A program made the translations under genes and the position numbers. 64,000 bases of DNA. Origin: Serinicoccus chungangensis. Lineage in GTDB: Bacteria; Actinomycetota; Actinomycetes; Actinomycetales; Dermatophilaceae. Positions 1 to 64,000 of this stretch are shown piece by piece. The DNA is taken from NCBI RefSeq assembly GCF_001483745.1, contig NZ_LQBL01000028.1, forward strand, positions 538,379 to 602,378, in the 5' to 3' direction. How positions within the stretch are numbered: the first letter of the stretch is position 1; every line of letters starts with the position of its first letter. Under the pieces are notes generated by a model. That model was given only the letters and a program-made list of their open reading frames with translations, was not told the origin of the DNA and did no database searches.

Positions 1-98
1 ACCAGGCGCAGGTGCGTCGGCCGACGGGACGCCCCGCCGGTGACGGGGCGGGGCCCGGGCAGCGGGCCCAGGATGTCGTGTGCGATGGCGGTGCTCAT
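1..98 (-). CDS. N-terminus of LysM-type/small hypothetical protein divergent from lexA (partial)
   Basis: A reading frame opens at the minus-strand ATG at 98 and runs off the left edge (begins MSTAIAHDILGPLPGP). A good Shine-Dalgarno (GAGGAAGG) lies about 8 bp upstream of the start. Only about 32 residues are visible, ending in an Arg-rich RRPTHLRL stretch that often precedes a membrane segment. In actinobacteria the gene divergent from lexA is commonly a small LysM cell-wall protein under SOS control, and this N-terminus would fit. That identification is inference from context, because no LysM motif lies inside the window. Confidence 0.45.
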   Translation of the reverse strand, partial: MSTAIAHDILGPLPGPRPVTGGASRRPTHLRL

Positions 99-141
99 GA
101 TGTTCACCTTCCTCGGGGCGGTGCCATGCGGACAGGTGTCC

Positions 142-176
142 GATAGCACGTCTGTCCTATTGATAGCACACCTGTC
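142..176. promoter_or_regulatory. 15-bp direct repeat pair in the lexA divergent region
   Basis: GATAGCACGTCTGTC (142-156) and GATAGCACACCTGTC (162-176) match at 13 of 15 bases with a 20-bp period, about two helical turns. GACAGGTGT (131-139) also forms a 9-bp inverted repeat with ACACCTGTC (168-176). The block is markedly AT-richer than its surroundings and sits between the divergent start and the SOS box. It looks like an operator for a regulator that binds one helix face, but the protein is unknown. Confidence 0.5.
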
Positions 177-197
177 GGACGACGTCGACACGCCGAC

Positions 198-211
198 CGA
201 ACACATGTTTG
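198..211. promoter_or_regulatory. LexA (SOS) box
   Basis: CGAACACATGTTTG matches the actinobacterial/Gram-positive LexA operator CGAAC-N4-GTTCG with one deviation (GTTT for GTTC). It overlaps the -35 element of the lexA promoter, so LexA binding would block RNA polymerase, giving the usual autorepression. Confidence 0.85.
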
Positions 212-237
212 TCCGCGGCGCTCGACGGGCGTAGGCT
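209..237 (+). promoter_or_regulatory. lexA promoter
   Basis: The -35 is TTGTCC (209-214) and the -10 is TAGGCT (232-237), with a 17-bp spacer typical of the housekeeping sigma factor. Transcription would start near 244, leaving a 5' leader of about 110 bases before the lexA start at 356. Confidence 0.65.
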
Positions 238-355
238 GCTCTCATGTCAGGAACTCAAGCACCCACCACTGACATACCCTCTGACCAGCGATGATGCTCG
301 CGGCAGCAGTGCCGTGACGGTTGGCAGGGTGGGCCCGGACGAGGGGATGGAGACC

Positions 356-1081
356 ATGGCCACGATTCACGAGATGCCGGACCGCGACGGCGGCGCCGAG
401 CTGACCAACCGGCAGCGACGCGTCCTCGACGTCATCCGCGACGCGGTCGACCAGCGCGGGTACCCGCCGAGCCTGCGGGAGATCGGCGACGCCGTGGGTC
501 TGACCTCGCCGAGCTCCGTGGCCCACCAGCTGAAGACCCTCGAGCGCAAGGGCTTCCTGCGCCGGGACCCGCACCGTCCCCGCGCGATCGAGGTCGTCAC
601 CCCCGGCCAGGAGGGCACGGGTTACCGCCGCAGCGATCAGGACGCCGCGCTCGGCCCGGTCTCGAGCGAGACGATCGACGAGACCGGCATCAACGACTCA
701 CGCCCCCAGCCGTCCTACGTCCCCATGGTCGGGCGCATCGCGGCCGGTGGTCCGATCCTGGCCGAGGAGGCGGTCGAGGACGTCTTCCCGCTGCCTCGTC
801 AGATCGTCGGCGACGGCGAGCTGTTCCTGCTCAAGGTGGTGGGTGACTCGATGATCGACGCCGCCATCTGCGACGGCGACTGGGTCGTCGTCCGCCGCCA
901 GCCGACCGCGGTCAACGGCGAGATCGTCGCCGCCATGCTGGACAACGAGGCGACCGTCAAGACCTACCGCCACCGCGACGGCAAGACCTGGCTCATCCCC
1001 CACAACCCCGCCTACGAGCCGATCGACGGCGACCACGCCGTCGTCCTCGGCAAGGTGACGGCGGTGCTCCGCCGGGTCTGA
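356..1081 (+). CDS. lexA: LexA repressor, SOS regulator and self-cleaving protease
   Basis: 241 residues from the ATG at 356. This start is preferred because GAGGGG lies 9 bp upstream; an in-frame ATG at 347 has its ribosome site too close. The N-terminal winged helix reads [16 protein letters not shown]...[14 protein letters not shown]...[15 protein letters not shown]. The C-terminal S24 peptidase domain shows the Ala-Gly cleavage site in VGRIAAGGP, the catalytic Ser in [11 protein letters not shown] and the catalytic Lys in ATVKTY. Length fits actinobacterial LexA. It represses SOS genes until RecA filaments trigger self-cleavage, and the SOS box at 198-211 indicates autoregulation. Confidence 0.97.
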
Positions 1082-1098
1082 CCCGGCCCCCCCAGACC

Positions 1099-1146
1099 GC
1101 GGCGCCGCTCCCCGTCCCCTCCATCCTCGTCGGGGGGTGGCGCCGC
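1099..1146. terminator. Bidirectional terminator between lexA and the PRC-barrel gene
   Basis: GCGGCGCC (1099-1106) pairs with GGCGCCGC (1139-1146), and an inner CCCC/GGGG pairing extends the stem. It lies in the 69-bp gap between convergent genes. There is no U-tract, as is usual in high-GC actinobacteria. Confidence 0.5.
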
Positions 1147-1150
1147 ATCC

Positions 1151-1483
1151 TCATCCCGACGGGGCCGGGCCCTCGTCGAGGGAGTAGTAGTCGTAGAGCT
1201 GCTCCTCCTCGTCCTCGGTCAGGTGCCCGTCGCAGGGGATGTCCGGGGCGTCCTTGATCATGTCGACGGGGTAGGGCACCTCGATGTGTCCGTCCCTGAT
1301 GACGGCGTTCGACACGGGGCAGAAGATCTTGCGGCCACCGAACCACCCGGTCCGCACCGACACCCACGCCGGCTCGCCGGTCCCGTTGTCCAGGTAGACC
1401 TGGTCGAGCCCGCCGACCTTGTGGCCGTAATGGTCGACGACCTCCGCGTCATACATCTCACCCAGCTGCTCGTAGGTGACCAC
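1151..1483 (-). CDS. PRC-barrel domain protein
   Basis: 110 residues from a GTG at 1483 with AGGAGG 6 bp upstream; no ATG lies in a suitable place. The body (YEQLGEMYDAEVVDHYGHKVGGLDQVYLD...EPAWVSVRTGWFGGRKIFCPVSNA) is a clear PRC-barrel fold of the YsnF-like class. The tail is acidic (DGHLTEDEEEQLYDYY). Such proteins are associated with stress and cell-surface or RNA functions in actinobacteria, but no specific activity can be assigned. It is convergent with lexA and immediately downstream of the sirtuin gene on the same strand. Confidence 0.8.
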   Translation of the reverse strand: MVTYEQLGEMYDAEVVDHYGHKVGGLDQVYLDNGTGEPAWVSVRTGWFGGRKIFCPVSNAVIRDGHIEVPYPVDMIKDAPDIPCDGHLTEDEEEQLYDYYSLDEGPAPSG

Positions 1484-1526
1484 TGGTGACCTCCTCGTCG
1501 CGGCCCGGTTGGCCGATACCCCCAGC

Positions 1527-2444
1527 CTAGCCACCCAGGTCGGCGACCAGCCCGGGCAGCACGTCCCCCACCAGCGCGTCGAGCCGGAGAGTGGTCTCGG
1601 CGTCGCCGCGCGTGGAGCCCCGGGTGACCACCGCGACCGGTATGCCGTCGCGCGCGGCCCGGCGGACGAACCGGTAGCCGCTCATCACCCGCAGCGAGGA
1701 GCCGAGCACCAGCAGCGCGCTCGCACCCTCGACCAGGCCGAACGCCCGCTCGACCACGTCCTTGGCGACCGAGCCACCGAAGAAGACCACGTCCGGCTTG
1801 AGCCGGTCCCCTCCGCAGACGAGGCAGCGCGGCGTGCGGAAGGTGGCGACGAGGGCCTCGGGGAGGGCGACGTCGCCGTCCGGTCTCACCTGCGCGAGGC
1901 CGTCCAGACCGGTGAGGACGTCGGGGTTGGCGTCCACCAGCCACTGCTGCACGAGGTCCCGCGAGGTCCGCTCGCCGCAGTCGAGGCAGGTGACGGCCGC
2001 CAGGGTGCCGTGCAGCTCCAGCACCCGCCGGCTGCCGGCCCGCTGGTGCAGGCCGTCCACGTTCTGGGTGATGACGTGCCGCAGCAGCCCCAGGCGCTCC
2101 AGGTCGGCGACCGCGCGGTGCGCGGCGTTCGGCTGCGCTGCCGCGAACCTCCCCCACCCCGCGAAGGCGCGCGCCCAGTACCGCTGCCGGCCCTCGGCGG
2201 AGCTGACGAACTCGCCGTGCTGCATGGGCTGCACCCGCCGGGTCCCGTCGGGCCCGCGGTAGTCCGGGATGCCGCTGGCGGTCGACATCCCCGCCCCGGT
2301 GAGGACGACGACGTCCCCGTCGGCGAGCAGCTCCCGGAGCTCGCCGAGGGCCAGCGGGTCGACCGGTGTGCGGGGTGGCAGCGTGTGGGCCAGGTCGAGC
2401 GGGCCCACGACGCTCACGCCGACCCGACCCACGCCGCGGCACAC
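1527..2444 (-). CDS. NAD-dependent protein deacetylase (sirtuin, Sir2 family)
   Basis: About 305 residues from the GTG at 2444; a start at a nearby downstream GTG (near VSVVGPLDL) is equally possible because no strong ribosome site marks either. Sirtuin motifs are complete: the NAD-binding GAGMSTASGIPDYR, TQNVDGLH, the catalytic His in LELHG, two zinc CxxC pairs (CLDCG and CLVCGG), VVFFGG and LVLGSSL. It removes acyl groups from protein lysines using NAD. The Ile of DGIPVAV is encoded by the rare codon ATA inside the dispersed octamer GGCATACC. Confidence 0.93.
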   Translation of the reverse strand: MCRGVGRVGVSVVGPLDLAHTLPPRTPVDPLALGELRELLADGDVVVLTGAGMSTASGIPDYRGPDGTRRVQPMQHGEFVSSAEGRQRYWARAFAGWGRFAAAQPNAAHRAVADLERLGLLRHVITQNVDGLHQRAGSRRVLELHGTLAAVTCLDCGERTSRDLVQQWLVDANPDVLTGLDGLAQVRPDGDVALPEALVATFRTPRCLVCGGDRLKPDVVFFGGSVAKDVVERAFGLVEGASALLVLGSSLRVMSGYRFVRRAARDGIPVAVVTRGSTRGDAETTLRLDALVGDVLPGLVADLGG

Positions 2445-2546
2445 GCGGACGCGGGCACGAGGGCGCCGCGGGCGGTGACAGGTGCGGGACGCGACGACAT
2501 GGTGGGTCCATCCTGCCAGCCGGGCGGCCGGACGGCTCGCGGGAGA

Positions 2547-3890
2547 CTACCGACGGCCGAGGGCCGTGACCCGCCCCGAGCCCCGGAGCGCGCTCACCAC
2601 CTCCGAGGGCCCGGCGACCTGAGGGTGCGGGGGGCGCGACGGCGCGTCCAGCAGCACCGACCCGGGAGCGTGCCGCCGCACGGAGGCGTCCGCGACGAGG
2701 TAGCCGTGCCGTTCCAGCACCATCTGCTCCCCGGCGCTGAAGGCGTCGAGGTCGGTGCGCACCTGGTGGATCGCGCCGAGGGCCTCGGGAGCGCGCCCCG
2801 GCGGTGTCCCCGTCCCCCGGGCTCGTCCGGGGTCCCCCGCGAGGTCGCCGGGCGACTCCAGGGACCAGGTGGCACCGGCCAGCGCGCCCCGCGCGAAGCC
2901 GGCGTGCAGCCATCGCAGGCGCGCGGTCTGTCCGCCGCTGGAGGCGATGGAGAGCAGGCGCCACAGGCGGGAGAGCAACGAGCCCGGAGGGCGGCCACGG
3001 AAGACCGCACCCCCGTCGCTGACCAGGACGGTCTCGTGGTCGGACCAGACCGGCTCGAGGGCGAGGTTGTCGTAGACCCCGCCGTCGACCAGCTGGATCC
3101 GCCTCCGGATCGCCGCCCGCACGTCCTCGGACTCGTCCGGGTCGGGGGCACCACCCACGAGGCCGAGCTCGTCACCGTTGAGCTCCAGCGGCGCGAAGAA
3201 CGGTGGGTACGCGCAGGACGCGGCGACCGCGTCGACGATGCGCAGCCCCGGCGGTGGGGCGCAGTGGCCGAGCCGGTGGTCCCCCATCCGACCCCGTGGC
3301 CCGGCCGAGTAGGGGTCAGCGAAGACCCAGGAGACCCCGTAGCCGATCTCGGTGGTGCCGGTGAGCACCGCGGGACCTCGGCTGCGGGCGTGCTCGCGCA
3401 GGTCCGTGCCCCACCACGGGACAGCCTGCTCCAGCCCGTCGGCGAGCACCCCGACGCTCGCGTCCGGTCGACCCCAGCCACGGGGCCGCACCCGGGACAG
3501 CAGCGCTGGGGTGCGCAGGTTGCGCCGGGTGAGCTCGAGCAGCGGGGTGGCGACCAGCTCCTCCAGGCCGCCCACCCGGCCCGGTCCTCGTCGGGGGTCG
3601 GGCCAGTCCAGGTCGGGGTGCGTGAGCAGGTTGGCCAGCACGGCCCCTCCGGACACCGCGCTGATGGTGCGCAAGGACCCGAGGACGCCGAGCTCGTCGA
3701 GGCGTCGGACGGCGCCGAGGTGGAACAGCGACGCCCGGAAGCCCCCGCCGGACAGGCACAGGGCGCTCCCGTGCCGTGGTCGCAGGGCGGAGGGACCGTG
3801 GTGGGCGGTGGCCCGGGCAGCCTCCAGCTGGGCCAGGGTGGGGTCACCGGACGGGGGTGGCGGGGGCAGGTGCTGGTGCGCGGCAGGCAC
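2547..3890 (-). CDS. Patatin-like phospholipase family protein
   Basis: About 447 residues from a GTG at 3890; no ATG is available and the ribosome site is weak. The Ser-Asp dyad is visible: the oxyanion loop CLSGGGFRASLFHLG, the nucleophile in ISAVSGGAVLANLL (a G-x-S-x-G variant with Val before Ser) and the catalytic Asp in LVDGGVYDNLALEP. The fold is that of bacterial patatins that hydrolyse acyl lipids. There is no signal peptide, so it is probably cytosolic or membrane-peripheral. It is divergent from the lysR gene at 3990, which may regulate it; that link is inferred from position only. Confidence 0.85.
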   Translation of the reverse strand: MPAAHQHLPPPPPSGDPTLAQLEAARATAHHGPSALRPRHGSALCLSGGGFRASLFHLGAVRRLDELGVLGSLRTISAVSGGAVLANLLTHPDLDWPDPRRGPGRVGGLEELVATPLLELTRRNLRTPALLSRVRPRGWGRPDASVGVLADGLEQAVPWWGTDLREHARSRGPAVLTGTTEIGYGVSWVFADPYSAGPRGRMGDHRLGHCAPPPGLRIVDAVAASCAYPPFFAPLELNGDELGLVGGAPDPDESEDVRAAIRRRIQLVDGGVYDNLALEPVWSDHETVLVSDGGAVFRGRPPGSLLSRLWRLLSIASSGGQTARLRWLHAGFARGALAGATWSLESPGDLAGDPGRARGTGTPPGRAPEALGAIHQVRTDLDAFSAGEQMVLERHGYLVADASVRRHAPGSVLLDAPSRPPHPQVAGPSEVVSALRGSGRVTALGRR

Positions 3891-3954
3891 GTGTCCAGCA
3901 CACCAGCGACGGATGACCGGGGCGTGAACCTGGCCCGTGGTGTCGGCGTCGCTC

Positions 3955-3982
3955 TGGTGACCAGCGCCCCGCCGACTACGAT
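3955..3982 (+). promoter_or_regulatory. Leaderless promoter of lysR
   Basis: The -35-like TGGTGA (3955-3960) and -10 TACGAT (3977-3982) are separated by 16 bp. The -10 is followed by 7 bases and then the ATG at 3990, so the transcript should start at or next to the start codon. Confidence 0.55.
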
Positions 3983-3989
3983 GCAGGGC

Positions 3990-4934
3990 ATGTTCGACGC
4001 CGCAGGGCTGCGCGTGATGCGCGCCATCGCCGAGGAGGGGTCCTTCACCGCGGCCGCGACGTCCCTCGGCTACACCCAGCCGGCGGTGTCCCAGATGGTC
4101 CGCCGGCTCGAGCAGCGGGCGGGCACGGCGCTGGTGGAGCGGATCGGGCGCAGCGTGCGGCTCACCGAGGCGGGGAGGTTGCTGGCCCGACGGGCCGCCG
4201 AGATCCTGGACCGGATCGACGAGACCGAGGCCGAGGTCGTGGCCATCGCCGGTCTCAAGGCCGGACGCGTGCGGCTCATGGCCTTCCCCTCCTCTTCCGC
4301 GACGCTCGTGCCGCGGGCGTTGGCCCGGCTGCGCACCAGCCACCCCGCGGTGACGGTGCAGTTCAGCGAGGCCGAGCCGCCCGAGTCCCTCGCGGCGGTG
4401 CGGGCCGGGGCGGTGGACCTCGCCGTGGCGTTCGCCTACGAGGGCACGGACGCCGGCCGTGGCGAGGACGACCTGACCGGGCTGGTGGTCATGGACGTGC
4501 TCGACGACCCGGTCATGCTGGTGCTCCCCCAGCACCACGAGCTCGCCGACCAGGACGAGGTGGACCTCGCCGACCTGTCCGCGGAGCGATGGATCGCCGG
4601 GTGCCCGCGGTGCCGCGGGCACCTGCTGACCCTGGCCGACGGCGCCGGGTTCAGCCCTGACGTGACCTTCGAGACCGAGGACTACGTCGCGGTCCTGGGG
4701 CTGGTGGCGGCCGGGCTCGGGGTGGCGCTCGTCCCGCAGCTGATCCTCAGCACCGTCTCGCACCCCGACGTGGTCGTCCGGCCGGTGTCGCCGCCGTCGC
4801 GCCGCACCGTGCAGGTCGTGACGACCCCGGACCTGCAACGCGTACCGGCCGTCGCGGCCACGCTGGAGGCGCTCTGCCACAGCGCCCGGGAGCTGGGCGG
4901 CTCTCCGTGCGCACACGTGACCCCCACTCCCTGA
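3990..4934 (+). CDS. LysR-family transcriptional regulator
   Basis: 314 residues from the ATG at 3990, chosen because the -10 box TACGAT ends 7 bp before it; an in-frame ATG at 3981 overlaps that box. The N-terminal helix-turn-helix reads GLRVMRAIAEEGSFTAAATSLGYTQPAVSQMVRRLEQRAG. The C-terminal periplasmic-binding-like effector domain ends near ALVPQLILSTV. An unusual C-x-x-C (CPRCRGH) sits in the effector domain and could bind metal or respond to redox. The effector is unknown. The divergent patatin gene is the obvious candidate target. Confidence 0.9.
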   Translation: MFDAAGLRVMRAIAEEGSFTAAATSLGYTQPAVSQMVRRLEQRAGTALVERIGRSVRLTEAGRLLARRAAEILDRIDETEAEVVAIAGLKAGRVRLMAFPSSSATLVPRALARLRTSHPAVTVQFSEAEPPESLAAVRAGAVDLAVAFAYEGTDAGRGEDDLTGLVVMDVLDDPVMLVLPQHHELADQDEVDLADLSAERWIAGCPRCRGHLLTLADGAGFSPDVTFETEDYVAVLGLVAAGLGVALVPQLILSTVSHPDVVVRPVSPPSRRTVQVVTTPDLQRVPAVAATLEALCHSARELGGSPCAHVTPTP

Positions 4935-4975
4935 GACCTGTCGGCCGTCGGCGGGAGCACCGTCGCCGCGGGTCT

Positions 4976-5004
4976 CCGCCGGCCCCGACGTCGGAGCCGG
5001 GCGG
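4976..5004. terminator. Possible terminator hairpin between lysR and comEC
   Basis: CCGCCGGC can pair with GCCGGGCGG with one bulge, around the palindrome CCGACGTCGG. It lies between convergent genes. The structure is imperfect. Confidence 0.35.
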
Positions 5005-5030
5005 GGTGGGACCGGGTCCCGATCCATGGC

Positions 5031-7637
5031 TCACCCTCCCTCGCGGGCGTGCGGGACGAGCCGGCCCCCCGCGTCGCGGACGACCGCGATGTCGCCGTGC
5101 AGGTCGGTCCTCAGCACGACGGCCCCGATCTCGGAGAGCAGGCTCAGCGCGCTCGGGGCCGGATGACCGAAGTCGTTGTCCTCCCCCACGCCGATGAGCG
5201 CGATCTCCGGGCGGGCCTGGCGCACCAGCCGTTCGTCCTGCGCGGCCGAGCCGTGGTGGGCCACCTTGAGCACGTCGTAGTCCCGCCCCTCCGTCAACCG
5301 ACCGACCAGCCGGGCACCCTCCGGCTCGAGGTCACCGGTCATGAGCACCCGCGCCCCGGAGACCTCGACGTCGAGGACGATGCTGGCGTTGTTGGCCGCC
5401 GACCCGCCCGCAGGCGGCCGCGGTGTGGGCCAGAGCACGGTGACGGCGGTGTCGCCCCAGGTCCAGCGGTCCCCCGGCCGCGCCACCCTGAGGGGTATGC
5501 CCGCCGCGCCCACCTGCGCCGCGACGGACGCCGCCGACTCGGCGGGCTCCTGGACCGGCGTGACCAGCACCTCACCCACCTCCGCCGCACCGAGCACCGC
5601 CGCCAGACCGCCGACGTGGTCGCTGTGGAAGTGGGTCAGCACGAGCAGCTCGACCCGGCGCACCCCCAACAACCGCAGGCAGTCCGCCATCGCCCCCGGG
5701 TCGGGGCCGGTGTCGACCACGACGGCTCCATCGGCACCGCTGGGGAGCACGAAGGCGTCCCCCTGCCCGACGTCGCAGCCCGCGACGACCCAGCCGGGAG
5801 GTGGCCAGCCAGTGAGACCGGGCCACGGGACCACCCACACCACCACGGCGCAGCTCGCGGCGGCGGCGACCCAGGGGCGACGCCCCAGCTGGTGCGACCA
5901 CCAGCGCCTGGTGAGCAGGAGGGCCACGGTCACGGCGGCCAGCGCCCAGGCCCCCACCGCGCCGTCCCACCACTCCAGCGTCCCACCCGGCAGACGTGAA
6001 CAGACCCGGGCGATCCGGCCGATGACCCAGGCGGGCGCTGCCGCGAGCCAGGCCACCGCCGTCGCGAGCCGCACGGACAGCGGCGCCAGCAGGGCGGCGA
6101 CGACACCGAGGATGGTGGTCGGCGGGACCAGCGGTGCCGCCAGGAGGTTCGCCAGGACGGCCACCGTGGTGACCGTCCCCTGCAGCAGCACGATGACGGG
6201 GGCACAGATCACCTGCGCCGCCAGGGGCACGGCGGCCGCCCTCGCCGGCAGCGCTGCCCAGCGCGGCACCCGCGCGGCCATCGCCAGACCCCACGGGCGC
6301 GCCCACAGGACCAGGCCGAGCGTGGCGAGCGTGGACAGGGCGAACCCGTAGGAACGGGCCAGCCAGGGGTCGAGGCACAGCAGCCCGATGACGGCCGCAC
6401 CGAGGGTCGGCAGGCTCGCCCGCCGTCGGCCACCCGTGAGGGCCATCAGCCCGACCGCACCCATGACCCCGGCCCGCAGCACCGAGGGTTCCGGACGGCA
6501 CAGCAGGATGAACCCGAGCAGCGCGACGAGCACCACCGGCAGGCGCCACCCTCGGGGCAGACCCAGCCGGGCGGCGAGCAGCGCGACCCCGCCCGCCACG
6601 ATCGCGACGTTGCTGCCGCTCACCGCCGAGAGGTGCGTCATCCCGGTGTCGCGCATGGCCTGCGTCAGGTCCGGGGGCGTCAGCGAGGTGTCGCCGATCA
6701 CCAGGCCCGGCACGAGACCACGGGGGTCCGTCGGCAGCGGGTCCACGGCCTGGCGGAACCGGTCCCGGACGTGGTCGACCCCGCGCAGCAGGGCGATCGG
6801 CCGGTCCAGGGTCGTGGGTGGTCCCCGAGGCACGAGGACGGCGACGGCCCGGTCGCCGGGTTCTGCCGGGGACCACCGGCCGACCGCCTCCAGCCTGCTC
6901 CGCCAGGCGGCCTCCTCCCAGCCCTCCCCGGCGGTGGCGATGACCAGCACGGGGGTCCGCGGGCGAGCCGTCTGCCCCCGGGCGGAGGCCCGGACGACGC
7001 GGGCCTCGAGGATGACGAGCGGGTCCCGCTCGTCGGCACGTGCCAGCACCCGGGGCTCGGTGGTCACCACCAGCTCGACGCCGGTCACCGCGCGCTCCTG
7101 CGCCCACCCGGCGACCGGACCGGCACGGGCGACAGCGAGGTGCAGCGCCGCGGCGCCGCACACCAGGCCCACGGCCGCCGCCGCGAGCGCGAGCACCAGC
7201 AGCACCGGGTGGCCGGCACGACCGGACCCGTCGACCCGGCGAGCGGGCCCAGACGCGCGTCCGCGGTGGCGGCCCACCGGCGGGCCGTCGACCGCGGCGT
7301 GGAGGGGACCGGGGAACGGGGCCAGCCGGGCCATGCGGGCGAGCAGGCTCGCCACCAGGGCGAGCGCGCCGCCGGCGACCACCGCCGGCAGCCAGCCGGG
7401 ACCGGTCAGCACCCCCACCAGGACCGCCCACGCCGTGACGGCCGGCAGGAGGAGCCGCGCGTCGTGGGGCACCTCCCTCTCACCACCCGCCGGTCCCTCC
7501 GTCCCTGCCGGCCCCTCGACACCCCTCGGCCCCGCCGTGTCCACCGGCAGCACCGTCTCCGCCGGCCCCTCTGCGTCGGCAGGCCCACCCGGTCCCGCTG
7601 CGTCCCCCGCGGACGCGAGGACGCCCCGGCGGCTCAC
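5031..7637 (-). CDS. comEC: ComEC/Rec2 DNA internalisation channel protein
   Basis: 868 residues from the GTG at 7637, which overlaps the comEA stop as GTGA, indicating coupled translation. The protein opens with a Pro/Gly-rich stretch, then membrane segments, the Competence domain (MRDTGMTHLSAVSGSNVAIVAGGV, with many following helices) and a C-terminal metallo-beta-lactamase domain with LTHFHSDHVGG, MTGDLE and VAHHGS. In competent bacteria ComEC carries single-stranded DNA across the membrane, and the metallo domain may act as a nuclease. The full three-domain layout suggests a functional protein. Confidence 0.93.
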   Translation of the reverse strand: MSRRGVLASAGDAAGPGGPADAEGPAETVLPVDTAGPRGVEGPAGTEGPAGGEREVPHDARLLLPAVTAWAVLVGVLTGPGWLPAVVAGGALALVASLLARMARLAPFPGPLHAAVDGPPVGRHRGRASGPARRVDGSGRAGHPVLLVLALAAAAVGLVCGAAALHLAVARAGPVAGWAQERAVTGVELVVTTEPRVLARADERDPLVILEARVVRASARGQTARPRTPVLVIATAGEGWEEAAWRSRLEAVGRWSPAEPGDRAVAVLVPRGPPTTLDRPIALLRGVDHVRDRFRQAVDPLPTDPRGLVPGLVIGDTSLTPPDLTQAMRDTGMTHLSAVSGSNVAIVAGGVALLAARLGLPRGWRLPVVLVALLGFILLCRPEPSVLRAGVMGAVGLMALTGGRRRASLPTLGAAVIGLLCLDPWLARSYGFALSTLATLGLVLWARPWGLAMAARVPRWAALPARAAAVPLAAQVICAPVIVLLQGTVTTVAVLANLLAAPLVPPTTILGVVAALLAPLSVRLATAVAWLAAAPAWVIGRIARVCSRLPGGTLEWWDGAVGAWALAAVTVALLLTRRWWSHQLGRRPWVAAAASCAVVVWVVPWPGLTGWPPPGWVVAGCDVGQGDAFVLPSGADGAVVVDTGPDPGAMADCLRLLGVRRVELLVLTHFHSDHVGGLAAVLGAAEVGEVLVTPVQEPAESAASVAAQVGAAGIPLRVARPGDRWTWGDTAVTVLWPTPRPPAGGSAANNASIVLDVEVSGARVLMTGDLEPEGARLVGRLTEGRDYDVLKVAHHGSAAQDERLVRQARPEIALIGVGEDNDFGHPAPSALSLLSEIGAVVLRTDLHGDIAVVRDAGGRLVPHAREGG

Positions 7638-8776
7638 GGTCCGACCGTGACCAGCGGCGCCAGCTGCTCCAGGGTCCGGTCGCCGATGCCGCTCACCTCC
7701 AGCAGCTCCTCGACGGCGGTGAACCCGGCGTGCTCCTCCCGCCAGGCCAGGATGCGGCCGGCGGTCACCGGACCGATGCCGGGCAGCTCCTCGAGGTCGG
7801 CCTGGGTGGCCCGGTTGAGGTCGACCGGTGCCGTACCGGCCTCGGTGCCGCCGACCCCACCCCCGGCGCCCGCCGGCGTCGTCGCCCCGGCCGGCCCGGC
7901 GGCGGCTGACCACCCCGGAGGGGGTTCCTCACCGGGCGCCCCCACCCATACCTGCTCGCCGTCCACCACGACCCGGGCCATGTTGACGGAGCCGGGGTCG
8001 GCACCGGAGGTGAGGCCGCCCGCCGCGTCGACGGCGTCGACGACCCGGGCTCCTGGCAGCAGCTCCACGACCCCCGGCGCGGCCACGTGTCCGACGACGT
8101 GGACCAGCACGGGCCCCTCCGGGGTGGGGGCCGCCGTGCTCCCGGGCCCGGCCGGCCCATCACCACCCGACCCACCGCCACCCGATGAGTCGGCGCCTGG
8201 CTCCGCGGCCCCCGCCGGCGCACCGGGATCGCCACCCACCCCCGCCCCGTCCGTCGCCGACGGCTCACCACCTCCGACGAACCCCGCCGGCGCCGCCTCC
8301 GCCTGCTCCTGACCTGGGGCCTCCGGGAGCGCCGTGGCCTGCTGGGCGACCCACCACCACCGACCCCCGAGCACCGCCAGCACGACGACGGCGACGAGCA
8401 GCAGACCACCCACGGACCGGGCACCCACCCCGATGCTGGCGCTGCGCCCCGCCCCGGGCACCGGCACGAGCCGCATCTCGCCACCGCGCACGTCGTGGCC
8501 CGGGTGCCCGCCCCGGTCACCGTGCCCATCACCCACGACGCCGTGCCCGCCACCCCCGACACTCCCGACACCGTCCCCGGCCCGGCCGACCCCCTCCCCG
8601 GTCCGGCCGAGGCCCCGACCCGGCCCACCCCCTGCGCGCTCCCGCTCGTCCGCCTGCTCGTCCGTGGCGCCCGGCCGCACCCGCTCTCCCCGCTCGGCAC
8701 GGTCGTCCGCGTCGAGCGCCGCACGGCGCGTGCGGTGCCTGCCCTGGTGCAGGGCCTCCATGTCCCCCGAGTCCAT
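7634..8776 (-). CDS. comEA: ComEA family DNA-binding protein (SLBB + helix-hairpin-helix)
   Basis: About 380 residues from the ATG at 8776, 7 bp downstream of the -10-like TAGCGT (8784-8789 read on the minus strand); an ATG at 8761 is an alternative. A basic cytosolic N-terminus precedes one membrane helix (VGGLLLVAVVVLAVLGG). A low-complexity Gly/Ala/Pro linker follows, then an SLBB domain (VLVHVVGHVAAPGVVELLPGARVVDAV) and a C-terminal helix-hairpin-helix pair (LNRATQADLEELPGIGPVTAGRILAWR). It would bind incoming double-stranded DNA at the cell surface and pass it to ComEC. The N-terminal extension is longer than in Bacillus ComEA. Confidence 0.9.
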   Translation of the reverse strand: MDSGDMEALHQGRHRTRRAALDADDRAERGERVRPGATDEQADERERAGGGPGRGLGRTGEGVGRAGDGVGSVGGGGHGVVGDGHGDRGGHPGHDVRGGEMRLVPVPGAGRSASIGVGARSVGGLLLVAVVVLAVLGGRWWWVAQQATALPEAPGQEQAEAAPAGFVGGGEPSATDGAGVGGDPGAPAGAAEPGADSSGGGGSGGDGPAGPGSTAAPTPEGPVLVHVVGHVAAPGVVELLPGARVVDAVDAAGGLTSGADPGSVNMARVVVDGEQVWVGAPGEEPPPGWSAAAGPAGATTPAGAGGGVGGTEAGTAPVDLNRATQADLEELPGIGPVTAGRILAWREEHAGFTAVEELLEVSGIGDRTLEQLAPLVTVGP

Positions 8777-8880
8777 GGTCGGCACGCTAGGAGCCCGACG
8801 CACCCCGCGGGAGGGGGGCGGGCGCATCTGTGGACGGCCGGGGCGCGCCCCGGAGGGTGTGGACGACGCGGAGCTCGGAG

Positions 8881-8936
8881 CCGGTGCGGTCTGGGCCTCG
8901 CACCGGACCCCGGGGGCAAGGCGGTTCTGCCCCGGG
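8881..8936. terminator. Tandem hairpins downstream of degV
   Basis: CCGGTGC (8881-8887) pairs with GCACCGG (8900-8906). A second stem pairs CCCGGGG-(G)-CA (8909-8918) with TGCCCCGGG (8928-8936). They lie 15 bp after the degV stop, before the comEA promoter. Confidence 0.5.
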
Positions 8937-8950
8937 CGGCAGCAGCGGCC

Positions 8951-9811
8951 TCAGCCGGCGTCGGCCACCACGACCCCGAGGGTGCCCGGGCCGGTGTGCA
9001 CGCCCAGGCTGGGGTCCAGGGGCAGCACGAGCGGGTCGAGAGCCAGCCGCTGCCCCAGACGGCCCGCCAGCCCGGCGGCGGCCTCCTGGGCGTCCAGCTC
9101 GTGCACGGCCAGCCGCGGCCTCCCGCCCGTGGCGCGCATGCGCCCGACCGCGTCGTCCACCAGCGCCTCCAGCCGGGCGAGCGCCTTGCCCCGGGTCCGC
9201 ACCCGCTCGGCGAGCACCACCTCCCCGTCGGCCACGGTCAGCAGCGGCTTGATGGCCAGCGCCGACCCGAGCACGGCCTGCGACCGGCCGAGCCGGCCGC
9301 CGCGCCGCAGGTGCTCGAGGGTGTCGACGTAGAACCACGCGCTCGCCCCGGCCAGCCGACGGTGCACCAGGGCCTCGACCTCCGTCAGGCTCGCTCCGTC
9401 CGCCGCCAGCGCCGCGGCGTCCTGAGCGGCCCAGCCGAGCGTCATACCGACCGTGCGGGAGTCCAGCACCCGCACGTCCACCTCGTCCGCCACCTCCGCC
9501 GCGGCGAGCCGGGCGGCCTCCACCGTCCCGCTCACCCTGCCGGACAGGTGCACGGACACGACGGCCCGGCAACCGGTACGACCCACCAGCTCGCGGTATG
9601 CCTCGACGAACTCCCCCGGCGACACCCGGCTGGTCGAGACGCCGACCCGGTGCGTGGCCGGGCGCAGGGCCTCGACCACCTCCGCGTGCCCGACCTCGCG
9701 GGTGTCCCCGCGCCGTCCGGCGACCATGACGTGCAACGGGACCACCGACAGCGCCCGCCCGGCCCCGGGGGGCAGGCAGCTGGCGCTGTCGGTGACGAGG
9801 GCGACGTCCAT
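8951..9811 (-). CDS. DegV family fatty-acid-binding protein
   Basis: 286 residues from the ATG at 9811, 13 bp after the leuS stop and probably co-transcribed with it. DegV hallmarks are VTDSASCLPP at the N-terminus, the lipid-contacting VSTSRVSPGEF loop, VSVHLSGRVSGTVEAARLAA and the ALAIKPLL segment. Family members bind long-chain fatty acids in a deep cleft; some serve as FakB, the acyl carrier for fatty-acid kinase. No kinase gene is nearby, so a role in lipid uptake is possible but unproven. Confidence 0.88.
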   Translation of the reverse strand: MDVALVTDSASCLPPGAGRALSVVPLHVMVAGRRGDTREVGHAEVVEALRPATHRVGVSTSRVSPGEFVEAYRELVGRTGCRAVVSVHLSGRVSGTVEAARLAAAEVADEVDVRVLDSRTVGMTLGWAAQDAAALAADGASLTEVEALVHRRLAGASAWFYVDTLEHLRRGGRLGRSQAVLGSALAIKPLLTVADGEVVLAERVRTRGKALARLEALVDDAVGRMRATGGRPRLAVHELDAQEAAAGLAGRLGQRLALDPLVLPLDPSLGVHTGPGTLGVVVADAG

Positions 9812-9824
9812 GGTCGGAGCGGGC

Positions 9825-12752
9825 TCAGACGACGATGTTGACCAGGCTCGGGGCCCGCACGACGACCTTGCGCACGGGCGCCCCGTCGAGGAAGCGCTGC
9901 ACCTTCTCGCTGCCCAGCGCCAGCGCCTCGAGGTCGGCCTCGGAGATGTCGGCCGCGACGTCGAGCCGGTCGCGCACCTTCCCCTTGACCTGCACCACCG
10001 CCGTCACCGAGTCCTCCACGAGCAGAGCCGGGTCGGCCTGCGGGAAGGGCGCGTAGGTCAGGTCCTCGTGCCCGAGCCGCTCCCACAGCTCGGCGGCCAG
10101 GTGCGGGGCCACCGGAGCCACCATCTGCACCAGCGGCTCCACGGCTGCCCGGGGCACGGTGTCCAGCTTGGTCAGCAGGTTGTTGAGCTCGATCATCCGG
10201 GCGATCGCCGTGTTGGTGCGCAGGGCGGCGTAGTCCGACCCCACCGCGTCGATGGTCCGGTGCAGCGCCTTGGCCAGCGCCGGGCTCAGCGCCTCCTCGG
10301 TCACCGTCACCTCGCCGGTGTCCTCGTCCACGACGTTGCGCCACAGGCGCTGGAGGAAGCGCTGGCTGCCGACGACGGCGCGGGTCTCCCAGGGGCGGTA
10401 CTGCTCCAGCGGCCCCATGCTCATCTCGTAGACCCGGAAGGTGTCCGCCCCGAACTGCTCGACCATCTCGTCGGGGGTGACGACGTTCTTGAGCGACTTG
10501 CCCATCTTGCCGTACTCCTGGGTGACCGGCTGGCCGTGCCAGGTGAACGTCGAGGGCCCTCCGTCGGAGGAGGTGTGCTCCTCCACCTCCGCCGCGGGCA
10601 CGGGGAAGCCGCGGTCGTCACGGTAGACGTAGGCCTCGATCATGCCCTGGTTGATGAGGCGCCGGAACGGCTCCTCGCTGCTCACGTGGCCCAGGTCGAA
10701 GAGGACCTTGTGCCAGAAGCGGGCGTAGAGCAGGTGCAGCACGGCGTGCTCCACCCCGCCGACGTAGAGGTCGACCCCGCCCGGGTCGACGGCACCCTCC
10801 GGGGCCCCCGGGACGGTCTGCTCACGGGGACCGATCCAGTAGCCCTCCACCTCCGGGTCGACCGGCGCCGCGGTGTTCTCCGGGTCCAGGTAGCGCAGGT
10901 AGTACCAGCACGACCCGGCCCAGTTCGGCATGGTGTTGGTCTCGCGGCGCACCGGCACCGGACCCCGCCCGTCGCCGAGGTCCATCGTCGTGTGCACCCA
11001 GTCGGTCGCTCGGGCCAGGGGCGCCTCCGGCTCGGAGTCGGCGTCGTCGGCCTCGAAGGTGCGCGGCGCGTAGTCGGGCACGTCCGGCAGGGTGACCGGC
11101 AGCTGGTCGTCGGGGACGGCGTGGGCCACGCCGTCCTCGTCCCAGACCAGGGGGAAGGGCTCGCCCCAGTAGCGCTGCCGGCTGAACAGCCAGTCGCGCA
11201 GCCGGTAGGTCACGGTCGCGCGACCGCGGCCGGTCTGCTCCAACCAGGCGATGATCCGCTCCTTGGCGTCCTCGACCCCCAGCCCGTCCAGGCTGATCTC
11301 GTCGTTGGCCGAGTTGATCGCCGGGCCCTCCCCGGTGAACGCCTGGTCCTCCGGGTGGTCCGGCGTCGGCTGCACCGTGCGCACGACCGGTAGGTCGAAG
11401 GCCCGAGCGAAGTCCCAGTCGCGCTCGTCCTGCCCGGGCACCGCCATGATGGCGCCGGTCCCGTAGCCCATGAGCACGTAGTCGGCCACGAAGACCGGCA
11501 CGGGTGCACCGGTGACGGGGTTCGTCGCCCAGGCGCCGCTGAAGACGCCGGACTTCGCCTTGCCCTCGGTCTGGCGCTCGACGTCGCTCTTGGCCGCGGC
11601 CTGCCGCTGGTATGCCGTGACCGCCTCGCGCGGGGTCGAGGCGCCCGCGGTCCACGCGTCCTGGGTGCCGGCGGGCCAGGCCTCGGGCACGATCTGCGCG
11701 ACGAGCGGGTGCTCGGGCGCCACCACCATGAAGGTGGCCCCGAAGAGGGTGTCGGGCCGGGTGGTGAAGACCTCCAGCGACGCCTCCCCCCCGGTCGTCG
11801 TCGGGACCGGGAAGGCGACCTGCGCGCCGGTCGAGCGACCGATCCAGTTGCGCTGCATGAGGCGCACCCGCTCCGGCCAGTCCAACCGGTCCAGGTCGTC
11901 GGTGAGGCGGTCGGCGTACGCGGTGATCCGCATCATCCACTGCGACAGGTTGCGCTTGAAGACGGGCAGGTCGCCCCGCTCGGACCGGCCGTCGGCGGTG
12001 ACCTCCTCGTTCGCCAGCACGGTGCCCAGACCGGGGCACCAGTTGACCGGCGCCGCCGAGACGTAGGCCAGCCGGTAGCCGTCCAGCACCCGCGCCTGCT
12101 CGGCCGGGGAGAGCTCACCCCACGGACGACCGCCGGGGACCTCGCGGCGGCCGTCGGCGAACTGCTCGACGAGCTCGCGGATCGGCCGGGCCCGGCCCGG
12201 CGCGCTCTGCCCCGACCCCGGTCGAGGGTCCGCCTCCGGGTCGTACCACGCGTCGTGGATCTGCTGAAAGATCCACTGCGTCCAGCGCACGTAACCGGGG
12301 TCGATGGTGGCGAAGGTGCGCCGGGGCTCGTGCGAGAGCCCGATCATCCGCATCTGCCGGCGGTAGGTCGACATCGCCTCCTCGGTCGTCACCCGGGGGT
12401 GCTGCCCGGTCTGCACGGCATAGTGCTCCGCCGGCAGCCCGAAGGCGTCGAACCCCATGGCGTAGAGGACGTTGGCGCCGGTCGTGCGCAGGAACCGTGC
12501 GTGGACGTCGGTCGCGACGTAACCGAGCGGGTGCCCGACGTGCATCCCGGCACCGGAGGGGTAGGGGAACATGTCCATGACCACCCGGTGCCCACGCCCC
12601 TCGGCGAGCCGCGGGTCCTCCGGCGTCGCCCAGGGGCCGGCCGGGTTGGCCGAGGCGAAGGTGTCCTCCCGCTCCCACCGGTCCTGCCAGCGGCCCTCGA
12701 TGCGGCCGGCCAGCTCGGCGGTGTAGCGGTGCTGGGGGGTGCGCTCGCTCAT
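9825..12752 (-). CDS. leuS: Leucyl-tRNA synthetase
   Basis: 975 residues, starting [14 protein letters not shown], slightly long as in other actinobacterial LeuRS. Class I signatures are present: the HIGH-type motif in [16 protein letters not shown] and the KMSKS-type loop as [10 protein letters not shown]. The CP1 editing domain lies between them, with [20 protein letters not shown]. It charges tRNA-Leu with leucine. A leader peptide with three consecutive Leu codons and a terminator precede it, so expression should respond to leucyl-tRNA supply. Confidence 0.97.
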
Positions 12753-12805
12753 CGTGTGCTCTCGTCTCGTTCTCGCTGCGTGGTCCTCGTCGTGCCCGGT
12801 GCAGA

Positions 12806-12830
12806 CAAAAGCCCCTCACGCAGGAGGGGC
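12806..12830 (-). terminator. Attenuator terminator in the leuS leader
   Basis: On the minus strand GCCCCTC pairs with GAGGGGC around a 6-base loop and is followed at once by TTTTG. This is one of the few U-tailed intrinsic terminators in the window. It lies between the Leu leader peptide and leuS, 53 bp before the leuS start. Confidence 0.8.
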
Positions 12831-12831
12831 T

Positions 12832-12916
12832 GGCCGCGCTCGCAGATCGGTCGTCTGCTCAGCGCGGCCCGGTCAGGAGGAGCTCGCCGCCGGTCGACAT
12901 GGTGCAGCCCATGCTA
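12832..12916 (-). promoter_or_regulatory. leuS leader: promoter -10 and pause hairpin
   Basis: The -10 TAGCAT (12911-12916, minus strand) would start transcription about 3 bases before the leader ATG at 12900. Next comes a stem that covers the end of the leader ORF and its stop: GGCCGCGC (12862-12869) pairs with GCGCGGCC (12832-12839), enclosing a second stem, GCAGA with TCTGC (12842-12858). A ribosome stalled on the Leu codons would cover the 5' arm. GAGCTCCTC in the leader can also pair, with two G-U pairs, with the 3' arm of the terminator. Confidence 0.6.
12859..12900 (-). CDS. leuL: leuS leader peptide, 13 residues with Leu-Leu-Leu
   Basis: A mini-ORF encoding MSTGGELLLTGPR followed by TGA. 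Three consecutive Leu codons (CTC CTC CTG) occupy positions 7-9. It starts almost at the predicted transcription start, so it is nearly leaderless. When leucyl-tRNA is scarce the ribosome should stall here, altering the downstream fold so that the terminator at 12806-12830 is avoided and leuS is read through. Leader-peptide attenuation of leucine genes is an established mechanism in actinobacteria; this instance is read directly from the sequence and is not experimentally confirmed. Confidence 0.75.
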   Translation of the reverse strand: MSTGGELLLTGPR

Positions 12917-12960
12917 GCGCAGCGGGCGTCCACCCCGTGGGGGGTGGACGCCCGCTGCGC
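12917..12960. terminator. Perfect 20-bp hairpin after rpsT
   Basis: Two perfectly complementary 20-base arms (12917-12936 and 12941-12960) flank a GTGG loop. It begins 20 bp after the rpsT stop and abuts the leuS -10 box. There is no U-tract. The position suits a strong factor-assisted terminator insulating rpsT from the leuS attenuator. Confidence 0.75.
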
Positions 12961-12979
12961 AGCCCGGGTCGAGCCTCGC

Positions 12980-13246
12980 TCAGCCCCCGAGCGCGTTGAA
13001 GCGCTTGGCCATGGCCGACTTCTTGTTGGCGGCCTGGTTCTGGTGGATGACGCCCTTGGTGACCGCCTTGTCCAGCTTGCGGGAGGCGGCGTGCAGCGCG
13101 TCCGAGGCCTTGCTGGTGTCACCGCTGTCGGCGGCCTCGCGGAACTTGCGCATGAAGGTGCGCAGCTCGGACTTGTGCGCGCGGTTGCGCTCCGTGCGGG
13201 CCGCGTTGGTCTTGACGCGCTTGATCTGGCTCTTGATGTTTGCCAC
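12980..13246 (-). CDS. rpsT: 30S ribosomal protein S20
   Basis: 88 residues from a GTG at 13246 with AGGAAG 7 bp upstream. The sequence is typical of bS20: [35 protein letters not shown], and [15 protein letters not shown] at the end. It binds 16S rRNA in the small subunit. It is transcribed alone, with its own promoter near 13398-13427 and a strong hairpin behind it. Confidence 0.97.
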
Positions 13247-13397
13247 TGAGAACTTCCTGGTCAGTCGTTGGTCAGATGTCGTGAGGGCGACGCCCGCGCG
13301 GGGCGAACTGGCGTGGGGATACCTGGCGATGCCCGGTGCGCGGGATGGTGCGGATGGTCCTGCGAGCGCGCACGACCGAGCGCGCACGCAACGGCCA

Positions 13398-13427
13398 AGG
13401 CTAGCAGCGCGAGGGCGCCCCGCCCAA
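13398..13427 (-). promoter_or_regulatory. rpsT promoter
   Basis: On the minus strand, -35 TTGGGC (13422-13427) and -10 TAGCCT (13398-13403) are separated by 18 bp. Transcription from about 13390 gives a roughly 145-base leader before rpsT, long enough for structure; autoregulation by S20 is possible but not demonstrable here. Confidence 0.5.
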
Positions 13428-13437
13428 GTCGCGCCGG

Positions 13438-14412
13438 TCAGCCGTTGCGCTGCCGGCAGACCTCCAGCACCGCGCGCTCCACGGCATACTCCGGGCTGCG
13501 GACGCTCGCCTCCGTCCGGATGCCGCCCTTGACGTCGACATCGGCCTGCGCGACGGCCTGGATCGCCCGGCCCAGACGCTCGCCGTCCCAGCCCTGGCTG
13601 ACCCGTCGAGCAGCGTCCACCTGCCAGGGGGCCATGCCGAGGTCGCGGGCGAGCTGGGCCGACCCGCCGCGCCCGGCGGAGGCCACCTTGCCGACCTGAC
13701 GCAGCTGCATCGCCAGCACCGCCACGATGGGCACCGGGTCCAGACCCCCGAGCATGACGTGCCGGAGCAGGGCCATCGCGGTCGCCTCGTCGCCCGCGAG
13801 GGCCGCCTCGGCGACCCGGAAGCCGGTCGTCTCGACCTTCTCGCCGTAGTAGGTGGTGACGTCGTCGACCTCCACGAGGCCCTCGACGTCCCGGATGAGC
13901 TGCTCGCACGCCGCGGCCAGCTCGCGCAGGTCCTTGCCGACCGCGAGCACCAGGGCCCCGACGGCCTCCGGCGCGATCTTGCGCCGGGCGTCCCGGAACT
14001 CCCCGGTGACGAACTCGTGCTTGTCCCGATCGGTCTTGACGGCCTTGGCCTCGACGACCCTGGCGCCCCCCTTCCGCAGGGCGTCCAGCACCCGCTTGCC
14101 GCGGTTGCCCGACTTGTGCCGCACGACCAGGGTGACCGCGTCGGCGGGCTGCTCGAGGTAGCCGACCAGGTCCTCGACCAGCGCGTCGTCGGCCTCGTCC
14201 ATGTCGTGGACGACGATGACGCTCCAGCCACCGAAGAGGCTGGGGCTCGCGTGGACCAGCAGCTCGCCGGCCTGGTAGCTCGACGGGTGCACGCGGACCA
14301 CCTCCGCGTCCGGCTCGGAGGCCCGCACGGCGGCCAGGATCGAGTCGACGCCGCGCTCGGCCCGCAGCTCCTCGGGGCCGGTGATGAGCGCCAGGGGCGG
14401 CGGCCCGCTCAC
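13438..14412 (-). CDS. holA: DNA polymerase III subunit delta
   Basis: 324 residues from the GTG at 14412, which overlaps the upstream stop as GTGA. HolA features are visible: [21 protein letters not shown] at the N-terminus, [24 protein letters not shown], and the C-terminal helical bundle with [21 protein letters not shown]. Delta is the wrench of the clamp loader and opens the sliding clamp. The comEA-comEC-holA-rpsT cluster of many bacteria is split here by leuS and degV. Confidence 0.92.
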
Positions 14413-14834
14413 CGGTCGTCCTCGGTGCCGGGAGGCCCCCACGCGCCCAGCTCGAGCCACCCCCGGTCCACGCGGGCGGGACGCACGCGCCGCACGGCGG
14501 CCACCGGCAGCGGTCCGTAGAGATGGGGGAAGCGCTCGGAGCCGGGATCGGCAGGATCCCCTGGCTCGACGCGGACCTCCACCTCGTGCCGGGCGAGCAC
14601 CTCCGGGTCGATCTCGAGCACCAGCAGGGGCTCGCTCACCCCGGCGTACAGCGCACGGGCGACGCCGGGCAGCTGCTCGGGACGGCTTGCGTGGATGAAG
14701 CCGACCTCCGCCAGCCCGGCGCCGCGGGTGGACCGGTCATAGCTCCCGGAGCGCAGCGCCCGCTCCCAGTCGGTCTCCTCGGCGAGGTGCCACAGCGCCT
14801 CGGCGGCGTCCCCCGGCTGCTCCTGCTCGCTCAT
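14409..14834 (-). CDS. DUF952 domain protein
   Basis: 141 residues from the ATG at 14834, which lies 7 bp after a -10-like CAGAGT (14842-14847, minus strand). The DUF952 core is present: [46 protein letters not shown] and [17 protein letters not shown]. The fold resembles small ADP-ribosyl-transfer or RNA-end domains, but no activity is established. It is translationally coupled to holA through a GTGA overlap. Confidence 0.8.
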
Positions 14835-14880
14835 GGGTGCCACTCTGCCACGCGGGTCGGACACACCAGGCAGGCTCGCG

Positions 14881-15636
14881 TCACGCCCCGACGGGGGGCA
14901 GCGCGGCGCGGGCCCAGACCTGGCCGCCGGCCGTCACCACGAGCACCTCGGCGACGTCCTCGCGCAGGACCGCGGCGTTCATCTCGCAGTCGAGCGGGTC
15001 ACGGGTGCCGAGGAAGCTGCCCGAGCCGGTCCGCCCGCCGGAGCGGTCGACGAGCACGACGTCGTAGACCTCGCCCGGCTGGGCGCCGTCGACGACCCAG
15101 ACCGTCTCGGTGCCCCAGGTGTGGGCGATGACCCCGAGGTCGACCTCGGCCCCCGATGCCGTGTCCTGCACCGTCGCCCGTTCGAGCGCGCCGAGCGTGC
15201 CCGGGTCCCCCTCCGGGGTGCCGGGGCGCAGTCGACGCACGACGTCCTGTCCCACCGCGCCGGTCGCGACCAACCCGGCCGCCGCCAGCCCGAAGAGGGC
15301 CCGCCGGCCGGGACGGGCGCGCTCGAGGTCCCGGCGCGGCGTCCCCGACCCGGCCGCGACGCCCGACCCGGCCGGCCCGTCCTCCTCGGAGGCGATCTGC
15401 TCCTTGGCCCGGCGCAGCACCGCCGAGGACGGTGTCAGAGCCAGCGCCTGCTCGTCCCAGCCGTCGAGCTGCTGCACGGCCTCCAGGGTGGCCCGGAGCT
15501 GGGCGATCTCCTCGTCGACGGTCGGGTCCGCGGCACGCAGGGCGTCCAGCCGCTGCCGCCGGACGTCGTCCAGGGACCCCTCGGCCGCGGCGAGCACCAG
15601 CTCCTCCCGGTCGCCCTCAGGCGTCGTCACGGTCAT
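14881..15636 (-). CDS. Anti-sigma factor, RskA-like
   Basis: 251 residues from the start at 15636, overlapping the end of the sigma gene by 20 bp. An N-terminal cytosolic sigma-binding region (about 1-105) is followed by a single membrane helix near RRALFGLAAAGLVATGAVG. An extracytoplasmic domain follows with the RskA-type ending (DYDVVLVD-like VYDVVLVDRSGGRTGSG). It lacks an HxxxCxxC zinc motif. It should hold the adjacent ECF sigma factor inactive until proteolysed at the membrane. Confidence 0.82.
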   Translation of the reverse strand: MTVTTPEGDREELVLAAAEGSLDDVRRQRLDALRAADPTVDEEIAQLRATLEAVQQLDGWDEQALALTPSSAVLRRAKEQIASEEDGPAGSGVAAGSGTPRRDLERARPGRRALFGLAAAGLVATGAVGQDVVRRLRPGTPEGDPGTLGALERATVQDTASGAEVDLGVIAHTWGTETVWVVDGAQPGEVYDVVLVDRSGGRTGSGSFLGTRDPLDCEMNAAVLREDVAEVLVVTAGGQVWARAALPPVGA

Positions 15637-16186
15637 CCTCCTCGGTGAGCATCCCGCGCAGGGCGCGCAGGGCGTAGTACATCCGGCTGCGCAGCGTCCC
15701 CACCGCGACGCCGGTCCGCTCGGACAGCTCGTCGTAGGTCAGCCCGCGCACCTGCACCTCCACGACGACCTGGCGGTGCTCGGGGCTGAGCCGGGACAGC
15801 CCCGCCAGCAGGGTGACCCGGTCGGCCACCTGGGAGTCCACCCCCGGCTGCGGTGCCGACTCGGGCGGAGCGGCCCGCACCTCCACGGGCCGCCGCGACC
15901 GCGCCCGGGCGCTGTCGATGATGACGCGCCGGGCGATGGCGATGAGCCAGGTGCGCTCCGAGCCGCGCTCGGCGCGGAAGGTGTCCCGGGCGCGCCAGGC
16001 CCGCACCAGGGTCTCGTGCACGCAGTCCTCGGCGGCGTGCCGGTCACCGAGGGCGTTGACCGCGACGCCGAGCAGCAGCGACCCGTGCTCGTCGAAGGCG
16101 CGGGCGACGTCGAAGTCCCGTCGGCTCAGCGGTCTCGCCTCCCGTGGCGCAGCGCGGTCCAGCACAGTGAGACCGGCCGTGGTCAT
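15617..16186 (-). CDS. ECF-family RNA polymerase sigma factor (SigK-like)
   Basis: 189 residues from the ATG at 16186 with AGGAGGGAG upstream. Region 2 reads LLLGVAVNALGDRHAAEDCVHETLVRAWRARDTF...RTWLIAIARRVIID, and region 4 reads LSPEHRQVVVEVQVRGLTYDELSERTGVAVGTLRSRMYYALRALR. Pairing with an RskA-like anti-sigma and divergence from a secreted protein parallels mycobacterial SigK-RskA, which drives secreted antigen genes. Its promoter carries the same motif as that of the divergent CHRD gene, indicating autoregulation. Confidence 0.9.
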   Translation of the reverse strand: MTTAGLTVLDRAAPREARPLSRRDFDVARAFDEHGSLLLGVAVNALGDRHAAEDCVHETLVRAWRARDTFRAERGSERTWLIAIARRVIIDSARARSRRPVEVRAAPPESAPQPGVDSQVADRVTLLAGLSRLSPEHRQVVVEVQVRGLTYDELSERTGVAVGTLRSRMYYALRALRGMLTEEDDRDDA

Positions 16187-16213
16187 GGTCCACTCCCTCC
16201 TGCTGTCGTCGGA

Positions 16214-16244
16214 GGGGTATACGTCGGCGGGGTCCGCGACGTTC
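16214..16244 (-). promoter_or_regulatory. ECF-type promoter of the sigma operon
   Basis: Read on the minus strand: CGAAC, 14 bases, then CGACGTATACCCC. The layout and bases are nearly identical to the promoter at 16278-16308 facing the other way. The -10 region starts 28 bp upstream of the sigma start codon. Confidence 0.7.
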
Positions 16245-16277
16245 GACCAGTCTCGCAAAACGACCTCGGGTCGCCGT

Positions 16278-16308
16278 GAACGCGGGGAGGTGTGGCGACG
16301 TATACCCC
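16278..16308 (+). promoter_or_regulatory. ECF-type promoter of the CHRD gene
   Basis: TGAAC (GAAC at 16278-16281), exactly 14 bases, then CGACGTATACCCC (16296-16308). It matches the promoter of the divergent sigma gene in spacing and in the 13-base -10 block, so both are probably read by the same ECF sigma. Confidence 0.7.
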
Positions 16309-16352
16309 TGCACACCGGCCCTGAAGCGGGGCCGACCACGATGGGAGTCAGC

Positions 16353-17075
16353 ATGAGCACGACGACGAACACCGCCCGTCCGACCCGCCGCGGCCTGACC
16401 GCCACCGCGGGTGGCCTCGGCGCCCTCGCGCTGGTGGCCGCCGGCACCCTCCCGGCCTCCGCCGAGACCGAGGTCGACATGCCCGACACGTTCACCTCCG
16501 CCTTCTCGGTGACCGCCACGCCGGAGAACGTCGTGGACGGCGAGGGCAACCCCGCGCCCGGCGAGGAGGGCGCCATGGGGATGTTCACCTTCATGATCAA
16601 CTCCGACGAGGAGATCATCTGCTACGACATCGAGCTCACCGGCGTCACCGGCGAGTACGACAGCCCCGCCAAGACGGCCACGCACATCCACCAGGCGAAC
16701 GCCGGCGAGGGCGGCCCGCCGCGCCTGGCCTTCCCGAACCCGACCGGTGACGGGGACGTGCGCACCAGCGCGGGCTGCCTGCAGGGCCCCTTCACCACCG
16801 GGCTCGAGGGCGACGACGGCAACGACACCGGCGAGGGCTTCTCGCTGGCCGAGATCGAGGCCAACCCGGCCGGCTTCTCCGCCGACACCCACACCTCCGA
16901 GTTCCTGCCCGGCGCCGTGCGCGGTCAGCTGCAGGAGATCCCGGTGGGCGGCGCGGAGACCGGCGGCGAGGCCCCCGGCACCGGCGACCCGATGCTCATC
17001 GGTCTCGGTGCGGGTGTCATGGCGCTCGGCCTCGGCGGCGCCGTGCTGGCCGCCCGCGGGCGTCGTCAGCACTGA
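16353..17075 (+). CDS. Secreted/anchored CHRD domain protein
   Basis: 240 residues from the ATG at 16353 (GGGAG 5 bp upstream). A twin-Arg-like RRGLTATAGG precedes a signal peptide ending LPASA-ET. The CHRD core includes MFTFMINSDEEIICYDIEL and THIHQANAGEGGPPRLAF, with a cysteine pair (ICYD and GCLQ). After the domain, a Gly/Pro stretch (EAPGTGDP) leads to a C-terminal membrane helix and RGRRQH, resembling a sortase-type anchor with a non-canonical motif. CHRD domains occur in extracellular proteins of unclear function. The promoter predicts control by the divergent ECF sigma. Confidence 0.85.
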   Translation: MSTTTNTARPTRRGLTATAGGLGALALVAAGTLPASAETEVDMPDTFTSAFSVTATPENVVDGEGNPAPGEEGAMGMFTFMINSDEEIICYDIELTGVTGEYDSPAKTATHIHQANAGEGGPPRLAFPNPTGDGDVRTSAGCLQGPFTTGLEGDDGNDTGEGFSLAEIEANPAGFSADTHTSEFLPGAVRGQLQEIPVGGAETGGEAPGTGDPMLIGLGAGVMALGLGGAVLAARGRRQH

Positions 17076-17090
17076 CCGGCACCCCCACGG

Positions 17091-19319
17091 CTAGGCCGAC
17101 CTAGTCGCCTCCCCGGCCTCCTCCAGCTCCAGACCGAGCTGGGTGAGCCGGGCGGTGACCAGGTCGGGCGCCAGGCCGAGGTGGTCAGCCAGCTCGGTGA
17201 GGCCCACCCCCGACTCCACGCCGTCGCGCAGCTCCTCGTCCTGCTCGTCGGTCCAGGCGTGGCCACCGGTCACCGCGGTGCGGGGTGAGCGTGCGACGGG
17301 CACCGCCCCGGCGGCCTCCACGAGCGGGGCACCACCGAGGCCCCGCGCCCCCGGCTCGGCGACCGGCACCGGTTCGGGCGCGGTCTCGTCGAGGCGCCGC
17401 AGGGCGCCCAGCACGAGCTGGGTGTCGGTGGTGGGCCAGAAGGGGGGCAGGGAGCGCTGCAGGAACCCGGCATACCTCGCGCTGATCATCCGCGAGTCGA
17501 GGAAGGCGACGACACCGCGGTCGTCCCCGCGCCGGATGAGCCGTCCCGCCCCCTGGGCGAGGCGCAGCGCGGCGTGCGTGGCCGAGACCGCCATGAAGCC
17601 GTTGCCGCCCATCCGGCCGATCGCCTCGGTGCGGGCTGAGGTCAGCGGGTCGTCGGGACGCGGGAACGGGATGCGGTCGACGAGGACGAGCTGGCAGGCG
17701 GAGCCGGGGACGTCGACGCCCTGCCAGAGCGACAGCGTGCCGAACAGGCAGGCGGCCGGGTCGGAGGCGAACTCGCGCACCAGGGTCGGGAGCTGGTCGT
17801 CCCCCTGGCAGCGGATGGTGATGCCCGTGTCGGACAACCGGCTGCGCATCTCCTCGGCCGCCGCCTCGGCGGCCCGCCGCGAGCTGAACAGCCCCAGCGT
17901 GCGCCCCCCGGCCGCCCGGACCAGCTGCTCCATCTCGTCGAAGACGGCCGGGCCGGCGCCGTCGCGACCCGGCGGCGGCAGGTGCGCCGCGACGTAGGCG
18001 ATGGCCTGGGCGGGGTAGTCGAAGGGCGAGCCGACATCCAGGCCCTCCCAGGCCGGGGCGCCCGGTCCGCGCAGCCCGATGGTGCCCGCCACGGCGTCGA
18101 AGGTGCCGCCCAGCTCCAGCGTCGCCGAGGTGAGGACGACGGTGCGCTCCTGGAAGATCTTGTCGCGCACCATCATCGCCACGCTCATGGGAGCCACCCG
18201 CAGGATGCTGCCGCGGCGCTGGTCCTGGGTGATCCACACGACGTCCAGCTCGGCCTCGCCGAGGACCCGCTCACTGGTGTCGAAGACGTCCTGCACCGCG
18301 GCCATCGCCATCTGCGTCGACCCGTCGGCCTCGGCGCCCTTCTCCGGCCGGATCTCGCTCAGGGTGGCGCGGGCGGCGTCCCGGACGAGCTGCAGCGCGG
18401 TCACCAGCCGGTCCGGCAGCGCCGCGAGCTTGCCCTCGGGCAGGTCGGCCAACGCGGCCTCGAGCAGCTCGGTCGTCTCGGCCAGTCGCTCGGCGGCCTC
18501 CCCCTTGCCGGCCCGCCGCGCGGCCACCGACACCGTCGAGGCGGTCAGCTCGTCGGTGATGGTGGAGGTGACCCGGTCGGTGAGCTCGTGGGCCTCGTCG
18601 ACGACGAGCAGGTCGTGCTCGGGCAGCATGAACCGCCCCTCGAAGGCGTCGATCGCCATGAAGCTGTGGTTGGTGACGATGACGTCGACCTCGCCCGCCG
18701 CCTCGCGGGAGCGCTCGACGAAGCAGTCGGCCACGACGGGGCACCGGCTCCCCAGGCACTCGTGCGAGGTGACCGAGACCTGCCGCCAGGCACGGTTGCT
18801 CACGCCCGGCACGAGCTCGTCGCGGTCCCCGGACTCGGTGAGCTCGGCCCAGTCCCTCAGCCGGCTCACCTCGTCGCCGAGCCGGGAGCGCTCGCGGTCC
18901 ACCTGGCCCAGGGCCAGCAGCGCGTCCTCGTCGTCGTCCGGGAAACCACCGACGAGCTTGTGCTGGCACAGGTAGTTGGACCGGCCCTTGACCAGCGCGA
19001 AGGTCGGCCGCCGACCCAGCAGCGGGGCGAGCGCCTCGGAGATCCGCGGCAGGTCGCGGTCGACGATCTGGGCCTGCAGCGCGAGCGTCGCGGTGGCGAC
19101 GACAGCGGGCCTGCCCGTCCGGACGGCGTGCGCGATCGCCGGCACGAGGTAGGCCAGGGACTTGCCGGTGCCCGTGCCGGCCTGGACGAGCAGGTGCTCC
19201 TCGCGCTCGACGGCCCGCTCGACCGCCCTCGCCATCTGCAGCTGGCCGGGGCGCTCGCTGCCCCCGACCCCGCCGACGGCGGCCGCGACGAGGGCGTCGA
19301 GCTCGGGGGTGGTGGGCAT
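17091..19319 (-). CDS. dinG: DinG-family ATP-dependent DNA helicase (XPD-like)
   Basis: 742 residues from the ATG at 19319. Walker A is QAGTGTGKSLAYLVPA, and the DEAH box is VVDEAHEL. An Fe-S cluster domain is marked by the Cys of LCQHK and by CLGSRCPVVADC. The C-terminal motor includes LTSATLELGG, GTLSLWQGVDVPG and QGAGRLIRR. The last 90 residues form a low-complexity linker and a helix-turn-helix-like tail (HAWTDEQDEELRDGVESGVGLTELADHLGLAPDLV) not found in E. coli DinG. The ATG lies 6 bp after TACCCT (19326-19331), suggesting a leaderless mRNA. Confidence 0.92.
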   Translation of the reverse strand: MPTTPELDALVAAAVGGVGGSERPGQLQMARAVERAVEREEHLLVQAGTGTGKSLAYLVPAIAHAVRTGRPAVVATATLALQAQIVDRDLPRISEALAPLLGRRPTFALVKGRSNYLCQHKLVGGFPDDDEDALLALGQVDRERSRLGDEVSRLRDWAELTESGDRDELVPGVSNRAWRQVSVTSHECLGSRCPVVADCFVERSREAAGEVDVIVTNHSFMAIDAFEGRFMLPEHDLLVVDEAHELTDRVTSTITDELTASTVSVAARRAGKGEAAERLAETTELLEAALADLPEGKLAALPDRLVTALQLVRDAARATLSEIRPEKGAEADGSTQMAMAAVQDVFDTSERVLGEAELDVVWITQDQRRGSILRVAPMSVAMMVRDKIFQERTVVLTSATLELGGTFDAVAGTIGLRGPGAPAWEGLDVGSPFDYPAQAIAYVAAHLPPPGRDGAGPAVFDEMEQLVRAAGGRTLGLFSSRRAAEAAAEEMRSRLSDTGITIRCQGDDQLPTLVREFASDPAACLFGTLSLWQGVDVPGSACQLVLVDRIPFPRPDDPLTSARTEAIGRMGGNGFMAVSATHAALRLAQGAGRLIRRGDDRGVVAFLDSRMISARYAGFLQRSLPPFWPTTDTQLVLGALRRLDETAPEPVPVAEPGARGLGGAPLVEAAGAVPVARSPRTAVTGGHAWTDEQDEELRDGVESGVGLTELADHLGLAPDLVTARLTQLGLELEEAGEATRSA

Positions 19320-19379
19320 GGCCCCAGGGTATGCCGTGGCCCCCGCCCGCGCTGACGCCGTCCACAGCCCGGCCAGGGC

Positions 19380-19449
19380 ACCTGAGCAGAGAAGGGCGCC
19401 CCACGCACGGGTCGCAGCAGCTGCCTCGGGAGCCGTTCTCTGCTCAGGT
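19380..19449. repeat. 14-bp perfect inverted repeat around a 42-bp loop
   Basis: ACCTGAGCAGAGAA (19380-19393) is exactly repeated in inverse as TTCTCTGCTCAGGT (19436-19449). It lies between the fdhD stop and the dinG promoter. The arms are less GC-rich than usual. It may be a terminator of fdhD or a binding site pair. Confidence 0.55.
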
Positions 19450-19462
19450 CTCGGCAGCCTCG

Positions 19463-20314
19463 TCAGGCCTCGGCGGCGAGGACGCGCTCGGCCCCGGTGT
19501 AGACGTTGAGGCTGCGGCCCCGGTTGAAGCCGACGAGCGTGAGGCCGACGTCCTCGGCCAGCTCCACCGCCAGCGAGGACGGCGCGGAGACGGCGGACAG
19601 GACCGGGATGCCGGCCAGGGCCGCCTTCTGCACCAGCTCGAAGGACGCCCGCCCGGACACCTGCAGGACCGCCCCGGGCAGCGGCACACCCCGCTCCCGC
19701 AGCGCCCAGCCCACCACCTTGTCGACCGCGTTGTGCCGTCCCACGTCCTCGCGCAGGCACACCAGGTCGAGCCCCGCGCCCTGCGCCCCCGGCACGAAGA
19801 GCCCCGCGGCGTGCACCCCGCCGGTGCGGTCGAAGACGGCCTGGCTCTCGCGGAGCCGGTCGGGCAGGGCCAGCAGGTCGGTCAGGTCGACGCGCGCCCG
19901 GTCGGCGCCCAGGTCGTGGCTGCTCGTGCGGCGGACGGACTCGATCGAGGCGGTGCCGCAGACCCCGCAGGAGGAGGAGGTGTAGACGTGCCGCTCCAGC
20001 GAGGGGTCGGGTGGTGCGACCCCCTCGGCCAGCCGCACGTCGACGATGTTGTAGTCCCGCAGGCCGTCCGACCCGATCCCGGAGCGGTAGTCGATCTGGT
20101 CCACGTCGTCCCACGAGGAGACCACGCCCTCCCCGTGCAGGAAGCCGACCGCCAGGTCGAAGTCGTCCCCCGGCGTCCGCATCGTCACCGAGAAGGACCG
20201 GCCGCCCACCCGGACCTCCAGCGGCTCCTCCCCGGCGAGGACGTCCGCCCGCTCGCGCACGGCGCCCTCGGCAGTGAGGCGGCGCACGCGCCGTCGTTGG
20301 GTGACCCTCGCCAT
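19463..20314 (-). CDS. fdhD: Formate dehydrogenase accessory sulfurtransferase FdhD
   Basis: 283 residues from the ATG at 20314, which lies 6 bp after the -10 TACCGT (20321-20326), so probably leaderless. Family features are the conserved Cys pair in SSSCGVCGTASIESV and REDVGRHNAVDKVVG, with VSGRASFELVQKAALAG following. FdhD moves sulfur from a cysteine desulfurase to the molybdenum cofactor of formate dehydrogenase. No formate dehydrogenase gene is in the window. Confidence 0.94.
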   Translation of the reverse strand: MARVTQRRRVRRLTAEGAVRERADVLAGEEPLEVRVGGRSFSVTMRTPGDDFDLAVGFLHGEGVVSSWDDVDQIDYRSGIGSDGLRDYNIVDVRLAEGVAPPDPSLERHVYTSSSCGVCGTASIESVRRTSSHDLGADRARVDLTDLLALPDRLRESQAVFDRTGGVHAAGLFVPGAQGAGLDLVCLREDVGRHNAVDKVVGWALRERGVPLPGAVLQVSGRASFELVQKAALAGIPVLSAVSAPSSLAVELAEDVGLTLVGFNRGRSLNVYTGAERVLAAEA

Positions 20315-20320
20315 ACCTGC

Positions 20321-20337
20321 ACGGTATCCCCTAGGTT
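20321..20337. promoter_or_regulatory. Face-to-back divergent leaderless promoters of fdhD and the DinB-like gene
   Basis: TACCGT on the minus strand (20321-20326) and TAGGTT on the plus strand (20332-20337) are only 5 bp apart, each 6 bp before an ATG (20314 and 20344). The two start codons are 29 bp apart and the -35 region of each promoter must lie in the other gene's first codons. The two promoters probably exclude each other. Confidence 0.6.
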
Positions 20338-20343
20338 CGAGGG

Positions 20344-20922
20344 ATGGACGAGGCCACCGACACCCTGCTGCGCTACCTGCAGGCGGGCCGGGACGCGGTC
20401 GTGTGGAAGGTCGAGGGCCTGGGCGAGCACGACGCGCGTCGTCCGCTCACGCCGACGGGCACGAGCATCCTGGGCGTGGTGACCCACCTGACCTGGGTGG
20501 ACTGCGGCTACCTGGGGGCCTGCCTCGGGCGCCCCTTCCCCGAGCCCGAGCCCTGGGACCTGGACGACCCCGCGACCGACCCGAACGCCGATCTCGTGGC
20601 CGACCCCGACCAGAGCCTGGAGCAGGTCCTCGACCTCTACCGGCGGGCGGCGGCCTGGTCGGACGCGACGGTGGCGGCCCTCGACCCCGGGGCGACCGGG
20701 ACGGTGCCGTGGTGGCCGCCGGAGCGCCGCCACCCCAGCCTGCACACGCTGCTGGTGCACCTCACCACGGAGACGCACCGGCACGCCGGCCAGCTCGACA
20801 TCCTCCGTGAAGGGCTCGACGGACGGATCGGCGCGCGGCCCGACCTGCTCAACCTCGCCGAGGACACCGACTGGTCCGCGCACGTCGCGCGCGTCCAGCA
20901 GGCCGCCGACCGCTTCCGCTGA
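20344..20922 (+). CDS. DinB-family (DUF664) protein
   Basis: 192 residues from the ATG at 20344. The four-helix DinB fold is recognised by TDTLLRYLQAGRDAVVWKVEGLGEHDARRPLTPTGTSILGVVTHLTWVD and by LLVHLTTETHRHAGQLDILREGLDG, where the His residues form the expected metal site. Members are often thiol-dependent metalloenzymes; in mycothiol-producing bacteria some use mycothiol. The substrate is unknown. Confidence 0.87.
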   Translation: MDEATDTLLRYLQAGRDAVVWKVEGLGEHDARRPLTPTGTSILGVVTHLTWVDCGYLGACLGRPFPEPEPWDLDDPATDPNADLVADPDQSLEQVLDLYRRAAAWSDATVAALDPGATGTVPWWPPERRHPSLHTLLVHLTTETHRHAGQLDILREGLDGRIGARPDLLNLAEDTDWSAHVARVQQAADRFR

Positions 20923-20938
20923 GGCGCCCCGCTGCCCC

Positions 20939-23617
20939 CTACCGGTTCGGTATGCCGTCCGGCGCGCAGACGAAGTGCGCCACGAGGGCGGTCCAGCCGG
21001 TCTGGTGGGAGGCACCGAGACCGCGTCCGTCGTCGCCGTGGAAGTACTCGCTGAAGGTCGGGTGCGCGTCCCACAGCGGCCCGCGCGGGTGGTGCCGCGG
21101 GGTCCCGGGGCGTCGCCCGTCCGGCCCCGGCCGGAAGAGCGAGACGAGCCGCTCCTCGATCTCGTGGGCGACCTGCTCCATACCCATCTGCTGCCCGGAC
21201 CCGGTGGGGTACTCCACCTCGACGCCGGCCCCGGCCCCGCGGCCGTAGATCCGCAACGCGTCGAGCAGCAGCGCGTTGACCGGCAGCCAGACCGGCCCGC
21301 GCCAGTTGGAGTTGCCGCCGAACATCCGGGAGTCCGACTCGCCGGGCACGTAGCGCAGCGAGAGGTCGGCCCCGGCGACGTGGACGCTCACGCCGTCGCG
21401 GTGCGCCGCGGACAGCGACCGGATCCCGTGCGGGGAGAGGAACTCCCCCTCGTCGAGCAGCGGCCGCAGCAGCGCCGACCACTGCTCCTTGGACACGAGC
21501 GACAGGGTGCGCAGGGCATACCCGCGGTGGTTGGTGTGGATGAGTGCGTCGGCGAGCTCGGGGCGCCGCTCGGTCCACCCCTGGAAGAAGTCGGTGAGGT
21601 CCGGCAGCTCGGTCGCGACCCAGTTGGGCACGATCGAGATGCCGGTGAGCGGCAGCAGGCCCACCATCGAGCGCACCGGCATCCGGTGCGCCGTGCCGTC
21701 GTCGTCGACGAGCACGTCGTGGAAGAACTCGTCCTCGGTGTCCCAGAGGGAGGTGTGGTGCGTGCCGAAGTCGTCCAGCGCCTCCGCGATCGACAGGAAG
21801 TGCACGAGGAACTTCGTCGACACCTCGTCCCACGCCTTGTCGTGCCGCGCCAGCTCGGCCGACATCCGCAGCATCTTGAGGCAGAACATCCCCATCCACG
21901 CGGTGGCGTCCGCCTGCTCCAGCCGCTGATCGCCGGCCAGCGCCTCGCTGCGGTCGAAGAGCCCGACGTTGTCCATCCCGAGGAATCCGCCCTCGAAGAC
22001 GTTGGAGCCCTCGGAGTCCTTGCGGTTCACCCACCACGGGAAGTTGAGCAGCATCTTGAGCACGACCCGCTCGAGGAAGTCGCGGTCGCGGCCGCCGTCG
22101 ATGCTGAAGACCTGCCAGGCCGCCCACGGGTGCACCGGCGGGTTGACGTCGGAGAAGTTCCACTCGTAGGCCGCGAGCTGGCCGTTGGGGTTCATCACCC
22201 ACTCGCGGCACATGAGCAGCAGCTGCCACTTGGCGAAGAACGGGTCGACGTGCGCGAGCGCGACGCAGTGGAAGGCCAGGTCCCAGGTCGCGAACCAGGG
22301 GTACTCCCACTCGTCCGGCATCGAGATGACCTCGGCGAGGTTGACGTGCCGCCAGCGGGTGTTGCGCCCGGTCCGGCGGGTATGCCGTCCCGGCGGCGGG
22401 GGCGGCTGCCCCGGGTCCCCCTCGATCCAGCGCGGGACGTCGTAGAGATAGAGCTGCTTGCCCCACTGCAGGCCCGCGAAGGCGCGCCGCGCGATGAGCG
22501 CGTCCTGCTCGCTCGTGCCCGCCGGGATGACCTGGGCGTAGAACGCCTCGCACTCCTGCTCCCGCACCGCGAGGACCTCCTCGACCCCGGTGGCGACGGC
22601 CGGTGCGCCCTCCAGCTCGGTGAGCCGCAGCCGGACGGTGACGCTCTCCCCCGGCGGGACGGCCTCGAAGCGCCACCAGAGCGCCGCCTTGGTCCCCGTC
22701 CGCGCGGGGTTGGCGGCATCCGCCTGGCCGTGCACCACCGCGCGGTTCACCGCGTCCTTGGGGTATGCCGTGTCGCCCTCGCGCGCAGCGTCCTCACCCC
22801 AGAGGGCGGCGACGTTGGTCTCGTTGTCGCAGAAGAGAAGTGAGGGCTCGACCTGCTCGGCGCCAGGACCGGAGGACGCCTCGAGGCGCACCCGGCCGAG
22901 CTCGTGGTGCTCGCCGATGACGGCGGCGGCATACCCCTGTCGCGGTTCCCCTGCCCACAGCCGGGGCCGCCGCTCGTCCAGACCCCAGCTCCAGGTGTTG
23001 CGGAACCACAGCTGCGGCACGAGGTGCAGGGGGGCCGCGTCGGGTCCGTGGTTGGTCGCCGTGATCTCCACGCAGAGGTCGCTCGGGCTCGCCTTGGCGT
23101 GGCGGACCTGCACGTCGAAGAAGCGGTCGCCCTCGAACACCCCGGTGTCGGCGAGCTCGTACTCCTCCTCCTCGATCCCCCGCTCACCGTTGACCCGCAC
23201 GAGCTCTTCGTAGGGGAAGGCCGCCTGCGGGTAGCGGTAGAGCCAGGAGGCGTAGCTGTGCGTGGGCGTGCCATCCAGCGCCCACCAGTACTCCTTGACG
23301 TCCTCACCGTGGTTGCCCTGCGGGTTGGTCAGGCCGAAGAGCCGCTCCTTGAGCCGGTCGTCGCGACCGTTCCAGAGCGCCAGGCCGAGGTTGAGGTAGC
23401 CGTCGAGGTCGCTGATCCCGGCCAGGCCGTCCTCCCCCCAGCGGTAGGCGCGCAGGTGGCTGTGGTCGAAGGGGAAGGACCCCCAGGCGTCCCCGTCCGC
23501 GCTGTAGTCCTCGCGCACCGTGCCCCACTGCCGGGCCGAGACGTAGGGACCCCACCTGCGCCAGGCGGCACGCGGGTCGTCGGAGTCGGCGAGGCGGTCG
23601 TGCTCTGCGGTGCTCAC
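20939..23617 (-). CDS. MGH1-like/GH63-type glycoside hydrolase
   Basis: 892 residues from a GTG at 23617 (-10-like CACCCT 7 bp upstream). N-terminal substrate-binding region (about 1-340) and a C-terminal (alpha/alpha)6 barrel with [54 protein letters not shown] and [13 protein letters not shown]. This combination is typical of bacterial relatives of GH63 glucosidases and mannosylglycerate hydrolases. It has no signal peptide, so it likely acts on cytosolic glucosylated or mannosylated solutes. The exact substrate is not determined. Four copies of the octamer GGTATGCC/GGCATACC lie inside the gene. Confidence 0.85.
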
Positions 23618-23693
23618 GGCCGCCAGGGTGTCACACGGTCGGGCCGACGCACTCGTCAGGACGCCAGGGCCTGCGTGGCCCTACCGTGGAGCC

Positions 23694-24389
23694 ATGCCTG
23701 TCAGAGACCTCGCCGGACGTCGGATCGCCATCGTCGGGGCCAGCGGCGCCCTCGGCTCGCTGCTCGCGCGCCGGCTCGTCGACGAGGGTGCGCGCCTGCT
23801 CCTGGTGGGCCGCGACGAGCAGCGGCTCCGGGCGCTGGGGATCGACGCCCCGACCGTGGTCGCCGACCTCGGCGACGCCACCGCGGGTGACCGGGTGGCG
23901 GCCGCCGCGACCGAGCACCTCGGTGGCCTCGACGGTGTCGTCAACGCCGCCGGCATCGCCGCCTTCGGGTCGCTGGTCGACACCCCGGACGAGGTCATCG
24001 AGGAGGTCTTCACCACCAACGTCATCGGCCCGGCCTTCCTGCTGCGCCGGCTCCTGCCCCTCCTGCAGGAGTCGAAGGGGTTCGTCGTCAACCTCAGCGC
24101 GATCCTGGCCGAGCGCCCGATGGCCGGGATGGGGGTGTATGCCGCGAGCAAGGCGGCGATGACCTGCCTCGACCGGGCGCTCGCCAGCGAGCTGCGCCGG
24201 GCCTCGGTCTCGGTGCTGGACGTGCGCCCGCCGCATACCGAGACCGGTCTCGCCGACCGCCCGATCCACGGCACCGCACCGCGTCTGCCCCAGGGCCTGG
24301 AGCCTCAGGTCGTGGCCGACCGGATCGTGCGGGCCATCGCCGCGGGAGACACCGAGCTCGCCTCCGACGCCTTCACGTCCGGCGACTGA
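23694..24389 (+). CDS. Short-chain dehydrogenase/reductase
   Basis: 231 residues from the ATG at 23694, 6 bp after TACCGT (23682-23687), so probably leaderless. The Rossmann signature is GASGALGSLLARRL, with NAAG, the catalytic Ser in VVNLSAI and the YxxxK motif in YAASKAAM. The cofactor-preference position (GRDEQRL) suits NADP(H). The substrate is unknown. Confidence 0.92.
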   Translation: MPVRDLAGRRIAIVGASGALGSLLARRLVDEGARLLLVGRDEQRLRALGIDAPTVVADLGDATAGDRVAAAATEHLGGLDGVVNAAGIAAFGSLVDTPDEVIEEVFTTNVIGPAFLLRRLLPLLQESKGFVVNLSAILAERPMAGMGVYAASKAAMTCLDRALASELRRASVSVLDVRPPHTETGLADRPIHGTAPRLPQGLEPQVVADRIVRAIAAGDTELASDAFTSGD

Positions 24390-24415
24390 GGCGTCGCCGT
24401 GGGTCAGGAGCGAGC

Positions 24416-24832
24416 ATGAGCGACCTGCAGTGCCCGGCCCGCATCGTCCTGCTGGACGCCGACGCGGCGCACACCTCGACCGAGGCCCTTCAGGCCGAGC
24501 GGGTGGCTCACGTCTACGCGGACAGGGGATGTGGGGCCCTGGACCCGGCCACCGCGCTCGCGGCGGCGTGGGAGGTCGTGGTCACCGGGCTGGATGCCAG
24601 CCCAGGCGGCTTGCGCACCGCCTTGGAGGACCTCGCCGACCTGCACCGCGGCGAGACCGTGGTGGTCGTGACTCACGGCGAGGTCATGACCGCCCTCCTG
24701 CCCACGCTGGGGTGGGCCGTCGAGGACCGTGCCCCGTGCGCCGGTCTGGTCCTGGAGCGTGACGGGGACGGCTGGCGCAACCGTGGTCGGGTGACCGCAC
24801 GCCCGGATGGAGGCGCCGCTCAGACGGCGTAG
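24416..24832 (+). CDS. Degenerate histidine phosphatase family protein
   Basis: 138 residues from the ATG at 24416 with AGGAGCG upstream. The start (MSDLQCPARIVLL) matches the actinobacterial histidine phosphatase N-terminus, but where R-H-G/A-E should follow it reads DADAAHT, so the phospho-accepting His is gone. The second half keeps RGETVVVVTHGEVM with the other catalytic His. The protein is about 60 residues shorter than relatives. It is probably a pseudo-enzyme or decaying gene. Its 3' end overlaps that of hflX by 13 bp, tail to tail. Confidence 0.65.
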   Translation: MSDLQCPARIVLLDADAAHTSTEALQAERVAHVYADRGCGALDPATALAAAWEVVVTGLDASPGGLRTALEDLADLHRGETVVVVTHGEVMTALLPTLGWAVEDRAPCAGLVLERDGDGWRNRGRVTARPDGGAAQTA

Positions 24833-26370
24833 TCGCTGAGGTGGCCGTGCAGGTCGGGGTCGACCTTGGCCTCGACCCGGGTGCCCTCGGCGGTGTGCTC
24901 CTCGGCGAGGATCTCGCCCTCGTCGTAGAGCCGCGCCACGAGGTCGCCCCGGTCGTAGGGCAGCAGCACGTCCACGAGGATCTCCGGACGGGGCAGCGCG
25001 GCCTCGACCGCCTCGAGCAGCTCCGGCACGCCGGCACCGGTCTTGGCCGAGACGACGACCACCCGCGGGTAGGCGCGGCGCAGCCGGTCGAGGACCTCGG
25101 GGTCGGCGAGGTCGGCCTTGTTGACCGCCACGATCTCGGGGATCTTGAGGGCCGAGCCCTCGTCGATCTCCGCGAGCACGGCGTGCACCGCGTCGACCTG
25201 CCCCTCCGGGTCCGGGTGCGAGCCGTCCACGACGTGCAGCAGCACGTCGGCGTCCGCCGCCTCCTCGAGGGTGGACCGGAAGGCCTCGACGAGCTGGTGG
25301 GGCAGCCGCTTCACGAAGCCGACGGTGTCGGACAGGGTGTAGGTGCGGCCCTCCTCGCTCTCGGTGCGCCGGACCGTCGGGTCCAGGGTCGCGAAGAGCT
25401 GGTTCTGCACCAGGACCCCCGCCCCGGTGAGGCGGTTGAGCAGCGAGGACTTCCCGGCGTTGGTGTAGCCGACGATGGCCACGCTGGGGACCCGGTGGCT
25501 GCGCCGCGAGGAGCGCTTGGTGTCGCGGACGGTCTTCATCGCCGTGATCTCCCGGCGGAGCCGGGCGATGCGGGTGTTGATCCGCCGCCGGTCCAGCTCG
25601 ATCTTGGTCTCACCGGGGCCGCGGGAGCCGATGCCCTCACCCCCGGCCACCCGGCCACCGGCCTGGCGGGACATCGACTCGCCCCAGCCGCGCAGGCGCG
25701 GCAGGAGGTACTGCAGCTGGGCCAGCTCGACCTGGGCGCGACCTTCCTTGCTCTTGGCGTGCTGGGCGAAGATGTCGAGGATGAGCGCGGTGCGGTCGAT
25801 GACCTTGACCTTGACGACGTCCTCCAGCGCGCGCCGCTGGGACGGGCCGAGCTCGCCGTCGCACACGACGGTGTCGGCGCCCTCCGCGGCCACGATCTCC
25901 CGCAGCTGCGCGGCCTTGCCGCTGCCCAGGTAGGTCGCGGGGTCCGGCTTCTGCCGCCGCTGGATGACGCCGTCGAGCACGGTCGAGCCGGCGGTCTCGG
26001 CCAGCGCGGCGAGCTCGCGCAGCGAGTTCTCCGCGTCCTCGAGGGTCGTCTGCCCGTTGTCCTCCCACACGCTCGCGAGGACGACCCGCTCGAGGCGCAG
26101 CTGGCGGTACTCGACCTCGGTGACGTCCTCGAGCTCGGTGGACAGCCCCGCGACCCGGCGCAGCGCGGCACGCTCCTCCCGGTCCAGCTGGTCGCCGTCC
26201 CGGTCCAGGTCGCCGTGCACGCCCGGGTCCGTGCCCTCGGGCGTCTGCCCCCAGCTGCCCCAGTCGCCCTCGTGCAGGTCGATCGCGTCGTCGTCGATGA
26301 GGGCCTCGGCGCGGCGGTCGAGCAGGCGGCCGCCGTCGGTGCCGGTCGGGTCGGTGCGTGGTGCGGTCAT
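24820..26370 (-). CDS. hflX: GTPase HflX, ribosome-splitting factor
   Basis: 516 residues from the ATG at 26370 with GGAG 7 bp upstream. The N-terminal HflX domain includes LGSGKAAQLREIV, followed by GGEGIGSRGPGETKIELDRR and the coiled region. The G domain has G1 GYTNAGKSSLLNRL, G3 DTVGFVKRLPHQLVEAF and G4 NKAD. HflX rescues stalled ribosomes by splitting 70S particles. An acidic N-terminal extension of about 60 residues is seen, as in other actinobacteria. Confidence 0.96.
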   Translation of the reverse strand: MTAPRTDPTGTDGGRLLDRRAEALIDDDAIDLHEGDWGSWGQTPEGTDPGVHGDLDRDGDQLDREERAALRRVAGLSTELEDVTEVEYRQLRLERVVLASVWEDNGQTTLEDAENSLRELAALAETAGSTVLDGVIQRRQKPDPATYLGSGKAAQLREIVAAEGADTVVCDGELGPSQRRALEDVVKVKVIDRTALILDIFAQHAKSKEGRAQVELAQLQYLLPRLRGWGESMSRQAGGRVAGGEGIGSRGPGETKIELDRRRINTRIARLRREITAMKTVRDTKRSSRRSHRVPSVAIVGYTNAGKSSLLNRLTGAGVLVQNQLFATLDPTVRRTESEEGRTYTLSDTVGFVKRLPHQLVEAFRSTLEEAADADVLLHVVDGSHPDPEGQVDAVHAVLAEIDEGSALKIPEIVAVNKADLADPEVLDRLRRAYPRVVVVSAKTGAGVPELLEAVEAALPRPEILVDVLLPYDRGDLVARLYDEGEILAEEHTAEGTRVEAKVDPDLHGHLSDYAV

Positions 26371-26391
26371 AATCTCCTTCGGGTCGTGCAG

Positions 26392-26401
26392 ACGGTATGC
26401 C
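26392..26401 (-). promoter_or_regulatory. hflX promoter -10 within the octamer
   Basis: GGCATACCGT on the minus strand contains the -10 TACCGT, giving a start near 26385 and a 15-base leader holding the ribosome site. The -10 overlaps the dispersed octamer GGCATACC. Confidence 0.5.
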
Positions 26402-26498
26402 TGCGGCCGGCTCCCCGCCAGCCTCTCACCAGGTGAACGCCGCGGACCACCGATTTGTTGCCTCGGTCGGTCGCGCCGCCGTGGGAGACTGGCCGCCG

Positions 26499-27149
26499 AT
26501 GAGCACGGACGACGACAGCCCCCGGCAGCCGGGTGACCACTACTTCTCGGCGCGACCCGCCTCCGCGGACGCGCTGCGACCCCTGACGGTGCGGCTGGCC
26601 GGCCGCGAGCACGAGCTGGTGACCGCAGCCGGGATCTTCTCCCCCGACGGCATCGACAAGGGGACCCGGGTCCTGCTCGAGCAGGCGCCGGCGCCCCCCG
26701 CGCAGGGGACGTTCCTCGACCTGGGGTGCGGCTGGGGGCCACTCGCGCTCACGCTGGCGCTGGAGTCCCCCGGTGCCACGGTGCACGCCGTGGACGTCAA
26801 CGAGCGGGCGCTCGACCTCGCCCGACGCAACGCCGGGCTGCTGGACCGCGCTGACGTGCTGGTGAGCAGGCCGGAGGACGTCGACCCGGACGTGCGCTTC
26901 GACCTGGTGTGGTCCAACCCCCCGATCCGCGTCGGCAAGCAGGCGCTGCACGACCTGCTGCTCACCTGGCTCCCCCGGCTGTCGGACCGGGCCGGGGCGG
27001 CGGCCTACCTCGTGGTCCAGAAGAACCTCGGGGCCGACTCCCTGCAGACGTGGCTCTCCGCGACCCTGCCGGGGGCCATGGGGCCGGTGCGGGCCACCCG
27101 GGCGGCGAGCAGCAAGGGCTTCCGCGTGCTACGCGTCGGCCGGGGCTGA
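26499..27149 (+). CDS. RsmC-like class I SAM-dependent methyltransferase
   Basis: 216 residues from the ATG at 26499. The SAM-binding motif is FLDLGCGWGPLALTLA with VHAVDVNERALDLARRN after it, and the catalytic SNPPIR motif defines the RsmC/RlmG group that methylates guanine N2 in rRNA. KGFRVLRV is the typical end. The likely target is 16S rRNA, as for RsmC, but only the C-terminal catalytic domain is present, as in other actinobacteria. Its 3' end overlaps the antiporter gene by 21 bp. Confidence 0.88.
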   Translation: MSTDDDSPRQPGDHYFSARPASADALRPLTVRLAGREHELVTAAGIFSPDGIDKGTRVLLEQAPAPPAQGTFLDLGCGWGPLALTLALESPGATVHAVDVNERALDLARRNAGLLDRADVLVSRPEDVDPDVRFDLVWSNPPIRVGKQALHDLLLTWLPRLSDRAGAAAYLVVQKNLGADSLQTWLSATLPGAMGPVRATRAASSKGFRVLRVGRG

Positions 27150-28367
27150 GCGCCTCCGCTCGGCCGGGCGGGCGAGGAACGGGAAGATGAGCACCGTGAA
27201 GGCGCCGGCGGCGACGAGCACCGCGGCGACCTCGCCGGGGATGAGGTCGCGGGAGACGCCGAGCTCGGTGACCGCCACGATGATGGGCAACCCGGTCGCC
27301 GCGTAGAGCGCCAGCCGCCGGCGGTCGGCCGGGTCGGTGAGCCCGGAACCGGTGCGGGTGAACCGCTCGCGCAGCCAGACCGGGCCCCCGCGCAGCGCCA
27401 GGATCATGACGACCAGGCCCAGCAGGAGGAACGGCTGCTCGACGACCGCCGCGACGTCGACGTTCATCCCGGAGGTGACGAAGAACACCGGCACGAAGAA
27501 GCCGTAGGCGGCGCCCTCGAGGCGCTCCTCGTAGGCCTCGAAGCCGCGCGGGCGGACGGCGCGGACGATGAACCCGGCGGCGAAGGCCCCGAGCACGACG
27601 TCGAGCTCGAAGACGCTGGCGGCGGCCATGAGCGTGAGCAGCAGCCAGAACGTCACCCGGATCGCGGTCTGGGCCGTGGTGTCGGCGCCCTCCACCAGGG
27701 CCGCGCGGATGCCCGGGACCCGCATCACCAGGCGGTGGGGCAGGACGGCCACGAGCGCGGCGAGCGCGAAGAAGGCCAGCAGGACGCCCGCCGAGACCCA
27801 GGTCGACCGCGTCGAGAGGAGCAGCGCCATGGCCATGACCGGCATGAGCTCGCCCACCGCCCCGTGCGTGAGGACGGCCGTCCCGAGCGGGGAGTCCAGC
27901 TGGCCCCGGTCCTTGAGGATCGGCAGCAGGGTGCCAAGCGCGGTGGACGTGACCGCGATGGCCAGCACGGTCGCGGCGGCCAGGCTCTCGTCCGGGATGA
28001 GCGCCCAGGCCAGGCCCAGGGCCAGCACGAGGCACAGCACCCAGGTGAGCGCGGCCTGCCGCCCCTGACGGGCCCGCAGCGTGGCCGGGTCGATCTCGGT
28101 GCCGGCGAGCAGGAAGAGCAGCCCCAGGCCGAGCTCGCGCACCAGCCCCACCCCGGACCCGACCTCCGCGAGCGCCAGCACGCCCGGCCCGATGAGGCAG
28201 CCCAGGGCCAGCAGCACCACGACGTCCGGCAGCAACCCCCGCGAGGCCCGCACCACGAGCGGTGAGACGACGAGGACGCAGCCGATCCAGAACATCGACA
28301 GCAGCGCCTCGTCCGAGGTGGGCGACGCCGACGGGGCGGCGAGCGGGACCAGCTCCATGGCGCTCAT
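27129..28367 (-). CDS. KefB-type monovalent cation:proton antiporter (CPA2)
   Basis: 412 residues from the ATG at 28367, which overlaps the miaA stop as ATGA. About 12 membrane segments of a Na/H-exchanger fold are visible, with the core GLGLLFLLAGTEIDPATL, VTSTALGTLLPIL, LGAFAAGFIVRA and VPVFFVTSGMNVD. It lacks the C-terminal TrkA-N nucleotide-binding domain of KefB/KefC. It likely exchanges K+ or Na+ for protons at the cell membrane; the ion is not determined. Confidence 0.9.
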   Translation of the reverse strand: MSAMELVPLAAPSASPTSDEALLSMFWIGCVLVVSPLVVRASRGLLPDVVVLLALGCLIGPGVLALAEVGSGVGLVRELGLGLLFLLAGTEIDPATLRARQGRQAALTWVLCLVLALGLAWALIPDESLAAATVLAIAVTSTALGTLLPILKDRGQLDSPLGTAVLTHGAVGELMPVMAMALLLSTRSTWVSAGVLLAFFALAALVAVLPHRLVMRVPGIRAALVEGADTTAQTAIRVTFWLLLTLMAAASVFELDVVLGAFAAGFIVRAVRPRGFEAYEERLEGAAYGFFVPVFFVTSGMNVDVAAVVEQPFLLLGLVVMILALRGGPVWLRERFTRTGSGLTDPADRRRLALYAATGLPIIVAVTELGVSRDLIPGEVAAVLVAAGAFTVLIFPFLARPAERRRSAPADA

Positions 28368-29320
28368 CCTGCCCTGCCGCCGGCACGACCGACCACGGCG
28401 AGGGCGCGGGCCGGCAGGTCCGGGTCGTCGTGCTGCAGCCAGACGACGCGGGGATCGGGCCCGAACCACTTCTGCTGGCGCCGGGCCAGCCGACGGGTCG
28501 CGGCCGCCGTCTCCGCCACCGCCTCCTGCTCCGACAGCTCGCCGTCGAGCTGGCGCAGCGCCTGGGCGTAGCCCACCGCCCTCGAGGCCGTGCGTCCCGC
28601 ACGCAGCCCGGCCGCCTCGAGCCCGCGGACCTCCTCGAGCAGCCCGTCGGCCCACATCCGCGCCGCGCGGTCGCCGACCCGCCGGTCGAGGACCTCCCGG
28701 TCGGCGTGCAGCCCGAGCAGCACCGTGGGCTCGAGCAGCTCGCGGGTCGGCAGGGTCGCGCTGAAGGGCCGCCCGGTGAGCTCGATCACCTCGAGGGCCC
28801 GCACGACCCGTCGGCCGTTGCGGCGCTCGATCCGGGCCGCCGCGTCGGGGTCCCGCCGCGCCAGCTCCTCGTGCAGCGCCTGCACGCCGCGCTCCTCCAG
28901 CTCGCCCTCCCACCGGGCCCTGACCTCGGGGTCCGTGGGCGGGATCTCCAGCCGGTCGAGCAGCGCCCGGACGTAGAGCCCCGACCCGCCGACCACGACC
29001 GGGACCCGGCCCCGGGACCGGATCGCCGCGACGTCCGCGCGGGCCGCCTGCTGGTATGCCGCGAGGCTGGCCTCCTCGCGCACGTCCAGCACGTCGAGCT
29101 GGTGGTGGGGCACGCCGCGGCGCTCGGGGACCGTCAGCTTCGCGGTGCCGATGTCCATCCCCCGGTAGAGCTGCGAGGCGTCCGCCCCGACGACCTCCCC
29201 GCCGAGCTCCAGCGCGAGCCGCACCCCCAGGTCGGACTTCCCCGTCGCCGTCGGCCCCACCACCGCCACGAGGGGTTGGCCGGGCGCGGCCTCGTGAGCC
29301 GAGGGGGTGGCGCGCTGCAT
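28364..29320 (-). CDS. miaA: tRNA dimethylallyltransferase
   Basis: 318 residues from the ATG at 29320; a -10-like CAGACT lies 6 bp upstream, so the mRNA may be leaderless. The P-loop is VVGPTATGKSDLG, followed by GADASQLYRGMDIGTAKL and VVVGGSGLYVRALL. A C-terminal RRLARRQQKWF holds the tRNA contact. It adds the dimethylallyl group to A37 of tRNAs reading UNN codons. The following antiporter gene overlaps its stop. Confidence 0.96.
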   Translation of the reverse strand: MQRATPSAHEAAPGQPLVAVVGPTATGKSDLGVRLALELGGEVVGADASQLYRGMDIGTAKLTVPERRGVPHHQLDVLDVREEASLAAYQQAARADVAAIRSRGRVPVVVGGSGLYVRALLDRLEIPPTDPEVRARWEGELEERGVQALHEELARRDPDAAARIERRNGRRVVRALEVIELTGRPFSATLPTRELLEPTVLLGLHADREVLDRRVGDRAARMWADGLLEEVRGLEAAGLRAGRTASRAVGYAQALRQLDGELSEQEAVAETAAATRRLARRQQKWFGPDPRVVWLQHDDPDLPARALAVVGRAGGRAG

Positions 29321-29381
29321 GCCGGAAGTCTGACATCCGGAAGGGGTGACGCAGGTCACTGACCAGCGCTAGGTTGAGGGC

Positions 29382-29735
29382 ATGAGCACCCAGCACCCGT
29401 CCGGCACCCCTGGTGAGCCAGAGCGCACCTCCCCCGCAGGGGGCGGCCTCAAGGCGCTCTTCGACTTCAACTTCGACACCTTCGTCACCCCGAGCATCGT
29501 CAAGATCGTCTACGTCATCGCGACCGTCCTCGTCGCGCTGCTGACGATCGGCTTCGCCATCAGCGGGCTCACGACGATGTTCCGCGGCGGCGCGGGAGTC
29601 GTCCTCGGCTTCCTGCTGCTCCTGGCCTCCCCGATCATCGGGCTGGTCTACCTCGCGTTCGTGCGCATGAGCCTGGAGCTCTACTACGCCGTCATCCGGC
29701 TGTCGGAGGACGTGCACCACCGCGGCCGGCTCTGA
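29382..29735 (+). CDS. DUF4282 membrane protein
   Basis: 117 residues from the ATG at 29382, 6 bp after the -10 TAGGTT (29370-29375). The DUF4282 core LFDFNFDTFVTPSIVKIVYVI is followed by two membrane helices (IVYVIATVLVALLTIGFAI and GVVLGFLLLLASPIIGLVYLAF) and RMSLELYYAVIRLSED. The function is unknown. Confidence 0.85.
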   Translation: MSTQHPSGTPGEPERTSPAGGGLKALFDFNFDTFVTPSIVKIVYVIATVLVALLTIGFAISGLTTMFRGGAGVVLGFLLLLASPIIGLVYLAFVRMSLELYYAVIRLSEDVHHRGRL

Positions 29736-29782
29736 GGGCCGTCGGCACGCCGGCGGCGACGTCCGGGCATACCCTCGTCAGC

Positions 29783-30637
29783 ATGTCGCGTCCCCCGGTC
29801 GAGCTGCACATCATCGCCGACTCCACCGGCGACACCGCCGCCCGCGTGGCGCGCGCGGCCGCCGCGCAGTACGCCGACCACGACGTGCGCATCATCCGGC
29901 ACCCGCGGCAGTCCTCGCTGGACGGCCTGCACGACTCCTTCGCGCGCATGCGGCCCGAGCAGGTCCGCACCGTCGTGTTCTCCACCGTGGTGGACGAGGC
30001 CCTGCGTGTGCGGGTGACCCAGCTGTGCGAGGAGCAGGGGCTGCCGCACGCCGACCTCCTCGAGCCGGCGGTCACGGCGCTGTCCGCCGTCACCGGCCAG
30101 GCGCCGGAGCGGGTGGTGCGTCCCGTCGGGGTCGGCGAGGACTACTTCAAGCGGGTCGCCGCGATGGAGTTCGCCATCGCCAACGACGACGGCAACCTGT
30201 CCAACCACCTGCGCGAGGCCGACATCGTGCTCATCGGGGTGAGCCGCACCGGCAAGACCCCGTTGTCGATGTACCTCGGCTACCTCGGCTACCGCACCGC
30301 CAACATCCCGCTCGTCCCCGGCATCGCCCCACCGCAGCAGCTGCAGGAGGTGCAGCGGTGGAAGATCGTCGGTCTCACCATCGACCCCGAGCGGCTGCAG
30401 CAGATCCGCGGGCGGCGGGTGCGCGCCATGGGCAGCCCGCAGAGCCACCGCGACGGCTACACCGACCTGGTGAAGATCTTCGACGAGCTGGACGAGGTCG
30501 CCCAGCTGCAGCGCAGCCTCGGCTGCCCGGTCATCGAGACCACCGACCTGGCCCTCGAGGAGGCGGCCGGGAGGGTCATCGAGGTGGTGCAGCGGCGCCG
30601 TGAGGCGGCCGCCGGCGGCACCTCGTTCTCCCGGTAG
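29783..30637 (+). CDS. Pyruvate, phosphate dikinase regulatory protein (kinase/phosphotransferase)
   Basis: 284 residues from the ATG at 29783, 7 bp after TACCCT (29770-29775). DUF299 family signatures are IIADSTGDTAARVARA, the P-loop GVSRTGKTPLSMYLGYLGYRTANIPLVPG and MGSPQSHRDGYTD. Family members reversibly phosphorylate a Thr next to the catalytic His of PPDK (using ADP) and remove it with phosphate. The gene directly precedes ppdK, 64 bp away, so regulator and target are neighbours. Confidence 0.93.
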   Translation: MSRPPVELHIIADSTGDTAARVARAAAAQYADHDVRIIRHPRQSSLDGLHDSFARMRPEQVRTVVFSTVVDEALRVRVTQLCEEQGLPHADLLEPAVTALSAVTGQAPERVVRPVGVGEDYFKRVAAMEFAIANDDGNLSNHLREADIVLIGVSRTGKTPLSMYLGYLGYRTANIPLVPGIAPPQQLQEVQRWKIVGLTIDPERLQQIRGRRVRAMGSPQSHRDGYTDLVKIFDELDEVAQLQRSLGCPVIETTDLALEEAAGRVIEVVQRRREAAAGGTSFSR

Positions 30638-30701
30638 GCTCCGTCCCACACAGGACGGCACGGGGCGACGGGGCCCCGCCCCTACCGCGAGGAGCGCAGA
30701 G

Positions 30702-33362
30702 ATGGCCGGAGAGACGCAGACCTACCTCTACGACATGTCCGAGGGCAACGCGCAGATGCGCGGCCTGCTGGGTGGCAAGGGCGCCAACCTGGCGCAGATG
30801 AAGCGCCTCGGCATCCCGGTCCCGGACGGGTTCACCGTGAGCACCGCGGCCTGCATCGCCACGACCGAGGCCGGCGGCGAGTGGCCGGAGGGCCTGTGGG
30901 AGGACGTGCTCGCCTCGCTCGCGCGGCTGGAGGAGCGCACCGGGCGCACCCTGGGCGGCGAGCGACCGCTGCTGCTCTCCGTCCGCTCCGGTGCCGTGGT
31001 CTCCATGCCGGGGATGATGGACACCATCCTCAACCTGGGCATCGGTGAGGACACCGTCGAGGCGCTCGGCGCGGAGGCCGACAACCCCCGCTTCGCCTGG
31101 GACTCCTACCGCCGCTTCCTGCAGATGTACGGCGAGGTCGTCGAGGGCGTCGCGCCGCACGCCTACGAGGACGAGCTGACCGCGCTCAAGGCCCGCCGAG
31201 GCGTGGAGCAGGACACCGACCTGCGCACCGAGGACCTGCAGGAGCTGGTGCAGACCTACCTCGAGGTCTCCCGCCGCGAGCTGGGCCGCGACCTGCCGAC
31301 CGACCCCCGGGACCAGCTGCGCGGCGCGATCTCGGCCGTCTTCAACTCCTGGGACACCCCGCGGGCCCGCGTCTACCGCCGGGCCAACGGCATCCCCGAC
31401 GACCTGGGCACGGCCGTCAACGTCATGCAGATGGTCTTCGGCAACCGGGGCGACACGTCCGCGACGGGGGTCTGCTTCACCCGCAACCCGTCCACCGGCG
31501 CGAAGGAGCTCTACGGCGAGTTCCTCGTCAACGCGCAGGGCGAGGACGTCGTCGCCGGGATCCGGACCCCCAAGCCGCTGGGCGAGATGGAGGAGGTCCT
31601 GCCGGAGGCATACGCCCAGCTCGTGCAGACGATGCACGACCTCGAGGCGCACTACAAGGACATGCAGGACATCGAGTTCACCGTCGAGGACGGCACGCTC
31701 TACCTGCTGCAGACCCGCAACGGCAAGCGCACCGCCGCCGCGGCGCTGCGGGTCGCCCGCGACCTCGTCGAGGAGGGGGTCCTCACGCGGGAGGAGGCGC
31801 TGCAGCGCGTCGAGCCCGGCCAGCTGGACCAGCTGCTGCACCCCGCCATCGACCCCGAGCACGGCCGCAGCCCGGTGACCAAGGGCCTGCCGGCCTCCCC
31901 CGGCGCCGCCGTGGGCGAGGTCGTCTTCGACGCCGACACCGCGGCCGCCCGGGGCGGGGCCGGGGAGCCGGTCGTCCTCGTCCGCTACGAGACGACGCCG
32001 GACGACATCCACGGCGTCATCGTCGCCCAGGGCGTCCTCACCGCCCACGGGGGTATGACGTCGCACGCGGCGGTCGTCGCGCGCGGCATGGGCAAGCCCT
32101 GCGTCGCCGGGGCCAGCGGCATCCGCATCAACACCGCCGACCGCACCCTCACCATCGGGGAGCACACCTTCGCCGAGGGTGACCTCATCACCCTCGACGG
32201 CTCGACCGGCGAGGTCTACGGCGAGGCCCTCGAGCTGGTCCCCCCGCAGATCAACGAGGACTTCGAGGCCATCGTCACCTGGGCCGACGAGGTGCGCCGG
32301 CTCGGGGTGCGGGCCAACGCCGACACCGGCGAGGACGCCGCCAAGGCGCGCGAGCTGGGCGCCGAGGGGATCGGCCTGTGCCGCACCGAGCACATGTTCA
32401 TGGCGTCCGACCGGCTGCCGGCCGTCCGGCAGATGATCCTCGCCGAGACCGAGGAGGACCGCGCCGCGGCCCTGGAGACGATCCTGCCCATGCAGCAGGA
32501 GGACTTCGAGGCGATCTTCACCGCGATGCGGGGGCTGCCGGTCACCGTCCGGCTCCTGGACCCGCCGCTGCACGAGTTCCTCCCCGACCTCGTCGAGCAG
32601 TCGCTGCTCGTGCAGCGCCTGGAGCTGACCGACGGCGATCCCGCGGAGCTGACCACGGCCCGGGCCCTGCTCGGGCAGGTCAAGCGCCTGCACGAGCAGA
32701 ACCCCATGCTCGGCACCCGCGGTTGCCGGCTCGCCATGCTCTACCCGGAGATCCCCGAGATGCAGACCCGGGCCATCATCCGTGCGGCCCTGGCGGTCCG
32801 CGAGCGCGAGGGCGAGACGGCCGGCGTGGAGATCATGGTCCCGCTGGTGGCCTACGCCTCCGAGCTGCGGGCGCAGCGTGCCGTCGTCGAGCGCGCGGTC
32901 GCCGAGGAGCTGGAGAGCGCCGGCGCCGAGCTCGACGTCACCGTCGGCACCATGATCGAGCTGCCGCGGGCCGCCGTGGTCGCCGACCAGATCGCCCAGC
33001 ACGCCGACTTCTTCTCCTTCGGCACCAACGACCTCACGCAGACCGGGATCGGCATCTCCCGGGACGACGCCGAGGGCGGCTTCCTGTCGGCCTACGTCTC
33101 CGAGGAGGTCATCCCGCACAACCCGTTCGAGTCGATCGACCGGGACGGGGTCGGCGGCCTGGTCCGGCTCGGCGCCGAGGGCGGACGGGCGGCCAAGCCC
33201 GACCTCAAGCTGGGGGTGTGCGGGGAGCACGGTGGCGACCCCGCCTCCATCGGGCTCTTCGAGGAGCTCGGGCTGAGCTACGTCTCCTGCTCCCCCTACC
33301 GCGTGCCCATCGCCCGGTTCGCCGCGGCCCGGGCGGTGCTGGCGCAGCGGGACGCCTCCTGA
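30702..33362 (+). CDS. ppdK: Pyruvate, phosphate dikinase
   Basis: 886 residues from the ATG at 30702 with GAGGAG 8 bp upstream. Domains in order: N-terminal ATP-grasp (GGKGANLAQMKRLGIPVPDGFTVS), the phosphohistidine domain with GGMTSHAAVVARGMGKPC, and the C-terminal PEP/pyruvate barrel ending LGVCGEHGGDP. The Thr of MTSHAA is the site targeted by the adjacent regulator. It interconverts pyruvate, ATP and phosphate with PEP, AMP and pyrophosphate. Confidence 0.97.
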   Translation: MAGETQTYLYDMSEGNAQMRGLLGGKGANLAQMKRLGIPVPDGFTVSTAACIATTEAGGEWPEGLWEDVLASLARLEERTGRTLGGERPLLLSVRSGAVVSMPGMMDTILNLGIGEDTVEALGAEADNPRFAWDSYRRFLQMYGEVVEGVAPHAYEDELTALKARRGVEQDTDLRTEDLQELVQTYLEVSRRELGRDLPTDPRDQLRGAISAVFNSWDTPRARVYRRANGIPDDLGTAVNVMQMVFGNRGDTSATGVCFTRNPSTGAKELYGEFLVNAQGEDVVAGIRTPKPLGEMEEVLPEAYAQLVQTMHDLEAHYKDMQDIEFTVEDGTLYLLQTRNGKRTAAAALRVARDLVEEGVLTREEALQRVEPGQLDQLLHPAIDPEHGRSPVTKGLPASPGAAVGEVVFDADTAAARGGAGEPVVLVRYETTPDDIHGVIVAQGVLTAHGGMTSHAAVVARGMGKPCVAGASGIRINTADRTLTIGEHTFAEGDLITLDGSTGEVYGEALELVPPQINEDFEAIVTWADEVRRLGVRANADTGEDAAKARELGAEGIGLCRTEHMFMASDRLPAVRQMILAETEEDRAAALETILPMQQEDFEAIFTAMRGLPVTVRLLDPPLHEFLPDLVEQSLLVQRLELTDGDPAELTTARALLGQVKRLHEQNPMLGTRGCRLAMLYPEIPEMQTRAIIRAALAVREREGETAGVEIMVPLVAYASELRAQRAVVERAVAEELESAGAELDVTVGTMIELPRAAVVADQIAQHADFFSFGTNDLTQTGIGISRDDAEGGFLSAYVSEEVIPHNPFESIDRDGVGGLVRLGAEGGRAAKPDLKLGVCGEHGGDPASIGLFEELGLSYVSCSPYRVPIARFAAARAVLAQRDAS

Positions 33363-33418
33363 CCCGGCCGACGGGCGGGTCAGGCCGGCCGACAGGCGGG
33401 TCGCGCCGGCCGCAGGAC

Positions 33419-34186
33419 GTGCAGGCGGACCTGGCCGGGCTCGGCGGGTTCTTCGTGCTGGCCGACGCGACGGGCACCGACGCCGTCCCCTTCGACGAGC
33501 TGCTGGGGGACGCACCGTTGGCGGGGCGACTCGACCAGGTGCGAGAGGCCCTCGCGGCGAGCACCGGTCAGGATCCGGCGGACGTCGACGGCAAGGTGGC
33601 GATGTCCGCGCTGCAGGTCGGCGTGGCCTCGCGGCTGTGGTCCGTCGGGCTGGCGACCGCGGTGCTGCACGGCACCGTGCCCGACCTGCGCTCCCGGCAC
33701 CTGCTCGGCTCCCCCGGCCACCGCGGGGACGTGCCGCTGGCCCTCGCGGACGGGACGCCGTGGCGCGCCGTGACCGGACCGCACGAGGCCGCCGCCGAGC
33801 TCGCCCGCACCGTCGTGGACGGCAGCCTGGCGGACCTGGACGCGGCCTGCTCCCGGGTGGGGCGGGTCCCACCGAGGGTGCTGCTGAGCAACGCTGCCTC
33901 CAGCCTCGTCGGGGCGGCACGGGTGCTGGCCACGGCCAGGCCCGGGGCCGCCGCCACGGCCTGGGAGGTGGTGCGCCTGGTGCTGGCCGCACCCGGGCTG
34001 GCCCCCGGCGGCGCCGCCCGGTCCCGTTCCGGCCTGCCGAGCGGCGTCGGCGGCGCGATGGAACGGGCCGACGAGGCCTTCCTGCGCGCCGGCTGCTGCC
34101 TGTTCGACCGCATACCCGGTCACGGGCTGTGCCCCGACTGCGTCCGGGCCCCCACCCACGCCCACCTCGTCACGCCCGGCCACTGA
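33419..34186 (+). CDS. FhuF-like (2Fe-2S) protein
   Basis: About 255 residues from a GTG at 33419; the ribosome site is not clear and the start is uncertain. The C-terminal CCLFDRIPGHGLCPDC gives the Cys-Cys-x10-Cys-x2-Cys [2Fe-2S] ligand set of FhuF-type siderophore-iron reductases. The middle has the conserved KVAMSALQVGVASRLWSVGLATAVL. It may reduce ferric siderophores in the cytosol. No siderophore genes lie nearby. Two imperfect 21-bp repeats (CCGGCCGACGGGCGGGTC and similar) lie just before it at 33364-33405. Confidence 0.8.
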   Translation: MQADLAGLGGFFVLADATGTDAVPFDELLGDAPLAGRLDQVREALAASTGQDPADVDGKVAMSALQVGVASRLWSVGLATAVLHGTVPDLRSRHLLGSPGHRGDVPLALADGTPWRAVTGPHEAAAELARTVVDGSLADLDAACSRVGRVPPRVLLSNAASSLVGAARVLATARPGAAATAWEVVRLVLAAPGLAPGGAARSRSGLPSGVGGAMERADEAFLRAGCCLFDRIPGHGLCPDCVRAPTHAHLVTPGH

Positions 34187-34213
34187 CCGGCCACCGACGC
34201 CCGCCGGACCACG

Positions 34214-34340
34214 CCTGTGCACGCCGACTGACCCTGTAAATGTCCACCGACCCTGTGCATGCCCACAAACCCAGAGCACGCCCACCGACCCTGTGCACGC
34301 CCACGGACCCTGTGCATGCCGACGGCACCCTGTGCATGCG
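34214..34340. repeat. 19-bp-period tandem repeat array, about 6.6 units
   Basis: Units start at 34214, 34233, 34252, 34271, 34290, 34309 and 34329: five steps of exactly 19 bp and a last of 20 bp. The consensus is CCTGTGCAYGCCCACCGAC; units 1, 3, 5 and 6 keep CCTGTGCAYGCC, while units 2 and 4 have diverged. A final copy is inverted (34348-34358). The period is not a multiple of three, so this is not protein-coding. It fills the gap between convergent genes. I do not recognise it as a known element. Confidence 0.85.
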
Positions 34341-34365
34341 GTAGACGGCATGCACAGGGTGCCGT
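34322..34365. terminator. Perfect 18-bp inverted repeat capping the array
   Basis: ACGGCACCCTGTGCATGC (34322-34339) and its exact complement (34348-34365) flank an 8-base loop. The last direct repeat and one inverted copy supply the arms. It lies between convergent genes and is the right kind of structure for a bidirectional terminator. Confidence 0.7.
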
Positions 34366-34466
34366 TGAGGTGCTCAGGCTGCGATTCCGTGCACAGACTT
34401 CCCGTCGAGAGCGCACCGGGGGGTGCGAAGACCCGGCCCCGGCTCAGCCGCGCGGAGGCACCCCCG

Positions 34467-35675
34467 TCAGCGGGGTCGGACAGTGCCGGTGCCGCTCTCC
34501 CGGTCGTAGGCGTAGACCTCGACCCCGTCGATCCACGTGCGCAGCACCCGGGACTGCAGGTCCAGCCAGTCGCCGGACCACAGGGCCAAGTCGGCGTCCT
34601 TGCCCACGACGAGCGAGCCCACCCGGTCCTCGACACCCAGGACCCGGGCCGGGTTGACGGTCACCGCCCGCAGCGCGGCGTCCCGGTCCATGCCCTCGCG
34701 GACGGCGAGCGCGACCTGGGTGATGAGGTGGTCGATGGGCACCACCGGGTGGTCGGTGATGATGGACACCTGCACGCCGGCCCGGTCGAGGATCCCGGGC
34801 GCCTTCGGGCTCCGGTGGCGCACCTCGACCTTGGAGCGACTGACGATCATCGGCCCGTAGAGCACGGGGATGTCCCGTTCGGCGACGAGGTCCGCGACGA
34901 GGTATGCCTCGGTCCCGTGGTCCAGCACGAGGCGGTAGCCGAACTCCTCGGCCAGCCGGATCGCGGTGGCGATGTCGTCCGCCCGGTGGCAGTGCTGCCG
35001 CCACGGGATCTCGCGCTCGAGGACCTTGACCAGGGCCTCGCTGACGAGGTCCGCGTCGACCGGGGTGTCCCCGGCCGCCGCGACCTTCGCCTGGTAGGAC
35101 CGGGCGGCGGCGAAGGCCTTGCGCATGACCAGGGCGACGCCGAGCCGGGTGGCGGGGGTCTTCTTCTGCTCGCCGTAGACCCGCTTGGGGTTCTCGCCGA
35201 GCGCGGCCTTGATGCCGCTGGGGTTGCGCAGCACCATCTCGTCCACGTAGCGGCCGTAGGTCTTGAGCGCCACCGCCTGGCCCCCGATCGGGTTCGCCGA
35301 CCCGGGGTTGACGTTGACCGTCGTGACGCCCGCCCCGAGAGCGTCGTCGAAGCCCTGCTCGCGCGGGTTGATGGCGTCGATGGCCCGCGCCGCGGCCATG
35401 ACCGGGTCGGTGGTCTCGTTGCCGTCCAGGCCGGCCCAGCCTTCCCCCTCCTCCCACACGCCGAGATGCACGTGGGCGTCGACGAGGCCGGGGAGCAACC
35501 AGGAGCCCGCCGCGTCGACGACCTCCACGTCCTCCGGGACGTCGACCTGCTCACGCGGCCCCAGCGCGGCGATGCGTCCCTCGCGCACCACCACCGTGCC
35601 GTCCTCGATCACCTCGCCCTCGACCGGGACGACACGGGCACCGACGATGGCCAGGGACGGTCGGGGACTGGGCAC
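34467..35675 (-). CDS. Amidohydrolase family protein (imidazolonepropionase-like)
   Basis: 402 residues from a GTG at 35675 with GGGAG 5-6 bp upstream. Metal-binding motifs are DAHVHLG (first His pair), a mid-protein QHCH, LDHGTEA and the final Asp in IITDHPVVP. The N- and C-terminal beta-sandwich halves are complete ([31 protein letters not shown]). It probably hydrolyses a cyclic amide or amine; the substrate cannot be told from sequence. Confidence 0.88.
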
Positions 35676-36040
35676 AGGAACTCCCTCAGGACGACGGATC
35701 CGGACCGTCCCCACCCTACGCAGCGGCGCGTGCGGGCCCCGCGCACCCCCGCTCCAGGGCCTTCGTCCTGGGACGGGTGTGACTGATCACTCACCCGGTC
35801 GCACGGCCCGGACGGCGGTTCACCCTTGTGCTACGGCGTGTCGCGATGGGAGGATCGGGAACACTGTCTACGGGCCTGGCGTTGGCCCCAGCAGAGACAG
35901 CGGCGCCATACCCTGATCCGGCACCGCTCACGCAGACGGAACAACGAGGTGTCGTCGCCCGCCGGACACCCCTGGACCCCGGACGTGGGCGACGACGAGA
36001 GGGCGCCCCTGAACGGGCGCAGACCAAGGAGCAGACACTG
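35676..36040. other. 365-bp intergenic region upstream of whiB
   Basis: No gene is seen. It holds a dyad with TGTGA at 35778-35782 and TCAC at 35787-35790 and 35791-35794, resembling CRP/GlxR half-sites but with non-standard spacing. The octamer variant GCCATACC occurs near 35906. A long leader before a whiB gene is common in actinobacteria. I could not place a convincing -35/-10 pair. Confidence 0.4.
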
Positions 36041-36289
36041 ATGGACTGGCGCAACCGAGCGGCGTGCCTGGAAGAGGACCCCGAGCTCTTCTTCCCGATC
36101 GGCAACACCGGCCCGGCGCTGCAGCAGATCGAGGAGGCCAAGGCCGTCTGCCGCACCTGCCCGGTGATCGACACCTGCCTCAAGTGGGCGCTGGAGACCG
36201 GGCAGGATGCCGGTGTGTGGGGCGGGCTGTCCGAGGACGAGCGCCGGGCGCTCAAGCGTCGCAAGGCGCGCGCCCGACGGGCGAGCTGA
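36041..36289 (+). CDS. whiB1: WhiB family Fe-S transcription factor (WhiB1-like)
   Basis: 82 residues from the ATG at 36041 with AAGGAG 9 bp upstream. Cysteines at positions 9, 37, 40 and 46 match those of mycobacterial WhiB1. They are followed by DAGVWGGLSEDERRAL and a basic tail RRKARARR for DNA contact. WhiB1 binds a [4Fe-4S] cluster, partners the housekeeping sigma factor and reacts with nitric oxide. The adjacent convergent pdtaS-like gene reproduces the whiB1-pdtaS neighbourhood of mycobacteria, which supports the assignment. Confidence 0.92.
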   Translation: MDWRNRAACLEEDPELFFPIGNTGPALQQIEEAKAVCRTCPVIDTCLKWALETGQDAGVWGGLSEDERRALKRRKARARRAS

Positions 36290-36336
36290 GCCCCGACCAC
36301 CCCTGAGCACTCCATCACCGGAGGAGGCCGTGACCC

Positions 36337-37842
36337 TCAACCGGTGGCGGAGCCCCGCAGCCGCACGGTGAACCGCACGACGGTCCCGTGCGGCTGCGCC
36401 GTCTCCCAGCCGATCTGCCCGCGCAGGTCGCTGATGAGGGCCTCGACGATCTGCGTGCCCAGGCCCGCGCCCTGCCGGTCGCCGGCCTCGGGGGCGTAGC
36501 CCCGCCCGTTGTCCGCCACGCTCACCTCCAGCACGTCGGTCCCACCCTCGTCCCTCGTCCGCGCGGCGCTCACCACGACCCGGGACGCCCCGGCGGGGCG
36601 CTCCCCCTCCTCGAACCCGTGCTCGACCGCGTTGTGGACGAGCTCGGCCAGGACCATGGCGAGGTGCGTCGCGTCGTCCGGCGGCAGCCAACCGAAGGAC
36701 CCGTCCAGCTCGGTCTCCACCACCGCCTGCGTCGAGGCGACCTCCACGGTGGCCCGCAGGATGCGCGTGGCGACGTCGTCGAAGTCGACCCGCTCGGAGA
36801 ACGCCTGGCTGAGGGTGTCGTGCACCAGCGCGACGGTGGACAGCCGCCGCCCCGCCTCGGCCAGCGCCTCCTGCGCCTTGGGGTCGTCGAGCCGCCGGGA
36901 CTGCAGTCGCAGCAGGGCGGACACGGTCTGCAGGTTGTTCTTGACCCGGTGGTGGATCTCCCGGATCGTGGCCTCCTTGCTCAGCAGCTCGCGCTCGCGC
37001 CGACGGATCTCGCTGACGTCGCGCATGAGCAGCAGCGCACCCACGCGCTTCCCGGCGTGCATGAGCGGCACCGAGCGCAGGGTGAGGTTGACCGAGGCGG
37101 TCTCGATCTCGGTCCCCCACGGCGCCCGGCCGGTGAGGACCAGCGGCACCGTCTCGTCCACCGTCGCGCCCGGGGTCAGCCGCGTCGAGACGATCTGCGC
37201 GAGATCGGCGCCGCCCACGGGGTCGGTGTGCCCGAGCCGGCGCAGCGCCGAGACGGCGTTGGGGCTGGCGTAGTCGATGAGCCCGTCGGCCGTGAGCCGC
37301 AGCACGCCGTCGCCCACCCGGGGCGTCCCCCGGCCCACCCCGGTCGCCACGTGGTCCATGGGGAAGGCGCCCTCGGCGATCATCGAGAACAGCTGCTGGC
37401 TGATCTGGAGGTAGTTGACCTCCAGACCCCCCTGCTGACGCATGTTCTGCAGATCGGTATGCCGGATGAGCACCGCGATCGGGCGGCCGGTGCGGACCAC
37501 CGGGACGTACTGCTCCCGGACGTAGCCCACCTCGTCGGGGGTGGACGGGCGGCCGGTCTCCATCACCTGCGTCAGCAGCCGCTCGCGCGCCGCTCCCGGG
37601 GCCTCACCGATGACGTCGTCGTGGTAGAAGTTCGGCCCGGTGGAGGGCCGGGCGTGCGCGGCCAGGAACCAGGGCGACAGGTGCGGGTCGGCTGCGTCGT
37701 CGCGCTGGACCGGGAGCCACAGGGTCAGGTCGGCGAACGCCAGGTCCGCCAGCATCTGCCAGTCGCCGACGAGGCGGTGCACCCAGTCGATGTCGGCACC
37801 CGACATCGACGAGCGCGACAGGGTCTCCCGCAGAACAGCCAC
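36337..37842 (-). CDS. pdtaS: PdtaS-like cytosolic sensor histidine kinase
   Basis: 501 residues. An N-terminal GAF-type domain, a PAS domain around 170-290, a HisKA_2 dimerisation helix with IREIHHRVKNNLQTVSALLRLQ, and an HATPase domain (LVHNAVEHGFEEG, VADNGRGY). There are no membrane segments. In mycobacteria PdtaS phosphorylates PdtaR, an RNA-binding antiterminator. No PdtaR gene is in the window. It follows the glutamate dehydrogenase gene by 19 bp, so the two may be co-transcribed. Confidence 0.92.
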   Translation of the reverse strand: MAVLRETLSRSSMSGADIDWVHRLVGDWQMLADLAFADLTLWLPVQRDDAADPHLSPWFLAAHARPSTGPNFYHDDVIGEAPGAARERLLTQVMETGRPSTPDEVGYVREQYVPVVRTGRPIAVLIRHTDLQNMRQQGGLEVNYLQISQQLFSMIAEGAFPMDHVATGVGRGTPRVGDGVLRLTADGLIDYASPNAVSALRRLGHTDPVGGADLAQIVSTRLTPGATVDETVPLVLTGRAPWGTEIETASVNLTLRSVPLMHAGKRVGALLLMRDVSEIRRRERELLSKEATIREIHHRVKNNLQTVSALLRLQSRRLDDPKAQEALAEAGRRLSTVALVHDTLSQAFSERVDFDDVATRILRATVEVASTQAVVETELDGSFGWLPPDDATHLAMVLAELVHNAVEHGFEEGERPAGASRVVVSAARTRDEGGTDVLEVSVADNGRGYAPEAGDRQGAGLGTQIVEALISDLRGQIGWETAQPHGTVVRFTVRLRGSATG

Positions 37843-37861
37843 GGCGCGATTCTCGCAGAGG

Positions 37862-40800
37862 TCAGTCGGCGGACCCCTGGCGGACCAGTCCGCGCAGGGT
37901 CCGCAGCGCCACGGAGAGCGGAGCCAGGTCGGGCTGGCTCATGCCGCTGACCGTCCGCAGCACCTGGCTGGTGCGCACGAGGGCCTCGCGGTTCTCCGCC
38001 ATCCACTCCCGCACCCGCTCGAGGGAGTCCTCGGCCTCCTGCGTCCCGGTGCGCTCCACCACCGTCCGCGTCAGCCCGCGCATGACGCCGTACAGGTCGT
38101 CCCGCAGCGCCCCCCGCGCCAGCGAGGACCACCGGTCCTCGCGCGGCAGGTGGGAGACGTGGGTGAGCAGGTCGTCGATGCGGAAGGCCTCGGACACCCC
38201 GAAGTAGATCTCGGCGACCTCGCTGACGTCACGGTCGATCTCGCCGGCGAGCTCGGCGACGTCCAGCAGCGAGTAGCTGTCGAGCAGCGAGGCGTAGAGC
38301 TGCGCGAGGTCCTCGGGTATGCCGTTGGCCGAGGCCCACTCCGCCCGCTGCGCCCACCGCTCACGCTCATGGCCCTGGAGCAGCTCACCCAGCCGCGGGA
38401 CCAGCTCCTGGACCGGCTCGGCGAAGCGCTCGATCTCCTCGTCCATGCCGGCCGACAGCGAGCGGTTGTTGAGGAACCAGCGGGTGGCGCGGTCCAGCAG
38501 CCGCCGCACCTCGAGGTAGAGCTCGGTCTGGATGTCGGTCGGCACCCGGTTGTCCAGCGCCTCCACGGCGGCGGTGTAGTCCGCCAGCCCGAAGACGGAG
38601 CGCACCACGTGGAAGGCGCGGGTGATCTGGGCGACGGTCGCGCCGGTCTCCTCCTGGGCGCGGAAGGCGAAGGAGACCCCGCCGCGGTTGACCATGGCGT
38701 TGGCGATCTCGTTGACGACGATCTCCCGCCGCAGCGGGTGCTCCAGGATCTGCTCGCGGGCCCGCTCGCGCAGCGGCCCCGGGAAGTAGTGCAGCAGGGA
38801 GTCGAGCAGGGCCGGGTCGTCGGGCAGCTCGGTCTCGCTGAGCTCGGTCTTGAGGCCGAGCTTGGCGTAGGCCACCAGCACCGAGAACTCGGGCGCCGCC
38901 AGGCCCGTGCCCGCCTCCTCGCGGCGCGCCCACTCCTTCTCGTCGGGCAGGAACTCCAGCTCGGGGTCCAGGCCGGCGTGCTCACCGAGGTAGCGGATCA
39001 GGCGCTGGTGGACCGTGGCCATGACCCCCTTCTGCAGACGGCCGTTGCCGATGAGCACGTTCTGCTCGTAGTTGTGCCGCAGGACCTTGCGGGCGACCTC
39101 CTCGGTCATCGAGGCGAGCAGCTCGTCGCGCTCCTCCAGCGACAGCACGCCCTCCTGCACCAGAGGGGTGAGCGCGATCTTGATGTTGACCTCGTGGTCA
39201 GAGGTGTCCACACCGGCGGAGTTGTCGATGGCGTCGGTGTTGACGTGGACGCCGGCGAGCGCCGCCTCGACGCGGCCCCGCTGGGACAGCCCGAGGTTGC
39301 CGCCCTCGCCGACCACGCGGACCCGCAGCTCCCGCCCGTCGACCCGGATGGGGTCGTTGGCGCGGTCGCCGATCTGCAGGTCGGTCTCCGTGGAGGCCTT
39401 GACGTAGGTGCCGATGCCGCCGTTCCACAGCAGGTCCACCGGCGCGAGCAGGATGGCCCGCAGGAGCTCGTGCGGCGTCATCGTGCTGACACCCTCGTCG
39501 AGCCCGAGCCGCTCGCGGACCTGCGCGCTGATGGGGATGGACTTCTGCGAGCGGGGATAGACGCCGCCGCCCTCGCTGATGAGGGAGGTGTCGTAGTCCG
39601 CCCAGCTGGACCGCGGCAGCTCGAACAGGCGCTGCCGCTCGGCGTAGGAGCTCGCGACGTCCGGGTCCGGGTCCAGGAAGATGTGGCGGTGGTCGAAGGC
39701 CGCGACCAGGCGGATGTGCTCCGAGAGGAGCATGCCGTTGCCGAAGACGTCACCGCTCATGTCACCGACCCCAACGACCGTGAACTCCGTGGTCTGGGTG
39801 TCCAGCCCCAGCTCCCGGAAGTGACGCTTCACCGACTCCCACGCGCCTCGCGCGGTGATGCCCATGCCCTTGTGGTCGTAGCCGGCCGACCCTCCCGAGG
39901 CGAAGGCGTCGTCGAGCCAGAAGCCGTAGTCGCGCGCCACCCCGTTGGCGATGTCGGAGAACGTCGCCGTGCCCTTGTCCGCAGCCACGACCAGGTAGGG
40001 GTCGTCCCCGTCGTGGCGCACCACGCGCTCCGGCGGCGCGATGTCGGTGCCGACGCGGTTGTCGGTGACGTCCAGCATGCCGCTGATGAAGGTGCGGTAT
40101 GCCGCTTTCCCCTGCTCCAGCCAGGCGCCGCGGTCGACCGCCGGGTCCGGCAGGTCCTTGGGGAAGAACGCCCCCTTGGACCCGGTGGGGACGATGACGG
40201 CGTTCTTGACCATCTGCGCCTTGACCAGACCCAGCACCTCGGTGCGGAAGTCCTCGCGCCGGTCGCTCCAGCGCAGTCCGCCGCGGGCCACCGGACCGAA
40301 CCGGAGGTGGCTGCCCTCGACCCGCGGCGCGTAGACCCAGATCTCGAACGCCGGCCGGGGCTCGGGCAGCAGGTCGAGCTCGCGCGGCAGCAGCTTGAGG
40401 CTCACCCACGCCTGAGGGCGGCCGTCGCTGCCCAGCTGGTAGAAGTTGGTGCGCAGGGTGGCCTGCACGACGGCCGCCAGCGAGCGCAGGATGCGGTCCT
40501 GGTCCAGGCTGGCGACCTCGTCCAGCGCCCTCGCGACGGCCTCGGCGACCTCCTCGGTGCGGGCGGACCGCTCCTCGTCCTCGCCGTGGGCGTCGGGGTC
40601 GAACCGGGCCTCGAACAGCTCGATGAGCAGCCGGGCGATGTCGGGGTTGGCGACCAGCGCCTCCTCGAGGTAGTCGAGGCTGAAGGTGCCGACCTGGCGC
40701 AGGTAGCGGACCAGGGTGCGCAGGATGACCACGCGCCGCCAGTCGAGGCCGGCCGTGAGGACCAGGGAGTTGAGCGTGTCGGACTCCGCCGACCCGCCCC

Positions 40801-42661
40801 ATACCGCGGTGAAGGCGTCCTCGAACGCTGCCGCGACCTCGTCCTCGGTGCGGTGCTCGCCACCGTCCCACACCGTCTCCGACGGGGCGCGCAGCCCGAA
40901 GTCGTAGATGTAGTCCGGCGAGCCGTCGTCGTTGCTGCCGTCCAGCTCGTAGGGCCGCTGGACGGTGACCTCCAGCCCGAGGTCGGCGAAGACCGGCAGG
41001 ACGTGGGTGAGCGACATCTCCTCGGAGCGGTAGACCTTGAGCCGCCGCTCGGTCGGCGCCTCGCCCGGGGCGCGGTAGACGCGCGGGCGGGCCGAGGCGT
41101 CGCTGCCGTGCAGCTCGCCCAGCCGCTGCAGGTCCAGGTAGGCGGCCTCGCCGTCGAAGTCCTCCTTGTAGGCCTCGGGGAAGGCGTCGGCGTACCGGGC
41201 CACGAGGTCGCCGGTCACGCCCTCGTCCTCGACGTGCGCGGCGACGGCGTCCGCGAGACCCTCGACCCACGTCCGGGTCACGGCGGTCAGACGCTCCTGC
41301 AGCTGCCGCTGGTCGACGTCGGGCAGGTCCTGGTCCCGCGGGACCGTGATGACGAAGTGCAACTGGGCCAGCGGCCCGTCTCCGACCCGGGTGGCGTAGT
41401 CGGCCAGCTCCCCGCCGTAGGTCTCCTCCAGCAGGGACTGCACGCGGAGGCGGTTGGCGGTGTTGTAGCGGTCGCGGGGGAGGTAGACGAGGGCGCTGAC
41501 GAACCGGCCGAACTCGTCCGCCCGCACGTAGGCCTTGGCGGCCGGGCGCTCGAGGAGACGGACCACGTCGCCGGCGGTCGCGGCCAGATGCTCCACCGGG
41601 GCCTGGAACAGCTCGTCCCGGGGGTAGGCCTCCAGCACGCTGAGCAGGTCCTTGCCGGAGTGGCTGTCGGGGGCGAAACCGGACTCGGCCAGCACCTGCT
41701 TGACCTTGGCGCCGACGATCGGCAGGCGCTGGCTCGACTCCGCGTAGGCGCTCTGGGTGAACAGGCCGAGGAAGCGGTGCTCACCGACGACCTGTCCGCG
41801 CTCGTCGAAACGTCGGATCCCGATGTAGTCCAGCGGGACCGACCGGTGGACGGTGGCCCGCGTGTTGGCCTTGGTGACGGTGAGCAGGCGGGGGTCCCGC
41901 GCCGTGCGGGCCGCCTCCGGCCGCAGCACGGTGGGTGCCGGGTCGTCGCTCTCGTCCCGCAGGATCCCCAGACCGCTGCCCGCCACGGCCTGCAGCGCCA
42001 GACCGTCGTCGGTCTCGACGAGGTCGTAGCTGCGGTAGCCCAGGTAGGTGAAGTGGTGGTCGTCGATCCACGTGAGGAAGTCGACGGTCGAGCCGATCTC
42101 GTCGCGGTCCACCGACCGGGGAGGTCCGATCTCGAGCTCGTCGACGATGGCCCGGGCGCGCTGGCGCATGGTTCCCCAGTCGCGGCAGGCGCGGCGGACG
42201 TCGGTGAGCACCCGGCTCAGGTCGTCCTCGAGCGAGGCCCGGTCCTCCGGCTCCGGCACGCGGTCGACCTCGACGTGGATCCAGGACTCGACCCGCTGCC
42301 CCTCACCGACGTCCTGCGGGTCGAGGTCGAGCACGTCGCCGGTCGACTCGTCCACGACGACCTGCGGGTGCAGGAGCTGGTGCACCGACAGCCGGTGCCG
42401 GCTCACCTCGCCCAGCACCGAGTCGACGAGGAAGGGCATGTCGTCGGTCACGACCTGCACCACGGTCTGGCGGGTCGTCCAGCCACCCGCGTCGAGGGTG
42501 GGGTTGAGGACGCGGATGGCCGCGCGCCCGGCGTCCCGCCCCTCGGACAGCTCGGCCATCGAGCCCGCCATCGCCTCGCGCTGCTCCTGCTGGCGACCGG
42601 CCAGCTCGGTGGCGGCCAGGTGGTGGAAGAAGCGGTCGGTGAGCGTGTCGGTCGACGTCAT
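37862..42661 (-). CDS. gdhB: NAD-specific glutamate dehydrogenase, large type
   Basis: 1599 residues, the length of the 180-kDa class. Landmarks are the N-terminal ACT-like regulatory part (DDMPFLVDSVLGEVSRHRL), the catalytic core SKGAFFPKDLPDP and ADKGTATFSDIANGVA, and the Rossmann part EFTVVGVGDMSGDVFGNGMLLSEHIRLVAAFDHRHIFLDPDPD. It oxidises glutamate to 2-oxoglutarate, releasing ammonium. A -10 TAGGGT near 42724 and GAGGAG before the ATG support the start. PruA, encoded nearby, supplies glutamate. Confidence 0.97.
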   Translation of the reverse strand: MTSTDTLTDRFFHHLAATELAGRQQEQREAMAGSMAELSEGRDAGRAAIRVLNPTLDAGGWTTRQTVVQVVTDDMPFLVDSVLGEVSRHRLSVHQLLHPQVVVDESTGDVLDLDPQDVGEGQRVESWIHVEVDRVPEPEDRASLEDDLSRVLTDVRRACRDWGTMRQRARAIVDELEIGPPRSVDRDEIGSTVDFLTWIDDHHFTYLGYRSYDLVETDDGLALQAVAGSGLGILRDESDDPAPTVLRPEAARTARDPRLLTVTKANTRATVHRSVPLDYIGIRRFDERGQVVGEHRFLGLFTQSAYAESSQRLPIVGAKVKQVLAESGFAPDSHSGKDLLSVLEAYPRDELFQAPVEHLAATAGDVVRLLERPAAKAYVRADEFGRFVSALVYLPRDRYNTANRLRVQSLLEETYGGELADYATRVGDGPLAQLHFVITVPRDQDLPDVDQRQLQERLTAVTRTWVEGLADAVAAHVEDEGVTGDLVARYADAFPEAYKEDFDGEAAYLDLQRLGELHGSDASARPRVYRAPGEAPTERRLKVYRSEEMSLTHVLPVFADLGLEVTVQRPYELDGSNDDGSPDYIYDFGLRAPSETVWDGGEHRTEDEVAAAFEDAFTAVWGGSAESDTLNSLVLTAGLDWRRVVILRTLVRYLRQVGTFSLDYLEEALVANPDIARLLIELFEARFDPDAHGEDEERSARTEEVAEAVARALDEVASLDQDRILRSLAAVVQATLRTNFYQLGSDGRPQAWVSLKLLPRELDLLPEPRPAFEIWVYAPRVEGSHLRFGPVARGGLRWSDRREDFRTEVLGLVKAQMVKNAVIVPTGSKGAFFPKDLPDPAVDRGAWLEQGKAAYRTFISGMLDVTDNRVGTDIAPPERVVRHDGDDPYLVVAADKGTATFSDIANGVARDYGFWLDDAFASGGSAGYDHKGMGITARGAWESVKRHFRELGLDTQTTEFTVVGVGDMSGDVFGNGMLLSEHIRLVAAFDHRHIFLDPDPDVASSYAERQRLFELPRSSWADYDTSLISEGGGVYPRSQKSIPISAQVRERLGLDEGVSTMTPHELLRAILLAPVDLLWNGGIGTYVKASTETDLQIGDRANDPIRVDGRELRVRVVGEGGNLGLSQRGRVEAALAGVHVNTDAIDNSAGVDTSDHEVNIKIALTPLVQEGVLSLEERDELLASMTEEVARKVLRHNYEQNVLIGNGRLQKGVMATVHQRLIRYLGEHAGLDPELEFLPDEKEWARREEAGTGLAAPEFSVLVAYAKLGLKTELSETELPDDPALLDSLLHYFPGPLRERAREQILEHPLRREIVVNEIANAMVNRGGVSFAFRAQEETGATVAQITRAFHVVRSVFGLADYTAAVEALDNRVPTDIQTELYLEVRRLLDRATRWFLNNRSLSAGMDEEIERFAEPVQELVPRLGELLQGHERERWAQRAEWASANGIPEDLAQLYASLLDSYSLLDVAELAGEIDRDVSEVAEIYFGVSEAFRIDDLLTHVSHLPREDRWSSLARGALRDDLYGVMRGLTRTVVERTGTQEAEDSLERVREWMAENREALVRTSQVLRTVSGMSQPDLAPLSVALRTLRGLVRQGSAD

Positions 42662-42800
42662 CGTGCGCGTGCACTCCTCGGGTCGCGGGCGTCCGGCGCA
42701 CCCCGACGTGCGCCTGCCGCCACCCTACTCGGCTCCCCGCCTGCGTACCCGCCTGGGGACAACCCCCGGACCGGCCCCGCGCGCCCCCTAGGGTGGGCCC

Positions 42801-43319
42801 ATGACCGGGATCGACCGGCCCCCCGGGCCCACGGCCGCCCGGCCGCCGTCGGGGGCGGTGTCTCGTCCCGCCGCGCTGCTGCGCGCCGCCGAGGAGGTGA
42901 GCCTCCTGGCGCCCGACCTGGGGTGGTCGGAGGCCAGCGGTCTGGTGGAGGCGCTGCTCGACGGCGTCGCCCACGTCCTGGCCGATGCCGCGACCGGTCT
43001 CGACCGGCCCCGGCCCCAGCCCCTGGTGGTCGGAGCCATCGGGGGGGCCGACCGGGTGCCCGACCACGCCGGCTGCCGGGCCGCTGCCGGGCGCCTGCGG
43101 GCCCTGGCCGGGGAGGTGCTCCCCCACCCGGCACCCTGGGTCACGGAGGCCGCCGGCGTGATGACCGAGCTGGGAGACCTGCTGGACCGGGTCGCCGACC
43201 GCACCCGCAGCGGGACGCTCACCCGGGCCGACAAGGGGGTCGTCCTGCGGCGGCTGCACGGCCTGCACCGCCGCTGGCGCGCTGTGCTCCCCGGGCCGGG
43301 CGGTCAGGACGTACGGTGA
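42801..43319 (+). CDS. Hypothetical protein
   Basis: 172 residues from the ATG at 42801, 6 bp after the -10 TAGGGT (42789-42794), so probably leaderless. No recognised domain. It is rich in Ala, Leu and Arg with predicted helices (SRPAALLRAAEEVSLLAPDLGWSEASGLVEALLDGV) and a basic end (RRLHGLHRRWRAVL). No signal peptide. It is followed after 4 bp by the DUF2505 gene. Function unknown. Confidence 0.65.
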   Translation: MTGIDRPPGPTAARPPSGAVSRPAALLRAAEEVSLLAPDLGWSEASGLVEALLDGVAHVLADAATGLDRPRPQPLVVGAIGGADRVPDHAGCRAAAGRLRALAGEVLPHPAPWVTEAAGVMTELGDLLDRVADRTRSGTLTRADKGVVLRRLHGLHRRWRAVLPGPGGQDVR

Positions 43320-43323
43320 GGCC

Positions 43324-43827
43324 ATGAGGATCACCGAGACGATCCGCCACCCGGCGGACCCGCAGCGCACCTTCGAGATGCTGACCGACCACGCCTACCA
43401 GGTCCGACGTTGCGAGCGCTCGGGGTCCCTGGACCAGACCGTGCAGGTCGAGACCGCGCCGGACGGCACGACGACCGTGACGACGCAGCGGCACCTGCCC
43501 AGCGACGGCATACCGGACATGGCCAAGGGGCTCATCGGTCCCCGGCTGCTCGTGGTCGAGACGGTGCGCTGGGGGTCGCCGGACGCCGACGGCGAGCGCG
43601 AGGGCGCGATGAGCCTGGAGATGCCGGGGCTGCCCATCACCTTCACCGGCGGCATCCACCTGCGTCGCGGCTCCGAGCCGCAGGTGACCGACCACGTCGT
43701 CGACGGCGACCTGGAGGCGCGGGTCCCGCTCCTCGGCCGTCGCGTGGAGGCGATGGTCGCCGAGCGGATGCGGGAGATCGTGCAGCTCGAGGAGCGGGTC
43801 GCGCGGGAGTGGCTGGCCGAGGGCTGA
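43324..43827 (+). CDS. DUF2505 domain protein (START/SRPBCC-like)
   Basis: 167 residues from the ATG at 43324, 6 bp after TACGGT (43312-43317), whose last base is part of the upstream stop codon. The DUF2505 core is MRITETIRHPADPQRTFEMLTDHAYQVRRCE and VDGDLEARVPLLGRRVEAMVAERMREIVQLEERVAREWL. The fold is related to SRPBCC ligand-binding proteins; the ligand is unknown. Ile of DGIPDM uses ATA within the octamer. Confidence 0.82.
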   Translation: MRITETIRHPADPQRTFEMLTDHAYQVRRCERSGSLDQTVQVETAPDGTTTVTTQRHLPSDGIPDMAKGLIGPRLLVVETVRWGSPDADGEREGAMSLEMPGLPITFTGGIHLRRGSEPQVTDHVVDGDLEARVPLLGRRVEAMVAERMREIVQLEERVAREWLAEG

Positions 43828-43852
43828 GCCCCCGGGCCGGCCACCCCGCCGC

Positions 43853-45481
<1,629 letters not shown>

Positions 45482-45501
45482 GGCGTGATCTCCTCGCGGT
45501 G

Positions 45502-45533
45502 GGTCGGTCAGTCGGTCGGTCGGTCGGTCGGTC
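45502..45533. repeat. GGTC tetranucleotide microsatellite
   Basis: GGTC x2, AGTC, GGTC x5, GCTC. It spans the last codons and the stop of the DUF6912 gene (stop at 45508-45510), encoding the tail ERPTDRPTD. Loss or gain of a unit shifts the reading frame. Confidence 0.85.
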
Positions 45534-46002
45534 GCTCGGCCGGTGCCGCGTCTCGCCCGGCGTGCTCGGCCCGTCGGACCAGCTCCAGCACGTGGCCCAG
45601 CTCGGTGGTGTCGAACCAGGACAGCTCGATGTCCTCGGCGTCGTGGTCCCCCAGCAGCGAGGGGTCGCCGGTGACGACGTCGTCCCCCAGGTGGAGGGCC
45701 GCGACGCGGGGCAGGTCCACCGACGCCACCTCGATCCACAGGTCGTCCGCGGGAGCGGCGGTGACCAGCCCGGCGTCCGCGTCGACGGCGGCCAGCACGA
45801 CCGGCGCGCCGGAGCGCACCAGGTCCTCGGCGGCCACCTGCGCGGCGGCGTACTCCAGCTCGTCCCCGTCCGCGCCCGGCTCCAGCGCCCGCAGCACCTC
45901 GGTCACCGCCGTCGCCCGCACCGGGCCGGTCAGTCGACGGTCCTGCGCCAGAGCGGCCAGCTGGTCGCCGGTCACCGGCACGTAGCACCGCACGGTCGTC
46001 AT
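45508..46002 (-). CDS. DUF6912 family protein
   Basis: 164 residues from the ATG at 46002 with AGGAGG 7 bp upstream. The start TTVRCYVPVTGDQLAALAQDRRLTGPVRATAVTEVLRAL is typical of this small actinobacterial family, with a later acidic region (GDHDAEDIELSWFDTTELGHVL). Function unknown. The C-terminus is encoded by a GGTC repeat, so its length may vary between strains. Confidence 0.7.
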   Translation of the reverse strand: MTTVRCYVPVTGDQLAALAQDRRLTGPVRATAVTEVLRALEPGADGDELEYAAAQVAAEDLVRSGAPVVLAAVDADAGLVTAAPADDLWIEVASVDLPRVAALHLGDDVVTGDPSLLGDHDAEDIELSWFDTTELGHVLELVRRAEHAGRDAAPAERPTDRPTD

Positions 46003-46110
46003 CGCCGACCTCCTCGTCAGGGTCACCGGGGCGGGCCGCCGGCAGCGGCCTCACCGTCATGGTGTCAGACGTCGGCCGGGTCGCGGTGGGTGGGGCGACG
46101 GGGCGCAGCC

Positions 46111-47514
46111 TCAGTCGCGGGTCCGGCGGCGCGGCCACCAGCGCGAGCGCGCGGCGTCCACGGAGCTGCGACGCCCGCTGACCAGATGGGCCAGGGTGCG
46201 GATGGACTCGCGCGCCGGGCTGGAGGGGCGTGCCTCGGCGAGGGTATGCCCGTGGAGCAGGGCCGCGTCCACGGCGTCGCGGTCCTCGGGGACGAGGTGC
46301 ACCTGGCCCACCCCGGCGAAGCGCCGCAGGGTCTCGGTGATCCGCCGGCCGGGCTCGGGACCGACCGGTCCGGGGCGCACCCGCGTCACCACCACCTGGG
46401 CCTTCGCCCTGGTGAGCCCGGGCAGCTGGTCGACGCACCGGACGAGCCGCTGCAGGCCCACCGGGTCGCCGGTGCCGACCACCAGCACCCGGTCGGCGTC
46501 CTCCAGCGCGGCGAGCGCGGCCCCGTTGCGCCGCGGTGCGCTGGTGTCGAAGGACAGCTCCTCGTCCTGCTCGACCGTCGGCGCGACGTCGACCACCACC
46601 CAGCGGGCCACCGACCGGGCCTGCTGGAGGATGTCCGCCAGGGCGCTCTCCCGCAGCTCGGTCCACCGGTCGGCGCGGGGCAGCCCGGTAAGGACGAGCA
46701 GCCCCGGGCGCACCCGCGGGGCGAGGCGCAGGAGATGGTCGGCGTCCAGGGTGCCCTGGTCGGCGGCACGGGCGGCGGCCGCGACCCCCGGCGACTCGTC
46801 GAGCACGGCCAGCGCCTGCGCCACGCCCGCACCGTAGGTGTCCGCGTCCACGAGGAGGACCGGCGTCGTCACCGACGCCAGCTCGGCGGCGAGGTTGACG
46901 GCGACGGTGGTGCGGCCGGTGCTCCCGTGCGGCCCCCACACCACCACGACCTCGCCCTCGGGCGTGGCGTCCTGCCGGGTCAGCTCCTCCTGGTCCGTCC
47001 CCAGGGCCCGGTCCGGCCCGGGGTGGTCCTGCTGCACCCCCTGCGGACCGGCCTCGACGAGCAGGGCGGCCGGGTCGGGCGCCGGCCCGGGCCCGGGGCC
47101 GGGCCCGGCGGGCCCGGGTCCACCGGCCCCCGCCGCTCCGCGGTCGTCCTCGGGGGCGTCCGCCCGCCCCAGCGCGGCGAGCACCGCGTCGAGCTCCGGG
47201 GTGCTGCTCTCGACCTCCAGCACCGAGGTCACGCCGCGGCGGTGCAGGGTGCGCGCCGCCTCCGGGTCGTCGCGCGGATGCACGCCCACCACGTGCGCGC
47301 CCGCGGCACCCAGACCCAGCACCGCGTCCCGGTCCAGACCACGCAGGTCGTGCGAGACGAGGACGACGTCCGCCAGGCCCGCCCGGGTGACGCCCATCAG
47401 CTCGGGCAGGTCGGCGCACCGGCGCACCAGCCGCACCTGGGTGGACCCGGCCAGCAGGGCCGCGACCTGGCTCTCCCACCGGGGGGCCACGGCGGTGACC
47501 AGCGGACGGCTCAC
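46111..47514 (-). CDS. CpaE-like MinD/ParA-type ATPase
   Basis: 467 residues from the GTG at 47514, overlapping the previous stop as GTGA. A response-regulator-like N-terminal domain (VVLVSHDLRGLDRDAVLGLGAAGAHVVGVHPRDD) leads through a Pro/Gly linker to a deviant Walker ATPase: VWGPHGSTGRTTVAVNLAAEL, VLLVDADTYG, VVVDVAPTVEQ. Both Lys residues of the usual K-GG-x-GKT are replaced. CpaE proteins localise Flp/Tad pilus machinery, but no Tad genes are next to it; only the CpaB-like gene precedes it. Confidence 0.82.
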   Translation of the reverse strand: MSRPLVTAVAPRWESQVAALLAGSTQVRLVRRCADLPELMGVTRAGLADVVLVSHDLRGLDRDAVLGLGAAGAHVVGVHPRDDPEAARTLHRRGVTSVLEVESSTPELDAVLAALGRADAPEDDRGAAGAGGPGPAGPGPGPGPAPDPAALLVEAGPQGVQQDHPGPDRALGTDQEELTRQDATPEGEVVVVWGPHGSTGRTTVAVNLAAELASVTTPVLLVDADTYGAGVAQALAVLDESPGVAAAARAADQGTLDADHLLRLAPRVRPGLLVLTGLPRADRWTELRESALADILQQARSVARWVVVDVAPTVEQDEELSFDTSAPRRNGAALAALEDADRVLVVGTGDPVGLQRLVRCVDQLPGLTRAKAQVVVTRVRPGPVGPEPGRRITETLRRFAGVGQVHLVPEDRDAVDAALLHGHTLAEARPSSPARESIRTLAHLVSGRRSSVDAARSRWWPRRRTRD

Positions 47515-48194
47515 CCGCCCTGCTCCCCCTGGGTGCGGGGTGCCGGGACCAGGGTGAGCCGCGCATCCTGGTCCACGGCCGCGATGACGTCGCCCACCCG
47601 GTCTGCCGGGACGACGAGGGCCACCGGGGTGCGCCCCAGGGACGCCCCCAGCCCCCCGGCCTGGTCGGTCACGCGGTCGACGACCGCCCCCGGCAGCAGC
47701 AGCTCGGGGTCCTCGTAGACCTCGCCGGCGGCCTCCGCGTCGCGCCGGCTCACCCACACGTCCACCTCCGTGCCGACCTGCAGGCCGCCGACGGTCGAGG
47801 CGTCCACGGGCACGTTGACCGTCTTGTCCAGCGCCTGCCGCTGCGTGCCGACCGCGGCCGCGGGCACGATCTCCCCGGCCGCGACCCGGCGCAGGAGGTA
47901 GGTGCCGCCCGCCACCGGGTCGGTGGCGTCCAGGTAGTGCTCCGCCGAGTCCCCGAGCCGCACCTGGACGGTGACCAGGTCGCCGTCCGCGAGCGGCTGG
48001 CCGGGCAGCAGGTCGCGGGCCGCCGCGTAGACCGGCCGGGTGTCGTCGAGGCCGGACACCAGGCGGGCGCCCCCGGCCACCGAGAGCACCACCAGCAGCA
48101 CGCCCACGACCAGGCGGAGGTCACGCCACCCGGGCGCCTGCAACCGGCGGGCGGTGCGCCCCGGCCCGTCCTGCGTCGTCGCCGTCGGTCCCAT
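47511..48194 (-). CDS. SAF domain protein (CpaB/RcpC-like)
   Basis: 227 residues from the ATG at 48194 (AAGGGGG upstream, -10 TATCGT at 48231-48236). One N-terminal membrane helix (LRLVVGVLLVVLSVAGGARLV), then the SAF domain (VYAAARDLLPGQPLADGDLVTVQVRL...LLRRVAAGEIVPAAAVG) and a C-terminal extracellular part. CpaB-like proteins form the outer collar of Flp pili. Coupled to the CpaE-like gene. Confidence 0.83.
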   Translation of the reverse strand: MGPTATTQDGPGRTARRLQAPGWRDLRLVVGVLLVVLSVAGGARLVSGLDDTRPVYAAARDLLPGQPLADGDLVTVQVRLGDSAEHYLDATDPVAGGTYLLRRVAAGEIVPAAAVGTQRQALDKTVNVPVDASTVGGLQVGTEVDVWVSRRDAEAAGEVYEDPELLLPGAVVDRVTDQAGGLGASLGRTPVALVVPADRVGDVIAAVDQDARLTLVPAPRTQGEQGG

Positions 48195-48337
48195 CTCGAG
48201 GCCCCCTTCGTCCCTGTCGGCCCGAACGGCACGATAGCGCCCCCGGGCCCCACCGCACCTCTGGTCGTCCACAGGCACGTCGGGGCGCGCGGAGGAATCC
48301 GTACCATCGTGGTCAGGACCGACGAGAGGAGACCCGC

Positions 48338-48553
48338 GTGGCCGGGCCCAGATTCCTGACCCTCACCGACGTGGCGGACACCCTCAACGTGTCCCTGTCG
48401 CAGGTCAAGGCCCTCGTGCGGTCCGGGGACCTGCCCGGGGTCAAGCTGGGCGGTCGGGGCGTGTGGCGGGTCGAGGCCGCCGAGCTGGAGGCGTACATCC
48501 AGCGCATGTACACCCGGACCCGCGAGTCCCTGCACCTGGGTGACGGGCCCTGA
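48338..48553 (+). CDS. Helix-turn-helix (excisionase/MerR-like) DNA-binding protein
   Basis: 71 residues from a GTG at 48338 with AGGAG 8 bp upstream; -10 TACCAT at 48302-48307. The winged helix is FLTLTDVADTLNVSLSQVKALVRSGDLPGVKLGGRGVWRVEAAELEAYIQRMY, as in the excisionase-type HTH family. No integrase or att site is nearby, so it is probably a small chromosomal regulator. It is divergent from the SAF/CpaE operon. Confidence 0.85.
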   Translation: MAGPRFLTLTDVADTLNVSLSQVKALVRSGDLPGVKLGGRGVWRVEAAELEAYIQRMYTRTRESLHLGDGP

Positions 48554-48572
48554 GGCATCACCCGGAGCCCGG

Positions 48573-49118
48573 TCAGAGCCGCTGCACCATCGCGATGGTG
48601 CTGTAGGGCAGGGCCACCACGCCGCGGACCGCGCCCGGTCGGCGCGGCTCGTCGTCCGCGTGCCGCGCCAGGTCCAGGTGGTCGGCGAGGGCCCGGTCCA
48701 CGGTGCCGCTCAGGTGGTCCCCGCCCTGGTCGAACACCCGCACCCGCGCCCGGTCCCGGCTCAGCGCGCGCACCGCGTGGCGCAGGCCGTAGCGGCGTGG
48801 CCGGTCGTCCACCCGGCCGCTGAGCCCCTCGACCGAGAGCAGGGCCGCGGTCGCGACCAGACGTTCCTGGTATGCGGAGGCGCGCACCTCGTGCGCCAGC
48901 ACCCAGTCCGGGCCCACGTCGACCAGACGGGCCTCGAGGGCACCGACCCCGCGGACCCCCAGGCGCAGCACCCGCCCGACATCGGCGGCCAGCCGGTCCC
49001 CCAGGACGACACGACCGTGCTCGGCCCGGGTGTGCTCGGCGGCCTCCGCCGCCCGCTCCCGCCGCTCCCAGTCCGCCTGCTGGCCCTCGAGGTCCGCGAA
49101 GAGCTGCTCCCAGCGCAT
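48573..49118 (-). CDS. Conserved hypothetical protein
   Basis: 181 residues from the ATG at 49118 (-10-like CACCAT 6 bp upstream). The N-terminus is a charged coiled coil (MRWEQLFADLEGQQADWERRERAAEAAEHTRAEHGRVVLGDRL), followed by a small-barrel-like region (VLRLGVRGVGALEARLVDVGPDWVLAHEV), and an ending VVALPYSTIAMVQRL. It looks like a common actinobacterial uncharacterised family; the barrel could bind RNA, but this is a guess. Convergent with the HTH gene. Confidence 0.7.
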   Translation of the reverse strand: MRWEQLFADLEGQQADWERRERAAEAAEHTRAEHGRVVLGDRLAADVGRVLRLGVRGVGALEARLVDVGPDWVLAHEVRASAYQERLVATAALLSVEGLSGRVDDRPRRYGLRHAVRALSRDRARVRVFDQGGDHLSGTVDRALADHLDLARHADDEPRRPGAVRGVVALPYSTIAMVQRL

Positions 49119-49270
49119 CCCCCCATGGTGCCAGGACACCCGGCTCCGGGTGCCCGTCGTCCACAGGTCTTGACGCCCGGGCAGGACCGCTCGTAGATTG
49201 CCGTCATCGGACACAAACGCACGCAAACAGACGCATCGTGACTCATCGGCACGGTGGAGGGGGGGACGGC

Positions 49271-50062
49271 ATGGACACCAGAGGGGGGCAGGTCGGCGGC
49301 TCGCCGGTCGGCTGGCGGGCCAGCGCCTGGGGCAGCGGCGCAGCCGCCGCAGCGTTGGTGACGGCGGGGGTGCTGGGACGGCAGGCGACGACCACGTGGT
49401 CGACCGGCGGCAGCACGGACCCGGGCACACCCGTGCTGGGGGCCGTGCTCACCCTCGCGACCGCCCTGCTCCTGTGGGTGGGCGCGGTGCTGCTCGTCGC
49501 CGCCTGGCGGGTGCGTCCCACCGGCTCCGCGCCCTCCCGGCCACCCACCTCGGCCTCGGTCCGCGTCGCCACGTCGCTGCTCGTCCTGATCGCGACGGGC
49601 GCCGGCAGCACCGGGGCCGTCGCCGCTCCCGTCTGCGCCACGGCCCCGAGCGGTGCGCAGGACCGCGATGCCGATCACCGCGACGCCGGGCACCGCGACG
49701 AGGCGCACGGGGCCGCACCGGACGGTCCGGTGACCGCGCCCCCCGAGCACGTGCACGTGCCCCTCCCGGGGTGGACCCCGGCTCCGGCGTCCACCCGGCC
49801 CGCGGCCCGCGGTCAGGTCGACCTGGTGGGCGGGCGCGCCGCCGGGCAGTGGGACCTGCCGGAGCACGTCGTCGTCCGGCGGGGAGACACCCTGTGGGAC
49901 CTGGCCGCCCGACACCTGGGGCCTCAGGCCACGTCCGCCGACATCGCGCAGGAGTGGCCACGGTGGCACGCCGCGAACCTCGCCACCATCGGCCCGGACC
50001 CGGACCTCATCCTCCCCGGTCAGGAGCTCACCGTGCCCGGCACCGCGGAGGGCGGGCGATGA
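49271..50062 (+). CDS. Membrane-anchored LysM domain protein
   Basis: 263 residues from the ATG at 49271 with a G-rich ribosome site (GGAGGGGGGGAC). Three membrane segments (SGAAAAALVTAGVLG, GAVLTLATALLLWVGAVLLVAAW, VATSLLVLIATGAGSTGAVAA), a His/Asp-rich linker (DRDADHRDAGHRDEAHG), then a C-terminal LysM motif (VVVRRGDTLWDLAARHLGP...LILPGQELTVP). It should bind peptidoglycan on the outer face. The stop overlaps the next ATG. Confidence 0.85.
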   Translation: MDTRGGQVGGSPVGWRASAWGSGAAAAALVTAGVLGRQATTTWSTGGSTDPGTPVLGAVLTLATALLLWVGAVLLVAAWRVRPTGSAPSRPPTSASVRVATSLLVLIATGAGSTGAVAAPVCATAPSGAQDRDADHRDAGHRDEAHGAAPDGPVTAPPEHVHVPLPGWTPAPASTRPAARGQVDLVGGRAAGQWDLPEHVVVRRGDTLWDLAARHLGPQATSADIAQEWPRWHAANLATIGPDPDLILPGQELTVPGTAEGGR

Positions 50063-50589
50063 GCGGGACGACCAGGACCCCCGGCGTGCTGCACCTCCGG
50101 CTCCTCGCGGTCCCGGAGCCCCCTGCGGAGGGCACCGACTGGACCCACGCCGGGAGCGGGCCCGCACCGCACGGCGAGGACTACGTGCAGGGGACCCTCG
50201 CGGTCGACTTCCGCCACGGGGCCTACGACAGCTACTTCGGCCCGCAGGCCACCGGCACCGACGACCTCCCGGAGGCCCGCGCCTGGGCGGTCCGGATGGT
50301 CCGGGCCCTGCTGGAGATCTGCGCCGGCACCCGGCCCGTGGACCAGCTCTCCCGCTGGCTGGCGCCCGAGGTCCGCGACCGCGTCGCCCGTCGGTCGACG
50401 CTGGCCCGCCGGCGGGGCCGGTGCCGCAGCGGCCCGCCCGTCGTCCGCGCCCTCCTGACCTGCCACCCCGCCGACGGGGTGTGCGAGGTCGCGGCGGTCG
50501 TCCACCTCGACGGCAGGGTGCGCGCCCTGGCCCTGCGCATGAGCGGCGTCGACGGGCGGTGGGTCATCACCGCCCTGGAGCTGGGCTAG
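50059..50589 (+). CDS. Rv3235 family protein
   Basis: 176 residues from the ATG at 50059, overlapping the LysM gene stop (ATGA). The family core is WAVRMVRALLEICAGTRPVDQLSRWLAPEVRDRVARRSTLARRRG, followed by VVRALLTCHPADGVCEVAAVVHLDGRVRALALRM. It corresponds to the Rv3235-like proteins found near secA in actinobacteria. Function unknown. Convergent with secA. Confidence 0.85.
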   Translation: MSGTTRTPGVLHLRLLAVPEPPAEGTDWTHAGSGPAPHGEDYVQGTLAVDFRHGAYDSYFGPQATGTDDLPEARAWAVRMVRALLEICAGTRPVDQLSRWLAPEVRDRVARRSTLARRRGRCRSGPPVVRALLTCHPADGVCEVAAVVHLDGRVRALALRMSGVDGRWVITALELG

Positions 50590-50591
50590 GT

Positions 50592-50613
50592 CTGACCGGT
50601 CGGCCCGGACCGG

Positions 50614-50617
<4 letters not shown>
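50592..50617. terminator. Bidirectional terminator between the Rv3235-family gene and secA
   Basis: CTGACCGGTC (50592-50601) and GACCGGTCAG (50608-50617) form a 10-bp perfect stem with a GGCCCG loop. It includes the secA stop codon. Confidence 0.7.
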
Positions 50618-53352
<2,735 letters not shown>

Positions 53353-53370
53353 GCGTCTAGGCTAGCGGGC

Positions 53371-55209
53371 ATGGCTGAGGATGCCGCATCGAGCGTGGGG
53401 CCGGTGCGCCAGCAGAAGGGGTGGCGGATCGTGCCGCCGCACGAGGGGCACCTCGCGCTGCTGCTCGACCTGGGGGCCGACGGGGAGGCGCGCCGGTGGG
53501 GTGACGCCGTGCCCGTCCGGGACCCCGGCGCTGCGCGGGCGTGGGTGGCGGTCGCCCGCGACGGGTGGGCCGGCCGGCACCGCTGGGCCCCGCGGCGCTG
53601 GGTCGTGGAGGGGTCCGCCGGGGTGGCGACCGGGCCGGGTGCGGACGAGGTATGGCGTCCGGCCGGCATCGTGGAGTACCGCCCGGACGGCCACGGCGGC
53701 GCCGAGGTCGGGTACGCCGTCCACCCGGACCACCGTGGTCACGGGGTCGCCACGCGAGCGCTGGGGCTGGCCCTGGACCACGCCTTCGGCGAGGACGACG
53801 TGGTCCTCGCCCGCTGGCGTGCCGAGGTCGGCCACTGGGCCTCCCGGCGGGTCGCCTGGCGGCTGGGGTTCTCGGCGCCGGTGCAGGTCCGGGGGCTGCT
53901 GCCGGGGTGGGACCAGGACACCGCGCCCCGCGACGGATGGCTGGCCACGCTGCACCGGGACGACCCGCGGGAGCCGGCACACCCGTGGCGCGAGATCCCC
54001 GTCCTGACCGAGCAGGACGCCGACGTCCGGCTGCGTCCGTGGCGGGCCGACGCCGACGACACGGCGGCGCTGATGTCGGTGGACGACGTCGCCCGGCAGT
54101 TCGTCGGGCCGGTCCTGCCCGGGGCCGGTGAGGAGGCCGTGCGGGCCTGGACCAGGGCCCGGCGGGAGTCGGCGCTGCTCGGGCACGGCCTGAGCTGGTG
54201 CATCGCCGACGCCCGCTCCGACGTGGCGCTCGGGGGCATCTCCCTCTTCGACCTGCTGGACCCCTTCGCCCACGGGTGCGCCGAGGTGGGCTACTGGCTC
54301 CTCCCCGCCGGCCGGGGGCGCGGGGCGGTGACCCGGGCGTTGCGCCTCGTCACCCGGTACGCCGTGGCCGAGCTCGGCGTGCACCGGGTCCTCGCCCAGA
54401 CCGACGAGCGCAACGACGCCTCGCACCGCGCGCTCCTGCGCGCCGGCTTCCGGTGGACGGTCACCGAGCCGCGGTCGTGCGTCTACGCCGCCGGGGGTGA
54501 GCAGCACGGCACCGCCCGCTTCGCGCTGCTCGACGACGAGGGCCGGTCCCCCGGGCCGCCGGGTCCTCCCCCTGCTGTGGTGGCCGCGGGGCACCCGCCC
54601 GCGTCCTCCGGCACGACCCCGGACCCCCCGGTGCCGCGGGCGCCGGTCCCGACGCTGCGCGCCGACCCCCTGGTGCTGCGCCCCTGGCGCACCGGGGACG
54701 AGGACCGGGTCGTCGAGGCGGTGACCGACCCGCTCACCCGGCAGTACCTCCCCGAGCTGCCCGACCCGTACGGCCGCCCCGAGGCGGCCTCTTTCCTCGA
54801 GGCCTGTGCCGAGGCGAGCGCGCGCGGCGAGCGGCTCACCTGGGCGGTGGCGGACGCGGCCGACGACCGGGTGCTGGGCGCGGTCAGCCTCACCCGGACG
54901 TCCGCCTCGGGAGCGCCCGGGGAGATCGGCTACTGGGCCCACCCGGACGCGCGCGGCCGCGGCCTGACCACGGCCGCGGTGCGCGCGGTCGTCCGGTATG
55001 CCCTCGCGCCGGTGGCCGGGGAGGGCCTGGGCCTGCGACGGGTCTGGGTGCAGGCGGCGGAGGGCAACCTGGCCAGCCGGCGCGTCGCGGTGGCGGCGGG
55101 GCTGCGCGAGGTGGGGCGGGACCGTCAGGCCGAGGTCCTGCGCGACGGGACCGTCGAGGACCTGGTGCGGCTGGACCTGCTGGCGCAGGAGCTGCCGAGC
55201 CCCACGTGA
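53371..55209 (+). CDS. Triple GNAT-domain acetyltransferase
   Basis: 612 residues from the ATG at 53371, 7 bp after the -10 TAGGCT (53358-53363). Three GNAT units are read in order: about 1-205 (AEVGYAVHPDHRGHGVATRAL), about 215-395 (AEVGYWLLPAGRGRGAVTRALRL) and about 430-605 (GEIGYWAHPDARGRGLTTAAVRA). Each contains the acetyl-CoA-binding R-G-x-G core. A Pro-rich linker separates units 2 and 3. GNAT proteins usually have one or two domains. The substrate is unknown; the units may acetylate amino groups of peptides, antibiotics or metabolites. Confidence 0.88.
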   Translation: MAEDAASSVGPVRQQKGWRIVPPHEGHLALLLDLGADGEARRWGDAVPVRDPGAARAWVAVARDGWAGRHRWAPRRWVVEGSAGVATGPGADEVWRPAGIVEYRPDGHGGAEVGYAVHPDHRGHGVATRALGLALDHAFGEDDVVLARWRAEVGHWASRRVAWRLGFSAPVQVRGLLPGWDQDTAPRDGWLATLHRDDPREPAHPWREIPVLTEQDADVRLRPWRADADDTAALMSVDDVARQFVGPVLPGAGEEAVRAWTRARRESALLGHGLSWCIADARSDVALGGISLFDLLDPFAHGCAEVGYWLLPAGRGRGAVTRALRLVTRYAVAELGVHRVLAQTDERNDASHRALLRAGFRWTVTEPRSCVYAAGGEQHGTARFALLDDEGRSPGPPGPPPAVVAAGHPPASSGTTPDPPVPRAPVPTLRADPLVLRPWRTGDEDRVVEAVTDPLTRQYLPELPDPYGRPEAASFLEACAEASARGERLTWAVADAADDRVLGAVSLTRTSASGAPGEIGYWAHPDARGRGLTTAAVRAVVRYALAPVAGEGLGLRRVWVQAAEGNLASRRVAVAAGLREVGRDRQAEVLRDGTVEDLVRLDLLAQELPSPT

Positions 55210-55255
55210 GCGCGACCGCTCCGGTGCCCGCCACGCCCGCGGCGGGTCGACCCGC

Positions 55256-56461
55256 TCAGACCGGGAGGTCGACCCTCCCCAGCCCCAACCAGCCGGCCAT
55301 CGTCTCCAGCTCGTCGACCAACCGGGGGGCGGCGTGCGCCATGTCGACGCCCTGCTCCCAGTGGACGGCCCGCGCGCGGAGCACCCCGGCCTCCCGGTCC
55401 GCCTTGAGGTCGACCCGCCCCACGAGGTGCTCGTCGAGCAGGAAGGGCAAGACGTAGTAGCCGTGCACCCGCTGCGGCGCGGGGACGTAGATCTCGAGCC
55501 GGTAGCGGAAGCCCCAGAGCTGCTCCACCCGCTCGCGCTGCCAGACGAGGGAGTCGAACGGGCTCAGCAGGGCGGCGCCCTCCACCCGCCGAGGGCGTCG
55601 CGCCCCGGGGTCCAGCCACACCGGGCGGTCCCACCCGTCGACGTGCACCCGCTCGGCCCGTCCCTGCGCCTCGAGCCTCGCGAGGGCCGCCGTCACGACC
55701 GGCCCGCGCACCCGGAAGTAGTCGGCCAGGCAGCGGGCGCTGCCCAGACCGTGCGCCCGCAGCGCGACGGCCAGCAGCTCCACCACCGACTCCAGCTCCC
55801 CGGGAGCGTCCGGCTCGCCGGGCGCACGCCGCAGGACCTCCGGGGGGAGCACCCGCTCGGGACAGGCATACCGCCGCTCGAACTGGCTGGTCCGCGCGGC
55901 GCTGGTCAGCTCGCCGGTCGCGAAGAGCGACTCCAGGGAGGTCTTGACCGCCGACCAGTTCCACCCCCAGTGGTCGGTGCGGCGGGTCGCGCCGTGGGGC
56001 AGGTGCACCTCGACCTCACGGGCGGTGAGCGGCCCGTGCTCCGCCACCACCTCGCCGACCGCCTCCAGCAGGCCGGGGTGCTCGTCCCGCAGCTGCTCGC
56101 GGCGCGCGAGGACGCGGGGGCGGCGCATCCGGAAGCCGAGGAGGGGCCAGGTCTCCAGCGGCACGAGCGACGCCTCGTGCGCCCAGACCTCGACCATGCG
56201 GCGGCCCGCGCGGGCACCGCCCCGCACTCCTGCGCCGTCCCGCATACGGTCCAGCGACGCGGTGTCGTAGGCGCCGAGGCGGGAGAAGAACGGCAGGTAG
56301 TGGCTGCGGGCGAGGACGTTGACGCTGTCGATCTGGACGACGCCGAGACGCTCCAGGACGCCGGTGAGCCGGCGCGCGCCCGGGTCCTGCGGACGGGCCC
56401 GGTCGAAGCCCTGGGCGGCGAGCGCGACACGACGGGCCTGCGCCGGGGTGAGGGTCAGCAC
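55256..56461 (-). CDS. YcaQ/AlkX-family DNA glycosylase (winged-helix)
   Basis: About 401 residues from a GTG at 56461 (AGGGTGG upstream); a GTG 9 bp earlier (56470) is possible. The HTH_42 family features are LTPAQARRVALAAQGF, VVQIDSVNVLARSHYLPFFSRLG, WAHEASLVPLETWP and the catalytic-type QxR/W region VWQRERVEQLWGFRYRLEIYVP. Members include E. coli YcaQ, which unhooks interstrand crosslinks. Here the role in crosslink repair is inferred from the family. Confidence 0.87.
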   Translation of the reverse strand: MLTLTPAQARRVALAAQGFDRARPQDPGARRLTGVLERLGVVQIDSVNVLARSHYLPFFSRLGAYDTASLDRMRDGAGVRGGARAGRRMVEVWAHEASLVPLETWPLLGFRMRRPRVLARREQLRDEHPGLLEAVGEVVAEHGPLTAREVEVHLPHGATRRTDHWGWNWSAVKTSLESLFATGELTSAARTSQFERRYACPERVLPPEVLRRAPGEPDAPGELESVVELLAVALRAHGLGSARCLADYFRVRGPVVTAALARLEAQGRAERVHVDGWDRPVWLDPGARRPRRVEGAALLSPFDSLVWQRERVEQLWGFRYRLEIYVPAPQRVHGYYVLPFLLDEHLVGRVDLKADREAGVLRARAVHWEQGVDMAHAAPRLVDELETMAGWLGLGRVDLPV

Positions 56462-56487
56462 GGGGACCACCCTGCCAGGGACCGGTG

Positions 56488-56539
56488 ACGCACCGGCCCC
56501 GGGGCCACCCCGTGCGGGTGGTCCCCGGGGCCGGTGCGT
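56488..56539. terminator. Terminator hairpin after hpf
   Basis: A 17-base arm starting ACGCACCGG plus CCACCC (56488-56510) pairs with GGGTGG, a one-base bulge and the complementary 17 bases (56516-56539). Loop CGTGC. It lies 23 bp after the hpf stop. No U-tract. Confidence 0.75.
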
Positions 56540-56561
56540 GGGGGCCGTGCGGACCCTGGTC

Positions 56562-57284
56562 TCAGGAGGCGACCGCCTGGGTCCGCTCCCCCGTGCCGGC
56601 CTGCGACGGGACCGCGTGCGCGTCGCCGTCGGTGTCGCCGTCGGCCTCGACGCGGTCCAGGCGCAGCACGCCGTAGGACCAGCCGCGGCGGCGGTAGACC
56701 ACGCTCGGCCGGTCGGCGTCGGCGTCGTGGAAGAGGAAGAACTCGTGGCCGACCAGCTCCATCTGCGACAGCGCCTCGCCCACGGTCATGGGCGGGGACG
56801 CGTGCACCTTCTCGCGGATCTCGATGGGGCTGTTGCCGCGCGTCTGCAGGTCCTCGTCGACGGCCTCCTCGGGACTGCGCCCGGGCTCCTGCTCCTCGTC
56901 GGCGTCCTGCTCGGCGAGCGGGTCGGTGGGCAGCCCGAAGGTGGCCTCGGCGACGGAGGGAAGACGGTGCTTGCCGGTGTGGGACACCCGCCGCTTGTCA
57001 CCCAGCCGGCGCAGCCGCTCGGCCAGCTTGCCCATGGCGAGGTCCAGCGCGGCGTACTCCTCGTCCGCCGCGGCCTCGGCCCGGACCACGGTCCGGTGGA
57101 CGTAGCAGGTGATCTCGCAGCGCTCGGCCTCCTTGGCCTGGCGCGGGTTGGTCTCGCGGGTCAGCACCACCTCGGTGCGACGGACCCGGGGGGCCAGCTG
57201 CGGGACCTTGTCCAGCTTGTCCTCGATGTGGCGGCGGAAGCGCTCGGGCACGTCTCTCTTGCGACCAGTCACGCTGAGTTCCAT
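56562..57284 (-). CDS. hpf: Long ribosome hibernation promoting factor
   Basis: 240 residues from the ATG at 57284 (GGAGG 6 bp upstream). The N-terminal HPF/YfiA domain (MELSVTGRKRDVPERFRRHIEDKLDKV and RAEAAADEEYAALDLAMGKLAERLRRLGDKR) is joined by a linker to the C-terminal dimerisation domain (SQMELVGHEFFLFHDADADRPSVVYRRRGWSYGVLRL). It dimerises ribosomes in stationary phase. The stop of a small upstream ORF overlaps its ATG. Confidence 0.96.
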   Translation of the reverse strand: MELSVTGRKRDVPERFRRHIEDKLDKVPQLAPRVRRTEVVLTRETNPRQAKEAERCEITCYVHRTVVRAEAAADEEYAALDLAMGKLAERLRRLGDKRRVSHTGKHRLPSVAEATFGLPTDPLAEQDADEEQEPGRSPEEAVDEDLQTRGNSPIEIREKVHASPPMTVGEALSQMELVGHEFFLFHDADADRPSVVYRRRGWSYGVLRLDRVEADGDTDGDAHAVPSQAGTGERTQAVAS

Positions 57285-57388
57285 CAATAACCTCCATGCA
57301 AGACGGTGTGGTTCGGGGTATGGCGTCGGCGACGGCGCCTGCTCTCGACCGGCCTCACCCCCTCACGTCTGCTCGCGAGGTGCTCCAT
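57284..57388 (-). CDS. Leaderless upstream ORF coupled to hpf, 34 codons
   Basis: ATG at 57388 lies 6 bp after the -10 TAGTGT (57395-57400). The frame runs 34 codons (starts MEHLASRREG, Arg-rich middle, ends HGGY) and its TGA overlaps the hpf ATG as TGATG. Codons such as AGA, TAT, CAT and TTG are unlike those of neighbouring genes, so the peptide itself is unlikely to be conserved. It more likely couples hpf translation to ribosomes loading at the 5' end. The hpf ribosome site lies in its last codons. Confidence 0.45.
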   Translation of the reverse strand: MEHLASRREGVRPVESRRRRRRHTPNHTVLHGGY

Positions 57389-57397
57389 GAACCCACA

Positions 57398-58147
57398 CTA
57401 GTCCGGCTCGCCCGCGCGCGATAGGTCAGGCCTGGGGTCGGCGCGCCCGCGCCGGGCGGTCGCCGCCACGGTGGCCGCGACCACCCCTCCGGCGCCGGCC
57501 CGACGCAGCGCGCGGGCGCACTCGGCGAGCGTCGCGCCGGTGGTGACGACGTCGTCGACGACGACGCAGGGCACACCCGCGAGAGCACCCGCCAGCCCGG
57601 TGCGCACCCGGACGGCGCCGTCGAGGTTCGCCGCCCGCTGCGCGGCCGACAACCCCGCCTGGTCGGCGACGGCGCGAGCCAGGACGAGGGCCGGGACCAC
57701 GGCACGCCGCGTCCCGGCCGCGACGACGGCGAGCTCGCGCACCGGGGAGCGGCCGCGCGCGCGGGTGCTGGCCGGCGCCGACGGGGCCGGGACCACGGCC
57801 ACCGGACGGCCGGCCCCCAGGGCGTCCCGGTGCTCCGGGGAGCCCTCGAGGGCGGCGGTCATCGCAGCGCGCAGCACCTCCCCGAGGGCCGCCGTCAGGT
57901 CCACCCGGTCCTGCTCCTTCCAGGCGACGACGAGGGAGGGCAGGGCGCCGTCGTAGGCCGGGCCCGACCAGGTCGGCGGGAAGCCCGGCGGGCAGGGCGT
58001 GGGGCGCCAGGGGCGCGGACCCGTCGCGCGCAGCTCCCCGAGGCAGTCGGGACAGAGACGACGCCCCGCCCGTCCGCAGCCGGCGCACCCGGACGGGGCC
58101 ACCAGCTCCAGCAGGGCACGCAGGTCCTCCCCCGGCCGCCACGGCAT
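57398..58147 (-). CDS. comF: ComF family phosphoribosyltransferase-like protein
   Basis: About 249 residues from the ATG at 58147; an ATG at 58219 lies upstream but within an 18-bp repeat and is less likely. Four zinc Cys (CAGCGRAGRRLCPDC) precede the PRTase fold with the PRPP loop VVVDDVVTTGATLAECA and the RANLDGAVRV segment. ComF takes part in DNA uptake or recombination in competent bacteria. Its TAG stop provides the first three bases of the hpf uORF -10 box. Confidence 0.9.
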   Translation of the reverse strand: MPWRPGEDLRALLELVAPSGCAGCGRAGRRLCPDCLGELRATGPRPWRPTPCPPGFPPTWSGPAYDGALPSLVVAWKEQDRVDLTAALGEVLRAAMTAALEGSPEHRDALGAGRPVAVVPAPSAPASTRARGRSPVRELAVVAAGTRRAVVPALVLARAVADQAGLSAAQRAANLDGAVRVRTGLAGALAGVPCVVVDDVVTTGATLAECARALRRAGAGGVVAATVAATARRGRADPRPDLSRAGEPD

Positions 58148-58148
58148 A

Positions 58149-58170
58149 CCCCAGGGTCGCACCCCTGGGG
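58149..58170. terminator. Hairpin immediately upstream of comF
   Basis: CCCCAGGG (58149-58156) pairs with CCCTGGGG (58163-58170). The stem ends 1 bp before the comF ATG. It may terminate transcripts from lpqB or cover the comF ribosome site. Confidence 0.45.
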
Positions 58171-58192
58171 CCGGCCGTGCGGCTGTCCACAG

Positions 58193-58235
58193 GCGTGGCG
58201 TGGTGCGCCCGCGTGGCATGGTGCGCCTGCGTGGC
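58193..58235. repeat. 18-bp tandem repeat, 2.4 copies
   Basis: GCGTGGCGTGGTGCGCCC (58193-58210), GCGTGGCATGGTGCGCCT (58211-58228) and GCGTGGC (58229-58235). It lies between lpqB and comF. Confidence 0.7.
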
Positions 58236-58246
58236 CCGAGGGCGCC

Positions 58247-60025
58247 TCAGCCGCCCGGGACCACCACCTGGTCCCCGTTGCGGACCGGCTGCCACCCGCT
58301 CTGGCCCTCGGGCACGTAAACCCCGCCGTCCTGGGTGCGGGCGATGACCTCCACGCCGGTGACCCGCGGCACGGGGACGGCGTCCACGAGCCCGGAGAGC
58401 TCACCCAGGGGCTCCAGCCATCCGCCGAGCTCGAGCCGGAAGGCCTGCGGCTCGAGGTCCTCCTGGCGCTCGCCGACGAGCACGAGCTCACCGGCGGCGC
58501 TCCAGTGCGCGGCGGAGACGCCGCGCAGATGGGTCGCGACCGGCAGCGGGGTGGTGAGCTCGCGCGGCCGGCCGGCGGTGTCCCGCACGATGCCGGTGAC
58601 CAGCAGGCGGTGGACCGGCGCCTCCTCGGTGTCCTCCGTCACCGCCGTGCCCACGACCAGGGCCGCCCGGCTGCCGTCGGGAGAGATCGACAGCGCCTCG
58701 ACGCGGTCGTCGTCCTCGAGCCAGTCGGCCTCGACGGGCCGGGCCACGGCGTCGAGCTGTGCGGCGTCGACCACCCACACCCGGGGGGTCTGGCTGCTGC
58801 GGTGCACGCCGCCGAGCCAGAACGCCCCCTGCGGGTCCACCGCGGGGGCGCCGAGGCCGTCGCCGATGCCCTCGTTGGTGTGCACCCGCTCCCCCCGCCA
58901 CCGGCGGAAGGCGGTGCCGTCGACGGAGACCGCGGCGAGGTCGTCCAGCCCCTCGGTCGCGGCCAGGCCCGTCCACCGCAGCTCGACCTGCGGCAGGACG
59001 ACGTCGTCGGGGACCTCGATGTCGCGCAGGGCGTACTGGGAGGGGTCCACGAGGGTGAGCTGCTCGCCGACCCGCAGCACCACCTGCGAGACCTGCCGGT
59101 CCACCTCGGCGTAGGGCAGCTCGGTGGCGGCGGTGATGGGGCCGTCGGCGCCGTCCAGCCGCAGGGGCTGGCCGGAGGCCTGCACGTCCACCCCGGCCAC
59201 CGAGCTCAGCCCGAGCAGGCTGTGCGCCAGCTGGCTGCTCAGACCCTCGGCGCGCGTGTCGTCCTGGGCCAGCGTCGCTCCCTGCAGGTTGACCGTGGCC
59301 ACGAGGGTCGAGGGGTCGACGGGCACGGCCGGCGTCGCGAGCCGCACCGACTCGTTGGCGGCGGTGCTGACGGCCCCCTCCAGGTAGCCGGGCAGGGGCG
59401 CGAGCTGGGCGCGGGTGAGCGCCGTGGGCAGCCCCTCGCTGTCGGCCAGCCACCTCAGCTCCGGGACGAAGACGTCCTCCTGCGTGTTGAGGTAGGACAG
59501 CACGGTGGGCCGGAAGACCCGCTCGAAGGCGGTGTCCGAGAGCCACAGCCCCGCGTCCTCGGGGAAGGTGCTGATGCGCGGCTCGCCGTCGACCTCGGTC
59601 AGCCCGAAGGTCTGGGTCGTGGTCTGCGGCGCCTGCTCGGTGAGCCGTCCGTCGGCGTCCACCCGGCCCACGACGTCGAGATCCACGCTCACCTCGTCCT
59701 CGGAGAGCAGGGTGAGCTCGGCGTCACCCTCGTAGACGAGGACCGTGGCGGTCGGCACCCAGCTGCTGGCCAGCTCGGAGGCGAGGTAGGTGCGGGACAC
59801 GTCGTCGTCGCCGGCAAAACCCTCGCTGGCCCGCAGGAACCCCTCGACCACCTCGACCGGCCCGGCCCCGGGCTGGGCGCGGGGCAGGAGACGGTCGACC
59901 TCCCGCTCGGACTGCTGGGAGACCGGCAGGCCGGCCCGCGGCGCGGAGCTGGTCGGGAGCTGCCCCGAGCAGCCGGTGGTGAGGAGTGCGGTGGCGGCGA
60001 GCACCGCGACCAGGGGGGTGCGCAT
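58247..60025 (-). CDS. lpqB: Lipoprotein LpqB, MtrAB accessory
   Basis: 592 residues from the ATG at 60025, which shares one base with the mtrB stop (TGATG). The lipoprotein signal peptide ends at LLTTG-C. The middle is a GerMN-like domain, and the C-terminal part a beta-propeller-like domain (VEALSISPDGSRAALVVGTAV). LpqB interacts with MtrB and tunes MtrA phosphorylation in mycobacteria. It is anchored to the outer face of the membrane. Confidence 0.95.
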   Translation of the reverse strand: MRTPLVAVLAATALLTTGCSGQLPTSSAPRAGLPVSQQSEREVDRLLPRAQPGAGPVEVVEGFLRASEGFAGDDDVSRTYLASELASSWVPTATVLVYEGDAELTLLSEDEVSVDLDVVGRVDADGRLTEQAPQTTTQTFGLTEVDGEPRISTFPEDAGLWLSDTAFERVFRPTVLSYLNTQEDVFVPELRWLADSEGLPTALTRAQLAPLPGYLEGAVSTAANESVRLATPAVPVDPSTLVATVNLQGATLAQDDTRAEGLSSQLAHSLLGLSSVAGVDVQASGQPLRLDGADGPITAATELPYAEVDRQVSQVVLRVGEQLTLVDPSQYALRDIEVPDDVVLPQVELRWTGLAATEGLDDLAAVSVDGTAFRRWRGERVHTNEGIGDGLGAPAVDPQGAFWLGGVHRSSQTPRVWVVDAAQLDAVARPVEADWLEDDDRVEALSISPDGSRAALVVGTAVTEDTEEAPVHRLLVTGIVRDTAGRPRELTTPLPVATHLRGVSAAHWSAAGELVLVGERQEDLEPQAFRLELGGWLEPLGELSGLVDAVPVPRVTGVEVIARTQDGGVYVPEGQSGWQPVRNGDQVVVPGG

Positions 60026-61692
60026 CAGTCGTCCTCTCTCGTGGCCAGCGCCAGCACCACCGGGGGCACCTCGGCGTCACGGGCAGCGGTGGTGCCACCG
60101 ACCGGACCGGGCCCGGAGGGCACCTCCGGTGGTTCGTCGGCGATGACATGGGTATGGGCGCGGGGCAGCATCAGGCGGAAGCAGGCACCCTCGCCGGGCC
60201 GGCTGCCGACCTGCAGCCACCCGCCGTGGACGCGCGCGTCCTCCTGGGCGATCGCCAGCCCGAGGCCGGTGCCGCCGGTGGTGCGGGTGCGCGCGGGGTC
60301 GGCCCGCCAGAACCGGTCGAAGACCTGGTGGCGCTGCTCCTCGGTCAGCCCGATGCCGTGGTCGCGCACGCTGACCGAGACCACGTGCGGGTTGCTGGCC
60401 ACGGTGACGTCCACCGGCAGCCCCTCGCCGTGCTCGACGGCGTTGGTCAGCAGGTTGCGCAGGATGCGGGAGACCCGTCGCCCGTCCATGCAGACCTCCA
60501 CCCGCTCGCTGGGCACGTGCACCCGCAGCGTCGTGCCCACCTTGTCGGCGAGGGTCTGCACCCCCTGCACCGCGGCGACGACGGTCGGCAGGATGTCCTC
60601 CTCGTGGCGCTCGACGGTGGCGGCCCCGGAGTCGAAGCGACTGATCTCGAGCAGCTCGGCGAGCAGCTCCTCGAACCGGTCCATCTCCTGGTCGAGCAAC
60701 TCGGCGGACCGGGCGACCGGCGCCGCGAAGTCCTCCCGCGAGGCGTGCAGCACGTCGCCGGCCATCCGCATGGTCGTCAGCGGGGTGCGCAGCTCGTGCG
60801 AGACGTCGGAGACGAAGCGCTGCTGCAGCTGGGACAACGAGCGCAGCTCGCGGATCTGGTGCTGGATGGAGTCGGCCATGGTGTTGAAGGAGGTCGCGAG
60901 CTGGGCGATCTCGTCGCTGCCCACGACCGGCAGCCGCTCGTCGAGGTGCCCCTGCGCCACCTCCTGGGACGCCTTGGCCACCTCCTCCACCGGCCGCGTG
61001 ACCATGCGGGTCGCCAGCAGCGCCAGGCCGACGGCCAGGGCGAGCAGCCCCAGCCCGCCGAGGAGGAAGAGCTGGCGGACGAGGTCGAGGGTCTCCTGCT
61101 CGCGGAGCAGCGGGTAGACGAGGACGAGGTCGTAGGGACCCGCGCGCAGCAACGACACCCGCGACCCCACCACCACGGCCGCCGTTCGTTCCTGGCCCTC
61201 GCCGAGCGACACCGGGACCACCATGACCTGCTGGTTGGCCGGGTCCTGGGCGATCGCCTCCCGCAGCTCGCCGGGCACGTCCTCGGCGAGGACACCGGTG
61301 GACATGCGCTCCACCACGCCGCTGGTGTTGGTCAGGGCGGGCAGCAGCAGCGCCCGCCGCCCGTCCGCGGCCGACGGCCCGCTCATCGACTGGATCTGCT
61401 CCTCGGCCAGACCCCGCAGACCGCTGTCGTCCCGGCGGTCGGTGGAGTCGAAGGCCCGCTGGGCGTTGGCGACCTGCTGGGAGGCGTCCCGCTCGGCGCT
61501 GTCGACGGCCTGCTCCACCAGCCCGCGGGAGACCTGCTGGTAGAGCAGGGTGCCGAGCAGGAGGGCGAGCAGGGTGCCGACCAGGACCGTCGAGGTGACG
61601 ACCCGCGCCCGCAACGAGCCCCGCCACCAGGTCAGCACGCGCCGACCGGCGGCGACCCCGTCAGGGGTGCCCGGCCTTGTATCCGACGCCAC
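60025..61692 (-). CDS. mtrB: Sensor histidine kinase MtrB
   Basis: 555 residues from a GTG at 61692, overlapping mtrA by 32 bp; a downstream GTG near VLTWWRG is possible. Two membrane helices (VVTSTVLVGTLLALLLGTLL and LGGLGLLALAVGLALLATRM) flank an extracellular loop, then a HAMP domain, the phospho-acceptor His in SDVSHELRTPLTTMRMAGD and the HATPase domain (NLLTNAVEHGEG, DHGIGL). It phosphorylates MtrA to control cell-wall and division genes. Confidence 0.95.
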   Translation of the reverse strand: MASDTRPGTPDGVAAGRRVLTWWRGSLRARVVTSTVLVGTLLALLLGTLLYQQVSRGLVEQAVDSAERDASQQVANAQRAFDSTDRRDDSGLRGLAEEQIQSMSGPSAADGRRALLLPALTNTSGVVERMSTGVLAEDVPGELREAIAQDPANQQVMVVPVSLGEGQERTAAVVVGSRVSLLRAGPYDLVLVYPLLREQETLDLVRQLFLLGGLGLLALAVGLALLATRMVTRPVEEVAKASQEVAQGHLDERLPVVGSDEIAQLATSFNTMADSIQHQIRELRSLSQLQQRFVSDVSHELRTPLTTMRMAGDVLHASREDFAAPVARSAELLDQEMDRFEELLAELLEISRFDSGAATVERHEEDILPTVVAAVQGVQTLADKVGTTLRVHVPSERVEVCMDGRRVSRILRNLLTNAVEHGEGLPVDVTVASNPHVVSVSVRDHGIGLTEEQRHQVFDRFWRADPARTRTTGGTGLGLAIAQEDARVHGGWLQVGSRPGEGACFRLMLPRAHTHVIADEPPEVPSGPGPVGGTTAARDAEVPPVVLALATREDD

Positions 61693-62338
61693 GCACCGTC
61701 ACCACGATCTGGGGGTTCTCGGGGTCCTTCTCGATCTTGCTGCGCAGGCGCTGGACGTGCACGTTGACCAGCCGGGTGTCGCCCGCGTGGCGGTAGCCCC
61801 AGACCTGCTCCAGCAGCGACTCCCGGTCGAAGACCTGCGTAGGCTTGCTCGCCAGCGCCACGAGCAGGTCGAACTCCAGCGGGGTCAGCGGGATCTGCTC
61901 GCCGGACCGGGTCACCTCGTGCCCGGCCACGTCGATCAGCACGTCGCCCACCTGCAACCGGGTGTCGTCGCCGGTGTCGGTGCGGCGCAGCCGCGCCCGG
62001 ATCCGGGCCAGCAGCTCCTGCGGCTTGAACGGCTTGACGACGTAGTCGTCGGCGCCGGCCTCCAGACCCAGGACGACGTCCTTGGTGTCCGTGCGGGCGG
62101 TGAGCATGACGACGGGGATCCCGGACTCGGCGCGCAGCTCACGGCATACCTCGATCCCGTCCTTGGACGGCAGCATGACGTCCAGGAGGACGAGGTCGGG
62201 GCGGAACTCGCGGAACATCGGCATCGCCCGTCCCCCGTCGGCGCAGCTCGCGACCTCGTAGCCCTCCTTGCGCAGCACGATGCCCAGCATCTCGGCCAGG
62301 GCCTGGTCGTCGTCGACCACGAGTACTCGAGCGCTCAC
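61661..62338 (-). CDS. mtrA: Response regulator MtrA
   Basis: 225 residues from a GTG at 62338 with AGGAGG upstream. Receiver domain with VVDDDQALAEML, the phospho-Asp in LVLLDVMLPSKDG and the Lys in VVKPFKPQE, then an OmpR-type winged helix (LTPLEFDLLVALASKPTQVFDRESLLEQVWGYRHAGDTRLVNVHVQRLRSKIE). MtrA is a near-universal actinobacterial regulator of division, wall and DNA replication genes. Confidence 0.97.
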   Translation of the reverse strand: MSARVLVVDDDQALAEMLGIVLRKEGYEVASCADGGRAMPMFREFRPDLVLLDVMLPSKDGIEVCRELRAESGIPVVMLTARTDTKDVVLGLEAGADDYVVKPFKPQELLARIRARLRRTDTGDDTRLQVGDVLIDVAGHEVTRSGEQIPLTPLEFDLLVALASKPTQVFDRESLLEQVWGYRHAGDTRLVNVHVQRLRSKIEKDPENPQIVVTVRGVGYKAGHP

Positions 62339-62372
62339 GGGTTCCTCCTGCGTCTGTGCCCCTGCACCAGCA

Positions 62373-63836
<1,464 letters not shown>

Positions 63837-63842
63837 GGGGTC

Positions 63843-63848
63843 ATGCTA
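63843..63848 (-). promoter_or_regulatory. Leaderless ahcY promoter -10 using the upstream stop codon
   Basis: TAGCAT on the minus strand. Its TAG is the stop codon of the mycothione reductase frame. The ahcY ATG follows after 6 bp, so the mRNA should be leaderless. Confidence 0.6.
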
Positions 63849-64000
63849 CGTGTCGCCCCCGACGTCCTCGGGCACGTGCAGGCCCAGCAGCGCGTTCTCG
63901 AGCACCTCGGACAGCGCCGGGTGGATCCAGTACTGGCCCCGCGCCAGCTCGTGGGCGGTCACCGACGGGCCCATGCTCAGCGCCTGGATGGCGGGCTGGA
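63846..64000 (-). CDS. mtr: C-terminus of mycothione reductase (partial)
   Basis: The minus-strand frame ending at 63846 reads [19 protein letters not shown] and then [21 protein letters not shown], ending GGDT-stop. The [14 protein letters not shown] motif with its His is typical of the dimerisation domain of mycothione reductase. It runs off the right edge. The enzyme recycles oxidised mycothiol with NADPH, consistent with an actinobacterium. Confidence 0.85.

Follow-up and report, generated by a model that had tools for sequence, protein, structure and literature searches.

The window, meaning here the whole stretch of 64,000 nucleotides that was analysed, carries two competence genes on the minus strand and 24 exact copies of the octamer GGTATGCC, spanning positions 1639 to 62150. 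The comEC/rec2 gene for the competence DNA channel (5031–7913, coordinates without a start-codon call) matched NCBIfam TIGR00361 above the cut-off (E = 1.9e-57) and contained a Pfam PF03772 match at G000:C28:544276-545082, where G000 is the source genome. The comEA-like gene for a surface DNA-binding protein (7634–8827) was recognized from its translation by a TIGR00426 match at 7649–7831 (G000:C28:546027-546209), whose score of 51.9 bits was just below the cut-off of 53.1. Copies of the octamer that extend to the 10-mer GGTATGCCGT were located at 1639–1646, 11609–11616, 19328–19335, 20949–20956, 22379–22386, 22762–22769 and 38316–38323 on the plus strand, and at 43507–43514, 58143–58150 and 62143–62150 on the minus strand. 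The other exact copies were found at 5494–5501, 9595–9602, 26394–26401, 29053–29060, 34901–34908, 37456–37463, 40096–40103, 46243–46250 and 54995–55002 (plus strand), and at 17469–17476, 21515–21522, 22928–22935, 29766–29773 and 55865–55872 (minus strand). The core GTATGCCG, with the leading G missing, was matched exactly at 13482–13489 (minus) and 24137–24144 (plus), and the consensus of the word is (G)GTATGCCG(T/C).

Dinucleotide shuffles of the window (n = 100) contained 0.63 copies of the octamer on average and 3 at most, and an order-3 Markov model, under which the word ranks first among 8-mers (z = 17.5), predicted 1.2. The recount agreed exactly with the copy number and the 16:8 strand split given in the initial annotation, and the excess was larger than had been claimed. 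Nor is the excess a peculiarity of the window: the source genome holds 1375 copies, compared with 18 of the reversed word, and 864 kb of it (window included) contained 300, compared with 15.5 expected at order 3. Neither outcome named in the initial annotation as refuting the excess, a count near the Markov expectation or a confinement to the window, was therefore observed. In the same 864 kb, the 10-mer GGTATGCCGT was enriched more than 100-fold (100 vs 0.9), and variants with one mismatch at positions 2–8 of the 8-mer reached 0–3.2 times expectation, compared with 19 times for the word itself. The order-5 expectation of 288 is high because the 6-mers within the octamer are frequent only through the octamer. 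Similarly, GGTATG/CATACC occurred 474 times where 192 were expected, a surplus (approximately 280) close to the count of the word, so the earlier remark that related hexamers are near background holds in substance. Around the sites in these 864 kb, no repeat extended beyond approximately 10 bp and no AT-rich flanks were seen. The remaining over-represented 8-mers in these genomes are codon words.

A crude GC-frame caller yielded 522 genes from the 864 kb, in which the octamer occurred 215 times, compared with 16.0 in synonymous-codon shuffles. All six contexts of frame and orientation were enriched, which bears out the earlier observation that the word is read in every frame and reflects no protein motif; codon usage and protein motifs were accordingly rejected as its cause. 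Sense and antisense orientations were balanced in the called genes (105 and 110); for the uptake words of Gram-negative families, DUS and USS, a reading-frame orientation bias is reported (PMC2346458), and the balance seen here speaks against an uptake word. Sites outside the called genes (84 of 300) were in proportion to the uncalled sequence (24.9%). Within the called genes, 26 of the 68 ATA codons and 79 of the 275 TAT codons lie inside the word. Word sites thus override codon choice, and their shaping of a quarter to a third of these rare codons implies a strong force on the words. The sites were also conserved more often than anagram controls, at 42/69 and 42/71 compared with 36–37% and, in another comparison, at 31/47 and 31/40 compared with 50%. 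Where sites were lost, single mismatches accounted for 38–48%, compared with 52% in the controls, and this lower share is suggestive, though no more, of a recombinational origin of new sites.

The strand bias that had been considered possible did not hold up, the 16:8 split in the window being non-significant (p = 0.15) and the genome-wide split being 677 plus to 698 minus. Replication-strand bias was likewise absent, both in the GC-skew arms of a second family genome, G302 (62+/70− and 77+/75−), and along positions 1–400000 of contig C28 of the source genome (73:66). A KOPS-type word orienting FtsK was rejected since neither sample showed a strong skew towards the terminus. Instead, copies on the same strand avoid one another. 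Across 979 kb of the source genome and 420 kb of G302, with pairs treated as independent, same-strand pairs numbered 26 below 300 bp (78 expected) and 137 at 300–1000 bp (180 expected), and opposite-strand pairs numbered 83 (81 expected) and 235 (196 expected), respectively. Separate counts of same-strand pairs below 300 bp gave 3 vs 9.2 in G306 and 6 vs 11.6 in G317. None of nine control words showed same-strand depletion apart from one tiny case (1 vs 2); they show same-strand clustering, in contrast to the avoidance shown by the first word. These main figures use only the source genome and G302; the additional set in earlier tallies consisted of orthologous, partly overlapping loci. Close inverted pairs (gaps below 50 bp) were not enriched in the source genome (10 vs 11.9) or in G302 (5 vs 14.8, from a set holding 8 kb twice (L062/L081), a duplication from which the main same-strand figures are free).

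CGAAGGGGG, a second word found in related genomes, likewise tends towards same-strand avoidance, and its opposite-strand pairs below 100 bp numbered 12 where 5.7 were expected. The avoidance, shown by both words, points to a reader that works in one direction over approximately 1 kb, and the strand-aware spacing suggests a direction-sensitive self-recognition tag, probably serving the uptake of DNA from relatives. The avoidance range of approximately 1 kb resembles the conversion fragments of 1.1–1.7 kb and the DUS spacing that are described in Neisseria (PMC2397512). Strand-specific avoidance was not described for DUS or USS in the literature excerpts consulted; the trait is therefore no known mark of uptake words, which was counted against the uptake reading.

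An uptake word would be expected to be scarce in recently acquired DNA, and the long stretches with few sites gave a mixed picture on this point. Gaps between sites exceeding 8.5 kb numbered 11, compared with approximately 8 expected by chance; one of them covers secA in the window. Only four of the 11, forming three regions picked for low GC, were annotated. Among these, C2:1-20677 is site-free and encodes an integrase and a TrwC relaxase, the 31.8–55.6 kb interval of C8 has two sites among transposases and surface-glycan genes, and the 133–148 kb interval of C28 contains a recombinase, yet also part of gyrA.

Words of the GGTATGCC type are present in 114 of the 186 family genomes, as counted by hand with a threshold of our own (a minimum of 100 copies that is also no less than threefold the reversed control), and many of these genomes carry hundreds to thousands of copies. 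Counts can differ widely within one genus, as in G431, G432 and G433 (11, 1694 and 347 copies). The highest count of GTATGCCGY was 3538 in 3.1 Mb (G480), a density like that of the Haemophilus USS, approximately one per kb (PMC7811141). In 293 genomes from other families of the phylum, the word did not exceed approximately 64 per Mb, compared with 387 per Mb in the source genome. All 19 genomes of the genera g246 and g255, the latter including Janibacter melonis, instead carry CGAAGGGGG (797–1939 copies), with only 6–40 copies of GGTATGCC and 4–25 of GTATGCCGY. CGAAGGGGG itself occurs 11–80 times in the remaining 167 family genomes and 1–100 times in 166 genomes from other families of the order. 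Overall, the first word is present in 114 family genomes, replaced by CGAAGGGGG in 19 and absent from 53, and no genome has both. The g254 group has a weak word only (CGTACGCC, 43 vs 9.4 in 60 kb), and no outstanding word was found in the g200/Phycicoccus-Nostocoides pool or in G318. The pools from Amycolatopsis, Micromonospora and other taxa consisted of orthologous loci and were uninformative for further words. The switch between GGTATGCC and CGAAGGGGG parallels the two USS types of the Pasteurellaceae subclades (PMC1626085) and the dialects in which DUS occurs (PMC12061091). A DNA-level function of GGTATGCC, as originally proposed, is strongly supported by the excess, dialects, codon override, spacing and conservation.

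The nearness of the comEA and comEC genes, cited in the initial annotation in favour of DNA uptake, is no support by itself. ComEC was detected in 180 of the 186 family genomes, ComEA in all 80 genomes tested and the Tad-type T2SSF in 183 of 186, word-less genomes included in each case, and PilM was almost absent from the family. The presence of these near-universal genes in word-bearing and word-less genomes alike leaves the word with no computed tie to competence specifically; none of the four families tracks the word, and competence genes were rejected as the cause of its presence or absence. An apparent rarity of comEA at word-bearing comEC loci in blastp searches (4/12 vs 7/8) was dismissed as a gene-calling artefact because ComEA occurs in 80 of 80 genomes. 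The comEC/rec2 and comEA-like genes of the window are possibly part of a word-related process.

Among the functions originally offered (a Chi-like signal, a methylase or nuclease site, or an uptake word), the uptake word fits best, in view of the dialects, the missing replication-strand bias, the strong enrichment and the presence of com/Tad genes, while a RecBCD-type Chi is unlikely. Three traits of known uptake sequences are found here, namely a short word that is far too frequent genome-wide and on either strand, a clade-wide word with an alternative in sister clades (114 and 19 of 186 genomes), and the absence of replication-strand bias. We give a probability of roughly 0.5 to the reading that (G)GTATGCCG(T/C) and its Janibacter-group counterpart CGAAGGGGG serve self-recognition as clade-specific words of the DNA-uptake type that are read one way. 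That Actinobacteria would have their own direction-reading uptake words for self-recognition, in two or more dialects within a single family and with each strand holding its own sites approximately 1 kb or more apart, we consider a little short of an even bet. We infer a receptor, an uptake preference, a directionality of uptake and a drive, which might combine as follows. A com/Tad surface receptor would bind free DNA at the word, always in the same orientation, and the DNA on one side of the word (or one strand) would be pulled in and then recombined. Because word-bearing DNA would be taken up more often, biased uptake together with recombination would spread the word across the genome despite some coding cost. 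Within approximately 1 kb, a further site would be redundant if it had the same orientation, and one in the opposite orientation would contribute. The actinobacterium Micrococcus luteus is reported to transform using com genes and Flp/Tad pili (PMC6370729).

A Chi-like signal, at which a helicase-nuclease that has entered at an end of the DNA would read the word one way and switch to producing recombinogenic single strands, is unlikely but would account for several features: a directional reader predicts that close same-orientation sites are redundant and avoided and that the opposite strand is independent, the word is over-represented and conserved, and Chi words vary by lineage (PMC8022716). 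Against it stand the lack of polarity along the replichores and the distribution of RecC, which occurs in 89 of the 186 family genomes, including 18 of the 19 with CGAAGGGGG, and is absent from word-rich genomes (9/9 in g249, 2/2 in g236, 10/11 in g2 and 8/9 in g265). Together these led us to reject RecBCD-Chi as a general explanation; the RecC argument bears on RecBCD only, and a Chi of another enzyme, such as AdnAB or AddAB, may apply. The more than 100-fold enrichment of the 10-mer, which is higher than is known for Chi words, was also counted against Chi.

The per-strand layout would also suit a methylation or strand-identity mark, in which a solitary methylase would act on one strand of the asymmetric word and mark each strand about every kb, for instance to let repair tell the two strands apart, the word being retained for it somewhat like the cyanobacterial HIP1. 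Such marks would produce same-strand redundancy with no replication or transcription bias, and HIP words are known to be replaced by others in particular lineages (PMC4390886). However, the word is non-palindromic, unlike HIP1, and single-site selection strong enough to change amino-acid sequence is hard to envisage, which makes this reading improbable. Hardly better placed, if marginally less improbable, is another strand-specific DNA actor (a nucleoid, repair or defence protein) or a word-creating mutational process: the 114/19/53 distribution tracks no gene family tested, but a mutational origin fails to explain either the low counts of the one-mismatch variants or an avoidance confined to one strand. 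The codon words among the other 8-mers could raise the suspicion of an artefact, be it of codon usage, a protein motif, base composition or repeats, but this has next to no probability given the synonymous shuffles, the proportionate sites outside genes, the repeats ending within approximately 10 bp and the opposite same-strand behaviour of the control words.

If the uptake-word reading is true, this would be the first such system known beyond Gram-negative families and the first with a strand-by-strand layout seen. In the literature excerpts consulted, sequence-specific uptake is described for two Gram-negative families only; we found no report of uptake words outside such families, and all those named are Gram-negative. 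The origin, spread and switching of uptake words are debated as selfish drive or selection, for which an independent actinobacterial origin with two mutually exclusive words and variation across approximately 50 genera would provide a powerful comparative test. As a quantitative clue, the avoidance of same-strand neighbours by both words is new.

Among known systems, the cyanobacterial HIP1 is similar in its extreme clade-wide 8-mer excess and its other words in some members (PMC4390886), but it is a palindrome that overlaps the sites of orphan methylases, whereas the word here is asymmetric; CGAAGGGGG and GTATGCCG are both non-palindromic. Chi (RecBCD/AddAB) is likewise an over-represented, lineage-specific, octamer-like word that is presumably read one way, but the word here lacks leading-strand polarity and does not track RecC. 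The Pasteurellaceae USS (Hin and Apl types) are likewise short, number hundreds to thousands on both strands within and between genes (PMC1626085, PMC7811141), and are family-bound with two alternative words in two subclades (PMC1626085). The present word differs from them in belonging to Actinobacteria, in lacking visible AT-rich flanks, and in its same-strand avoidance, for which the excerpts consulted contained no USS counterpart. Close inverted pairs, common though not defining as terminators among USS and DUS, are not in excess for the first word, which also speaks against the uptake reading. The Neisseriaceae DUS, whose receptor is ComP, have eight dialects with a common CTG core (PMC12061091), in contrast to the two words here, which have no visible common core, although the DUS ATGCCGTCTGAA (PMC2346458) and the first word share ATGCCGT, by chance or not. 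DUS resemble the present words in their dialects in related genera (PMC12061091) and their spacing of approximately 1 kb (PMC2397512), and a strand preference is reported for them in single-strand transformation (PMC12061091, PMC2397512).

The octamer GGTATGCC, described in the initial annotation as over-represented, occurs in 24 exact copies in the window (16 on the forward and 8 on the reverse strand), compared with 0.63 expected from dinucleotide shuffles and 1.2 from an order-3 Markov model, which confirms that claim. Counts across the genome and its relatives showed that the excess extends beyond the window: the host assembly (G000; 3,556,988 bases in 33 contigs) contained 677 and 698 copies on the two strands (1375 in total), and only 18 copies of a reversed control (the letters of the word read backwards). 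The window lies at C28:538379–602378 of this assembly, and its LeuRS shares 96% identity with an uncultured Serinicoccus and 87% with Serinicoccus kebangsaanensis, which makes the host a Serinicoccus-like actinobacterium. NCBI places it in Ornithinimicrobiaceae, and the family used in the counts below is as broad as Dermatophilaceae in GTDB. In 864 kb of the host genome (24%, window included), GGTATGCC was found 300 times (15.5 expected under order 3), GTATGCCG 339 times (19.3 expected), and GGTATGCCGT 100 times (0.9 expected); an order-5 model absorbs the word, with 288 copies of GGTATGCC expected. In the same 864 kb, position 1 was soft (T, 53 vs 5.3 expected; A, 27 vs 6.4), single-mismatch variants at positions 2–8 reached 0–3.2 times expectation, position 9 was G in 80%, and position 10 was T or C in 73%. 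In 14 locus sets from other word-bearing genera (two loci overlap), TATGCC was preceded by G in 282 of 309 cases, and GTATGCC was followed by G in 281 of 282. The core shared across the family is thus GTATGCCG(T/C), and Serinicoccus and Ornithinimicrobium prefer a leading G.

Genomes rich in the core form GTATGCCGY (≥100 copies and ≥3-fold over the reversed control) numbered 114 of 186 in the host's family (53 genera) by hand count; the highest count was 3538, in the 3.1 Mb of G480. Of the 30 other genomes of the host's genus, all contained 285–2180 copies of GGTATGCC, except G318 (38 copies). Members of one genus can differ in carrying the word: three genomes of g252 had 11, 1694, and 347 copies. 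Outside the family, 22 genomes from other families of the order had 3–111 copies, and 293 genomes of the phylum had at most about 64 per Mb, compared with 387 per Mb in the host; the highest total among the latter was 408 (G050), where the reversed control reached 146. The clearest mild excess among the 22 order genomes was that of G338 (111 copies in 2.8 Mb; reversed control, 24).

A second word was discovered by sampling over-represented k-mers in genomes without the first: CCCCCTTCG, i.e., CGAAGGGGG, occurred 54 times in 100 kb of genus g246 (3.2 expected), and CCCCTTCG 42 times in 60 kb of Janibacter melonis (5.7 expected). Copies of CGAAGGGGG numbered 797–1860 in 16 g246 genomes and 1317–1939 in 3 g255 genomes, 11–80 in the remaining 167 family genomes, and 1–100 in 166 genomes from other families of the order. 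The 19 second-word genomes carried only 6–40 copies of GGTATGCC and 4–25 of GTATGCCGY, and none of the 186 family genomes was rich in both words. By the thresholds used for both, 53 of the 186 had neither, and no outstanding word was found in two word-less samples, a g200–Phycicoccus pool (225 kb) and G318 (68 kb). In the g254 group (L222, L223, and L099 from G437), CGTACGCC was weakly over-represented (43 vs 9.4 expected in 60 kb), which may reflect codon usage or mark a third word of lesser strength.

The possible strand bias raised initially from the 16:8 split did not hold: the first word was balanced genome-wide (677:698) and, in the complete genome G302, on both GC-skew arms (62:70 and 77:75; 21 stretches of 20 kb), and with long contigs C28 (positions 1–400000, 73:66) and C2 (44:45) also considered, no replication-strand bias was observed. 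Among 522 host genes called by a crude GC-frame method, 105 sites were sense and 110 antisense, with flat density along gene length; 84 of 300 sites lay outside called genes, as expected from the 24.9% of uncalled sequence. When site pairs were compared with position shuffles within 20-kb blocks, same-strand pairs in pooled, partly redundant loci fell to 0.16–0.55 of expectation below 500 bp and 0.73–0.74 up to 1 kb, returning to approximately 1 beyond, whereas opposite-strand pairs showed no overall depletion, except in the 200–300 bp bin (0.56 and 0.73 of 21–22 expected). In a cleaner set (979 kb of the host and 420 kb of G302), same-strand pairs numbered 26 vs 78 expected below 300 bp and 137 vs 180 at 300–1000 bp, whereas opposite-strand pairs numbered 83 vs 81 and 235 vs 196. 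Among nine control words in this set, the only depleted one was too infrequent for a verdict (1 vs 2), and five clearly clustered on the same strand. Two further genomes agreed below 300 bp (G306, 3 vs 9.2 expected; G317, 6 vs 11.6). The second word (125 sites in 160 kb) likewise had 29 same-strand pairs below 1 kb (50.6 expected; p 0.007) and 58 opposite-strand pairs (54.4 expected). Its opposite-strand pairs below 100 bp were in excess (12 vs 5.7 expected, z 2.9; L217–L221 and L095–L097), perhaps representing hairpin terminators by analogy with the Pasteurellaceae uptake word USS; this excess was absent for the first word.

In the 522 called genes, the first word occurred 215 times, compared with 16.0 after synonymous shuffling, with an excess in all six contexts; it contained 26 of 68 ATA and 79 of 275 TAT codons, and the tripeptide GIP appeared 74 times (37.5 expected). 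An alignment of G306 with G317 covering 141.6 kb at 82.9% identity showed 42 of 69 and 42 of 71 sites conserved, compared with 36–37% for anagram controls, and in that of the host with G313 (73 kb, 88.0%), 31 of 47 and 31 of 40 were conserved (controls, 50%). The force on the first word is enough to alter codons and some residues, and its layout is per strand, over a distance of roughly 1 kb.

Gaps of more than 8.5 kb without the first word numbered 11 in 979 kb (about 8 expected under random spacing). Three low-GC regions chosen by the analyst among them were annotated: C2:1–20677 (no sites; integrase, cadmium transporter, TrwC relaxase), C8 31.8–55.6 kb (2 sites; IstB, ISL3 transposase, surface-glycan genes), and C28 133.4–148.5 kb (tyrosine recombinase, yet also the end of gyrA). 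Their content is compatible with word scarcity in acquired DNA, but the regions were hand-picked; another such gap spans secA in the window. Locus L021 (C2:1–20000), with a phage-type integrase, a cadmium resistance transporter, and a TrwC relaxase with primase domains, is a probable integrative/conjugative element. Among other over-represented words, the palindrome AAGTACTT was found 18 times (0.3 expected) in a 220-kb pool of sequence around comEC from 11 word-bearing genomes (L082–L092) and 8 times (0.3 expected) in 100 kb of g246 (L217–L219, L095, and L096), and is possibly a conserved regulator site; its shorter form, AGTACT, has 5 copies in the window. AACCATTC (19 vs 1.0 expected) and CAACCATTCG (11 vs 0.2) probably form a small repeat family (order 5; 864 kb of C28 and C2, L001–L040).

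ComEC was detected in 180 of the 186 family genomes (the six genomes lacking a hit have fragmented or incomplete assemblies), Tad-type T2SSF in 183, and PilM in 7, and ComEA in all 80 genomes tested (43 of them word-less; 37 above the curated cut-off). The family therefore has com and Tad genes and mostly lacks type IV pili; with the former near-universal and PilM rare, none of these genes accounts for the presence or choice of a word, and they were rejected as the variable behind its distribution. In Micrococcus luteus, one study describes transformation using com genes and Flp/Tad pili (PMC6370729).

Because the word is clade-bound and replaced, neutral to replication and transcription, codon-overriding, and laid out per strand, it is best explained by a reader that works in a single direction on DNA fragments whose ends may have either polarity. 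Such a reader would fit the uptake of DNA from relatives with subsequent recombination, and we assign this explanation a probability of about 0.5. The main rival is a Chi-like signal read by some enzyme besides RecBCD; it predicts an identical per-strand layout and is considered unlikely. A Chi word of RecBCD itself is also unlikely. RecC (PF04257), the RecBCD marker, was present in 89 of 186 family genomes and 24 of 53 genera, a patchiness that suggests repeated loss or gain, and it does not track the word: 18 of the 19 second-word genomes have it, and word-rich genomes without it include 9/9 of g249, 2/2 of g236, 10/11 of g2, and 8/9 of g265. A one-strand methylation mark is a slim possibility.

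Within open-access full texts, we found no report of the first word, nor of an uptake word in any Gram-positive, Actinobacteria included; text matches to the word, among the matches listed, appear to be primers or unrelated sequences. If directional uptake is the correct reading, biased uptake could itself act as a drive raising word number, a process described as molecular drive (PMC7811141). The occurrence of two words in one family would then parallel the two USS types of Pasteurellaceae (PMC1626085) and the dialects of the Neisseriaceae uptake word DUS (PMC12061091).
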